A stretch of DNA of 64,000 nucleotides from NCBI RefSeq assembly GCF_000003815.2, contig NC_049994.1, forward strand, positions 5,973,283-6,037,282, in the 5' to 3' direction. This DNA comes from Branchiostoma floridae. Taxonomy: Eukaryota; Chordata; Leptocardii; Amphioxiformes; Branchiostomatidae. The notes under the pieces were generated by a model. That model ran no database searches and was not told the DNA's origin. It saw nothing but the letters and a program-made list of their open reading frames with translations. This document shows, one piece after another, positions 1-64,000 of the stretch. How positions within the stretch are numbered: the stretch's first letter is position 1; the number at the start of each line of letters is the position of its first letter. A program made the translations under genes and the position numbers.

Positions 1-854
1 AAGGTCGCTCAATGCTTACGTCAATGGGAAAATAAATCGGGACCGAGAAAAAGCGGTCGAAATGGCCAGGTGGTCGCTGAGAAGAGGTGGTCGCTCGGGC
101 AGGTTTGACTGTACATGTTCCATTGTAACACTGTATACACATTGTTACCACTAACTTGTACCATCACAGTGGCAGCTGTACAAATAAGACATAAGCTAAG
201 AAGTAAGAATAATAAGTCAAGTCAAACACCTTGGACACCCTGTAGCACTACAACCTGCAGTAACAATACATGTACAAGCTTTTATACCGGATGCTTAAAT
301 AGCCTCAGGAAAAATAAACTTCCTTCCGCAGTCAAGCAAAAAACTGCATAATGTCACTGTTATTTTTTGTTTTCAACTTCTAACATCCACAGGTTTAAGT
401 TTGGACAAAAGGATAAGCAGTTATTGTACCATACTTACTTATCCATAGACAGAAAACGTAACAAACTGCTTTCTGAGAAAAGTACTACTGGTAGACTTGC
501 ATGGCAGAGTCAAAAGTTCAGTTTGTCTAGTCTGGGTGAAAAGGTCAAAAGTCAGATGACTGTACCATTCTGGCAGGTTTTGAAGGGGTGAAACACTTTT
601 TTCTTTGAAAGTGAATTGGTTAGGCCATAGTTTTAAAATGCTACCTCATATCGACATGATAATGTCTAGCCATTCATTGTTAATATACTGTTAATGATAA
701 TAATAATAAAATATACATGTAGCTAACAATAATAATTTCAATTGTGCAATGTTCTCAACCTCTGCATAATTAATTGATATTCAATGCATGTCAGTCAAAG
801 TACCATTCGTATGGCATAAGTAACATCTTCCTAATCATACTGTTAGCTACACAA
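1..854. other. No gene seen
   Basis: Two short plus-strand open frames (115-351 and 367-591) lack splice context and have unremarkable composition. I see no domain, RNA gene or clear repeat boundary here. Confidence 0.5.
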
Positions 855-1194
855 CAGGGCTCTAGCGAGCGTCCGTTTTTCCGTCAATTGACGGAAATTT
901 GCTGCGTCTGACGGAAAAATTTTAAAACCAATCCGTCAACCTTGACGGACAAAAATCCTTGGTGGAAGCTACAGGCGGCTTGGGGACGCCGTCCACGGCC
1001 GTAAAAGCCACACACTGTTTGTTTTGCTATTGTTATGATTGTTGACAATGTGTGTCGGCGCCCTTTTGCATACGATAATCTCATTAAAACCCGTTTTTTA
1101 AGGTCTCAGTTCAGTTCTTCTCATTAATTTTCGCGGTTTTCGCGACGATTGTAATTGGCTGACGGAAAAAAATTTCGAGCTGGCTAAAGCCCTG
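855..1194. mobile_element. hAT-type MITE with 8-bp target duplication
   Basis: A 340-bp element with 16-bp terminal inverted repeats of consensus CAGGGCTYTAGCSAGC (two mismatches). It is flanked by a perfect 8-bp direct repeat, CTACACAA, at 847-854 and 1195-1202. An 8-bp target duplication and a CAGGG terminus are hallmarks of hAT transposons. No transposase is encoded, so it is non-autonomous. Inside are several TCCGTCA/TGACGGA motifs in both orientations. Confidence 0.85.
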
Positions 1195-1605
1195 CTACAC
1201 AATAAACAGTACATACTAGTATTAGTTATGCATTCAGACTGTGAACCATTTGTGAGCACTTTTGGGAATTCCCTTCACCAGCATTTGGCACATTTGGTAC
1301 ACCACAGTATTGTAGCCTGATTAAATCTTGCTTATAGCTGCCCGCCCAACATCAGGCCAGCCTCCTAGCAGGGAGGGGCCAGTTTGTATTACACTTACAG
1401 ACTTAACAGTGTTGAATTGACATCATGTAAGCAAAGCTTCCATCTGTGTTAAGACTTAGACAGATCAAAGTCTTATCTGGCACCAGATGGTGCTGATAAC
1501 ACTGTCATCTGCACACAGGTGTGTCTCCTTTATCAACAGGTGTTTCTGACAAGGGACATGTGGACTGAGCACAAGGGAGATTTCAAAGCAGATGTGAGAC
1601 TTTCA

Positions 1606-1759
1606 TAGCCTCCGTAGCAGGCTCTCTGAGGTCTTTTTTTTTGGCTCATAATACACTTTTGCTGGCGATCAGCGACGGCTGGCGATCAGCGACCCAGTAC
1701 AAAAAGAGAAGTGTATTATGAGCCAAAAAAAGGCCCCAGAGAGCCTGCTATGGAGGCTA
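1606..1759. mobile_element. Foldback MITE with 9-bp target duplication
   Basis: Near-perfect long inverted arms begin TAGCCTCCGTAGCAGG on the left and end with the complement on the right. The copy is flanked by the 9-bp direct repeat AGACTTTCA (1597-1605 and 1760-1768). A 9-bp duplication fits Mutator-like or Merlin-like elements. A related, larger palindrome lies at 11871-12220. Confidence 0.8.
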
Positions 1760-2813
1760 AGACTTTCAATTGTAGGCCTTTAAATTTTCAACTCTTTTAA
1801 CAATCTATTCAGAAAGGTTATGACTATCATGAGTTATGCATGTTGTAGGTTTAATATTACAAGCAAATCAATTTTTGTGGTCTTTTGGTTTTAGTGATGC
1901 AAAAATTTATACTCTCCAAGCAGAGATTAGACTTCGGCTGTTTTTTTTTTTAGCATTTTTAGGTGTTTTCATCAGGCTTTCTATTTTGTACCATTTTCTG
2001 TATGTCTCGCGCCTAAACCTCTGCTGGTACACAGAAGCATCAGTCAACCCCCCCCCCCCAACACTGTGTCTTGCAATACTGACAGCATGAGGCATACTTA
2101 ATTTCAAGTTATTGTTGTACAAAGTTAACAGTATCTTGAACTATAGCTACTAACCACATACTTTGGGCTTATATATATATATCATTACAAGCCCTGAATA
2201 GGAAAGCTACACCTGAGTATGTTTTCTTACCAACACATTTTGCTTTATCAATAGAGTAGTGCTACATATTTTTTCACATATTAATTTTTGGCTAATACTA
2301 GAAATTGAAATTAGTAAAGCATTATGAAGCGTGGCATGGTAGGCCAAAATGACAGTTGAAATATTTGAATGATGGCAACATGGTATGTGGTGTCAAGGAC
2401 AATTATTGTCCTTGGTGGTCTGTCAACTTTTTTGCAGGAAGTGGGGGAGGGCGTGGCAAAGGAGGGGCCAAGGTAAAACAAGGGGTTGGGGTTTTGGGGG
2501 AGGGGGGCTCTTTCGACCATCAATATCTGTCAGCTCAATCTAAACTACACCAGATCATCGTAAATAAAACGCTGTGTTATGGACAACAAAAACAACAGCA
2601 CGAAACTAACGAGTCTAGCTAGCAGGCGTCGGGTCTAGGGTTACATGGTTGTTTATACACATGTAAAGTGACCCCGACCCCAACCAGCCAAAAAAAACAC
2701 TGACCGATAATTTGACCGTTACTTATACCGACATGTCAGTGCGTTTCCCAACCAAATCTCGACCCTAAACAAGAACCTTAACCCGGCTAACATCAGGAAT
2801 AAGTGTTACCTAC

Positions 2814-2939
2814 CTGGTTACAACGACGACAGACGACATCCTGTCCAAAACGTTCGTGTTTTCCGACCTGGAATTTTCCACTGCCGACTGCACACGTTTT
2901 TCTGTCACCTTCGCAGGGTAGATGGAACGGAGCGTCCAT
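2814..2939 (-). CDS. Possible first coding exon, Cys-rich, gene unknown
   Basis: An ATG in good context (GAAATGG) opens a 42-codon frame that ends exactly at a strong donor (CAG then GTAGGT). The peptide starts MDAPFHLPCEG and ends VVCRRCNQ, with four cysteines. No stop lies between the ATG and the donor, and the exon ends in phase 0. I do not recognise the family. There is no signal peptide. A continuing exon to the left was not found, so the gene may run out of the window or this may be chance. Confidence 0.35.
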
Positions 2940-4186
2940 TTCAACCACAGGGGTGTTTTCAATAACAGTAAACCTCCTCGAATTAATCTACTGCATATGT
3001 AAATACTATAAAACAAGTAATCATACATTGGTACCACTTGATAGGTATTTACAGTATAAATGGTTCTAAATTTATGAAGATAATTTTTTCATCTATTTGT
3101 TTTAAACACCCCCACAGATTCAATGAGCTCGTTTAGCTCTCGTATCCAGGACTTACATTTCTGTTTATTCTCGTTCCCATTCAACTTGAAAACAGGTCCG
3201 ATAGAGTGTCCGATAGCAAATCCGGGGAAAGTCTCTTTTATGATATGAATAAATGAATTCAATCAATGAATTCGAGTTTCAAAGTGATTTCGAAATGATG
3301 AACCGTATTCATAGTTTGGCAGCATTGTTTATTTCTTTGCAACAAACTCTAAACCTCATTGACTAAACAACAACTTAGGCAACCGTGCTTGAACACCAGA
3401 AATGAAAAATTCTTAAGAGTGAGTTTTATTTGTCATCTACACCGTAATCAGACTAAAATTGTTAGTCAGTGAAGAGCAAACCTACAATAACTACAAAAAT
3501 TCCATTGTTTCAGGCTTTTAGGGACCCGACAGTACTACAACACTGCTAAACTAATAAAATGCAATTGAAAATACACGAGTGAAAAGTTGACTTGTCTTCT
3601 TGACAATACTCGTCAATAGTACTAATCCATAATTTTCGCATGACACTATTATTGACATCACATAGAGTTACAGAAATAATGAATATAGTTTATCAAATCC
3701 CAAGGCGTCTTCTAGTGCTGAGGAATACCAGGAAGTAAAGTTTCTGAGAGTAAAATTTACGGTTAAAATTATGAGATCTGTCATCATAATAAACCGTTAC
3801 GTATTAAGTAAAAGTGATTTCGGACAGCTTTTCACTTTTTTTGAGAGAGATTTCTTATATGCTAAGCACACAGAAAGTATAAACATTATACCATAAGAAC
3901 AAAATATTTTGCCCATGGACTTTTACAAACTGCGCCGCACTCGAAGTCTTTTAAAAGTACTAACGTTAGTACCGTAGTGAAACACACACTAAAATACTAT
4001 AAGGCTTGCATTTAATATCATGGCCGGTCCTTTTAAACAAGTATGATGCTGAAATATGTCCGACTTTATAGCAAGAAATTGAAATTTGTTCATTTACAAT
4101 ATGGTATATATTTACAAATATCATAATTTCTTGTACTAGCGGTGATGGGCAGATGTTATTCATGACAGTATCCTATGTTTATATAT
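2940..4186. other. No gene seen
   Basis: AT-rich intergenic sequence. I find no exon with matched splice sites and no clear repeat termini. Confidence 0.5.
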
Positions 4187-4433
4187 AGTAAGGTTCTTTG
4201 GGCACAACCAGGGAGTACTTACTTCCAACATTTTGGTGACACCATCATCAGGGGATGAGGGGGGATAGAAATTAGCCACGTTTGGGACGGCATTCTCGCT
4301 TCTGCAGCGCCACCTACATCGGCTATAAGTAGCAGCGAGAATCGTATCCAGCCATTCTAACCCTGATGATGGTGTCTGACAGACGACGAAACGTTGGGAG
4401 TGAGTACTCCTTGGTTGTGCCTAAAAAACTAAC
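4187..4433. mobile_element. Foldback MITE (GGCACAACCAGGGAGT family)
   Basis: The left arm reads GGGCACAACCAGGGAGTACT and the right arm is its imperfect complement near 4400-4420. Between them are inverted CATCATCAGGG / CCCTGATGATGG blocks. Related copies lie at 16404-16600 (ending next to the stop codon of the GTPase-kinase gene) and, more degraded, at about 29430-29590. Confidence 0.75.
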
Positions 4434-4501
4434 TAAATGAATAATTGCCAACCTGATGAAGTTATTTACGGAGTATCATATGTTATCACAGTAGAATTCA
4501 T

Positions 4502-7500
4502 TCACATAAGTAGTACATGTTTATTGTCCATGTCTAGTTCTGTAGGTCGGCTGTGTTGTTTCATCAAACCCTCGGTCTCAACAGTACCCACTGCCTTTTC
4601 GTGCGCTGCCTCCTGCAGTTTGGCGGCGTCCTCTAGGAGACGCTTCTTCTCCTCTTTGGAGACATCAGGATTCATGGCCAGGCCCATCAGGTACTCGGCT
4701 GTCTCAAGGAGTTTCTTCTTTTGCTTCTCGACATCCGAGCTAACGCTGAGAAAGAAGAATATGTAAATCTCAGTCTTACAGACTATGAAAACAGATTATT
4801 GGTTTCTCTGCTATACTATATATTCTAAGGCTATGTTGATTTGATTATATGGATTCTCTGAGAACCTCAAAACTGATGCGAGCGTGCAATTTAAAAAAGA
4901 AAGGTTTGAAACAAAAAAAAAGTTGCCTTCATTGCGAAATCGAAGTGGTCCAAGGAATGTTGAACATATGGCCAAACACGCAGAATATTGTACACCAAAC
5001 AATATAATCTTCATTCTTGTTCTTTCACATGTTATCTGGCCTTTCTATGACATTTTACAATATTTGTTTTTGCAATCCACGGTACGTATTTGGTTATTTA
5101 AAGCTGCTTTATACGATTTACAGTGTGGTTGAAAACTACTTTTTTTTTGGTAAATGGCCGAAAATTGATGCGCGGATGTCNNNNNNNNNNNNNNNNNNNN
5201 NNNNNNNNNNNNNNNNNNNNNNNNNNNNNNNNNNNNNNNNNNNNNNNNNNNNNNNNNNNNNNNNNNNNNNNNNNNNNNNNTCCCTCCTCTTCATGCCCTT
5301 TCTCCTCTTCTTCTTCCTCCTCCTTTTCTTCCTCTCTCTCGTCTTCTTCCTCTCCGTCCTTTTCTTTCCCTTCCTCCTGGTCTTTTTCCTCTCCGTCATT
5401 TTCATTCTTTTCTTCCTCTTCTTCTTCCTCTCTGTCCTTTTCATCCCGTTCCTCCTGTTCTTTTTCCTCTCCGTCATTTTCACCCCCTTCCTCCTCCTCT
5501 TCTTCCTCTCTGTCCCTTTCATCCCCTTCCTCCTGTTCTTCCTCCTCTTTATCCCCATCCTCCTCTTCTCCCTCCGGTTCATCCCCTTCCTCTTTCGAGC
5601 CTTTTCCCCCTTGCCTATCATCATCCTCTGCCTCATCCTCTTCTGACTCCTTTTCATCTTTTACTTCATCTTCATCAACTTCGTTCTTTTCGTCTTCATC
5701 ACTCTCGTCTACATCCTTTCCTTCCTTATGCTCCGTATCTTCGTGTCCCTCTTTCCTTCTTAAGGCGTCTACTTCCGCCATCGCCTTTTGGATATCAGCA
5801 TATGCCTGGTCTGCATCTATGTCATCTGTTGTTTCTTCCTTCTCCTTTTGTCCTGTGCTCTCCTCTTCACTTTTATCATCAGAGACCTCATCGTCATCTT
5901 TCTTATCTTCAGTTTCATGTTCTTTCTTTTCTTGTTTTTTAGTCTCTTCTTCTTCTTTGTCTCCTTCTGTCTTTTCTCCATCAATACTTTCTTTTTCGTC
6001 GTCTTGGTCAGCTTTGGCAAGAGCTTTGCCGAGGTCTTCCAAAGCATCGATCTTTTCTCCCTCACTTTCCTTGGATTCCTCGAGAACATGCTTCAGTCCA
6101 TTGTCCGCCTGTTTTAATTCGTCCAGTCGTTCTTCGTCCTCCTTTCGGTTTATTTCGTGTCGGTAAATTTCGGGTTCGTCTCGGTCATCGTCGGAGTTTT
6201 CCGGTCGATGCAAGCGATCAAGCACACCCTCCACGTTGGCGAGCATGCCGTCTATAGCGACATTGAGGTCAGACTTCTCCGCAGCCTTAAGACAGAAAAA
6301 AAATGTTATTTTATTTTTTCTATATTTCTAATCACCTTTGCCAAGAAGGTTAAGGTGGGTTTACACGTGCGTATATATTCAAGTCCGTATGAGATATCTG
6401 TATGGAAGTCTTAGCCTCTACCAGGTTTCACGGGTTGCTGGAAATATGATAAAAATTGGACAAATCAGGGAGGTTTCAACCTCCTCGGACAAATATAGAC
6501 AGATAAAATTCCAGACGAGTTGGCTGGGTCGCAAACCATACTCCCAGACCAGATAACTCCTTTGGCATGTTATGATACAGAATATGTGCCCAATTTCTAC
6601 TATTTTTACAGTGACCTGTGGAGCCTGGTAGATGATAAGAACTCCATACGGACCTCATTCGGTCTTGAATATATCAAGGAGGTTGAAAAGACATGTGGCC
6701 ACACCTTTATGTGTCACGCGTGAGTTCGTACGTGCTTGTGCGAACAGGACAACTCGACAATGCCTTGGTGGATTGTCTTGATATTTGGCATGTGGATAAA
6801 CCTTGCTGAGACCTCAAAATCACTACATCGAGAGTTTCAGCCCCTAACCGCTTGTTATGGTACTGCAGGAGATCATCCGGCGTTGATATCTCGCGTTCTG
6901 GACAAGCAGGCTATGCTTATGGTCACGATTTCATTGTCTATACCAGACTGACTACGCTAGCTATCATAGGGAGAATAATTTGCCTGGGGAGTTTTGCTAC
7001 CAGAGGAGTTGGTTGGCCCCACAGGGGGAACATGAATCCAAGCGTGGACCATGTAAAACCCTGGCCAATTCCCCGGGGGTTTTTTTTGATGAATTTTACA
7101 ATTCCCGTCTCCCCGCAGGAACGCCTGTTGGAGGCTAATGATTTTAGGTCTTTAATCAGAGGAGTTTATCAATACATTATATAAGATAACGATTAATCAC
7201 AGCTAAAACAATAAGTTTTGTTTGCCTTACAAACGGTTGAGATAATAGCTCTGCATCTTTTCGCAAAGGTACAAATTGATCCATTATTTTGTCTCTTGGG
7301 AATCAGTAATGACTACCCAACTGACTAATTGATCAGCATCATAACAATTCCCTACTGTGAAGCTGTTTTACATGGCTCTGATGTATTGTGCAATGATCTC
7401 TCTGGTCCAGCTAGGGCCGACTCGATCGCGTTGAGAATGGTCAAAATTTCTTTGACGAAGTCGCTAGCAAATTTTGCCATTGAAAAGTAAAATAAACTAA

Positions 7501-9386
7501 TGTCCTAGCTAGACCTACGGCACATTTCCAATTAAACCGGGGCCTGGCCGGGCAATAATGTAGGTTTTAGAATCTTATACTCGATATCATGTATATACAT
7601 ACAATCGGTTAATATTTGTATGTTAGAATTTATATTATTTCCCCGTTTTCAATCACTCCATGTATTTGATTTTGTTCACTTGCAATTAGCCCCAAGGGCA
7701 TGAATTTGCAATAAAACATTTATTTACAAAGTATAAAAGACACCAAAATACACGAGATGTAAGGAAACTAGTCGTGGGCATTATTTGTGTAGATTGTTAT
7801 TTATACATTTCTATTTTTCGTTTCCACAAACAGCCCGTCTGGGCCCCGGTTTGAAAATGTCGGCCTTACCCTTCTGTTTCTTGACAGGTCCTCTGTACGT
7901 CCATTATACGTTGGGAGGGCGAGGCTTACGTAGGCTGAAAAAGAAGGACAACAGAAAATGACTTCTCAGAACCCAATTACGTTACCTCAAGAAACAATAC
8001 ATGTATTAACCACACAGTGCCCTAGAGACGATCTTCCTGCCTCGTCAGTATGTAAAGGTGTTGGTAATAGAGCTATTTCGTCATTACAATGCATTAGGGT
8101 GCTGTAACTATCATAAGCTTTGGTCGACCAAGAAAGAAAGACAACTCAGGATTCCGAAAATTTACAATGCAATGTAGTCAATCAAAGTCTAAGTACTACG
8201 AAATCTTATCTTTATTTGGTGTTTTAAGTTTAAGTCAAAATGTGTCAAAGCATGTTTTCTTTGACTGAAATTGTATATCGGAAACAAATCATGGTTACGA
8301 AAGCCAATTATACAGAAAATCCACCTGTACAATTACAAAGGCCCCATCCTAACATTACAAGGAAGGGTGCATTAAGGGACAATACCGTGTGCATGTGACG
8401 TTACAAGCTAAATTTGAGAAAAGCTCAATGATGAAAGAGTCCACAAAGTGCTGTTTTCAATATTTTCTACCGTCTTCTATCGTACCTTTTTAATCCACGT
8501 GCCTCTTCTTTTTCAATTAGTATCTTAATTAGTATCTAATTAGTATCGCAACAAATCTGAATTCATTTTTGGCAAAAATCAATTTACTCCGTGCAGTCCG
8601 GTAACTCATACTAATTTGTATGGCGTAACTACTAGGATATCGAGCGGTTGGACCAGTTAGAACTGATGACCTCATACAGACTTAGCACTAGCAATTAAGG
8701 ATTTTTCTGTATCTAACAAATTTAATCTTTAGAAGTCGAGGAGATGTAGTCATATACATGTACCTCAGGTGTTCGACACATGCGATCAGCAAGATTTGGA
8801 CAAACCGTAGTCCTATATAGGAAATAGGAAATCTACATAGTGATGTCTTTTGAAGACCTGTGGTAATGCATTTATCAGTTACATAGAAAGTCATGAGATT
8901 CCCTCACTTCAGACACACGAGTACGTAGCACTGACAAATTTATATTCCTCATGCGAAAAACCGACCATAGCTAAACCCATACAGTCCTACATTTTCACCA
9001 TTACCAAGAAGCGAGAAGAAGTCGAGCTTCTGTGTTAGTTTTGTCTTGTTGTACCTGTACAACGTCTCCATCCATTTAACTATTCACTGATAACGTGAAA
9101 ATCAGGGCAATTCTTACGGTACTGAGTTCCTATCAGGTGCCATCCACTGTTTATATAGTGTTGCCACTTCAAATGTACACTACACACAAAACTTATGTAT
9201 TGCACACTCAAGACATGAAAGCGTGACGTTTTCCGGACCCAGTCCACCCTATAGTATTAACCCGCGCATGTTACTGAAACAACTAAAAGAAAAATACCTC
9301 AGAAAAACCGTGTTTTCTTTTAAAAATGACTTACCTAACGTTACGGTTGTCACAAGTACCAGCCAGAAGTCGACAGGAACCGCCAT
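4502..9386 (-). CDS. Secreted, extremely acidic granin-like protein (gapped)
   Basis: A spliced gene with four exons placed. Exon 1 is 9386-9335 (ATG; a 17-residue hydrophobic start MAVPVDFWLVLVTTVTL; donor TTAG then GTAAGT). Exon 2 is 7934-7870 (acceptor TTTTTCAG, donor AGG then GTAAGG). Exon 3 starts at 6285 and runs at least to the gap at 5281. The last exon is 4745-4502, ending in TGA. The reading phases of exons 1-2-3 match (1, then 0). The joined start reads as a signal peptide ending near YVSLA. Exon 3 encodes 335 codons dominated by Glu, Asp and Lys, with long Glu runs. The last exon encodes a charged helical segment (about 80 aa). No enzyme domain is visible. Composition and secretion resemble granins of dense-core granules, but that is analogy only. 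The 100-N gap hides the exon 3 donor and possibly further exons. Confidence 0.65.
5181..5280. other. Assembly gap (100 N)
   Basis: One hundred consecutive N, the usual placeholder for a gap of unknown size. It falls at the low-complexity GAA/GAG-rich 3' side of exon 3 of the acidic gene, where assembly failure is expected. Sequence left of the gap (below 5181) looks intronic. Confidence 0.99.
6353..6706. mobile_element. PIF/Harbinger-like MITE
   Basis: Long imperfect inverted arms start AGGTGGGTTTACACGTGCG and end in CACACCT. Flanks of TTA on both sides (6350-6352 and 6707-6709) fit the 3-bp target of PIF/Harbinger elements. The same terminus (AGGTGGGGTCACAC) occurs at about 9940 and at both ends of the 1.55-kb element inserted in histone H1 at 55803-57353. 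It lies in an intron of the acidic gene. Confidence 0.7.
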
Positions 9387-9937
9387 TTTGTTTCACTAAG
9401 TGTCCCCCAAAAAACTTGTTCTGCAAGTTGCTGTATTACGTGTGTAATGCACGCAGGGACAGGGTCAGTGGGTGTGCATTATTTTGTGGGGGTGTGCAAT
9501 GTATCCGGTACCGGCACACGTATACTTTTTAACATTCATGATTGTGTAGAAACGCCTAGTTATCAAACCTTGGCGTAATTTTTCTCACTAGAATATGTCC
9601 ACTGTGTGCTATTCTAGGAATGCAACGGAGAAGGCACTCAGGTTGTGTTCAAGCAACCTATAACCCCCCTCCACATGTAATATATTCTTGTGGTACATAC
9701 CTGTGAAATGGACCGCACGGAAAATATGCCCCTAAGCTAAACACCGGGACAACAAAACTACTCCGTAATTTCCTATTCACGAAATGTATCAAATGGTGTC
9801 CAGAGGGCTAGGTTTATGACACGGAACAATCGCTGTCCTGTTTGGTCCACATTACAAGTTACATGTGATTCTGAACAACATGTATGGTTCTTTTAAAATG
9901 TTTTGTTCATGTTTTGGTGTATTGTTTTGTGTTGTGG

Positions 9938-10240
9938 GGCAGGTGGGGTCACACGTGCGTATAACGTTATATTCAAGTCCGCATGAGGTCCGTTTGGAAG
10001 TCGTAGCCTCTACCTGTCTCCACAGGTTGCTGGAAAATAATTTGAAATTGGACATATGATAGACAGATAATATGCCCGACAAGTTAGCTGAAAATATTCC
10101 TCGGCCAGCTAACTCCTTTGCCATGTTACGCATCTATATTTGCCCAATTTATACTATTTGTACAGTGACCTATGGAGCCGGGTAGAAACTAAGATTTCCA
10201 CACGGACCTCATACGGACTTGAATATATATTGTAATACAT
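9938..10240. mobile_element. Related AGGTGGGGTCACAC MITE copy
   Basis: The left end matches the termini of the elements at 6353-6706 and 55803-57353. The interior matches 6353-6706 over most of its length (for example the blocks TAGCCTCTACC and CAGTGACCT.TGGAGCC). The right end is degraded, so the boundary is approximate. Confidence 0.65.
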
Positions 10241-10410
10241 GTGAACGTGTGAACATAGAAATAAAACTCACTGCAAACGCCGTGTGCACGACATTGTTCG
10301 GTATATCATGTTTTGATTTCTGACGTCGTTGTTTCATAGCGAAGCTTATTATGATCAAGTTTGAAAGCACATTCTGCCACACAGGCTGAATAACATACTT
10401 CTACAGAAAA

Positions 10411-10580
10411 TACTGTAAATGCAGAGATGTTCGCGGTGGATTAATGTTCGAGGTTTTCGCGGTGGCCACTTCACCGTGAACTTAAAACCACCGCGAACAT
10501 TTTTCTATCATGGTATTAGACTGCAGTCTATGGTGTTACCGCGAAATTAAATTCCCGCGAACTTAAATGTATTTACAGTA
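10411..10580. mobile_element. TACTGTAAATGC foldback MITE
   Basis: The termini TACTGTAAATGC and ATTTACAGTA are inverted. The interior is a foldback of CGCGGT/ACCGCG-rich blocks (TTCGCGGTGG and CCACCGCGAA). The TA at each outer edge suggests a mariner-like target, but this is inferred. Confidence 0.7.
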
Positions 10581-11526
10581 CTTAAAACTCTTGACCAGTT
10601 TGGGAGAGAAATACAAAATGCATAACGTGACATATTAGGTATAGTAGTACATAACATTCATAATATTCCGCCATCTTGACCATACTTGTCAAGATCTAAA
10701 TTCACAAGTAATACTACATTGTATAGTGAAACAGATCGGTATAGGGCAGATAAGCTTTTGTTTGCAGTACTTGTATGTATTTACTTGAAAATTGCTCGCA
10801 TCATACATGCATACAGCTAACATGTTTGATATACAGCTACTGTCCATTCAAAATATCTGTCATATAGGGGACCTGACTGTTCTTATATTTGTTTGTCCTT
10901 GTTCTGATGGTAGACAGAAGATGCTTGTATCACTCAGAGTCTCTAGTACTGATCATCGCCGCGGAAAGGTATAAACCAGCCCCTGGATGTTTCTGTTTCA
11001 GTCAGTCATTTTGCAAAATATAGCATGGGCCGGTCCTGACGCCTGAATTCTAATGTGAACAGGTCCATGACCAGTTTGCTACATACTTCAACTAGATGCA
11101 GCATTCCTGACATACGCATGTATATACAATCCAAAGAAACTTAATACCTACAATGTCAACAAAAACTGCGACTTTCTCTTTCGACATTGATCTTTTTTTG
11201 CTAACAACATGATCTGGGATTTTAGTCTTTTCATGCCACAGATGATAAAATACTTTGGTACATACTTCGACTTGAGCCTGCTCATTATATATACCATACG
11301 TACATATTTATGCAGTGTATAGTTATGCAGTATTACTGTATATACATATATACGTTACAAATACAAACAACAAAATCTCTTCGTTGAAAGAGACAATAGT
11401 ATTAAAAAATATTGTATACTGTATGCTCAAAGTGTGAAATATAACGCTGTGGGCGATGGAATATGGAAAGAAAAACATTGCTATTGTACTAACTTGAGCT
11501 TGTCACTGACTTGTGGAATCTTTCTC

Positions 11527-13885
11527 TCAAGGCAGATAGTTATGAAAGACGTATCTTAACCTGTAATCCGAAAAGGGAGGCCTAGCTCTAAACATAGGTG
11601 GTATTTCGGGTATTTTCCTTGAAGATGTTTGGAGTGATGATAAGTAGCCTCCTTTCTTGGATATCCTTTCCATTTCTGGGATTCTTGCGAAGCCACAGGA
11701 ATTGCTGCATGGACGACACCTATCCCAGCACTGGCTCTGCACTCTGTCTACTGTAAAACTGACCTAGGTCAGAAGAAACAACATCAGACACTGGAATAAC
11801 CTCCAAGTCATGAATCATGAGGGGGGGGGGGGGTATCCACTTTAGTACTTGTTACAAATCATCATGTCTATTCTCCAAGCAGAGGTTGGGTCGCAGGGGT
11901 AGTAGTTGCCGGGATATTAACTGATAGTCTCCATTCCAATCCCTGGGAGGGGAGCTGTTTGGCCTCCATGGCAGACTCTCTGGGCCTTTTCCCGTCTTTT
12001 GTTGCCCATAATAGATCTACACTTTTGCTGGCCATTTCTTTTTGTACTGGGTAGCTTGTACGGGCCGACAGTACAAGCGAAGCTTTACAAAAAGAAATGA
12101 AAAAATCTATTATGAGCCCCCAGAAGACGAAAAAAGGCACAGAGAGTCTAGAGGCTAGCAGCTGGGCCAGCAAAAAGACCGCCCACTACTATCCCCGCGA
12201 CTCAACCTCTGCTTGGAGAATACATTATGTCCCTCCTACCGTCTGGTCCCAACAGGATATCTGTTTTCTTCAGGCTCCTCTTAAAGATGATGGAGTCACT
12301 GGTTTGGCAGTCTCGGTTCCACGGAGGACTGTGAGTGACAAAGATATAGTCCATTTAATAGTTTTGCATGCGTATTGCAATTGGGTCCAGGTGGTAGCTA
12401 TAGCACGATATGGCATGGTCACAACATAGAGGTACTGATTTCAAATCCTTGACAGGTACCGATGTTGTGCCGGCCTTGAGAAAGGCACTGAACACCCTAA
12501 TTCTTTTTCAAGTTAATGAAAGCTCCTTGTTTCTTCACACAGGTGGAAATGAGTGCCTAGCGTCGTCCAAGGCCGTCCATCGGAAAGGACGTTAAATGGA
12601 GGCCTCGTGTTTGAGGAGAGCCACTCCTCGAGTACGGTAATGAACCCACAGTACTTATCGAAAAGAGTAGGGATCATCCCGGTGTGAGTGGATCAAACAC
12701 ATCTGTCCGGATATGCAGCTTGTACTGTCCAGTACAAACCTGGTGTGTTACGCCGTGAAGTAGCGTACCGTCTTTTTATTTATCTAGTTTACCACATGTG
12801 TGGAAGGAATAACATAACAGGTGACTATCACCTTTTCAAGATTTCAACCTGGAGACCAGACTGTAAGGTTTGATCCACTCACACCGGGAAGGACACCCAC
12901 TCTTTTCGATATAATAAGTGTGGTGGGATCTTTAACGTGCTTGAGGTGTGGCTCTCCCAAACACGAAGCTAAGCCCCCATTTAACGTCCTATCCGAGAGA
13001 CAGCCCTAACCGAAGAAAGTATTCATTTTTACACCTGACTGAAGTGAGGAAAGTCCTGTAAAGTGCCTTTCTCTAGGACACAATTGCAACATTATGTCAC
13101 ATCAGTAGCTTTGAACTACAAACTGCTATGAATACAAACAGGTGGCAGTCTGCATTTGAAGTTTTGACAGCATCGTGATAAAAGCATGTCAGTATTACCC
13201 TTGACCAGAAAACCTACTAGTCATCCATTGTCAGATAGTCTTGTAAATTGTGTGCTAGCAACTGGAACTTTGCAAAGTAGTTAATCTAAAAGCAAATCAT
13301 TTGCCTTCTTGTGCACTGTTTTGTGGTGTCGGTCTAACTATATTCCATCTTTGACAAGCCTGTTGCTTCTGGATCTTTAATTTGACGTGTATCTTAGTCA
13401 TGCTAAGAGAGTATATATTCTGTAACGTTTTCTGTCTTTTCCTGTTACTGACACAAATGTTTGGAAACACAAACAAGCCACAAACGCACATTAACACAAA
13501 AACAGACATGTACAGACCCAAATCTATACATTCATAAAGGTAACAAGTGAGAACGTATACAACGAGACTGCACTTGTACTCGATAAGGAGAAAACAGCAG
13601 CATGCCCACTTGAAGCAATGTATCATAATGTTATAAGAATAGAGTTGCATGTACTTACAAGCAGTTGTACCTCAGTCTGACTGCCTAGAGTTCAAATGGA
13701 GATGTTGGCCACCTGTACCTAGGCTTCAGTCTGACCGCCTGTACTGCAGATTCTGTAGGAGGGTTCGTTGTTGACCAGATTTCTTCTGTCGGAGCGACAC
13801 TAGGCTTCTGTGTCGGGGCTGCCTCCGCTTGCGAGATGACGATCAGGAAAAGGACCAGGCCCTTCATCACGACTTTGGTGTTCAT
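11527..13885 (-). CDS. Two-exon secreted peptide precursor with C-x3-C-x2-C-x3-C
   Basis: Exon 1 is 13885-13719: ATG, then a clear signal peptide (MNTKVVMKGLVLFLIVISQA, cleavage likely after AEA), then a Thr/Pro-rich stretch. It ends at donor CCTAG-GTACAG in phase 2. Exon 2 is 11743-11527: acceptor GTAGACAG restores the frame through an Arg codon and ends at TGA. The product is about 127 aa. After the signal peptide come a Pro/Thr-rich spacer, a compact cysteine block (CWDRCRPCSNSC), a basic Lys-Lys site, and an Arg/Phe/Tyr-rich tail ending HNYLP. I do not recognise the family. A prohormone or secreted cysteine peptide is possible. A tandem acceptor seven bases upstream (TTTTACAG) would break the frame. 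The intron holds a large MITE and SINE pieces. Confidence 0.55.
11871..12220. mobile_element. Large palindromic MITE (TTCTCCAAGCAGAGGTT)
   Basis: The termini TTCTCCAAGCAGAGGTT (11871) and AACCTCTGCTTGGAGAA (ending 12220) are inverted. The inner arms carry the AGACTCTCTGGGCC and CCCATAATAGATCTA blocks shared with the smaller foldback at 1606-1759. It sits in the intron of the secreted-peptide gene. A poly-G run lies just left, at 11821-11833. Confidence 0.8.
12545..13010. repeat. Two SINE-tail fragments in inverted orientation
   Basis: A segment near 12545-12695 (AAAGGACGTTAAATGGAGG ... GTGTGAGTGGATCAAAC) recurs as its reverse complement at 12868-13010. The 13010-13085 stretch continues the SINE (GTGAGGAAAGTC.TGTAAAGTGCC). 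It can form a large stem-loop in the intron of the secreted-peptide gene. Confidence 0.7.
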
Positions 13886-13945
13886 TGCTGTAGTCAATGG
13901 TCACGGTATGGGCCTGTATAGAAACAAGGGGGATGTTGGCTTCCC

Positions 13946-14611
13946 TTGCAGACCCAACGTAGACATTTTTTCAAGCTACGTGGTTTTGCTTGGGGGGGGG
14001 GGGGTCTTTTAAGTCGGACCATCGGGCGCCGCAAGCCCGAGATGCCTAGGGGGGTCCCGGAATTTTTTAATCTCGACCCTCTGAAACGCTATTTCCTACA
14101 TTTTGACGGGCCAAATTTGCAGGCAAAGTTTAATGGAATTTCTATCAAAATACACAAGGCTTTCGGCGTAAGTATTTGAGGGTGAAATACCCCCCCCCCC
14201 CCCGACATACTTTCATCATGTCTGACACCAAAGATGCGAGGCGTCGCAATTGAGGTCCCGGGGAAATTTTGAAATCTGAACCCACTGAAACGCTATTTCC
14301 TGCACTTTCTCGGGCAAAGTTTGCTAATAGACTCGCTTAGATTGAATGAAATGTCTATTAGTGAAAAACGCAAATCAGTCACGCCTTTNNNNNNNNNNNN
14401 NNNNNNNNNNNNNNNNNNNNNNNNNNNNNNNNNNNNNNNNNNNNNNNNNNNNNNNNNNNNNNNNNNNNNNNNNNNNNNNNNNNNNNNNNNNNNNNNNNNN
14501 NNNNNNNNNNNNNNNNNNNNNNNNNNNNNNNNNNNNNNNNNNNNNNNNNNNNNNNNNNNNNNNNNNNNNNNNNNNNNNNNNNNNNNNNNNNNNNNNNNNN
14601 NNNNNNNNNNN
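13946..14611. repeat. Diverged tandem repeat next to an assembly gap
   Basis: Two units share CCACTGAAACGCTATTTCCT-like text (about 14080 and 14283), followed by similar GGGCAAAGTTTGC blocks. Poly-G (13993-14004) and poly-C (14189-14202) runs lie between them. Bases 14389-14611 are N. Open frames running across the N are meaningless. Confidence 0.6.
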
Positions 14612-15860
14612 TAACTAGAAAACTTTCGACACAGAAAAGGCTCGCCACATAGACAGAGGGCCAGCCACTCCGACAAGAAAGCTGGTAGTACTACCGAACC
14701 ACCGAAGACGGTCTTTTATTTCAACGAATGTGTCTGGCCGCTTGAGCATTTCACCTCCTCTAGCCTTACGATAACAGTAGCGCCTTGTAGACGGGCGTTA
14801 ATCATAAAACGGAATAAAAGAAGAATAACAAGGAGTTGAACATTTTGGAAACGCTGACAGTCAGCCAATTTTCAAACCTCTTATCATGTGGTATTTGTTA
14901 CACTCTAGCACCTGTGGTACTGTACTTTATATATCTTGAGTTAGATACGGGAATTCCAACTGCCAATTAAAAATCGGAGTGCAATATTGATAACCTGGCT
15001 GTGCAAGTCCTTGAAACGCCAGAATAGGTGTCTCGGCCCTATTCTTGGTTTGGCGCTGAAGAAAATGTGGTTGCTTTTCTTGGAAACTATCAAGGGCAAA
15101 GCCAAATGTTATTGGACAATTAAGACGCCCTAGGAACAACGGAAAGGAAAGGAAAGAAAAGAAACACTACCTTTTAAATAGGCTCTTGGAAGGTTTCCTT
15201 CTAGAAACGTGACCTATGCGGAGTCGGTTTTTCACCCAGTTTAACATTGTTTACTATAATGGTAAAGGTTCGGCACGCAACCTTGCCTTCACAATGTTCA
15301 AATTCAAGATAACAAGATAACAGTTAACTAATTAGTTCTCGTGGTCCTCGTGTTCTCTCTTTCACGTGCAGACAGAGGTCGTATTTATCAGAGAATGTCT
15401 CTGTTCTACGTGTACAGACGGCAAGGGCTCAGTACGTGAAAAGTGTATCTCACTGCGCCAAATTGAGCTAAATTGCGCCAGGCATTCGCGAATCGGTGCA
15501 AAACGTCGTCCTAAAATCGCGATTTCCTACCGCAATTTGGCGCACCATATTGAGATAGTCACTTAACATAAGCTGATCACATCACGCTCTGCTATCCTCC
15601 CTCTCACATTTATTATGATAAAACATCGATGCGACTTACTGGTCATCTCTGTTATCACTGGTCAGGATAGCCTGGGTGCCGGACCGCCGTGCTATCAAAT
15701 GTAGAAATTCTTTTCACTACAGTCACTGTCTCTAATGTCCCGAAAGTAGCAATAGACAACCTACATTTATTGTGTAAGTCACAATTCTTCTAAATGTTGG
15801 TCTTGTCAAGTTTAGTCTGTATTTATATTGTCATTTAAGAACACAGAATGAATGGATGAA

Positions 15861-15901
15861 CCAAGGAGGTTAAAGAAAGAGTCTTTCTTTAACCTCCTTG
15901 G
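15861..15901. repeat. Perfect 20-bp-arm hairpin flanked by an 8-bp repeat
   Basis: CCAAGGAGGTTAAAGAAAGA is followed, after one base, by its exact complement. GATGAACC occurs on both sides (15855-15862 and 15901-15908), overlapping the arm ends. It may be a very short foldback element. Confidence 0.8.
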
Positions 15902-16403
15902 ATGAACCCTATCGCACGACATTTGTACACGGTACAATGTAAGGCAACAGCAATGAATCAATTTATACAATGACACTCGTCTAAAGTCTATGACTACAGG
16001 AATGGCGTATTGACATAGTGTAATATACAAGTTCAACGTTTCGGTCTGATACTGTACAATACATTCTCTCTTTTTTAGAGCACTACATATTTGTTGGCCT
16101 AAAGGCTTTCATGTAGTCTGGACATGACATAAGTAGATTGAAAATACATGACATTCTGCTTGCCTTTGGTAAGGGTCTACTAGACTTACATGTGATCATA
16201 TTCATTAATTTTTGTCTACCTACATTATATTTGGGGCATGTCATTAGAAAATGATATTTATCTTCAACGATATCTTGACGTGAAGGACGTTGCCTCTGGT
16301 TGGCGGATATATTATGCTACCGACCTTTTTCTATTTTCTAGTAGTGTGAACTGATTCTTAATTTGGTTATGTTAACTATCAAAGCTTGACCTTAACTTTC
16401 ATA

Positions 16404-16600
16404 TAGTAAGTTTTTTAGGCACAACCAGGGAGTGCGTACTTCCAACGTTTCAATACCTACCAGACACCATCATCAGGGTAGAATGACTGGAAACTACTTC
16501 TCACTGCTACTTATAGCCGATGTAGGTGGCGCTGCAGCAGCAAGAATGCCGTCCCAAACGTGGCTCAGCTTGTATACCCCCTCGTCTCTGTTCCTGACCT
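16404..16600. mobile_element. MITE copy abutting the kinase stop codon
   Basis: Starts TTAGGCACAACCAGGGAGTG and carries the same CATCATCAGGGT and GCCGATGTAGGTGGCGCTGC blocks as 4187-4433. Its right boundary is only a few bases from the TAA at 16607-16609, so most of the 3' UTR of the GTPase-kinase gene would be MITE sequence. Confidence 0.7.
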
Positions 16601-16606
16601 TAACTG

Positions 16607-18718
16607 TTAAAGTGTAGATTGTTTGTCAATTTTGAAGTGCAAGTTGGAGGAATAGGCATCGTTACACAGAAGGACATTCAGACATCGCTCCGCTGGGGGG
16701 CGTTTCTCAGGCTCACCGTCCCAACACTGCTGCATGAGTTCCCGCCAAAAGTAGATGGGTACAGCACCTGTGGGAAACGACGGTCTCGTACCAGCTGCTA
16801 CCTCCTTGATGAACTCCAGTGGCTGCGGTGCCCCTTTGAAGATGACGTCACCATACCACAACTCCCACAGCATCAGCCCGAAGCTGAAAATGTCAGCCTT
16901 CCTGGTGTACTTGCGACGACTGCCAGAGTACACCTGACGGTGTGAAATCAAACAATATATGTCATTATCAGGGTCATCTCTGAAAAATGTAAAACAACAA
17001 AGTGGCACTCAAAGTAAATAGAAACAAAGAACAACAAAAAACGTTTGCATAACCCAAAAGACAGTTTCGGGTTTACATTAATCATCCGGTTAAAATGGCC
17101 TTATTGTTTGTACACCAACAGCACTAACAAGAAATGTAAATCTGAATTAGGGAGAAAATCTTACATTTGCATTATCACAAATTCCATGTAATAAAAATAT
17201 CAATTTGACTCTAACGTCATCAAATTACTTGGACAATTCCTCAGTTTGACTTGCTCTATCTCGTTGATAAGTGATAAATATCGTTAACTACTTTGTACGA
17301 AAGACCCATCGAATTTACGGTCGACAATCTTCATGCGGGAAATTTATGTTATTTAAAGATGTTGGAGTAAAACCAAGGATGAGGCTGCGACTAGAATGTG
17401 TTTTGTCTGTATACATGTACTTGTCAGTTAATCGTCTTCGGTACGGTATATATGTACTTGAAAGTAAATTCACTGGATTGATCGAAGAATAAAGCTCACC
17501 CACCTCGGGGGCGGCGTACAATAGTGTCCCACATTGCGTCCCTGTTACTTCGTCTTCCACTTTCGAAAGACCAACATCACCTAACTTCACGATATCACCT
17601 TCCGACACCTAGAGAAACAGAAATAAAAAGTCATCCTTAACTCAACCTCAATCCTTAAGATACATTTTCAAGGGGTCTACCGAAAGTGCGAAAAGGAACG
17701 AAAAGGAACGAAAAGGAACGAAAAGGAACGAAAAGGAACGAAAAGGAACGAAAAGGAACGAAAAGGAAAGTACCGAAAGTGCTTCGCTCGCGCTTTCGGT
17801 GCTTTCCTTTTCGTTCCTTTTCGCGCTTTCGGTACTTTCCTTTCCGTTCCTTTTCGCTCCTTTTCGTTCCTTTTCGCTCCTTTTCGTTCCTTTTCGCTCC
17901 TTTTCCTTCCTTTTCGCACTTTCGGTACACCGTTTTCAAGTAGCTATAGCGGTAGTGCAATGGGATTTTGTTACGGCTCACGTTTTGGCCAAGCACACTG
18001 GGTCACGATAAGAGTGTTAACCGGTTCGGTACCAGGTCGTTTCGCCACAATGTCACTTCCCCAACACCATTTCGGCACAAGGTAAGTCGTTTCGCAACAA
18101 AGCACAATTCATTTCGCCACATTTGAATCTTATTTCTCTAGATGGCCTAATAGCATTATAAATCGTATTCCTAACATCACTTAGAAAATATGTCATGATT
18201 TCATTCGCTGACATCCATGAATGCGCAAGTGATGTTAAGAATACGATTTGTTTCACAATTGTGTTTTGTTGCGAAACGACTTGTGCCTTGTTGCGAAACG
18301 ACTTACCTTGTAACGAAATGGCGTTGGCGAACTGACACTGTGGCGAAACGACCTGTAAATGTTGGTTCTTTTACGTGCAGAAGTTTCACGCCATAAGCTC
18401 CCCACACACGTAATTATTGACTTTATGTCCCCATCCGAAAAGGACCATGCGACTCTTTTCCAGTCGTGCCCAGACCCGGACAAGAACCTGAGGCACTACC
18501 GCCAGAGTTGAGACGAATAGTGCGCCAACGTCTACACTAGGCAAGCAGAAACGACAACAGAGAAAAATTATTAAACAAAGGGACCATTTACCAAAATGTT
18601 TTCCATTTTAAGGTCTCTATGTAGATAGCCCTTCCTGTGTATGTACTTCATTCCTTCTGCAAGTTGGATGGCGATGCCTGTGACGTGTTTCATTGCTGCA
18701 CCTTGCTTTGTAGAATAC
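16607..18718 (-). CDS. DSTYK-like: Kinase C-lobe exons
   Basis: Exon 18718-18592 has the catalytic loop YLHRDLKMENIL. Exon 17608-17504 has the Mg-binding DVG (DFG variant) and ends at AAPE. Exon 16933-16607 has the helix-F motif DIFSFGLMLWEL and CWDGEPEKRPPAERC, then a short tail ending DKQSTL. Catalytic Lys, Asp, Asn and the DxG Asp are all present, so it should be an active kinase. DSTYK likewise has DLG rather than DFG. Confidence 0.88.
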
Positions 18719-21638
18719 CTGCAAGTTGGTAATTCATACCCAATTAGCACACAGAACATGCAATTCTACCATCAAAATCACGGAACCTGCACATTATAGA
18801 AAAAGTGGGAAGGCTCACCGGTCTCCTACTTCATCTGAAGTTGTCAAACCCAATAGAAGTAATTATATGTTGGTGTAGCCTGGGTACCATCCTCCTAAGC
18901 AAAAACTGGCTCCATCTTTTTGCTTACTAAACCACGGTTACTACTGAGGATGGTACCCAGGCGTTGATGTAGCATAGAATCATTTTATAACGTTCAGATG
19001 TATTTAATACTCTATTCTTTTCATGCCTAAAGTTATCGAACCTAACAGAAGTAGTTGAGGTAGTTATATGTTAATGTAGCCGGGATACCATCCTTGGCTC
19101 AACCTTTTTCTTGCATAACCACGATTGCTACGTCGATATGTAGCATAGAAATTTTTTTCTAACGTTTTTGTATTCAGTACTCCATTCTTTTCATGCAATG
19201 TTCTTGTTATAATATTCTGTGAATACTTAAATTTATTCTTTTTTCAATAGTTAAAATCCGTACACATTGCTGTAGGCTTAGCATCTCATAGGACTTTGGT
19301 TTGTGATTCACGGCCAGTAGTATTACATTCTCCGCAAGGAGGCGGGGGAGGGGGCAGATGATTTACGCAAGCCTGGTCTAGTCTCGTGTTCTCTCGCGTG
19401 ATCGAGACTAGGCCATTCTCCGTGACCAAAATGTGCTGTCAGACATCGAAAATTTGGAGATAAGTATACCTTTAAAATAGTCACTGATAAAATTAATAGT
19501 AACCATTACCTTTCAAGTTTCCCTGGGATTTTCGCAGAATTTTTCTGTACGTAGTGCCTCAGGTTCCCCGTACAGAGTTCTGTTACCAGGACATACCGAC
19601 TGTCACCATCGGGATTCGTCAGAAGAAAACTTCCAATCAACTTCAGAACGTTCGGATGATCAAGCGATCTGTGTATAGTAAGAAAACACAGCTTATCAAG
19701 ATATTTTAAAAAATTAATAAATACATTTTTAATCATGTATAAGGTCAAGAATGTACTAATGGCGTCGGGCGGCGTAACTGCAGGGTATTTCATTTATCCT
19801 AGAACCCAGAGGTCCTGGGTTCGAATCCTGCAATGCCACCGATTTTGTGCCCTTGAGGAAGGCAATTTTCACGACATTCCTCACTTCACATGTAAAAATG
19901 GGTACCTGACTTTGGTTGGGGAGGTAAACGTGGTGGGAGGAGAGGGTTTGGCTTAGCCTTCCAATAACCCACAAACACATACTAAGAGACCTTAAGATGG
20001 CATCTCACTGCACTTGCGTCAAGATTGCGTCACTGCGGGGTTCGTTCACTGCGTCACTGCTTTGTTATTTTCTCCAATGTTTTATAGTTTAGATATTGCG
20101 CAATACGTAAAACTATGACTTCATTCATTCGTCCCATAGCCTTAATCAGTCGTAGGGGCAGCACAACATGTTGTGCTGTATCAATAGGCATGTTAGTCCC
20201 CTGGCGGCGCCTATCTCCTCTCCGACTATGAATTAGAAGACGACAAAATACACAAAAAGTCAGAAAATCCGTTCTTTATCTCTTAAATTCGTTGAGTATC
20301 TCCCCGCAGTGACGCAACCTTGACGCAAGTGCAGTGAGACACCGCCTTTCCAACGATACGAAGTTTAATACACCGGAAGATAACATGTTGTTGCGAGGTT
20401 AACTAACGTGTTAACGAAGTTGGAGGACAAAGTGTGGCAGAAACATCAGCAAGTTGATGGTGGCCACCTAAACACTAAGAAGAAGACAATGACGGCCCCC
20501 CTCAACGAAGACTGACATGCGGCAAGTATGAGTGAGTGAGTGGGTAACTAACTATATTATGATTAAGTGAAAGTATGTTTTTCGACGCACCTCAGTACTT
20601 TCCCCTCTCTGACCACATCTGAGACGTTATTCTCTGAGAGGGGGTTCCGGATTACCTTCAGAGCGACAGGAACGACACCACTTTCCCTTCTAAGTCTGGC
20701 TCTGAAGATGTCTGCAAAACTGTAAAAATACATTTTTAGTAATGACCCTCGTCAAATAAGCAGGGACATTGATGCAATGGTTCGTAAACAGTTGATATAA
20801 TTAATATAGCTTGATAATAACTTTATTGCAAGATCATGCCCGTGGGCTAATTGCAAAGTAAGACAGTGGTATACATGTACAGAACATGGATATGTCATCT
20901 ATCTTAAATCTATGTCTATTTAAACTATCTGAGGGGGTTGATTTCTTTTCTGTTTGCAATGGGAGATGAACTGTCCAACGTTTTCATATATAAACGGGTG
21001 GGACGAATTAAGCATGAAGATTGTTTTTTGTTGGTCGTTTAGGTGTGAAAAGCTTGGGAAAATTTTGTAGATTTCTAGGAATAATTTCCTTCTTTCGGGT
21101 TAGTATTGTGAACATTTAAAAAAAAAAGGCAAAATGTAGTTCATCTTCCACCGCATTTCCTGTAAAATATTTACAAGTTTGGTAAGTAAGAGCCAAGGCT
21201 AGTCTATAAGAATTCTATGCAGATTCCCTGGCTGATAGGATCCGGAAGACAGTATATATATGGACCAAGACATGGCGGCTAGTTATTGTTTTGGCCCATA
21301 CATACTGTCTTTCCATCGGTGGTTCTGCTTGAAGATTGAGAAATTACGCTGTCATGTCATGTTAAAGGCAGAATGAAAACAGTACGGGTACATGCCAAAG
21401 TGCAAAAAATAACTTTAACAAAGACCTGCCAGTCCCAATAGGCATGGACCTGTCCCAATCCTCGATGTCGTCAGGAACGATGTCGCGCGTCTCCAGGTGA
21501 TGGACATGAAATAGTTGCAGCTTACTGTTGGAAGAAGAACGAAAAGTGTATTATTTCCCCCCCATCTCGAAAGACAATGGCAAACAGGGTCGTTTAGGCG
21601 ACCCGTCTGCCTGGCCTGCACGTGACTTTTTAAGGCGA

Positions 21639-21693
<55 letters not shown>

Positions 21694-24600
21694 ACTTCCT
21701 TCTCCACCCTCTCGTCTACTGGCGCACTAAGTCTCACAGGGACAGAACGGTATGCCACGTGTAAGACGGACATTGTGCCTTTCCCAAGGGCACAAGATTG
21801 GTGATACGGCAGGATTCGAACTCTGGACCTCTTGGGCATGAGCCCAACGCGCTGCCGATTGCGCCATGCGATCGCACTGAAAAGTGCATTAAAGGTATAT
21901 GTACTAAAGTTTATCTCACTGAAGCATGTGAGTGATACTGCGTCTGAACCGTCTTCCTCAGAGTCGGACCCAGGCACTTACATGTATACGAAATGGCAAT
22001 GTAGGCCAATGAACAAAAATCATTAAGTTACTGACCGGAATCACCTCACCTGATCAACGTCTGACACTCATTGGCTACCGGTTGAACTTCACGGATGATA
22101 GCACTGTTGGACCGTACTTCATGTGAAAGGTCCTCCAGCAACTTTTCATTAGCTTCCATGGTGGACACAAGTTCGTTCTGGAAGAAAGTCACAATGTCGC
22201 CTTAGTAGAATCTTAACAGAGATATAACTATATTCTATAATCTATAACTGAACTATCTGTAGAGGGATGTCACTGTGGCTCAACTGGTAGCAGCTCCACA
22301 GTTGAGCTCCTGGTTCCAGTTAATTGGTTAGGGCTAGCAACCCCGGAATACACCCTAGCTGTTACTGAAACAGCAAGGAAGCTTACTGCCCTATTTGAAA
22401 CTAGGCACTACAAGGGCTCAACAAACAAACAAACGAACGAACGAATGAAATCATCTGCAACACTATCGAACCTGGTGTGTCCATTAACGATGGCCGAAAA
22501 AAGTTGATTAATAGAATTTTCTCAAGAAACAACTTTGACTGAAATGTTTGGTAATTTTCTTAATGACAATTTTTTAAATGGCTGTTCCTGCTTTACCAAT
22601 ATGTCTAGCGTTTGAAGGTTTCCAAAATCATTAGCTTAGTGTTGAAATAAAATTTTAGCGGTTGGAAAGGTAAGGCAGGTATTCAATGACAGAGTACTAC
22701 CTTAAGACGCTCCATGTGTCTTTTGAGATTCTTGAGCTCTTCGGACAAAAACTCCCGAACTGAATCCTTGGTGAGCGTCTTCAGATACTCCCTCGCATAC
22801 TCAGACATGTAGATAACAGGGTCGGCACTAAGGGAAAGAAAACAGTTCATTTACCCCCGTAAATCGTTTCATCGTGTCGGTAGATTCCTGGTACATTCAG
22901 TCGGCTCTACGCACCACGTGCAGGAGGACGAATGAGTGAGTGAGGTTGGTAGATCAATTGAACAAAGTCTTTATCGTTCGACAAAATTCCATTAGTTCTT
23001 CAGTAAACGTTTCGACGACCATCTGTCGCCTTCATCAGTACAAAATGAAACAAATACAATCGGTGCTATATGAACAAGACAGAGTCAGTGCAATCCGAAC
23101 ATTACAATGTCATGTAATTACAATAGGTAAAGTTCGGATTGCATTGACTCTGATTAGTTCATATAGCACCGATAGTGTTTGTTTCATTTTGTACTGATGA
23201 AGGCGACAGATGGTCGTTGAAACGTTTACTGAAGAATTAAAGGAAGGTTGTGTAACGAAAAAGACTTTGTTCAGTTTCTTTACCCGTTTAAGGAAATTAA
23301 GACCTGGTGGCTGATGAACGCAACGAAAGAAAAGGAAATGAAGAATTTTGACAGTCAACAATGAAACACAAATCACTTCACTGTATAATAGCAACTTTTG
23401 GCGCAACAGTATTCACTGTATTCTACTCACTTGAACCGACGGACGAGTCGCCTCTGCTCTATACTGGTCTGGGCAGCGATGAGACCCATTACTGGTAAAG
23501 AGATCACAGCTGGAAAATGTAAAAAATGCGTAAAAACATTGCACCAAAAGGTCTTCGTTTTCCTAAAAAATGTACCCTGTATTGCTAGGAAGCGTGTTAG
23601 CTTTGCAGGTAGGTTTATAATATGCTGTCACATCACGTTTTTTTGCAGGAATCTACGTGATTGCCTTGTCACGCTGTTTTTTCTCTATTCATATTTCAGC
23701 CATACATAGTATGGTGAAATATATTGTATTCGTAATGTTTCTTTCTTTCTTTCTCCTGTCAAATCTTCAAAGTGATTCATCTCCGCCGTTCCTGGACCGA
23801 ATGACCTGAAATTTGGCACAAGGGTAAAATGGACCAATACCTTGATGCCTTTTTCTCAGTTTTTTCATATCTGCCTCTAAAATGATTTTATTGAGTTTTT
23901 TTGGTCAATTTTAGACCAAAACTGTATATTTTGGCCCCTGTACCCTGGTATTACAACCAAATGAGCTGAAATTTGACAGAGATGTGCCTTGATAATGCCC
24001 CCATATAAATTCGATAACACTTTTGGTGTACAGTACAACAAAATGCTTATTTTTGCGATTTTTTTTACCAATTTTTGACCAAAAAAGGACACTTTTGGCC
24101 CCTGTACCCTGGTATTACAACCAAATGAGCTGAAATTTGACAGAGATGTGCCTTGATAATGTCCCCATATAAATTCAATAACACTTTTGGTGTACAGTAC
24201 AACAAAATGCTTATTTTTGCAATTTTTTGACCAATTTTTGACCAAAAAAGGACACTTTTGGCTCCTGTACCTTGGTATTGCAACCAAATGAGCTGAAATT
24301 TGACAGAAATGTGCCTTGATAATGCCCCCATATAAATTCGATAACACTTTTGGTGTACAGTACAACAAAATGCTTATTTTTGCGATTTTTTTTACCAATT
24401 TTTGACCAAAAAAGGACACTTTTGGCCCCTGTACCCTGGTATTACAACCAAATGAGCTGAAATTTGACACAGATGTGCCTTGATAATCCCTTCATATAAA
24501 TTCAATAACAATTTTGGTGTACAGTGCAACAAAAGGCTTATTTTTGCGATTTTTGGCCAATTTTTGACCAAAAAAGGACACTTTTGGCTCCTGTACCCTG

Positions 24601-27600
24601 GTATTACAATTAAATGACCTGAAATTTGGTATAGATAGGCATTAGATACTTGGTAACAAGATTCAAGTAAAATTTTTGACATAAACAACTTTAAAATGAT
24701 TAATTTTGGCACTTTTCTGAGGGGAAATTTGTTTTCTTTTGGCCTCCTGACGTGACCTTCCGTGACCCCGCACTGAGCCACACCTGTGCGCGTCAGCCGG
24801 AGACTTAATTGAATCAAAGACCTAGCCAATCAGCGAAGAGGAGGCCAAAGGCTAATTAATATTCATAAGCGGGGCCTCGTGATCCCGTATATAGCAGTGT
24901 TCCCGCCAGGGGGAGCGAAGCCCGCCTAAGGCTCTCGCATTTTAGACTATTCAGAAGGCTTTATATTGTATCAGTTCTTAGGGGCATATCTATGATAATC
25001 GCAGCAGTCACTTAACTTCTCTTCAGGAGTTTAGCGTAACACTTTTTCAGGTCAAACCGTCAAAGACAACTAAAAACAAACTTTAACGTTACTGAGTTCA
25101 ACAGTACTTCTAACTTGTTATCCGAAGTTGAAACGCTAGCGATGGTATTTTCGCTGCGCTGTTAGCTCCGTGCGACTGTTGTTGACGGTCTTATAACGGT
25201 ATATTTTTCACCCCGAGTAACATTTGGTATAGATAGGCATAAGATAGTTGGTAAAATGATCCAAGTAAATTTTTTGGCATAAAGTACTGTAAAAGGCTTA
25301 ATTACAGCAGTTTTTTAGGGGAAGTTGGTTTTCTTTCGTTCTCCATGCCATGACCTTTCGGACGTTCACCCCACAGAGCCGACATCTGCACCTGCGTCTA
25401 GCCGGCAGGAAGAGTTAATTCAATTAATGGTTCAGCCAATCAGCGAAGAGGAAAGCGAAGGCTAATTAATATTCATAAGCGGGACCACACAATACGTTAA
25501 CTTGAAGACTCAGGCCGTACAGACTTCTCGCCAGGATTTTTTCAAAGCGTCGGACAGGGGTCCGGGGGCCGCCGAATGTCCCTGGCGGGGTCCAGGGGCA
25601 GGGCCACTGTGGGGGGGACCCAGGTGGGCGAAGCCTCCCGGAAGCTCTTGCATTTTAGACTATTGAGAAGGCTTCCTTTATCAGTTTTTTTAGGGCCATA
25701 TCTACGATAATCGTAGCAGTCACTTACTTCTCTTCAGCAGTTTGACTTTAAAATATTTCGGGTCAAAGCTTCAAAGACAACTAAAACCTCATAAACAACA
25801 AACTTTACTTAGCTTAACAGTATACAAAAATATTGTACGGGTTGCCATCCTTAGTTGAAGCGCTTATTTATAGCGCTAGTATCTTCGCTGCGCCGTTAGC
25901 CGCCGTGCGACTTTTGTTGACGGTCTGATATCCCTAAGTCGCCGCCTCGCTGATATTCCCACGGACATATTTCAAGAAAAATACCCAGCAAAAAACGCTG
26001 TTATGCGTCAAATTCTATTTTATAAAACATGTGGGACTCGGTGTTACAGTCTAAATATTTTGTAGAAGCACCGCTGTAGGAAAGAAGGTCCAAGCAATGT
26101 AAAACATCACGTAGCATGAAGTTCGCTGTCAACTGGCACACAGCACATGACTGTTTGAAACTCTAAGTCTAATCAACAGCCGTGTTTGATTGATAGCCGG
26201 CGGTCCTTTGATGAAGTCGGCGAAAGGTGCATTAGTTAGAAAATCTGCGTTTAGTTTTGATACGTAATTATAAGTTAGACAGTGGCGAGAACGATTATTT
26301 TCTCATCAATATTTCTCTTCAGAATTATTTGAACTTAATTGTACATCTAAACAATTGGCTTACCTGTGCAATGTTTATATGATTAATTATCAGTGTACTG
26401 AAATCATGTGTAACGTATGGCTCCTAGTCAATAGATCAGCATTTTCTCTATAGTGACCACCTGTCTATAGTGGCCACATTTCCTAGTGCTGTTGTTGTTT
26501 GACATAAACTTTGAACATTTAAATTGTAAGTAACTTTAAACTGCCAGAGTTTCAGCCCAATAAAACACTCTCAGCGCCAGGGTATGAACAGACTGACCAG
26601 ACAGACGAAAATAAATCCTCGAACAAGGTTCAATCGTATCTTCCGGGTCTGGCAGGAAGTTGTTAAACTAAAATAAGAATAGGCTCGATGGCTGATTGCA
26701 TACAAAGTAAAACAGTTTAACAGTTTTACAGCTTGAAGAAAACAAACGCTCCTACAGTACCTGCACCTGCTTGATAATTATTAAATCGTATGCCCTACTT
26801 GAATAAAAAAAGTTCACTGCAATAATAAATGTACCCACATCACAAGGAGCTTATACTTTTTTAAACTTACACCTAGTTATCGTACTGAAAATTGTTAATG
26901 ACATTACATGAAGTCATTCAACAATTTTCAGTCATGATGAAAATTTTCTGAATGGAAGGTGTGATTATTGTCATTTTCTGAAAAATAGAAGCAAGCTCTG
27001 TTTTTACCTGGAATCAATTCACAATACCAGTCCACTTTGGGGGACAATGTACTGTTAAGAGGATGTTCCATTTTTGCGCAGGGGTGATTTGGAACAGTCG
27101 AATGTTGCGTGGGAAGGGGTATGGCTGAAATATGCTGTATTTGCTCTTAAGCAAATGTCGGCCTTTCTAGTTATATTTTACTTCATGTCACACGTGTTGG
27201 TGAAATATTACAGTCGTCATGTTTCTTCTTCTTCTTCACCGGTTAAATCTTCAAAGGGATTCATATCCGTTCCTAAAATTTTTCACAGGGGTAGAGTGAG
27301 CCAATACCCCAGGAGTTTTCCCTCTTTTTAAATGATTTATTTAAGTTTTGGGTCATTTTCAGGCCCAAACTGTATATTTTGGCCTCCTGTATCCTAGTAT
27401 TACGATTGAATGACATGGAACTTTGTTATAGGTGAGCATTGCATATTTTCTATAAGCACACAAGTATAATTCTTGGTACAGACCAAAATGAAAGACAGGT
27501 ACAGCCCCAACTGAGGTGCCCTACCCAGGACTGAGCCGGGGTCTGCCAGTTACCAACTAATTGGAATCAGGAGCTCAACTGTGAGGCTACTACCAGTTGA

Positions 27601-30600
27601 GCTACAGGGACATCCCTAGATGCTCGAAGTACACACCTGCAGCTACTGTGAGAACCACCCAAACTGGAACTGTCAGCAGGCCCAGCACTGCAGTCTTCTT
27701 TCTGAACAGTGGTCTTTCTCCATCCAAAGTCTCAGGCAGAGGCCTGTCCTCTGCTGATTCATTTACCAGTGGTGCATCAGCAACGATTGTCAGGATGCTC
27801 TCTTCAACTTGTCTTATGTCCTCCTCCAAAATCCCCAGCCTTTCGGTTTGCAGTGTGGTCATTTCCCCATACGCTCTAAAATGGTCAACAAAAGGGCAAT
27901 GTTGTACTATATGGTAATGTTTGATTCGGTGCAAAATATAAGTAATAAAATTCTTTAAACGAGTGCAGCTGTTTCTAAAACAACACACATTGCATTGTTG
28001 ATATTTATGTATATGAAAATAAGACAACCATCTGCAGATCGGTCAAAAATATGTATCGATTTTGGTCAGATTTGATTCCTGGCAGATGTAAATCTGTACC
28101 ATAGCCATGTACCTTTGAACAACCTCGCTGTCTGTTATCCACTCTGACACAACGTCTGATATACGTTCTTTCACATGCTCGACGATCGTAGACTCCAGAT
28201 CCTGTATGCTACTAACATCAGCGATGGTTGTCGTGTCCCAGATTGCCAGCTCATTCTCCAAGGTCTCCGATTTTAAATGGTCATATAGCTCTCGAACAAT
28301 AGTTTCGGAACATCTTTCTGTTTCCAGCTCTAGTATCCGAAGACTGTCTTTTAGTCTGAATGAAGAAAGTCAAACCGGGAGTGAATGCGTGATGACCATG
28401 AACTAAATGCATCGGTATCTAGAACCTAGCCTGGGTACCATCAGATTTCTACCGGGGCTCCTTACACTTAGGGTAGCGAGTGTAAGAGCCCCGGTAGAAA
28501 TCGGCTAGTACCAAGGCTAGCTAGAACCCTACAACTTTGTGCAATATTGGATAACAAGGTTCATTGTACATAACCAAGTCTTCTATTCAAACTGAAGTTT
28601 TGGTGACCGTCTGTCACCTTCCTCAGACAATACTGACAAGTTCTAGTACACACTGCAGGTAGGTGTCGCTGCTAACGGATGTGGTTCTAAACGTTTTTAC
28701 ATATACATATTAGGTAGTCCATGCGGTGTTTGCAATGCGGCCCTATACGTAAACGCAAGGAAGTTGCATATACGCACGTAAATAGATAGTTCATGGCATG
28801 TTGCATCAATGCGGTTCCAAACGTTAAGTGTTTGCATGTGTTCTACATTACGTCGGTCATGCCATGTTCACTATGCGGTTCCAAAGGTAAGTCTGTCGAA
28901 GGTCCGTACAAATATATTGCAGTGACTACCTTTGTGATATTATTTAATAGTTGATTCCTCCTTTGCTAACATTAAGAACGATGTACCTTTTCCTGAACTT
29001 ATCAAGGCGTTGTCGTACGCTTTGGATATGTGACGTCTTCTCGTCTACGTTTTCCTCAGCCGCTACTAGCCGCGCCCGTAGGTAGTAGTACGTCCGCCTT
29101 AGCAGGTAGTCCAGGAATCTGGTCAAGGTTAAAATGAAATTTTTAAAAAGGTAAAGGTAGATGTCAGGGTAGTCCCTTGGCCTTTTTGAGGCCGTAGGGG
29201 CAGTGGGTTGTCTGACACTGTCTAAGGCATGGTATTGGGAGGCTTGGCTCATCCCTCTCCTTCTTTGCTTTTTAATTTTACCACCTATATAGCTACCCGA
29301 AGTCAGGTACTCATTTGTTTGCCTGTGTGGAGAGGAAAGTCGTAAAAAGTGCCATTTTCAACGAAACGACGTCTAGCCTAAAACGGCAGTAATCGAGCAG
29401 GTGACCTGCCGGCCTCGTGTCAGTTAGCTAAGCTTGTATCCACCCTCGTTCATCAAAAGCGCCACCTACAACGGCTACATATAGCGGTGAGAAGCAGAAC
29501 TCCAGTTAGAAGCTCTGACGAAGGTGTCTGAGAGACATCAAAACATAAACAATGTAAGTAGCTGCTGGTTGTGTAAAAAGAATTCTTCTATATACTATAT
29601 TCTACCAACCTGATGAAAATATTTCGGAAGAATATGCATGTTCGCGAATCTAACAGCGCATGCGCAGTTCAAAGGTGAAGACCCCTGACGTGTAAACAGT
29701 TCTTGTCTCGACCTTGCTTTAAACATGTTCAGATGTCCTCCATAGGTTTGCCGTAGTAACTATGTATAACAGTGTCTGAGACGTGTTTTGTTTATGTCTA
29801 AGGGGCCTTCAACTTTGACATATTCCCCACAATTCCTGTCGCTGCACATACGTACTCGGCTATCGGAAGTGTGAAAGATATATTGACATTTACACCAACC
29901 TCCTGTACCGACAGGTAGAACACTTGGGAAGTAGGGTCTAGTTCAGGCCAGCTTTTCTGAAGTCTCTTGATCATCTGTTCTTTGACCTCCTCTTCTTCCC
30001 ACTCTGGTACCTGGTCCCACTTGTTAAAGACGAAAATGGCGGACTTCGGGTGAAATCCGGCCTTGGGAATTTGAGTCACAAACTGCCGGAGGATTCGGAG
30101 GACCTGCCGACGTGATTAGATAAGATTATGTAAATGATTATTCATTAGCGCTATAGCATAATCATTAAGAAAATACAACTGACTACAAACCTATAGTGGT
30201 TAATGGCGGGGATTTTATAATTGCGGTATTAGGAACCTAAGTAGAGATGAACATGCTTGGACATAAATCATGCAAATCACGGCCGCATTTACATAATTTA
30301 TGACGAAATACTTATCAACATGTCTTATCAACTTATTTCCATAGAGAAGATGGTCAACTAAAATGATTTATGAAACTAAGGAAAGTCTTCGCATAATCAT
30401 GGAGAAACCTTAATAATACGTCACTCGAGAAGCTAGGTTGATATCATTTGGAGAAAGTATGATGTCGTGGAACTCTAGTTTCCATTTGAGGCACACTTAA
30501 TGTAAGGTAAGGTAAGGTGGTATCTCACTGCATTTGGGGCACCGGTGCGTCACTGCGGGGTTCGTTCACTGCGGCACTGTTGTGCTTTTTTCGCCTATTT

Positions 30601-33600
30601 GTTTAATAATGTAGACATTGTGTAATACGTAAAAGTATGACTTAGAAGAATAACTAAAGGTTAGAAAATGTGTTATTTGTCTCTGAAAATTGTTGAGTAT
30701 CTTTCGAACCCCGCAGTGCCGCACCGGTGCCCCAAGTGCAGTGAGATACCACCCTTACCCTGTCAGGCTGCACCCCGCCAGCATTAGCTGTGTTGATGAC
30801 ATAGATGAAGGCACACGCTTGTGACAGATAATCCAACGTGATGCTGTCCAGCTGTGAGTCATCTCCTACTCCTGGACTGTCCACCAGGAAAATTCTATCC
30901 TGGATTTGTATGAAAACATATCCTCAGGTAAAATGATACTTTTTCATATTTAAGTGATTTCAATAATAATACAGGTATGTCTTATCATAATCATATTTCA
31001 GCCATACATAGTATGGTGAAATATATTGTATTCGTAATGTTTCTTTCTTTCTTTCTTCTTTCTCCTGTCAAATCTTCAAAGTGATTCATCTCCGCCGTTC
31101 CTGGACCGAATGACCTGAAATTTGGCACAGGGGTAGAATGGGCCAATACCTTGATGCTTTTTTCTCAGTTCTTTCATATCTGCCTCTAAAATGATTTTAT
31201 TGAGATTTTTTTGGTCAATTTTAGATCAAAACTGTATATTTTGGCCCCTGTACCCTGGTATTACAACCAAATGAGCTGAAATTTGACAGAGATGTGCCTT
31301 GATAATGCCCCCATATAATTTCGATAACACTTTTGGTGTACAGGACAACAAAATGCTTATTTTTGCGATTTTTTTTACCAATTTTTGACCAAAAAAGGAC
31401 ACTTTTGGCTCCTGTACCTTGGTATTGCAACCGAATGAGCTGAAATTTGACACAGATGTGCCTTGATAATACCTTCATATAAATTCAATAGCACTTTTGG
31501 TGTACAGTGCAACAAAAGGCTTATTTTTTGCGATTTTGGGCCAATTTTTGACCAAAAAAGGACACTTTTGGCTCCTGTACCCTGGTATTACAATTAAATG
31601 ACCTGAAAGTTGGTATAGATAGGCATTAGATACTTGGTAACAAGATTCAAGTCAAATTTTTGACATAAACAACTTTAAAATGATTAATTTTGGCACTTTT
31701 CTGAGGGGAAATTTGTTTTCTTTTGGCCTCCTGACGTGACCTTCCGTGACCCCGCACAGAGCCACACCTGTGCGCGTCAGCCGGAGAGTTGATTGAATCA
31801 AAGACCTAGCCAATCAGCGAAGAGGAGGCCAAAGGCTAATTAATATTCATAAGCGGGGCCTCGTGATCCCGTATATAGCAGTGTTCCCGCCAGGGGGAGC
31901 GAAGCCCGCCTAAGGCTCTCGCATTTTACACTATTCAGAAGGCTTTATATTGTATCAGTTCTTAGGGGCATATCTATGATAATCGCAGCAGTCACTTAAC
32001 TTCTCTTCAGGAGTTTAGCGTAACACTATTTCAGGTCAAACCGTCAAAGGCAACTAAAAACAAACTTTAACGTTACTGAGTTCAACAGTACTTATAACTT
32101 GTTATCCGAAGTTGAAACGCTAGCGATGGTATTTTCGCTGCGCTGTTAGCTCCGTGCGACTGTTGTTGACGGTCTTATAACGGTATATTTTGCACCCCTG
32201 TACCCTGGTATGAGTAACATTTGGTATAGATAGGCATAAGATAGTTGGTAAAATGATCCAAGTAAAATTTTTGGCTTAAAGTACTGTAAAAGGCTTAATT
32301 ACAGCTCTTTTTTTAGGGGAAATTGTTACCTATTCTTTCTGCGCAGTGATTGACTCATCCATATGAAGCTATGGGGTGGTGCCTGGAGTCGCGCGAAGAT
32401 GTGATACATATAACATTCCCCAGACTGAGTGGGTGGGTGGGTGGGCGGGCGAAAAAGAAAAACTGCGCTCCATCGTGCCTACCTCTTTTCCCTTGCCCAC
32501 TCCTTCTATCCCATGTTCACGTCTTCGACGGATTCCAGGCTGTGCGGATGAGTCCGTCAAACTGCATGTGAATAGTCTATCCTGCCTTTATATGGGATTG
32601 GGTCTTCGCCTAATATAGGCATCGCCAATCACAGCGCAGGAAAGATAGTTACCTATTCTTTCTGCGCAGTGATTGACTCATCCATATGAAGCTATGGGGT
32701 GGTGCCTTCCGTCGCGCCTCTTCTTTTTAGTATCATTACCTGAGTTGCGTGGCATGCAAGCTTCTTGGTGCGTGTGTGGGTTCTAGGAGACCAACCGCTG
32801 ACTCCACGCTAATAGGGAACGCGCGCGGTGTATACTCAAGGACGACAGTGGACGCATAGTCAACATACTCAACATAGTCTATTGACAACTTCTTATGGAA
32901 CCGTTCCATGATGGTAAACAACCAGCACCACACAGTGCGTGACGTAACCACTAGCGGACTCTATCACTTATATGGGTGGTGGTCCAGACCTACCATAACA
33001 ATCACTATACAAAATTGGCGCTACTATTCTTCCTTCTTACATATGCATACCTCCTACTATTCCTAATCTCATCCTAACTTTCCTTCACTCCATCGTTCAT
33101 AAATATCCATACCTCCTACTATCCCCAATCTCATCTTAACCTTCCTTGACTCTATCGTTCTCTCCCACTCTCATCCTTACTTCTCCCACTCTCATCCGCC
33201 AAGTTCTTCACACCATCATTCTCTATTCCTTTCTATCCCAACCTCCATTCATTATTCTTTTATTCGTGTCCTGCTTATCGGAAGTGAATCAACTACAATA
33301 AACTAATGTGCAGTCTAAAACTTTTTATTTCTTGCATCGCCGGCGGTCCTCTTCTAAAAACTACTAGAAGTGTCCTCTGTCAGATGTTGCAAACTCCAAA
33401 TATACTTCCAACCCCATAAATAGAATAGACACGGTACGTAACAATGGTCTATTATCGCAGCAGATGTAACTTTCGTATAACGGATCTCTCCAAATTCGAC
33501 GTACACAAATGGCCCAGACATATTGCAAGAATAAATACCCAATATAATCCCATTTCTCCCTATCAGAACTCGGGTATAAACAAAAAAATGTCGACATTCG

Positions 33601-36600
33601 GTTTCAAATATTTGTTTCAACTGCCGTTTAGCAAACCAAGCTACGTCACATACATTGGGATAATTGTATCTAAACAAAAAAATCTGTATTGAAGTGTTAG
33701 AGTCCTCCTCACTACTGTTCTAGCTTTTCACTGATAACAACCTCTCTGGAAAATCCACTAACCCTTGAATTGATACATACTTGACGAAACCAGTTTTGGC
33801 CAATGCCGTTTTGCGCTGGGTAGCCAACCCTATATTACTAGGTCTAGGTTGGAAAGCATATGTGATAAATTGAAGACATTCTATTTTATGTGCAGCAAAA
33901 CCTTCATGTCTTCTATAAATAAGCCTTAACCCTGTGTGTGCCAATAAAGGCTGACAGTTAGAAAGTAAGCAGTGATCTTTTAATACTGGCTATATTAAAC
34001 CTGAAACTTTTATAGCGTCATCTTTGGACTCATTACAGCTAAACATGTCAGATCTACCTACGAAACAAAATTAGACTTTGGCCTAAATGTTTCGATAAAA
34101 CGACAAAAATAACTGCTGCCTTTTAACTTTCGTGCCTCGTCAAGTTATCAACAAATTACTACCCAAGATACACGAACCTGTATTTATCCATGGCACTTTA
34201 TATTAAACATGCTCCTTTTCAAATTACTTATAAACCATAAGCGCTGGAACGTACTACCAAGTAAAGAAAATGGAGACAGACGAAAACAGCAAACCGATTT
34301 AATAACTAGTTGTTTCTCAACATTACAACGAAAAACATGTCACTTCCTGGACAACTTCTGACGTTGATGTGTTCTAATTAAAAACAAGCAAATACAGTGG
34401 TCATCCCTACAGTGAACTCTAAGACAGTATAGATGTTCTTTTTTTTTACGAAGAAAGCGTTTAACAGACGCCCTCTAACATACTCTGTTACTTTAAGGCA
34501 AAATGGAAATTCAGGTCACAATTCGAACGTACGAGAGAGTAAAAAATTCTGGGGCTGTTGTCTCTCTGTTTCTGAATTTTAAGTCTGGTTTTAAACTTCT
34601 TGATCCCTTTGCTTGGCCACCATCCCTGCCTGTACGCCGTCCTCCCATATGGTTTGCTGCGTGTACTTCTCAGCTGGCTGGTGGGTCTAAGTTGCTGAAC
34701 TTGAGGTGGTATTTTCAGACGTCCTCGCATCACACCCACGCGCGTTGTACTGAATGCTTCCTGTAACATATTTATCATATTGCATGTCCTTCGGGATGAA
34801 GCTATCCTTTCTCTTGAAAACCTGTACCACCTAACGAATACGTCGTTGGTTACGAATGTTCTACGACAATGTTGCTCTGTGTCTTGTACTTCAAAGAAAA
34901 CGTACGTGTACCAAGAATCATAGCGATACAATAGCGTGTTGAAAAACGAACGAATGATACTCGTAATTAGTTCAAACTCCTTGCAGTTATACGTATATAA
35001 GTGCCAACTTTTAATCTTGTGCTGTCCGTCCTAAAACTATCCACGACGTACTATTCTCTACATTGCACACCGTAATCTTCACAATTGTCGGCCTCGACTT
35101 CAGTGCTTCTGTAGATATTTTCTCAATCGCGTTAAAAACTGCTTGCCGTTCTCGTTATCTACACGGGGTCCATCAACAATCTGCAATGCCACAAATCTCA
35201 CCAAAGTATCGGACAGTCTCGGTATGTACCATCACGAAGTTAACCAAAACCTGTCGTAGTCAGCCAGCCAAACTGTACTATTCTCATTTCCTACATGTGG
35301 CTGCCCTGTCGCACGACCAACTATATCAGCCTAGAGTTGTCCCTCGACTTGTCAAGTAACAAACCGAACGAAAACCAAGTCCTGTTATCAGCCTGAAGCT
35401 GTCCAATAACTAATAGTACGGCTCCATAGCACACAAAAATTGTCCTTCAGTCTTAAACTCCACCTGTGGTTGTCCCACAACTTGTCGCATAACAAACAAA
35501 ATAAAAAACTGTCCGCCAGCCATGTTACTTACCTAGGCTTGTCTAACAACCTGTCGTGCGACCAACCACTAACACCTGGGTAACAAATTTGTAACAACGT
35601 ATCGTGCGATAACAGAAAACTGTCTAACAGTCTCTTTACTTCTCTAGTCCAAAAACTTTCCAACAGTCTTGCTGCTTACCTGGGGTTACTCAACAATCTG
35701 TCGTACAACAACACACAAAACTATCTAACAGCCTTTTTAATTCTCTGAGGTTGTCTAACAACCTGTCACACGACAACAACAAACAAAAATGTCCAACAGT
35801 TTTGCTGCTTACCTGGGGTTGCTAAACAATCTATCGTACGGCAACCCACAAAACTGTCTAACAGCCTTTTTACTTCTCTGGGGTTGTCTAACAGCCTGTC
35901 GCACGACAACAACAAAACAAAAAATGTCCAACAGTCTTGTTGGCTTCCTGGAGTTGCTCAACAATCTGTCGTACGACAGCACAGCGTCACAAAACTGTCG
36001 AGCAGCCTTTTTACTTCTCTGGGGTTATCTAACCAACCTGTCGCACGACAACAACAAACAAAACTGTCCAACAGTCTTGTTACCTACCCGGGGTTGTCCA
36101 ACAACCTGTCATACGACAACAGCAAACAAAAAACTGTCGTACACTGTTGTTACTCTACCTGGCGTTGTCTCACTGCCTGTCGCACGACAACAAACCAAAC
36201 TGTCCAACAGTCCTGTTACCTGCCTGGTGCTGTCCCACAGCCTGTCGCACGACAACAAACCAAACTGTGCAACAGTCTTGTTACTTGCCTGGTGTTGTCT
36301 CACTGCCTGTCGCACGACAACAAACCAAACTGTCCAACAGTCCTGTTACCTGCCTGGTGCTGTCCCACAGCCTGTCGCACGACAACAAACCAAACTGTCC
36401 AACAGTCTTGTTACTTGCCTGGTGCTGTCCCACAGCCTGTCGTACATCAACCAACCAAACTGTCCAACAGTCTTGTTACCTGGTTGGTGTTGTCCCACAA
36501 CCCGCCGTACATCAACAAACCAAACTGTTCAATAACCTTGTTACCTGCCTAGTGCTGTCCCACAGCCTATCGTACATCAACGAACCAAACTGTCCAACAG

Positions 36601-39600
36601 TCCTGTTACTTGCCTGGTGTTGTCCCACAACCTGTCGTACATCAACAAACAAAACTGTCCAACAGTCTTGTTACTTGCCTGGTGCTGTCCCACAGCCTAT
36701 CGTATACATCAACAAACCAAACTGTCCAACAGTCCTGTTACTTGCCTGGTGCCGTCCCACAGCCTGTCGTACATCAACAAATCAAACTGTCCAACAGTCT
36801 TGTTACTTGCCTGGTGTTGTCCCACAACCTGTCGTACATCAACAAACAAAACTGTCCAACAGTCCTGTTACCTGCCTGGTGCTATCCCACAACCAGTCGT
36901 CCATCCACAAATAAAACTATCCAAAAGTCTTGTACACTTACCTGGGGTTGTCCAACAACCTGTCGCATGACAACTACAAACAAAACTGTCCAACAGTCTT
37001 GTTACTTACCTGGGGTTGTCCAACAACCTGTCGCATGACAACAACAACAAAACTTTCCAGCAGTCTTGTTATCTCCCTGGGGTTGTTTACAGCATGTCGT
37101 ACGACAACAGCAAACAAAAACTGTCCAACAGTTCAATTGTCCAACAAACTATTGCATGACACCAACCAGACAAAAAACTGCAAACACTTTTTTTTTCTAC
37201 CTAGGGTTATCCAAGAACCTGTCAAGCGAGAAACCCAACGAAAAGCAAATCGGCTCATAAACAAAAATCAAATCACCTGAAATCTCGCTACAAACTCGAG
37301 GTTGTCTGCCGACCTGACGAGCAACAAGATAACAACCTCTAGCTGAGATATAGGACACACCTTAGGAGAACTGCCGCAGTGGTTGACAGCTGTCCGAGCG
37401 TCTTGAGGCCTGGTCCCTCAGCTTTTCGGGTTGCTGAATGCTGGCTGGTCCACAAAATGCAATGCCCAGAATCGCCGAGCCTAACTTCAAAATTAAACAA
37501 AGCAAATATACAGAAAAAAAACAAAGGAAAATACGTAAAATAAGGCAATACGTTCGAGTCCTTCCACAACAACAACAACAAACGTGATAGGCAGACAAAA
37601 AACTATACCAAATACTGTCTAAAGCCTTTCAAACAACGTAACTCACCCATAGAGCTACCAGTGATAAGTTGAAGCCTCCGACTCTTTCTTGATAAAAAAA
37701 GGTCGGGCTCTGCTCCGAGCGTGCGGAAACTGGAACAACGTTGTACCGCTTCATAAAGGCTCCTATGGCGAAAAGACGGGGTAAACGGCAGCCCTAGCGG
37801 TGGCTCAGTTGTATCAACATACCTAACTCAAATGAGACAACACAAAATTAATTATACCAAGCCTATTTTACCAAATAGAATCACTCACACCTGCGCACGC
37901 GAAACATGTGCGATGCGCAAACATATGCAAATTACGAGTCGCTAAACGAAATGAACGACAGAATAGTTGCTGACCAACAAAACACACCATAATCATACAA
38001 AAGGGGAAAACAGGAAAATAAAATCATGAAGGAACAAGAAAGAAAACAGCCGAGGGATCCACTAGAAAAAACAGCCAACGTAGGAAGACAAATCAAAATG
38101 GAAAATTCCACAAGACGCCAAAAATGGCCGCGAGCTCAAAACCTTGCGTACCTGCTTGGCTTGTAAATCCTACGCCCGTAGGAAACTACTCTATCTTCTC
38201 TGTTGTCGGCAATTTTCCCTACCCGTTCCCAGAAGGTCGTAGATATCGCAGACTTGTCCTGGTGAGTCTCACTGTCAAAAACAGTGTTACTGGTGCTCTG
38301 CTATGGAACGTCCGGCTCATTCACAAGGCTGCTGCGTCAGTCATGCTGGGGTCGGCCGTGCCGGCGGTGTCACTTGCCTTCTCCGTCGACGTCCTTTCAG
38401 ACAGTACTGCATATACCTGTGATGTCTAACAAACGCCCAAAATAAGCGTCTATTCTCGCAGTGAGGCATGCTTTCTTCCATAACCCATACACAATGCCCG
38501 GCACGCCAGTGTCTGCGAGAAGAACGGACCTCAGCATGACAAAGAGCGATACACGTGCAAAACGCAGACAACTCACATTCGTCCCTACGCAGCAACAACT
38601 TCTCGCAGTTTCACAAAGCAAAATAAAATACGAAATCTTCATGACACTAAAAGGGCAATCTTTGAATTCTATACTCCCTGTAAACGCAAACGAGGTAAAT
38701 ACTCGGTCTCTCTTCTACACCCCGAAAACCTGCTGGCGGTCTTTCTGTGGATCTTCTGTGTTTCCGTAGCCATGGCGTCGACGAACCGGCTGTGGGGAGG
38801 AGTCCGTCAAACTGCATGTGAATAGTCTATCCTGCCTTTATATGGGATTGGGTCTTCGCCTAATATAGGCATCGCCAATCACAGCGCAGGAAAGATAGGT
38901 TTTCTTTCGTTCTCCATGCCATGATCTTTCGGACGTTCACCCCACAGAGCCGACATCTGCACCTGCGTCTAGCCGGCAGGAAGAGTTAATTCAATTAATG
39001 GTTCAGCCAATCAGCGAAGAGGAAAGCGAAGGCTAATTAATATTCATAAGCGGGACCACACAATACGTTAACTTGAAGACTCAGGCCGTACAGACTTCTC
39101 GCCAGGATTTTTTCAAAGCGTCGGACAGGGGTCCGGGGGCCGCCGAATGTCCCTGGCGGGGTCCAGGGGCAGGGCCACTGTGGGGGGTGGGGGGTGGGGT
39201 GGGGGTGGAGGGTTTGGGGGACCCAGCTGGGCGAAGCCCCCCCGGAAGCTCTTGCATTTTAGACTATTGAGAAGGCTTCTTTTATCAGTTTTTTTAGGGC
39301 CATATCTACGATAATCGTAGCAGTCACTTACTTCTCTTCAGCAGTTTGACTTTAAAATATTTCGGGTCAAAGCTTCAAAGACAACTAAAACCTCATAAAC
39401 AACAAACTTTACTTATCTCAACAGTATACAAAAATATTGTACGGGTTGCCATCCTTAGTTGAAGCGCTTATTTATAGCGCTAGTATCTTCGATGCGCCGT
39501 TAGCCGCCGTGCGACTTTTGTTGACGGTCTGATATCCCTACGTCGCCGCCTCGCTGATATTCCCACGAACATGTTTCAAGAAAAATACCCAGCAAAAAAC

Positions 39601-41912
39601 GCTGTTCTGCGTCAAATTCTATTCTATAAAACATGTGGGACTCAGTGTTATAGTCTAAATATTTTGTAGAAGCACCGCTGTAGGAAAGAAGGTCCAAGCA
39701 ATGTAAAACATCACGTAGCATGAAGTTCGCTGTCAACTGGCACACAGCACATGGCTGTTTGAAACTCTAAGTCTAATCAACAGCCGTGTTTGATTGATAG
39801 CCGGCGGTCCTTTGACGAAGTCGGCGAAAGGTGCGTTAGTTAGAAAATCTGCGTTTAGTTTTGATACGTAATTATAAGTTAGTGGCGAGAATGATTATTT
39901 TCTCATCAATATTTCTCTTCAGAATTATTTGAACTTAATTGTACATCTAAACAATTGGCTTACCTGTGCAATGTTTATATGATTAATGATCATGTGTAAC
40001 GTATGGCTCATAGTCAATAGATCAGCATTTTCTCTATAGTGACCACCTGTCTATAGTGGCCACATTTCCCAGTGCTGTTGTTGTTTGACATAAAGTTTGA
40101 ACATTTAAATTGTAAGTAACTTTAAACTGCCAGAGTTTCAGCCCAATAAAACACTCTCAGCGCCAGCCTCGAGGGTATGAACAGACTGACCAGACAGACG
40201 AAAATAAATCCTCGAACAAGGTTCAATCGTATCTTCCGGGTCTGGCAGGAAGTTGTTAAACTAAAATAATAATAGGCTCGATGGCTGATTGCATACAAAG
40301 TAAAACAGTTTAACAGTTTTACAGCTTGAAGAAAACAAACGCTCCTACAGTACCTGCACCTGCTTGATAATTATTAAATCGTATGCCCTACTTGAATAAA
40401 AAAAAATTCACTGCAATAATGAATGTACCCACATCACAAGGAGCTTATACTTTTTTAAAACTTACACCTAGTTATCGTACTGAAAATTGTTAATGACATT
40501 ACATGAAGTCATTCAACAATTTTCAGTCATGATTAAATTTTCTGAATGGAAAGTGTGATTATTGTCATTTTCTGAAAAATAGAAGCAAGCTCTGTTTTTA
40601 CCTGGAATCAATTCACAATACCAGTCCACTTTGGGGGATAATGTACTGTTAAGAGGATGTTCCATTTTTGCGCAGGGGTGATTTGGAACAGTCCAATGTT
40701 GCGTGGGAAGGGGTATGGCTGAAATATGCTGTATTTGCTCTTAAGCAAATGTCGGCCTTTCTAGTGTTCTGTTATCTCTGTGCTGCAGTGTAAACAATTT
40801 AGAGTGGTATGGTTGCGGCTCTCCTAGTAACACCAGCTTTGTGCAACTTTTTAAAAACTTGCAAAGTTCTGCATATTCAAACCTGAAGGGGAACGATTTC
40901 AAACGTGTTGATTCTCCGTCCACATCACCTACAGGTTCTTGAAAAGTCACAAATTGTCCAGATTGTTTCAGAGATGAGCTACTAGTAAATCTAGCAATGA
41001 TTTACCAATTGTTTTTTTTCTTATTCTATACGACCAAGAACGGAGAGTTTTGAACTTACGTGTAAGATTGGGCTTGGCCAGAAGATTTCCACTTTCTTAT
41101 ACTTAGGAACCTTTTCTTTACTGTATATGTATCTTGAGAGCTGCCTTTTCTGGTTCTCTACGCTGCCGACTAGATCGAACTCGGTATCGCAGTCACCATC
41201 CCTGGAATGGACGACAACGTGCTTCCTGGTGTCCCGCTTCAGCTCACAGATGACATGCGTGGTGCTGAGCAGGGACTGGGGGAGGACATCTTCTCCGAGG
41301 AGGAGGTTTAGGAGGCTGCTTTTCCCAGCTGAAGTTTCACCTGAGGTGAAGAGTGTAGGGATGGGAACGAGTGTGTGTTGCAGTCTAAAGCTAAGGGCAC
41401 AACCCACCGTACGTGCAAAGTACGTGCTGTCTACGTGCCCAAACGTCGACTATGCAATCTTGTGGGATCCGTAAGTGGTAAGTACCGCCTCCGTACGAAC
41501 TCGTAGGGAATCCGACTGATTTTGTAGCACGCAGACACGCCGTAGAACTTAACGTGCAGGCAAAACTTTTTGTGCCATCGGGCTGCGGATTCGCCACGGC
41601 GGCCGCAGGTTGTGCCCTGAGCTTTATAAGTGGATTAGCTGCGCCAACATTGATCAGGAAGACGAAAATATTACCTGCTAGGCAGATAATTCTGGAATCC
41701 TCACCTGCTACAAGTATGGGACAGTCTCCGGACTCCAGCTTCTGACAAAAGTTGCTCAGCTCCGACTGAAACCCAGGGACATTTTTCTCAATCTCACTTT
41801 TCACGTCATCGTCAAGACGTTGAAGAAACAGGTCAGCCTCTCTCAAGACAGGTAAAAGGTCTCTTTGCAGTTTCCTGTTCTTGTCAGATATCTCCTTCAC
41901 CACGAATGCAGC
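16607..41912 (-). CDS. DSTYK-like: Dynamin-like GTPase fused to a protein kinase (DSTYK-like)
   Basis: Seventeen minus-strand exons were joined by splice site and phase: 41912-41705, 41340-41060, 30899-30759, 30103-29896 (or -29900), one small linker exon (see findings), 29118-28987, 28355-28113, 27875-27637, 23509-23431, 22827-22701, 22177-22050, 21524-21426, 20719-20591, 19668-19510, 18718-18592, 17608-17504, 16933-16607 (TAA). They give about 920 residues; human DSTYK is about 930. Order: N-terminal helix, GTPase with G1 (GETSAGKSS, about 70-78), G3 (DSPGVG) and G4 (NKWD), helical stalk, hydrophobic hairpin (about 477-511), second stalk, kinase (about 610-923). Kinase motifs: GTGSF loop, VALK lysine, HRDLKMEN, DVG in place of DFG, AAPE, CWDGEPEKRP. 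The start codon is not found: an in-frame stop precedes the acceptor at 41912, so at least one 5' exon is missing between here and 45337. The role is inferred from domains. Confidence 0.85.
17678..17927. repeat. Palindrome built from a 10-bp tandem repeat
   Basis: TACCGAAAGTGCG, then about eight GAAAAGGAAC units, then a short centre, then the complementary GTTCCTTTTC units ending CGCACTTTCGGTA. The arms can fold on each other almost end to end. It lies in an intron of the GTPase-kinase gene. Open frames here (KRNEKERKG-type) are repeat translations. Confidence 0.85.
18033..18355. mobile_element. Foldback MITE (CAGGTCGTTTCGCCAC)
   Basis: CAGGTCGTTTCGCCAC at the left is matched by GTGGCGAAACGACCTG at the right. 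Many inner GTCGTTTCGC blocks are inverted, and the core is ATTCCTAACATCACTT / AAGTGATGTTAAGAAT. Confidence 0.85.
18876..18962. mobile_element. Small foldback (TAGCCTGGGTACCATC)
   Basis: The arms GCCTGGGTACCATCCTC and GAGGATGGTACCCAGGC are perfect complements. The same termini open a foldback at 28437-28519 and, diverged, the element at 44008-44415. Confidence 0.8.
19510..21524 (-). CDS. DSTYK-like: Kinase N-lobe exons
   Basis: Exon 21524-21426 ends in the glycine loop (MPIGTG), continued by exon 20719-20591 (SFADIFRARL ... VPVALKVIRN), giving G-x-G-S-F and the VALK lysine. Using the upstream acceptor TTTTTACAG at 20719, not TTTTGCAG eight bases on, is what restores the loop. Exon 19668-19510 holds HPNVLKLIG and the hinge LVTELCTGNL. 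Confidence 0.85.
19757..19985 (+). mobile_element. tRNA-derived SINE
   Basis: A tRNA-like 3' half (GAACCCAGAGGTCCTGGGTT, then CGAATCC, a Pol III B box) is followed by a SINE body with CCCTTGAGGAAGGCA and GGTACCTGACTTTGGTTGG. The body text recurs in several SINE pieces of this window. Confidence 0.7.
19994..20349. mobile_element. Foldback MITE (RTCTCACTGCA family)
   Basis: The left end AAGATGGCATCTCACTGCAC and the right end GTGCAGTGAGACACCGCCTT are inverted. The inner blocks TTGCGTCACTGCGGGG are inverted too. This is the same family as the copy at 30514-30757 that touches a splice donor. Confidence 0.8.
21642..21692. repeat. (TG)n microsatellite
   Basis: About 25 uninterrupted TG dinucleotides at the 3' edge of a SINE. 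Confidence 0.97.
21695..21880 (-). mobile_element. SINE with a tRNA-Met-like head
   Basis: On the minus strand the anticodon arm TTGGGCTCATGCCCAA forms a perfect 5-bp stem with a CAT anticodon. GCGC pairs with GCGC as D stem, and AGTTCGAATCC is the B box. The acceptor arms pair only partly and a SINE body (GTGCCCTTGGGAAAGGCAC) follows, so it is not a functional tRNA. Confidence 0.7.
22050..23509 (-). CDS. DSTYK-like: Second hairpin arm and second stalk exons
   Basis: Exon 23509-23431 continues the hydrophobic segment (AVISLPVMGLIAAQ) and then a basic stretch (EQRRLVRRFK), as at a membrane face. Exons 22827-22701 and 22177-22050 encode charged helices (YMSEYAREYLKTL; NELVSTMEANEKLLEDLS) likely to pack back along the first stalk. 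All phases agree (2, 0, 2). Confidence 0.82.
22966..23275. mobile_element. Foldback MITE (CTGTCGCCTTCATCAGTAC)
   Basis: Arms of about 140 bp: TCTGTCGCCTTCATCAGTAC and TCGGTGCTATATGAAC on the left recur as complements on the right (GTACTGATGAAGGCGACAGA). The outer ends are AACAAAGTCTTT and AAAGACTTTGTT. It is intronic in the GTPase-kinase gene. Confidence 0.85.
23690..27170. repeat. 3.5-kb repeat X, copy 1
   Basis: Begins CATATTTCAGCCATAC and ends ATGTCGGCCTTTCTAG, with the inverse of the first motif (GTATGGCTGAAATATG) about 34 bp from the right end. It is near-identical over its whole length to copy 2 (30992-40764 minus an insertion). It contains a 164-bp tandem array (23941-24600), two AGCCAATCAGCGAAGAGG blocks and a hairpin near 26888-26933. 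No transposase frame is seen. It fills most of the intron between exons 27875-27637 and 23509-23431. Confidence 0.8.
23941..24600. repeat. 163-164-bp tandem repeats inside X
   Basis: TACCCTGGTATTACAA recurs at 23941, 24104, 24268, 24432 and 24594. The unit also has GACCAAAAAAGGACACTTTT. The minus-strand open frames here translate the repeat and are not a gene. Copy 2 of X has fewer units. Confidence 0.9.
27171..27480. repeat. Diverged fragment of the left part of X
   Basis: Directly after copy 1. It shares TTAAATCTTCAAAG.GATTCAT, the CTGTATATTTTGGCC block and the CCTAGTATTACGATTGAATG block with the X left region, at clearly lower identity. It represents an older insertion. Confidence 0.65.
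27637..29118 (-). CDS. DSTYK-like: Stalk exons and first half of the membrane hairpin
   Basis: Exons 29118-28987 (FLDYLLRRTYYYLRARLVAA), 28355-28113 and 27875-27637 are all joined through split Arg codons (AG plus G or A). They predict long helices. The last exon ends LFRKKTAVLGLLTV...VWVVLTVAA, the first hydrophobic arm. Gaps between exons hold only MITE/SINE debris and a foldback at 28437-28519. Confidence 0.82.
28437..28519. mobile_element. Small foldback (TAGCCTGGGTACCATC)
   Basis: The arms GATTTCTACCGGGGCTC and GAGCCCCGGTAGAAATC are perfect complements, with a short centre. Intronic, same terminus as 18876-18962. Confidence 0.8.
29147..29590 (-). mobile_element. SINE and MITE debris in an intron
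   Basis: 29147-29350 reads on the minus strand as a SINE body (GGCACTTTTTACGACTTTCC ... GAGTACCTGACTTCGGGTAG). 29430-29590 is a degraded copy of the 4187-4433 MITE family. Both lie between GTPase and stalk exons. Confidence 0.55.
29896..30103 (-). CDS. DSTYK-like: GTPase G4 exon (NKWD)
   Basis: The acceptor CGTCGGCAG opens VLRILRQFVTQ, followed by AIFVFNKWDQVP. NKWD is the guanine-specificity G4 motif. A Glu-rich helix and the strand QVFYLSVQE follow. Two donors are possible, GAG-GTTGGT (29900) or GTTG-GTGTAA (29896). Confidence 0.85.
30514..30757. mobile_element. MITE abutting a splice donor
   Basis: The left AAGGTGGTATCTCACTGCA and the right TGCAGTGAGATACCACCCTT are inverted, with inner inverted GCACCGGTGC and CACTGCGGGGTTCG blocks. 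The right end lies within the donor GTAAGG (30758-30753) of the G3 exon. Confidence 0.8.
30759..30899 (-). CDS. DSTYK-like: GTPase G3 exon (DSPGVG)
   Basis: A phase 0-0 exon of 47 codons starting DRIFLVDSPGVGDD. DxPG is the G3 motif that contacts the gamma phosphate. FIYVINTANAGG follows, as in dynamin-like proteins. The acceptor is pyrimidine-poor (CAAATCCAG). Its donor GTAAGG sits at the edge of a MITE at 30514-30757. Confidence 0.85.
32330..32648. mobile_element. Short TIR element (319 bp)
   Basis: Opens CTATTCTTTCTGCGCAGTG and closes CACAGCGCAGGAAAGATAG, imperfect inverted repeats of about 23 bp (four or so mismatches). TTAC precedes it and follows it. The first 55-60 bp and last 102 bp are shared with the adjacent longer element. 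Confidence 0.75.
32653..38898. mobile_element. Long TIR element (6.2 kb), non-autonomous
   Basis: It has the same termini as its short neighbour, in head-to-tail order. The interior differs and contains pyrimidine-rich CTCCTACTAT repeats near 33050-33200, a 65-bp minisatellite (35450-37140) and no recognisable transposase. The largest other frame (34488-34931, minus, about 147 codons) matches nothing I know. Confidence 0.7.
35450..37140. repeat. 65-bp minisatellite
   Basis: The unit contains TGTCCAACAGTC.TGTTAC, then TGCCTGG.G.TGTCCCACA and CCTGTCG.AC. TGTCCAACAG starts at 36201, 36266 (one change), 36331, 36396 and 36461, an exact 65-bp spacing. Outer units are more diverged. Because 65 is not a multiple of 3 and the unit lacks stops, three overlapping long plus-strand frames appear; none is a gene. 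Confidence 0.9.
41060..41912 (-). CDS. DSTYK-like: GTPase exons 1-2: helix plus G1/G2
   Basis: Exon 41912-41705 (acceptor TCTTCTAG) encodes an amphipathic helix and the strand leading into the P-loop (SGDCPILVAG). It is cut in phase 1 within the first P-loop glycine. Exon 41340-41060 (acceptor CACCTCAG, donor CAC-GTAAGT) continues ETSAGKSSLLNLLLG, then STTHVICEL, which supplies the G2 threonine. GxxxxGKS is the canonical dynamin-type P-loop. Human DSTYK (as remembered) keeps the NLLLG...VLP context here but lacks GKS. Confidence 0.88.
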
Positions 41913-42724
41913 CTAGAAGACGATATCATCATAAACAGTTTTCATGTGGAAGATTGTTTTACTTGTGCGAGAGAATTTCATCTCCCATTGTAGAGCCATG
42001 GTAGTACAAAGGGCATTGTTTACAATGTGTAAATGTTCACCCCATGTATAAAGATTGCCCTTTAATTCTCATTTTTCAAGAGGAACCTTTTCTAAATTTG
42101 TATGAATGATATTCCCATGGCTACACCAACAGTCAATAGCTATATATAATAGTAATACAAAACGTCATTGAAGTCTCAGTCGACAGAAATCGCGATCAGT
42201 ATCTATGCTAGTACAATTGGCGATTCTACCTGTACTGTAGAGAATGCGACTAGGGTCTGTAAAATTTTCTGCGCATATTCACTTAAATGATAGTTTCAAA
42301 TTTCAAAGACAAATTTCAAATAGTTCTACCGGAGAATTACACGCAATACGTCTTATTCTAAATGTGTCTACCAAATTAGTTAACAAGCAAAGTTCTCATG
42401 ACTCCATGAACAATCCTTTATCGATCAATTGACCCGAGGGATGGAGGTCAGAACTTAAGCATACAAGTACACAGTGAGTCGGCACCTGTGATGTTTGTGC
42501 TCAAATAGCCTCAGCTAATCAATGTCATGAAGGTGACACACAAATACAGGTAGGTACATAGTACACACACAAAATACAAACAACTGTGTCGTTGGTTTAA
42601 AATTCCAGTTGTAAGCATAACCTGCGACTATACTAATGCTCACTTCCAGACAGTGTGCTACTAAATAACACTTTTCGACTTGGGATATGACTGTGTGCTA
42701 CGTTTCTGCTCAGCTCTGCTTTGC

Positions 42725-42815
42725 TCTACTCTGCTCTACTCTACTCTACTCTACTCTACTCTACTCTACTCTACTCTACTCTACTCTACTCTACTCTACT
42801 CTACTCTACTCTACT
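42725..42815. repeat. (CTACT)n microsatellite
   Basis: About 18 tandem CTACT pentamers, with degenerate copies to about 43000. The long frames rich in Leu-Tyr-Ser are artefacts. Confidence 0.97.
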
Positions 42816-44007
42816 TCACCCTGCTCTCTCTGCCCTAATCTACATGACGTTGCACTCTTTGCTCTACTCTACGTATACGTTACTCATCTCTACTCTACAC
42901 TACACTACTCTACAATACACCACACTACTCTACTCTACTCTACTCTACTATTCTGGGCTACTCTACTCTGCTCTAGCTACTCTACATATACTCTACTCTT
43001 GATCAGATTGCTAGACTCTACAACTAGACAAAAAAAACCAAACTAACCATTTTCATGTCTGACGGCAGTCAATAAAGTCCATCTGGTTTGTTCTCAGGTG
43101 TGTTCACTCTTACTGCCATTGTACCTTTGTCTGCAACAAGCTCCACAAACAAATACCAACATGCTCTTTGAACTGTGTTATAGCGAGCAGGTTTCCATGC
43201 ATTTAATGTTATAGACGTGTTCCAGGTCCCTCCGGGTCGGAGTTCGAATGTCGTCGGGGTTTTTAAGGGCGTTATGATATGCCAGAGGTAAGGTGAGGTG
43301 ATAATATGCCGGAAGTGCGTGGTTGTCATCCCTACCTTTGCGTTTCATTTTTAGGTGATTATTATAACAGCAGTTGTGTTATTATAACGGCAGTTAACGG
43401 CCTAGACTGACTGACGATATCATAAATGTGTATAAGTTCTTGAATTTCCTGAAAAGCTTTGAGCTGTAGTACTTTTGAGATTGGAGAAATTGGTGGACCA
43501 GCGAAGCCTTTTTGTATTAGCCCGCTGCAAGGCGAAGCGCTTTTTTTGCATGATGGCCCCATTTCTGTGTCCATTGCAAGGAATTTGCAACATCAAAGAT
43601 TACGAAAAATTATCACATGGGCTCTTATCTTTATTTTCATTGTTTTTTTTTTGTCAACGACTGAAAGCACGGCGCTTTTTCTGCATATTGAGCTTTGGTG
43701 TGACCCCTTGATCTCTCCTAGGCCTAGTCCGTGTAAGGCCTACGTCACATTTCCAATCCGGGGCCCGGCCGCACTGTTTGCGCAAAGAAAAAAAATGGAA
43801 GTCTATGCCAATAAATATGCGCACAAGGTATGCTGCTGAATTATCTTTGGTCCATTTTGTGTTTTTGTTGTATGTCCTTTATATCCTACTTTCCCCCAAA
43901 CAGCCTGGCCGGGTTCCTTTGTGGAAATGTGACGTTAGCCTAACACAATTTCCGCTTTCTGGAGCGATATAAACTGACCCCTCCCTGCAGAGGGGCATGG
44001 GGAGATG

Positions 44008-44415
44008 TAGCCTGGATACCATACCCCAACCTCAAAAATATCTTTTGTGTTGGGGTCTGGCAGGATGGCTGTAGAAATGTTCTCGAAGGCCCTTGCTCAG
44101 AGGGAGGAGAACCTAGGATTTATGACCACTCACACCACAGGTAGCCAGCTACAACACACCACAGTTGGTCAGCAGGCTATCACAGTAGCGAATCAGGTAT
44201 TTGGTGGCCACTGTTATGGATTCAAAAAATACAGTTGGGGGTCATTAACCAATCATGGTAGGGGTGTAGTACCTCCTGCTGATCTTGCTGCTGTTCTATT
44301 GGTGGAGTTTTTTGCCCACTATAAGGTTCAAAATTGAGAACCCGGCCTATGCCATCCGGCCAGACCCCTGCACGATAGATACTTGAGATCGGGCTGGGGT
44401 TTGGTAACCAGGCTA
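44008..44415. mobile_element. TIR element (TAGCCTGG.TACCA)
   Basis: Opens TAGCCTGGATACCATACCCC. Its right end complements to TAGCCTGGTTACCAAACCCC, so the 20-bp ends differ at two or three places. It covers an apparent 96-codon plus-strand frame, which I do not consider a gene. Confidence 0.7.
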
Positions 44416-45336
44416 GGGTAGATGTTGGCGGGCCACTATAAGTGCGATCTAATCAGGCTATCGTAGGCCTAGGTCTGTACAATGTAGAATACGTTTGACA
44501 GACCTGCCTGATTGCCTACTATCAATGAAGTTGGCAAAGTGCTGTGTTGTTCAGAGTCAATATTTACCAGAGATATCAGAAGATTGGAATCAAATGATGT
44601 ACATGTAAACGTCCCCGCTGAAATATTTCGGGTCCGTGACATAAAAAACAGTTCAACTTGCATGTTTTTTTTTTACGAATGAAGGATAGTGTAGGATACA
44701 GACATACCTAATTGGTGCTTATGTTAGTTATATACCAATCTTCATAACAGTTGTATCAGACAAACATTATCCATAATGCGCCAAGTATCAAACATTCTTT
44801 TATCACTGCAAATCTCTCTTTGATGCATTTTTAATCATTGTTACATTATTATTTTTAATTCAATAGCAACACTGCGATTTCCAATAACTTGCTCATCTGG
44901 GATTCAAACGCAAAAGTGAGCAAGTACAAAAGGATTTGAATGTCTAAGTTTACAATGTCTATGCATGTTTATATGTTGAGTATTGCAGAGAAGAGCACCT
45001 GAAGTACAGTGGCGATGGTGGACGCATAAAATAAAGGCATAAAATCAGCCGTCTATGATCGGAGTTTCTCTTTCTCACTACAGATATACATTAATCATAG
45101 CTACCACACAGACAAACGGTACATAGGTTATTGTTCGGACACGTTTTATAACTAATAAACATTAGTGCAAGTTCATGCCCGTGGACTAATTGCAAACAAA
45201 GTAAAGCAGTGGTAGACATATTCGCATACTTTCGAAATTGTAATGTCAACATTGACATATAAAATGTAGTTCTTCTTCCACTGCTCTCCCTTAACAGTGT
45301 TTACACGTTCTCTCGTCAATAGGCAGTTATATATGT

Positions 45337-48300
45337 CTACATCATGTTGAGTATGACAGAAAAGAATGCCAGAAATACAGTAACGATGGTCGACGTCGTC
45401 ACGCTACAGGCACTGGTTCGGTCGTCTACGATGGCGAAGACCCGGGCGGGCCCTCCGCTTCCCTGCCCGATCATGATGGGCATGGCGTACACGGTGGAGC
45501 CGGTCACGGGCAGCTGGTCCAGGTGACCCACGTTCTCTATGAACACCACTCTCTTCGGCAGAAGTATGCGATGGCTCATTTTTTGCTACGGAAAAGAAGT
45601 ACATGGATTTCTATTGTTATTCAAAACAAGACAACACACCGAAGACACCATACCTCCGTGAATTCTTGAAAAAATTTTGCGAATTTATTTTCAACAAAAT
45701 ATAACAGGGCCATGACCATTTCACACATTACATATCACACTCTCTGGCAAATGTCATATTCGAGTTCCTGACTTTGGGCTAACGCTCACTTCCGGTCAGT
45801 CTGCCAAAAACTTTGGACGCAGACCAGCTCAACCTTAACATCCTACCAGTCACTGGTTACAACTTGAACAACTTACAACTCCCTCATAACCTCAATGAAA
45901 AGCGGCCTGCAGGCTGACTTGAGCTTTCATGAATAAACAAATGTTCAAACAAACAAACAAACAAACAAACAAAAAAACAAAAAAACAACAAATAAACCTT
46001 AACCCGGGCCACACCCACACCAAGACAAATAGATTGAAAACAATGCCTCCGTTTTGACGGAGGTAATGACTTAAGAAAGACAGAAATATTTACTTTAGGT
46101 AAGAAGATACTGATCATGAGGAAAATGGAACTCACCACAGATTGTCCGTTATCCATGGACCCTGTGTCGATTCCGATGACGTGCATTTTGCGGTTGTCTG
46201 CCAGCCACTGAGCGCCCTCTGGTTTGAGCCCGGGGAAGTGCAGCAGGGAGGTGACCCCAGTGTCTGTACCGAGATAGGCGGTCTCGCCCTGGTCCCAGTA
46301 CCACTCTCCCCATCCCGTACGGACTGTAGACGTGCCAGGCACATATGATAGATGATATACAAGATGAGGGAAAAGTGTCTATGTACAACAAAAGTATTAG
46401 CCTCTACCAGGCTTCGTGCATCGCTGGTCAAAAAGTAGAAATTGGACAAATTGCAATTAAGATCTTTTAAAAGATATGTTCCACTACAAAGTACGTATGT
46501 TTTCAATATTATCATTTCCTTATAAAGTGCAATATACTATATACGATTTCAAAAAAGACATGTCTCTCTTCAACACAAAATGCATGTAATTCTATCCCTG
46601 GGCGGTTGCAAGTGCATAATTATACGATCTTTTTGACAGTGTTTTTGACAATGTATAGAATTCCATCGTTACAAATGCTGCCCGGGTTAAACTGAACCTT
46701 CTTGCGTTGTCGTATTTTCTCTAACCGCCAGGTGAATCACTTACGCATGAGCACACTGCCGTCAGGGATGCGCCCGTGTTCTCGTTCCCAGTCCTGGAAG
46801 TCTTCTGGACCAATCTCGTAATCAGGGTTGTCTCTTGTCTTGTCCCTGACGTCAACCACCACGCCCGGTCCTACCAAATTCTTCAGGGGGACCTGGTCCA
46901 CTAAATGTATGTACACAGTTAATAGAATCTTCATCAAACAGTGACTACTATTCAAAGGTAAAACACACGCATCTTCAAATTTTCGTTGGCTATCAGTTCA
47001 TCTTGCTCACGGAGTGACCTAGTTCTCGCGAGAGTTGCGAGAACTAGGTCGAGACTAGTGTGGATCTTTAACCCATCACCCCGCCTCCTTGCGGAGGAGG
47101 GGTAAGTAGGACTTGGGCAGCTCCCAGCCATCATTGCGGTTAATTTGGAGGTGTGTGTACCTTTGAATAGTAGTCATTGCTTGATGAAAATTCTATTAAC
47201 AAACAAAATTGTTATATTTACCTTCACGGAAGGGAAGCGTATTGCTTTTGCTCCGTACTTCCTCTCTTCTTACTCCGTTCCAAACAAATATTAAAGGTCA
47301 ATGACCTGGACCAGATAGCTGTCACCATGGTTACTGGTAAATTTGCAGACACCCTTTTGGTGTTTATTTTTGATTACAGTATTTAGCAAGTAGTAGGTTA
47401 GACATGGAGGCGCTGGTCACTATATGTCATTGTATGAATGTGTTTAAGTAAACAGAGCAGTAGTGTGTTAGACTATAGACCATGTGAAGGAAAGCATTAT
47501 GTATTTGCTTGAAAATGTCATGTTTCTATGTTGTTTTCGAATTTCTGTCAAGTAAAGTTTCACTCACAACGCCATTCTCCCTGGATGAAATGTGCGGGTG
47601 CGTCCAGATGTGTCCCAGTGTGCTCTGCGAGGTAGATGTTGTTGAGCTCCAGGTAGAAACCGTCAGGAATCATGCCCCTTGACGTCATCAAGAAAAATAG
47701 AGACAAATTCATTCTAGCTATTTATATAATAGTAATATATATATATATATATAACGTTAATATTATTAATAGTAATCACACTGGGTAAAATAAGACCCAT
47801 TCTTAGTTTCCTTGTTAAGACAAAAATAGACTGACGGCACATTTACCTATTACCAAAACATCAAACATTGGGCTGTTCCAAAAAATAAATGTGGAGGGGA
47901 TGGAAGAGGCAAAACAACAGCTTTTGGCCCCACCCTAGTTCCAATCTTTAAATTACTCACACCCTACCCTAGATCCAATCTGAAATTGCCCAGACCCTCC
48001 CTAGTTCCTAATCTAAATTGTTCAAAATCCTACCCTAGTTTCAGTCCAGACGCTTGAACACTATACTAGAGCTACCCCCTCCAACCCACCCTCTTCCACC
48101 CCCTCTGCCGTTGTTTTTTGGAACGGTCCATTATCAATGCAAATCCAGACAGAGATCGCCATTTAAACTTTTCCCGCGCTAACCCAAGGACATGCAAATG
48201 ACTGCGTGTGACCTTCAACTCTGATTGACATGTAAACGGTACATTTAGTGCCAGTATCTCAGTTAACAGTCTTTTCATCTGTGAAATATCCGTTGCTGAA

Positions 48301-51300
48301 TTGTCAAAAATTACGTCATATTTAGCAATGATTACCAGAGTCTAATAATACACATCGATGTCTTTACTATACGATACGTACAATTTCCCTCATTTCACAT
48401 ATGTTCAATTCTCGTTGCCTCTTTGATATGGCCAGTGTGACTTTACACTATCCGGAGTAATGCTATACCACGGTGGAATGTAAGGTGGAGCTCTTAGTCA
48501 CCTGTCCACTATAGTGAAGTTGTACGGGACCATGCCGGGCCAATGGGCCATGCCATTCTCTAACCGCCAAGTCAGTTCGATCATACGAGGGTCGCCAGGC
48601 AACGAGCCACTGGAATATCCAAACAGTCCCAAAAGTGCCTAGTGACAAAAATAGTAAAAGAAATAGCTAAACATTAAGATTACATTACAATGCAATGCAA
48701 TGCAACATAATACTTGATTGAGATTAACCATAATAAACCCACATAGAACAAAACGTATTTGATAAGTTGATTATGATCGGAATGTAAGGTTAACGGATGA
48801 ATTGTCGCAACCTTCAGGCTTAAGTAATGCTGGATGACAGATCTACATTCAAAAAACGCCCGCCGTCCAAAGTTCGTACTAAGAGGGTGTGTGTGGTAAA
48901 TATGTGCTTTGTAGCGTGTCTTTACCTTAGTCGTAGCAACTAGGTCATGTTAAAGAATTTGAGCTAAGGATACGTATATCTATCCATTTATCAATTCCTA
49001 ACAGTCGATCATTTAACCATAATAAATTTATAAGAGTACATAAACGTCTGCGTATCTAACTAATGATACGTCATGTAAATTGAGGTTGCTAAACGTGAAA
49101 GATGTTTTGCGAGTCATGAAATAGCACAGTCATCCGAGTACACAGTGAACAAGTGAATGCATCGCAAAATCCCGTGCTACCTATAAAATAAATGAAACCC
49201 ATGCCCCCCCCCCCAAAGACTTAAAACAGCGCCCACATGACACCCATATGGTAGTAACAGTAACCTCTGTTAAAAGGAAGGCTTCATGTTGAAAGCTAAC
49301 GTATCCTAAAACTGTTGTTTGCCTCTGTTGTAAAGACCTCCGTAAACAGTTTGTATGAATAAAAGGCCGCTTTACGAAAGTAAATTGCATAACTTATATC
49401 TGAGAACAAACAGGACGATAGTCCCCTTCGTAACCCTTCTAACTTCATGCGAAACGAAATAGATACGAATTTCAAAAGAATTCAGATGCAGTCAAAGCTA
49501 CATAAGTATTCATATTTCATAGGCCCGACTACTAGCTAGCCCAGGTTGACTCTTACAGGACTCGTAGGACGAGTGAAGCTTGGTAAACAACGTTATTGCG
49601 TTCAACTGTCAAAATATTTCTGCAGAGTCATCTTGCTACAACTTAGTTTTCCACCCCCACAGTCAGTCTTACAATGTTTCAAAACCTGCAACACAGCACG
49701 AAATCTGGTATTTAAGCAAGCTTAAACTCAACGTAAACGCGACGTTTCTGCACCCTTTCCGCAACTTAACGACATCTATCCGCGAACGTAAAGATCCCCT
49801 TTAATGTTACCTTTACGTTGGCACTTATATGTACTTATATGCACTCCTCACGTGCCTTTCCGCAACTATTAGACGCTTAAAGGCGTCGTTAATGACAGTT
49901 TTTCGTAACCTATACGGGAGGAAAGTATGCGTTTATTAAGACCTTTCTGCACCCTTTCCGCAACTTAACGACATCTATCCGTGAACGTAAAGATTCCCTT
50001 TAATGCACTTATATGTACGTTTCGGCACTCCTCACGTGCCTTTCCGCAACTATTAGACGCTTAAAGGCGTCGTTAATGACAGTTTTTCGTAACCTATACG
50101 GGCGGAAAGCACGCGTTTCTTAAGACCTTTCCGTGATCTTTTGACCACATTTACAGTCGATTTCCGTCACGATTTCCCCACGTTTATGTGTCGTTTACAC
50201 ACCCTGAAAGGCACGCGAAGAAGTGCAGAAACGTACTTATCCGAACGCTTTCCGTGATCTTTCCTTGGACTATAGTTGTCATTTATTTTTAGTAAAGGCG
50301 GCGTAAGTTTAAACCTTTCCGCATCTTTAGGTAGGCTTTATGTGTTTTGTGTGGCTTAAATTGGAACTTTTGCATCGGGTATGCGTGTCTTATTTGGTGT
50401 GAATCATACCTACACCGGTATCTATGGCTTTGCCGTCTAAACTATCTTGTGAGTCCAATTGTGGACTTGGATTGGTCGACCGAGGGAACAATCGGTGTAC
50501 AATATCCATGCACGAATTTCCGCTACATTTAAGTCCACAATTTGGAGTCCAGTGTCGGGCGATACGCCTGGAAAGACATCATTTCAAGCAGCATAGTTCC
50601 ATCTGGCCATCACATTAGGAAAAATCCGCTGAGATTCCCGAAGACGGGTACTGTTTTGTGATGAACAGGCCGTGCTCTCCATATCTCCGCCAACTTATGC
50701 TGGTCAAGATGACACAGTCTTGAATTCACCCTGAGTTGTGCCCCTTTGAAGACTCTCCAACATACTCCGTTTCTGGCAAGCCTTGAGTGTCCTATGGTTA
50801 TGTCCGTTCCGTCCTGTAGTTCCGTTCGAATCCATTTGCGGCAAAGCCACGCCGATAATCCGTGTGTTGAAACGGATCCAAGGCTCCTTCTTGACTTGTC
50901 CCGAAACAGACGCCCTGCAAACTGGTTTCTTCTATAAATTATGGTATATTCGTTAGGTTTAAAAAACCCACATTTGTCTGTCATTGGATAACGCCCTATC
51001 ACATGACTGGCCTCTTCTGGGAGCTGCTAATTAGAAATTCAATGCCGCGTTGTTCGTTATTCATAGTTGACGGCGAATAAATTTGAATTTGAAAAACACC
51101 ATCCCCTTTGTACGCTGTTTAGCCAATGTTAAGCTAAACACAACTGTTACCACACTAGAAAATACCAGCCTTTCTGGGAGAACGTGATTATTGCTTGTAG
51201 ATAATAAATGTTCTTCCAGATGATAAGAAAGTTTTTTTGTACAATTATATAAACAGCAAACCCGCTATATTCCCATGATACGTTACCGCGTAGTGAGGAC

Positions 51301-53897
51301 GCTATGTCGTCGGGATGCCAAGCTGCAAGGCACAGCCACCCGCGAGCGACATACTGCACAGGCCGCCCAGTACTAGTCCTCTTACCCTGAACGGGAACAT
51401 GCCGTAATTATGACCACCAATCTTCGGGGGCATGTACCCAGTCCTCCCGGCGACTGTTATTTCCTTTCAACAAGGAGGTTAAATATTTAATTTCCTTGCT
51501 TTCAACGCTACCTCTCCAACATCTTTTTCTGTAACTATCAATCTCCACCTCTGTAAAGAAAGTTCAGAGAGTTTTCTGAAAAGTAAGCTCAAAGGCAAAG
51601 GTAACGGAACGATATCGGTAACATACGATACTACTGGAAAATGTAAACGCTACCTTTCCGACATCTTTCTTGCACCTGTACATAGCATCTTTTTGTGTAA
51701 AGTGAGCTCAATGGTAACGTAAAGACATTGGAAAGATACCATATGTTCCATGAGGATATTTTGATTTTCCTGGTTTCGTCAAACACGCTAACACAGAATG
51801 AGTTATTCAGGCGAGGTCGCTACTTTAGTGAGAGGCGCATGTGGTATATTGAGTGGAAAATACTCGTAATTTGGTAAAAGCAATGCCTCTTTTAAGAATA
51901 ATAATTAACGCTACCTTTCCGTTTGCACCTATACATTCCAAAAATTGTATCTGCTATATGTAAGTTTTAACCAGGAGCAAATGTTGCTTATCTTGGTTAA
52001 ACTCAACACGTTAACACAGCAGGGGCTATTCAGGCGAAGCTGCTGCGTTAGTGAGGGCGCATGTGGTATATTGAGCGGAAAATAATGCCTCTTCTTCAAA
52101 TAATGATTAACGCTACCTTTCCGACATCTTTTTTCCACCTATACATAAAAGGGGGGAGGTTTGCTTAAACCTCCCCCTTTTATGTAAAGTCAGCTCAAAT
52201 GTAACGGAAAGACATCGGAAAGATTGTATCTGTTATATGTAGCTTTCACAAAGGAGATTTACTTTTCTTGGTTAAACTTAACACGCAAACGCTATTCATT
52301 TAAAGCCGCTGCTTTAGTGAACGGCGCATGTGGTATATTGAGCGGAAAATACTCTTAATTTGGTAAAAGCAATGCCTCTTCTTCAAATAATAAATAACGC
52401 TACCTTTCCGACATCTTTTTTCCACCTATACATAAAAGGGGGGAGGTTTGCTTAAACCTCCCCCCTTTTATGTAAAGTCAGCTCAAATGTAACGGAAAGA
52501 CATCGGAAAGATTGTATCTTTTATATGTAGCTTTCACACAGGACGAGATTTGCTTTTCTTTGTTAAACTTAACACGCAAACACAGCAGGAGCTATTCATT
52601 TGAAGCCGCTGCTTTAGTAAGCGACGCATGTGGTATATTGAGCGGAAAATACTCTTAATTTGGTAAAAGTAATGCCTCTTCTTCAAGTAATGATTAACGC
52701 TACTTTTCCGACACCTTTTTTCCACCTATACATAAAAGGGGGGAGGTTTGCTTAAACCTCCCCCCTTTTATGTAAAGTCAGCTCAAATGTAACGGAAAGA
52801 CATCGGAAAGATTGTATCTGTTATATGTAACTTTCACAAAGGAGATTTGCTTTTCTTGGTTAAACTTAACACGCAAACACTATTCATTTGAAGCCGCTGC
52901 TTAAGTGAACGGCGCATGTGGTATATTGAGCGGAAAATACTCTTAATTTGGTAAAAGCAATGCCTCTTCTTCAAGTAATGATTAACGCTACCTTTCCGAC
53001 ATCTTTTTTCCGCCTATACATAAAAGGGGGGAGGTTTGCTTAAACCTCCCCCCTTTTATGTAAAGTCAGCTCAAATGTAACGGAAAGATATCGGAAAGAT
53101 TGTATCTGTTATATGTAGCTTTCACACAGGATATTTACTTTTCTTGGTTAAACTAAACACGCAAACACAGCAGGAGCTATTCATTTGAAGCCGCTGCTTT
53201 ATTGAACGGCGCATGTGGTATATTGAGCGGAAAATACTCTTAATTTGGTAAAAGCAATGCCTCTTCTTAGAAATAAACGCTACCATACCTATACATAAAA
53301 GGGGGAGGTCTCCATAGACCTATACTGATAAGAGTATGTAAAATGAGATCAATTGTAACGGAAGGGCAATGAAAATATATCATCTCCTATTGGTAATTTC
53401 CACCTTAGAGAACCACGAAAAAAAGGCGAAGGTTAACTGATTGTATGTGAACGTATGGTCGGTTCAAAGCCTGTAGATGTTTTCTGTACATAAGCAATAC
53501 CCGTTTCATATACGGCGCATATAAGGATGCTTAAAGGTTATGTAAAGATATTACATGTATTTAATCTGCCTTAACGAATACGGAAAGGTTACGGAAATGT
53601 AAAACCATGGTTTCCGTGGTCTTTACGATACCGTAAACTCTGCGGAAATATTTTCCCACCTTTAGGCTACATTTAAGTATCTCGGAAAGTATGCTTAAAT
53701 ATTCGTTTTCGTGCTGTGCAACTCAAAAGCTTTCACCAACGCTATTGCGTTCAACTGTCAAAAGTTCTGCAGAGTCACCTTGCCACAACTTACTTTGCCA
53801 CCTCCACAGTCAGTCTTACAATTTTTTAAAACCTGTACCTCAATTCAAAAGAAGTTACTTCTCGAAGACTTACCGCGATTAGAAGGAGGGAAGACAT
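45337..53897 (-). CDS. Secreted, probably GPI-anchored cyclase-family (KynB-like) protein
   Basis: Six exons: 53897-53874, 48638-48502, 47677-47568, 46900-46745, 46323-46136, 45585-45337; 287 aa, all phases consistent. The first two exons join into a signal peptide (MSSLLLIAALLGLFGYSSG); an in-frame stop lies seven codons upstream of the ATG. The core is the cyclase fold (PF04199): LTWRLENGMAHWPG, then the metal-binding HTGTHLDAPAHF, GPGVVVDVRDK, LRTGWGEWYWDQ, YLGTDTGVTS, IGIDTGSMDNG and IENVGHLDQLP. These are hallmarks of bacterial kynurenine formamidase and isatin hydrolase, metal-dependent amide hydrolases. The C-terminus ends in a small-residue site (TSACS) and about 18 hydrophobic residues with no charged tail, as in GPI signals. 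Substrate unknown. Donor choice at 46745 (GTAAGT) is fixed by frame. Intron 1 holds a 4-kb element. Confidence 0.88.
47869..48130. mobile_element. MITE in a cyclase intron
   Basis: The termini TGGGCTGTTCCAAAAAA and TTTTTTGGAACGGTCCA are inverted. The interior has four C-rich CCCTAG.TCCAATCT-like degenerate repeats. Confidence 0.7.
49691..53718. mobile_element. 4-kb TIR element in cyclase intron 1
   Basis: The left end CACAGCACGAAAT...TATTTAAGC and the right end complement to CACAGCACGAAAA...TATTTAAGC. Direct repeats of about 115 bp (about 49576-49690 and 53722-53843; shared TATTGCGTTCAACTGTCAAAA) lie immediately outside both ends. CCTTTCCG/CGGAAAG motifs recur throughout. A 393-bp minus-strand frame (50610-51002) is unrecognised. 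Confidence 0.65.
51890..53310. repeat. ~290-bp tandem repeats with a long hairpin each
   Basis: Four units have the palindrome ATAAAAGGGGGGAGGTTTGC followed by its complement, at about 52144, 52432, 52731 and 53020, so the spacing is 287-299 bp. A fifth, degenerate unit follows near 53290. Each unit also has GGCGCATGTGGTATATTGAG and TACCTTTCCGACATC. Confidence 0.88.
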
Positions 53898-55717
53898 CCT
53901 GGCGATGAACCAGTCTACACGGATCCGTTGAAAATCTGAAGGTTGCTTCCCGTGGTAGAAGGGCCACGCACGACCGTTACTGGTGCTACGGTTGTTTTGA
54001 AGCTATGTTTGCGTAACCAGGCTGTGACCTTTCAACTTTTCATCTACATAATCGTTAACACTTTATACTCAAAAGAACGTGTCTATGTTTGCATAAACTT
54101 TCTATCCTGGTGTGACCTTTGTCTCTACACAATTGTAAACATCATCCTTGAGATAACAAATAAGTAAAGTTAAGGAGCCAATAGGGTACGTGTGTGCCGG
54201 TGCGGTCTACCGGTACAAAACCGTTTTCTTGTTGGATCAGTCCGGAAAATACGGACCTGAAAAAAAGGTGGACAGGACTGATTACATGCTTGAAAAAAGC
54301 ATGTACTGTTTCTGGTAGGGATCTTTGTGATTCCGGACCGATATCTCTAGAACCTCTGGATGGATTGCGATTTCCTTTGCTATGGGGATAGAGTGTGTGA
54401 CCTATTGTGCTATTAAGTAGATTAGAAGTTTGCTGTTGTTTTGTGGTTCGTTTTTAAAAAAATATTTACACCCCTTTTCCTGATATGGAGTGATCTGGCC
54501 TCATTCCCTCTGTCTCAACCTCCTTGGGGACAGCTAGCAGCTGTAACATGTGTTTTGAGTTTTCAGTAGCATGGGAGTGTGTGGAAGGGTCGTTTCCAGT
54601 GCTATATCTCCAGAACAGAACGTGTGATTTACCTCCATGAAAAATGGAGGTATAGTTTTTGGTGTGTCTGTGTGTGTGTCTGTTTGTGTTTCCACATATT
54701 TGTGGTCAGCATAACTTTAGAACCTGTTGATGGATTGTAATGATATTTGGTATTTGGGTAGGTGTTTGGAAGACGAAGGTCAAAGTCAATTTTGGATCCC
54801 CTGGTGTGTGACCTTGGTACTGCAACAGAACTTGGATTTTTGTATCTTTTGACATGGATATGCTATGGTCTTGATTTTTGGTGGCACATAGCTTGTGGTG
54901 TAAGGAAGAAGTGTTGTATGTTTGGGCCCTCTAGCAGCTTGCTCTAGAACTGCTGGGGCATTCTGGTCAAAATCTTCCAAGGAGCAAAAAAGAGCAACTG
55001 TGACCATCGCTGTCACCTCTGTATGGTGTGAACCATTATATACACATTGAGATACAATGTATGGGCCAGGTGCAGGTGTAACAATAGGAAATAAAAATGA
55101 AATGGTGAGGACACCAGAAAGGTGTAGTTTTTGATCTCACTGTTTACCAAAGGTAGATATATAACTTAAGAACAATGATGGAATAATTTTGCCAAACGTC
55201 AAACCATATCAACCCCCACAACACACCATACGCACCATCACAAAACAAAATATTTCAAGCAGGTTTGAGTTTTCAGACTCTTGTTAGAAAATTAACAAAT
55301 TATACCGACAGGCGTGTTATTGGGCTTTCCGGCCCAAGAAAATTATAAGAGCAAAGTAGTTGAGAGTTGATAGTCATTTACCAAGTTTCTACTTTACGTG
55401 GTCTGAGTTAACAGAGGCATTAGTGTTGTTTACATGAGGATGGGATTTTAAAATGCCATAAGAAGTCGGATACTCTGTCAAACAGATTCCTTTGTAGCGA
55501 AATGGACCGTTGTTTTGAGTTTTGCGTATGCTGATTCACAGGTTTTCACGGACAATTTGTCCAGGTTCAGGTCTGGTGCCTATCTAAGGGTAGCCGTGGT
55601 AGTGCAATGTGGTACATGTAACTGTTATAACAGGAGACATGGATATAACTGACTGATTACAAAATTGCATTCCCTTTTTTTTACAACATAATGTTGAGAA
55701 CCAACATTCTAAATAAA
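53898..55717. repeat. Repeat-like intergenic DNA
   Basis: A TACCTCCATGAAAAATGGAG foldback start occurs at about 54631. The block at about 55320-55470 (CAAGAAAATTATAAGAGCAAA) resembles 58500-58610 (CAAGAAAATAACAAGAGCG), suggesting a shared interspersed element. No exon found. Confidence 0.5.
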
Positions 55718-55802
55718 CCTGCTGCCAAGAAACTCGTCAAAAAGACTCCGACAAAAAAGACCACCAAGAAGACCACGCCCGCCAAGAAGGCTTCTAAGCC
55801 TA

Positions 55803-57353
55803 AAGGTGGGGTCACACTTGCGTATATCTTCTAGCCGCATGAGTTCCGTTTTGACATTTTTCGACATTTTGACTAATTTCTTCAATACGCGGCCGCACGC
55901 ACAAGTCGCACCTCAAACGCATCTGAATCGTTTTTAGAAAGTTTCACGTACGCAGGCAAACGAAAATATACGCCCAGTTCGCCTGATAGTTTTGGACAGA
56001 TAGTTTTGGACGTGCACAAAACTATCATTCGTACGCAGTTTGGTGGCCAAAACGTTATGGATGCGCAATACAGTGGTCCCACGTCGGTCGATTGCGCTAC
56101 GAACACGCTACATGTTTGCGCTTTATACGCAGTAATACGCGGATATCGCGGTATTGCGAGTACATAGCGTTCTTACAGCGCAGACACAACGCACCATGAG
56201 CGACAGTATAACGAATGCACACATAGATCACGATTTAGTACCGTGCGTCCTGCGATCGGGTTGCGCATACTACGCGTACTGATAGCGTGATCGACGCACA
56301 CTCCAGATTTGGAACAAATAAGAAGGTGCATCTGAGTCCAGACAAAAAAAAAATTATATCAAGATGGCAGATCCAGGCCAGGACCGACGAATTTGTACCG
56401 GGGGCATGCAGAGATGGTCACAACTTGCAGGACACCATGAATGAGACTGGTCCCAACAGAGCCTCCAGGGAAGGAAAGATGTAGAGGAACCTGCTGAAGC
56501 ACTGGGTCAATTTGTGTGACACACGTGCCATTTTGTGTAACAGATATTTGACTTTTATTTGCGGATAATAGTACTTTTTTTTGTGTAGAACCACATGATA
56601 TAAAGGTGCAATATAGAGTCTTATTACAACTTTGAAAGAGGGCGAAAGGTTTCATAATTGTTTAATTGACGTGTTTGATAAAGATCTTGAATACGTTTTG
56701 TGGTGTGTATGAGTGTGATTTTTATAGTAGTTGAAATACTAAGATGATAGGGGAAATCATTAAAGACAAATTGAAAACAAACACAATATTAACAGTGCAC
56801 ATAATTTCGTAAGGTAAATGATGGCCCACATTACTGTAAAAGCACAGTGTCACTGCTTCGTAAATGAATTAAAAAAACCTCTTCACTGTTTACTTGTCAA
56901 TGTTCTACTTGCACTGCATGTAAACAAAAGTATACGTAGTACAAAGTGTTCCTCTAACAAAAATACTCTATTGGTAATGCTCTCAAACAAAAGTATATGT
57001 AACAGAAACTGTTCCTCTGACACACCTGAAATGCGTTTGGAATGCAGTTAGCACCAGGTGCGTCAGACATGCGGTCGGTAGACGTTGTGTGCGTCCGGAA
57101 TACGCCCAACATACGTACCCCATACGAATCTATTCGCAGTACGGAAAATTCTGTTGCGCATTTCAGATGCAATCATACGCATCTCATGCGAAATGAAAAC
57201 GCTGAAGTCGTAATTCAAACGCCAGATGGGCTCGACGTACAATTTAATTTATTCCAAAAAAATTCCAAATGTAGGGCATTCGGCCGCGTATTGACAAAAT
57301 TTCATGCGGAAATCATGTGCACTTGAAAATATACGCAGGTGTGACCCCACCTT
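55803..57353. mobile_element. 1.55-kb TIR transposon inside histone H1
   Basis: AAGGTGGGGTCACAC opens it and the exact complement closes it. TA (or TAA, off by one T at the right) is duplicated at the ends. It shares termini with the MITEs at 6353-6706 and about 9938. No transposase frame is visible; short frames at 55882-56106 and 57042-57326 are AT/CG-mixed and unrecognised. Confidence 0.85.
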
Positions 57354-57398
57354 TAAGAAAGAGTGAAGATCTGACCGTCGTTTTTTTCTGCAAACCCC

Positions 57399-57414
57399 GG
57401 CCCTTTTCAGAGCC
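57399..57414 (+). promoter_or_regulatory. Histone mRNA 3' stem-loop
   Basis: GGCCCTTTTCAGAGCC followed by AACCACA closely matches the metazoan consensus (six-base stem, TTTC loop, ACC-rich 3' flank). One stem pair is C-A mismatched. SLBP would bind this RNA element in replication-dependent histone mRNAs. Confidence 0.85.
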
Positions 57415-57570
57415 AACCACATCCTTACAAAAGAACCATCTCGATCACATATCCGTAAGAATACATACTACCCCTTGAAAGATAGAACACATGAAATAAA
57501 GAAGCAACACCACCCATATTGGAAGGTGAACGATAATGAACACGCACGCAGTCACGCAGTCACGCACGCA

Positions 57571-57574
<4 letters not shown>

Positions 57575-57619
<45 letters not shown>
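57575..57619. repeat. (CA)n microsatellite
   Basis: About 22 CA units flanked by CACG/CGCA repeats. Confidence 0.97.
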
Positions 57620-57621
<2 letters not shown>

Positions 57622-57985
57622 GCACGCACGCAAGCATGCACAACGTTTATGGTGTTTAGGTTGAAAATATAGCCATCTTTTTTTAACTCTTCTTGTATCT
57701 AGCGCTATCTCATTATTTTTTGCACTCTACATAACATGTCATCCCTAAAATTTACTTGCTGTTGCCTGACTACGATTGTTTGTTTCTTTCTTTGTTACTA
57801 TTGGTCTGTTTTTTATTTTGACTACCACTATTTGATTTCCTGGCATTAATACGTCATATAATTTAGTTTACAATAGTCTTATTTTTTGCGGATCAATCCG
57901 GAGAGGAGCAAGCTATGTCTCTAATGAAGGCACAACAAATAAAGACAACCACATGAAAACGAATGTCGCCAACAAGCTGAACAAT

Positions 57986-57991
57986 TTTATT
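57986..57991 (-). promoter_or_regulatory. Poly(A) signal of the EF-hand gene
   Basis: AATAAA on the minus strand, about 125 bases past the TGA at 58116. This is a sensible 3' UTR length. Confidence 0.6.
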
Positions 57992-58115
57992 TGCCTCTCA
58001 TTATATTTTTTCCACGACCAGAAGCAATTGCTTCTGATTGAGACTAATGGCTACTTTTTCTTGGTTAACTTTGAATCTTCAAAGTCTTCATAGGCCACAG
58101 CTTTCGGCGCTTGAC

Positions 58116-59486
58116 TCAGTTTTTCGGAAGGTCTGAAGACTCGGGGAGAGGGACCAATTCATCCTCGGTGATCTTCCCGTCCCCTAGAAGAGAACCAGTC
58201 ACATGTTAAACTTAGCTAGTATGCGCATCATGGTGCATGTGCAAATAAAAGAAACAGGCACACTCTTTATCTATCTATCTGTATCTATATCTATATATAA
58301 GTAAGTCATCTGGGAAGGACATAAAATCTGCTCCATACTAGAGGTGGCTACGATGTACTGATACAAATTCGGCTTTTTCGTGTTAATTTCGGTCTGAACA
58401 AAACGGACCTAAAAAAAGTCAGTGGGCTGGATTTTGGACCTGGTAGAACATGATCATGACTGAATTGTATTGGAGGGGTTTACACGTTTTGGCGCATATC
58501 GGTTCAAGAAAATAACAAGAGCGAAATAGAGTTCATTTCTACTAAGTTTCTGCAGTCAAACTTCGGAGTTTACATGACAGGATTTCAAATTGCCAGTGGG
58601 AGTCGGATGCATAGCCAAATTTTTAATATCGACCATTCTCAAGTCTTCACAAACAATTATTAAAAGGTTCAAGTCCGGACCTGGACCTGATCCTCTGGAC
58701 CTGCCTGTACCTAAATTTCCTGTACCGGCACCCACCCCTAGTTCACAAAGACAACATACAGCACAATCGAACGTCTTAACGCTGATCCTGAAGAGGCGGT
58801 CCAAACTCTATATTTTCTTTCTTATCGAAGTGAATGTCCATACTGTCAATTTCTGTCCAGTTTGTAAATAGACAGAAAGCGTAACGTTACTATTTTTTAA
58901 AACACATTTAAAGAATACCGATTATAGCATGCGACCTACGTATCAACCTACTGTTGGAATTATTTAAATGCTTTCTACCATTGAGGTCGAAGCTATTGAA
59001 GGCTTGACGAACGGCTTCTTTGCCAGTTGCGGGCAGTGCCAGCTGCACCTCGGTCATCGTCACAACCTAACAGAGGGAAAATAGGTCAGCTGATAACAGC
59101 ACACTAAGCAAGTTATACCTCGGGCACAAGAAGGAATAGATACATAGTACAAAAATTAGCAAGCAACTGCACCTTGTTGTTGTCAAGGTCGCAGATTTCG
59201 AACATGTTCTGCACATCCATGAGCTGATGGAGCTTGCGATTGCAACAGCTTTCCCAGCCTATGGTAACATACAACACAAGGGGTCAAAAGAAGGCACCCT
59301 ATGTACCTGTAGTTTTAACATTTCAAAAGTGACTCGTTAAACATCATACTTTTCTACTTTTTTCGGATGTCCAAGTGTGTGTACAACTTGTCAACCTACC
59401 CTTGACCATCCTCGTCAGAGGAAATTAGGTATCTATGCTAATCTACGTCATAGGATCCAGTGTAGACGTATATAAACGTCTACAAG

Positions 59487-59529
<43 letters not shown>

Positions 59530-59664
59530 TGTCTGTGGGTGGGTGAATGTGCATAAATATAATTATATATATCACTGACAGATACAGCCGGAGGAACGAT
59601 CCAACACTGCAGACAACAGGAACAGCATCAGCAGCCCCGCCACGAGTTTTCCACAGGTCGCCAT
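58116..59664 (-). CDS. Small secreted protein with two EF-hands
   Basis: Four coding exons are 59664-59580, 59258-59173, 59066-58979 and 58183-58116 (TGA), all with GT-AG junctions and matching phases; product 108 aa. A noncoding first exon spans about 60060-59990 (donor TCT-GTGAGT), and the ATG exon acceptor is TTTGTGCAG at 59684. The signal peptide is MATCGKLVAGLLMLFLLSA. The mature N-terminus is Cys-rich (CICWESCC). EF-hand 1 has the loop DLDNNKVVTMTE (Lys replaces Gly at position 6). EF-hand 2 has the canonical loop DLNGDGKITEDE, with the second Gly split by the last intron. A short tail (VPLPESSDLPKN) follows. It should bind calcium outside the cell or in secretory vesicles; no named family recognised. 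Confidence 0.88.
59489..59526. repeat. (TA)n microsatellite
   Basis: About 18 TA units in an intron of the EF-hand gene. Confidence 0.95.
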
Positions 59665-60085
59665 AATTTACGTCACCAAAGTTTCTGCACAAAGTAACAG
59701 ATGAATTAGATGTTTGTCCAGAGCCAAAATAATACCAGTGCCATTTGTTAACAATTTGTGATTTCTTTGTACCTTTAGAGAGTGAAATCCGCATCCGAAA
59801 AGTCTTGACTGCTCTTTACATCAAACAATAAACTACTACGATACACCGATTACCCGTTCAAACCAAGACATCGTGAGAATCAAGGAGGACAAAATACGCG
59901 ATTTGAGAGAAGTCATTTTTGTCATTTTTGCACCTATGTTTAAACATGAGTCAAAGAAAAAAGCTAAGAATCAAAGTAGAATGACTCACAGACTTAGGTT
60001 GAGTTGGAAGAATCGTCGAAGTCTCTGTCGTACCCAGTGAAGGTCTTGATGAGAACAATGAACGCTCGCTAACTGAGCAGAGGGA

Positions 60086-60093
60086 TTTATATA
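60086..60093 (-). promoter_or_regulatory. TATA box of the EF-hand gene
   Basis: TATATAAA on the minus strand. A start about 30 bases downstream (near 60060) leads into a short noncoding exon that ends at a good donor (59990). Confidence 0.7.
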
Positions 60094-60099
60094 CACGCA

Positions 60100-62106
60100 G
60101 GGACAAGGATGTAACACTTACTGATATGGAACGTCCTTCCTGTGAACTTATAGCTCTCAAGTGCTATGTAAACCCGGAAATGTTGCGTAAAATTCTACAA
60201 ATTAGGGTTCCCCGTATAGGGTAAAACGACACAAGTACAGGGTATGAAGGGACATTAAACCAAAATGCCATATGGTAAGTTTAGTATTTTTCTCTTCACA
60301 TATCAACTTTCCAGAAAGAACATTCAACGTTAAAACAGCCTGATAGCCATGAATATGGCTAGATGTATATACACGCGCGCATGTCGGTACTTATTCGATG
60401 GAAACTATGTGCTTAAGTTGAGCCTGTCGACCACGGCATGAGAAAACTTTTTTTCATTTCCAAAAAAATGCTTCAATACCCGTATTTTATAAGCCATAGA
60501 AATTTTCAATATTTTCTAATTCTGAAGAACGTGGTCAACAAACTACGATTGCTATAAAGGAATGTCCATATGATAAATTGAAATTCAACTGTCTTCACAA
60601 ATACACGGCCATCTGGAAGGAAAGAACCTGTTTGATTTATTGGCAACTTTTAATGTATTTGTCATCTAAAAGGGCAAAGTGCCTGTTCCTTGTATGTACA
60701 AAGTACTCATCTGTAGGTATGATTGTTATGAAACAGGCTGTCAACGTATTGAGGTCCAACAAGCACAGCGGTCTCTATGTACATTGCATTACACTAAGAA
60801 CATCACGGTGTCTACAAACTTGAAACTTGAGGAAACTTCCCACTGCCATATTCTGAAAAAGCAAAGAAACAGTCACTGGCATAGCTGCCGTTAGGAATGA
60901 TTTACATGTCCGATCAATATAGTACTAATCTATTTTGGATATTTCTTATGTTTGAAATACATGAAATAAACACAGCCGGATGTTGTCACATTCAAGATTT
61001 TGCATCATTGATGCTCTGTAAGTAATCATATACCCTAGGGACATGGTAGCACACGATGCTTACTCAGCTCAATTACAGAAATTGATGATTCGTTCATTAA
61101 AGATTGAAAGGTAAACACGGTACTGTTGCACCGTCTACACATGAGGTGAGCACTCGACTCTCAAATATGTAATACAGGCACAATTTTCTCTTATTCTCTT
61201 GGAATTATGGATTGCCAATGGTTGAGAGCGCATGATACATTTGGTCGGTCGAAAACATTTCTTTATCCTCATATACTCTTAAACATAATCTTGCTGATAA
61301 AGCAATCAGCCCATGTGCCAGCCCAAATAGCTCCTTGCCAGACTACATTGTTATCAGCTACTGTCTTGACATCTTCTAATGCACGTCCAGTTCCAGGATT
61401 TATGCATTTTGACAAGAAACTTAACATTCATCGGGTCGGTGTGTTTGTAAACAGCATAACACGAGCTACGTCGATGTAGGTTAGACATCCAGGTAATAAG
61501 ATACGCCAAAAATAGTTACTCAAGCAACTGGATATGGTTTTGAAACGGTCAGACGTCTCGGATAGAATCCACTATCCTTCGTCAGTGACACTGAAGAGAT
61601 CTTGAAGAAACAGGTCTTTTATACTCTAACTATGAATGAAGACAATTTCAGATGTCCAATAGGAAAGGTTGTAAGACAATTCAGACTGAAAACAATTTGG
61701 ATTCCAAAGAAAACAAAGCTAAGCCAAAGTCAAGCTGAAGACAATTTGGATTTCAAAGGATATCAAGGCTAAGACACAGTTAATGCAAATGAGTCAATTA
61801 GCTTCTGTTGTTTTAGTTACAGGAGCTAAAAGTTTTGTTGGTGGGGGGGGGGATACACACGAGAACTTGTGTATTGATCTATATGATATTTTCTAAGTTG
61901 ATAGGTGTTGGTAGTTGATAGGTGTTGTTAAAAGGAAAGAACCAACTTGACATAAAATATCTAATACCTGCGTGTACTTTCTATTGATTCCATCGGTTAA
62001 AAAAAAAGTAAGGAAAATCGGACCTCTGTTTTTTGAAATTTGAATTTCTTCGGAAACTTGAAGGGCCGTTGTAAGAGTGGCAGTTGTTGGCAAAAGTAAG
62101 AAGAGA
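60100..62106. other. No gene seen; MITE-like pieces
   Basis: 60578-60894 has short open frames without splice support. 61490-61620 carries a repeat-like block (TTTTGAAACGGTCAGACGTC). 61680-61780 has two similar GACAATTTGGAT.TCAAAG units. Confidence 0.5.
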
Positions 62107-63775
62107 CTAGAAAGGCCGACATTTGCTTGAGAGCAAATACAGCATATTTCAGCCATCTCCCTCCCCATGCAACAATAGGCTATTTCAAAATCACCCATTT
62201 GAAAAATCACTTTTACTAATGACGGTTTAACCCAAAAATGGGTCTTACAAAATTCCCCCGTTCAAGAATGGACTCCAGTGCACCATATGTGAATTTGCAC
62301 AATAGACCAGTCCAGAAATACTCCCACTGAAACCTTGGCCTTTTGAATAAGAAACCAAATCCAAAATTGAATTTAGCAAAAAAGGTCCCAGTGCATAAAA
62401 AGGTATGATAGACCAGTCTAAAAACACTTCCACTAAAATTGAATTTTGAATCATCACCCGTTCAAAACTGAATTTGAAAAAATCCCCCTTCCGTGGGCAA
62501 AAAATGGACTCTTCCATGTAAAGTAGAGCAGTCCAAAAATACATCCGCTAAAATAGGACTTTGACATAATCACTGAAGTCCAAAACATGGATTTTAAGAA
62601 AAGCCCCCTCTATGCAAGAATGGACTCTTCCAGAACACCCATGTAAAATTGCAAATTAGACCAGTCCAAAAATAACCCTACTGAAAGACTTTGACAAACT
62701 AGAAGTCACCAAAGTCCAAAATATGAATTTTGAAAAATCCCCCCTCCGTGCGAGAATAGACTCTTCCAGCACACATTCTGTAAAATTTCAAAATAGACCT
62801 GTCCAAAAATGCATCCACTGAAAGACTTCACCAGTCCAATGATGAATTTAAAAAAAAAAATGAACCCCTCAGTGTAAGAATGGACTCTTCCAGATAACAC
62901 CGGGCTCGCTGATTGGCTGCCACCCTCTCTCTTTAGGATATAGATTCAGGCTAAGTGATTGGTTACCTATCTAATTAGATTAAATAGACATATATGCCAG
63001 TAGGTGCAATCTGCAGCTGGGGTCAACGACCTTAAGGTCATTGACCCCTCTGGCTATTGGAAAATGACAAAAAATCCCCAAATATATCATTTTGACGTAG
63101 TCTATGACAAAAATTATACATGTGTCATTTGAATAAATATCTAGTGCACCCTTTTACCAAAATTTAGGTCATTTGGTTTTAAAACCAGAGCACAAGAGCC
63201 AAAAGTGTAATTTTTGGTCATAAAATGGCCAAATAATCGCAAAATTGAGCATTTTATTGTACCGTATGCCTCAAGTGTTATTGAATCCATGTGCGCATAT
63301 ATCTAGGGCACTCCTATACCAAATTGCAGGCCATCCGGTTCTAAAACCAAGGTACAGGAGCCAAAAGTGTCCTTTTTTGGTAAAAAAATGACCAAAAAAT
63401 CGCAAAAATAAGTATTTCGTTATACTGTACACCAAAACTGATATTGAATCTATATGGGGGACTTATCAAGGCACATCTGTACCAAATTTCAGCTCATTCG
63501 GTTATAATACCAGGGTACAGGCGGCCCAAATATACAGTTTTGGTCTTAAGATGACCAAAAAACCTTGATAAAATCATTTAAGAGACAGATATCGAAAAAA
63601 TGAAAAAAAGTCCGAGGGTATTGGCCCACTCTACCCTTGTGCCAAATTTCAAGTCATTCGGTTGAGGAACAACGGAGATACCGTGTTCTGAAGATTTGAC
63701 AGGAGAAAGAAAGAAAGAAAGAAAGAAACATTACGAATACAATATATTTCACCATACCTGTGGTATGGCTGATAA
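62107..63775. repeat. Partial inverted copy of X (copy 3)
   Basis: 62107 starts CTAGAAAGGCCGACATTTGC, the complement of the X right end. 63000-63775 is the complement of the X left part and ends near GGTATGGCTGAT. The interior differs and is shorter than in copies 1 and 2. Confidence 0.7.
62250..62900. repeat. Degenerate ~120-bp tandem repeats
   Basis: AATGGACTCTTCCAG, AGACCAGTCCAAAAATA and CACTGAAAGACTT blocks recur about five times at roughly 110-130 bp spacing. Confidence 0.7.
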
Positions 63776-63945
63776 AACCTTGATAAAATCATTTAAGAGA
63801 CAGATATCGAAAAAATGAAAAAAAGTCCGAGGGTATTGGCCCACTCTACCCTTGTGCCAAATTTCAAGTCATTCGGTTGAGGAACAAGGGAGATACCGTG
63901 TTCTGAAGATTTGACAGGAGAAAGAAAGAAAGAAAGAAACATTAC
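63560..63945. repeat. ~215-bp tandem duplication at the X terminus
   Basis: AACCTTGATAAAATCATTTA occurs at about 63561 and again at about 63776. Both copies run to the GAAAGAAAGAAA tract. Confidence 0.85.
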
Positions 63946-64000
63946 GAATACTAGAGTTCCTCGAACACACATCTTCGCCAAATAAACATTCTTTATCGAA

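What the first reader, a model, noticed from the sequence alone, without database searches (positions are those of the whole stretch)
16607..41912. One gene joins a complete dynamin-like GTPase, a membrane hairpin and a complete kinase
Joined exons read through G1 (GETSAGKSS), G3 (DSPGVG), G4 (NKWD), two long helical stalks, a hydrophobic segment and a kinase with all catalytic residues. Every exon junction but one linker agrees in phase. This would be a membrane-remodelling GTPase wired directly to a kinase, which could couple membrane state to phosphorylation. I know of no functional description of such an intact fusion.
Basis: partly seen in the sequence, partly recalled or inferred. Interest (0 to 1): 0.87.

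Follow-up and report, generated by a model that had tools for sequence, protein, structure and literature searches.

The report
Mitofusin-like GTPase fused to kinase
This animal genome carries a family of genes that join a mitofusin-type membrane GTPase, a membrane-inserting segment and a protein kinase in one protein, but the copy in this window is missing one short connecting piece that its relatives have.

Summary
The exons are real. On the minus strand, 41,912 to 16,607, sixteen exons encode a Dynamin_N GTPase, a stalk-like region, a ~32-residue hydrophobic segment, a second stalk-like region and a kinase with its catalytic residues. The GTPase is closest in sequence to bacterial dynamin-like protein and mitofusins, not classical dynamin. 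14 of 15 junctions agree in phase.

The two-gene alternative fails at family level. In 18 of 22 family G1 loci in the same genome a kinase or stalk exon lies downstream on the same strand, kinase sequence itself in 17. Thirteen loci have an open frame running from at least the second stalk into the kinase N-lobe. One paralogue assembles over nine exons, 949 codons, phases agreeing.

The remaining junction of the window copy is a real lesion or assembly loss: a hinge segment found in 13 of 13 other loci examined is not found here, where a dispersed repeat lies.

The closest known protein is probably vertebrate DSTYK, whose recalled N-terminus weakly matches the family GTPase profile. Ten paper searches showed no functional description. 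Coupling of GTP cycle to kinase is inferred.

The parts
41705..41912 (-). E1: stretch before the G domain, ends in ...CPILVA and the first base of the G1 glycine codon; no start codon found
   Evidence: homologous exon in paralogue C10
41060..41340 (-). E2: G1 P-loop (G)ETSAGKSS and switch I region LSTTHVICE
   Evidence: (PF00350 row at C16:6014405)
30759..30899 (-). E3: G3 DSPGVG and the family stretch YVINTANAGGVQPDR
29900..30103 (-). E4: G4 NKWD to ...FYLSVQE, phase 0 out
29148..29376 (.). dispersed repeat lying where other loci have the hinge segment; an in-frame linker from E4 would have to read through it
   Evidence: 37 other places, 69-82%; hinge not found by tblastn and hmmsearch
28987..29118 (-). 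E5: start of stalk 1 (FLDYLLRR...), phase 2 in
   Evidence: boundary set by homology to C2, C1 and L063
28113..28355 (-). E6: stalk 1
27637..27875 (-). E7: stalk 1 and first half of the hydrophobic segment (AVLGLLTVPVWVVLTVAA)
23431..23509 (-). E8: second half of the hydrophobic segment (AVISLPVMGLIAAQ)
22701..22827 (-). E9: stalk 2
22050..22177 (-). E10: stalk 2, acceptor set so that E9-E10 is in phase
21426..21524 (-). E11: end of stalk 2 and start of kinase (IGTG)
   Evidence: E11 and E12 are one exon in paralogue C2
20591..20719 (-). E12: kinase N-lobe, SFADIF, VALK, REGKVL
19510..19668 (-). E13: kinase, SLDHPNVLKLIG...
18592..18718 (-). E14: kinase catalytic loop HRDLKMENIL
17504..17608 (-). 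E15: kinase DVG and activation segment to APE
16607..16933 (-). E16: kinase C-lobe, C-terminus and stop codon TAA

Best explanation
The window holds one gene of a multigene family that encodes membrane-anchored GTPase-kinases: a BDLP/mitofusin-type G domain, a stalk interrupted by a proline-containing ~30-residue hydrophobic segment (probably a hairpin), and a C-terminal protein kinase. Shown: domain order, intact motifs, and the single-polypeptide nature of the family. Inferred mechanism: the hairpin anchors the protein so that G domain and kinase both face the cytosol; GTP-bound G domains dimerise and the stalks rearrange as in mitofusin/BDLP, which crowds the kinase domains and lets them trans-phosphorylate and signal. 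GTP-driven assembly on a target membrane would be the switch of the kinase. The window copy is either a decaying member or one whose hinge was lost in assembly or replaced, because a segment conserved in the other loci is missing there.
For: Exons and phases; Pfam Dynamin_N and kinase over cut-off; PDB sequences nearest BDLP 2j68 (1.3e-13), then mitofusin-1 (1.6e-10) (query contained the provisional linker), for paralogue C10 BDLP 1.4e-16, bacterial GTP-binding protein 5owv 3.9e-9, mitofusin-1 2.5e-8. Family: 18 of 22 G1 exons have a kinase or stalk exon downstream on the same strand; kinase sequence itself in 17, one of these (C2:30,267,086) only by matches at E 0.02-0.08, while C1:16,597,523 shows only stalk and hydrophobic segment (row to 342 of 409). 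13 loci with an open frame from at least stalk 2 into the kinase N-lobe, three printed at 409, 461 and 442 codons. Paralogue C10: 949 codons, phases agreeing. In L050 and L063 the hinge continues the G4 exon in one frame. GTPase and kinase trees of ten loci share C1/C1b, C10/C223, L056/L057 and the group C10-C223-L054-L056-L057. Missing hinge and repeat.
Against: No transcript, structure or activity data. Four of 22 family-like G1 exons have no kinase or stalk exon found nearby. Kinase residues are lost in C223 (VAVL, HGD, EVG), uncertain in L063, and HGDLNLDN in C15:2.5576 Mb at E 0.07, so kinase activity is not needed in every member. The two trees differ on L054 and L063, and no formal congruence test was run. 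At C2:1,706,436-1,707,119 the longer match has two stops, though the shorter one has none. Stalk helices and hairpin topology rest on sequence only.
Confidence: 0.62

Rival explanations
1. The window copy is a pseudogene of the family: the hinge was lost when a repeat moved in, so the joined protein is not made here although paralogues can make it.
For: Hinge found in 13 of 13 other loci examined, not in the window (best profile E 5.4 in the gene region; 3.2 in the whole window), no N in 28,001-31,000, repeat in its place; start exon not found.
Against: All sixteen identified exons are open with GT/AG sites and intact catalytic motifs; a long-dead copy should carry stops. A frame from an acceptor at 29,284 through the repeat into E5 is open (frame 2), so exonisation is possible; that join was made by hand in the provisional model and not supported by homology.
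Confidence: 0.43
2. The hinge exists in the animal but was dropped by the assembly, and the gene is intact.
For: Otherwise intact exons; repeats in the same interval make local collapse possible.
Against: No N gap in 28,001-31,000.
Confidence: 0.28
3. Two separate genes: a GTPase gene (42-28 kb) and a kinase gene (22-16.6 kb).
For: Long introns and one out-of-phase junction in this copy.
Against: The out-of-phase junction lies between G domain and stalk, not between stalk and kinase; E5-E16 read through 630 codons from stalk to stop; open frames from stalk into kinase in 13 loci; paralogue C10.
Confidence: 0.04
4. An immune-type effector: an expanded family in which the GTPase recognises pathogen-containing or damaged membranes (as Mx, GBP and IRG GTPases do, recalled) and the kinase triggers a death or interferon-like response. 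This is a role, compatible with the anatomy of the best explanation.
For: About 20 loci, at least four close divergent pairs, mostly about 20-60% identity over exon-sized matches, some with degraded kinase motifs; DSTYK is reported to phosphorylate STING at late endosomes and to cause cell death when overexpressed (PMC11933320: start of abstract, passages).
Against: No expression or infection data; expansion alone does not show immunity.
Confidence: 0.35

Closest known systems
Bacterial dynamin-like protein (BDLP, PDB 2j68)
   Same: Best PDB sequence match of the G domain in the window gene and in paralogue C10; GTPase plus helical stalk with a membrane-inserting tip (recalled for BDLP)
   Different: BDLP has no kinase; the match covers mainly the G domain
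Mitofusin-1/2 and Fzo1
   Same: Among the next PDB matches; order G domain, stalk, membrane segment, stalk (recalled)
   Different: No Fzo_mitofusin Pfam match listed at E up to 0.1; kinase at the C-terminus
DSTYK (Dusty, RIPK5)
   Same: Long N-terminal half and a C-terminal kinase (recalled); recalled human N-terminus scores 15.6 bits against the family GTPase profile, best of 20 shuffles 0.9; recalled kinase scores highest of the kinases compared
   Different: Recalled DSTYK lacks a working P-loop and the hydrophobic segment; no clear orthologue found in this genome with the recalled query (best 33% identity); letters recalled, not fetched
LeoA (PADLOC-DB model)
   Same: PADLOC LeoA profile matches the G domain at 2.5e-12
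   Different: Bacterial dynamin-like protein (recalled), no kinase; general superfamily similarity

Membership tests
Dynamin superfamily | G1, G3 and G4 motifs and Pfam Dynamin_N over cut-off | tested here: met
   GETSAGKSS, DSPGVG, NKWD; 77.8 bits against cut-off 27
Dynamin superfamily | helical stalk beside the G domain | not tested
Dynamin superfamily | GTP-dependent assembly and hydrolysis | not testable with these tools
   needs biochemistry
Classical dynamin | Dynamin_M, GED and PH domains | tested here: not met
   none among the 12 Pfam families listed to E 0.1 (model with provisional linker)
Mitofusin | membrane hairpin between two stalk segments | tested here: inconclusive
   hydrophobic ~32 residues with internal prolines between E6-E7 and E9-E10; topology not tested
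Mitofusin | Fzo_mitofusin C-terminal domain | tested here: not met
   not among Pfam families listed to E 0.1
Protein kinase superfamily | G-loop, VAIK Lys, alpha-C Glu, HRD, DFG Asp, APE | tested here: met
   IGTGSF, VALK, REGKVL, HRDLKMEN, DVG, APE; Pfam 168.4 bits
DSTYK family | kinase domain closest to DSTYK | tested here: inconclusive
   recalled DSTYK kinase 123.1 bits against the family profile, next L071 114.4 and L072 104.1 (both loci were fetched as best matches of the recalled query), others 88 or less; no tree with outside kinases
DSTYK family | shared N-terminal region | tested here: inconclusive
   15.6 bits over 43 profile positions around the P-loop, recalled sequence

The most novel reading that the evidence does not exclude
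A previously undescribed kind of signalling protein: a mitofusin-like, hairpin-anchored GTPase whose nucleotide-driven assembly on a membrane directly switches on its own C-terminal kinase, expanded to about 20 genes as membrane-damage or pathogen sensors in this animal; vertebrate DSTYK would be a relative in which the GTPase decayed into a pseudo-GTPase scaffold.
Probability: 0.3. Interest if true: 0.86.

Novelty: new variant of a known kind. Interest (0 to 1): 0.62.

Why it matters
GTPase-driven membrane remodelling and kinase signalling are normally done by separate proteins. A protein that carries both would let one molecule convert the state of a membrane into phosphorylation, and paralogues with an intact GTPase but degraded kinase motifs offer natural separation-of-function variants. 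If the DSTYK link holds, it gives a testable identity (a decayed BDLP/mitofusin-type G domain) to the N-terminal half of a human disease kinase.

Tried and rejected
Two-gene reading: rejected for the family. E9-E10 as the faulty linker: rejected after comparison with paralogue C2. A linker exon from 29,284 or 29,322 into E5: not supported, it overlaps a dispersed repeat and no hinge homology was found there (the tblastn output was cut, so I repeated it on the interval alone, best E 0.39). First exon: an ATG-to-donor scan in five loci and a comparison of upstream regions gave nothing shared. DSTYK orthologue in this genome: none clear (146 rows, best 33% identity). Relatives of the G domain in prokaryote genomes and viral contigs: 167 and 118 pattern matches, none confirmed; the patterns reach close relatives only. 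NCBIfam on the G domain: DynA 1.2e-14 but 53 bits against a cut-off of 1600. Minor Pfam matches: MMR_HSR1 and ABC1 over cut-off in the G domain and kinase, as expected of relatives, and PDEase_II below cut-off in a stalk, taken as chance. Structure prediction was not run (rule above). Ten paper searches. Papers seen: PMC11933320 and PMC9573974 in passages and abstract starts; all others as search listings, listing 20 of 365.

The genome size of 513,431,437 bases and contigs numbered 1-19 that look chromosome-sized in the rows seen fit the recalled Branchiostoma floridae assembly; this is recall, not a test.

Full report
Observation. Sixteen exons run from 41,912 to the stop at 16,607. E1-E4 give 278 open codons with G1, G3 and G4; E5-E16 give 630 open codons from the stalk through the hydrophobic segment to the end of the kinase. 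Scanned apart, the halves match Dynamin_N at 1.3e-21 and PK_Tyr_Ser-Thr at 2.5e-49. Chance can be set aside: the G4 exon alone finds a paralogous exon at 57% identity, E 2.9e-19, and the kinase C-lobe exon one at 46%, E 8.5e-26.

Phases. Fourteen of fifteen junctions agree. I first met two misfits. E9-E10 was resolved by paralogue C2, where the equivalent exon starts in phase 0; the window has an acceptor with a good pyrimidine tract at the same place, start 22,177. E4-E5 could not be resolved: E4 ends in phase 0, E5 begins in phase 2.

What is missing. In the six paralogues whose intervals I first examined (C2, C10, C223, C1, L063, L050), a hinge segment of about 34-39 residues with the pattern DF..LLDG...L.P..L...L..Y continues the G domain; it is a separate exon in C2, C10, C223 and C1 and runs on from the G4 exon in L050 and L063. 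Four are in the candidate list; C1 and L050 were read from the printed frames of that call. A profile of the six finds the hinge in all seven further loci tried (L041, L053, L054, L055, L056, L057, L058; E 1.6e-8 to 6.5e-14 by best domain), but nothing in the window gene (best E 5.4). The interval has no N. Within it 29,376-29,148 matches 37 other places at 69-82% identity (38 of the 42 other rows; the other four match a piece at 29,500-29,425; only 40 of 1407 candidates were scored).

One gene or two. The finding's own refutation would be a break between GTPase and kinase. In the window the open junction lies between G domain and stalk; stalk and kinase are joined by phase-matched exons. In paralogues the DNA answers: C1, C10 and C223 have one open frame of 409, 461 and 442 codons from stalk through hydrophobic segment and second stalk into the kinase N-lobe. 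Searching the genome with two such frames gave 11 and 13 rows. Rows without stops that reach the kinase lobe are 8 of 11 and 11 of 13, together 13 distinct loci; some of these rows begin only in the second stalk, and the C2:1.706 Mb locus has two stops in the longer match. One paralogue (C10, 14,260,300 to 14,254,079, minus strand) assembles from the same first identified exon as the window gene to the stop: nine exons, 949 codons, hinge included, phases agreeing, with splice sites chosen by me from sequence and homology; Pfam Dynamin_N 8.6e-24 and Pkinase 2.5e-40. Its first exon is also not identified.

Family. PF00350 gave 33 rows in the genome. I dropped 11 as other dynamin-superfamily genes or second exons, by judgement from profile coverage and position. 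Of the 22 kept, 18 have a kinase or stalk exon downstream on the same strand within 26 kb and four have none found (C14 twice, C2:751,780, C6:16,129,150, with 27 kinase or stalk places typed). Kinase sequence itself is seen in 17, one of them (C2:30,267,086) only weakly; C1:16,597,523 shows stalk and hydrophobic segment only. Four of the dropped rows also cover the P-loop; counting them it is 18 of 26. At least four loci pairs are divergent within about 8 kb. Motifs: G1 is kept wherever it was covered; G3 is DxPG throughout; G4 is NKWD except NRWD in C1:16.496 Mb. The kinase is degraded in C223 (VAVL, HGD, EVG), uncertain in L063 and possibly in C15:2.5576 Mb (HGDLNLDN at E 0.07). Trees of the two domains for ten shared loci agree on C1/C1b, C10/C223, L056/L057 and the larger group of C10, C223, L054, L056 and L057; they differ on the place of L054 inside that group and of L063, and the window gene sits with C2 in the GTPase tree and beside C2 and the poorly placed L063 (support 0.16) in the kinase tree. 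This fits one fusion followed by duplication; no formal test was run.

Class. The G domain is nearest BDLP in the PDB, then mitofusins and other bacterial dynamin-like GTPases, for both the window gene and C10. No Dynamin_M, GED, PH or Fzo_mitofusin domain is listed. The hydrophobic stretch AVLGLLTVPVWVVLTVAAAVISLPVMGLIAAQ is long for one membrane helix and has internal prolines, as have the stretches of C1 and C10 (sequences), which suits a re-entrant hairpin; this is inference. The kinase is most like tyrosine-kinase domains in the PDB (best EGFR 2.8e-39, then a Src-Abl ancestor and FGFRs; 60 of 1331 shown), with DVG in place of DFG.

Relation to DSTYK. From memory, DSTYK is a large kinase with a long N-terminal half of no assigned fold. 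Against a profile of 19 family G-domain rows its recalled N-terminus scored 15.6 bits (E 6e-5 in a set of 102 sequences), covering the stretch around the lost P-loop; the next sequence scored 7.7 bits and the best of 20 shuffles 0.9. The recalled kinase scored 123.1 bits, above L071 at 114.4 and L072 at 104.1 (both brought in by the recalled query itself) and the other control kinases at 88 or less. This is a lead, not a test, because the letters were recalled. The genome search with the recalled kinase found no orthologue-like match. DSTYK is reported to act on STING at late endosomes and to induce cell death when overexpressed (PMC11933320, start of abstract and passages), and lies apart from RIPK1-7 in one analysis (PMC9573974, passages).

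Mechanism. Shown: order of modules, intact motifs, single polypeptide in the family. Inferred: anchoring, cytosolic placement of both enzymes, GTP-driven dimerisation that crowds and activates the kinases, and a sensing role. I put about 0.95 on the family being a true single-gene fusion, about 0.5 on the window copy being expressed as a joined protein, and about 0.4 on GTP-cycle control of the kinase.

Novelty. In ten searches of the held open-access library I saw no listing or passage that describes such a fusion; subscription papers are mostly missing and several listings were capped. Sequence databases very probably hold automatic gene models of these loci under DSTYK-like names (recalled expectation, not checked). 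Hence a new variant of known kinds of domain, in an unusual and testable combination.

Noticed in passing
G000:C223:91896-97534 (L014, L045, L004): Paralogue with intact GTPase motifs but kinase catalytic residues lost (VAVL, HGD, EVG): a natural pseudokinase member.
   Followed up: partly
G000 C2:751780, C14:3071923, C14:15539812, C6:16129150: Family-like G1 exons without a kinase or stalk exon found downstream; the C2:751 kb locus does have the hinge segment (L058).
   Followed up: partly
window 25613-27171 and 39216-40765: Two copies of a ~1.55 kb element, 96% identical, in two introns of the gene.
   Followed up: no
window 35652-37132: 65-base tandem repeat, about 22 copies, inside the 10 kb intron; it gives long open frames on the + strand that are not evidence of a gene.
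   Followed up: no
window 52084-53276: 288-base tandem repeat, about four copies, 92% matching.
   Followed up: no
window 45337 to at least 46378, minus strand: Upstream neighbour on the same strand: one exon matches putative cyclase PF04199 at 7.2e-9; the last exon (45337-45585) matched no Pfam family alone.
   Followed up: partly
window 19760-19840, plus strand: ARAGORN reports a tRNA-SeC-like structure in the E12-E13 intron; possibly a tRNA-derived repeat.
   Followed up: no
G000 C12, C10:15.16 Mb, C8:24.05-24.14 Mb, C7:24.41-24.54 Mb: Clusters of kinase matches, many in open frames of more than 900 codons, apparently intronless kinase arrays.
   Followed up: no
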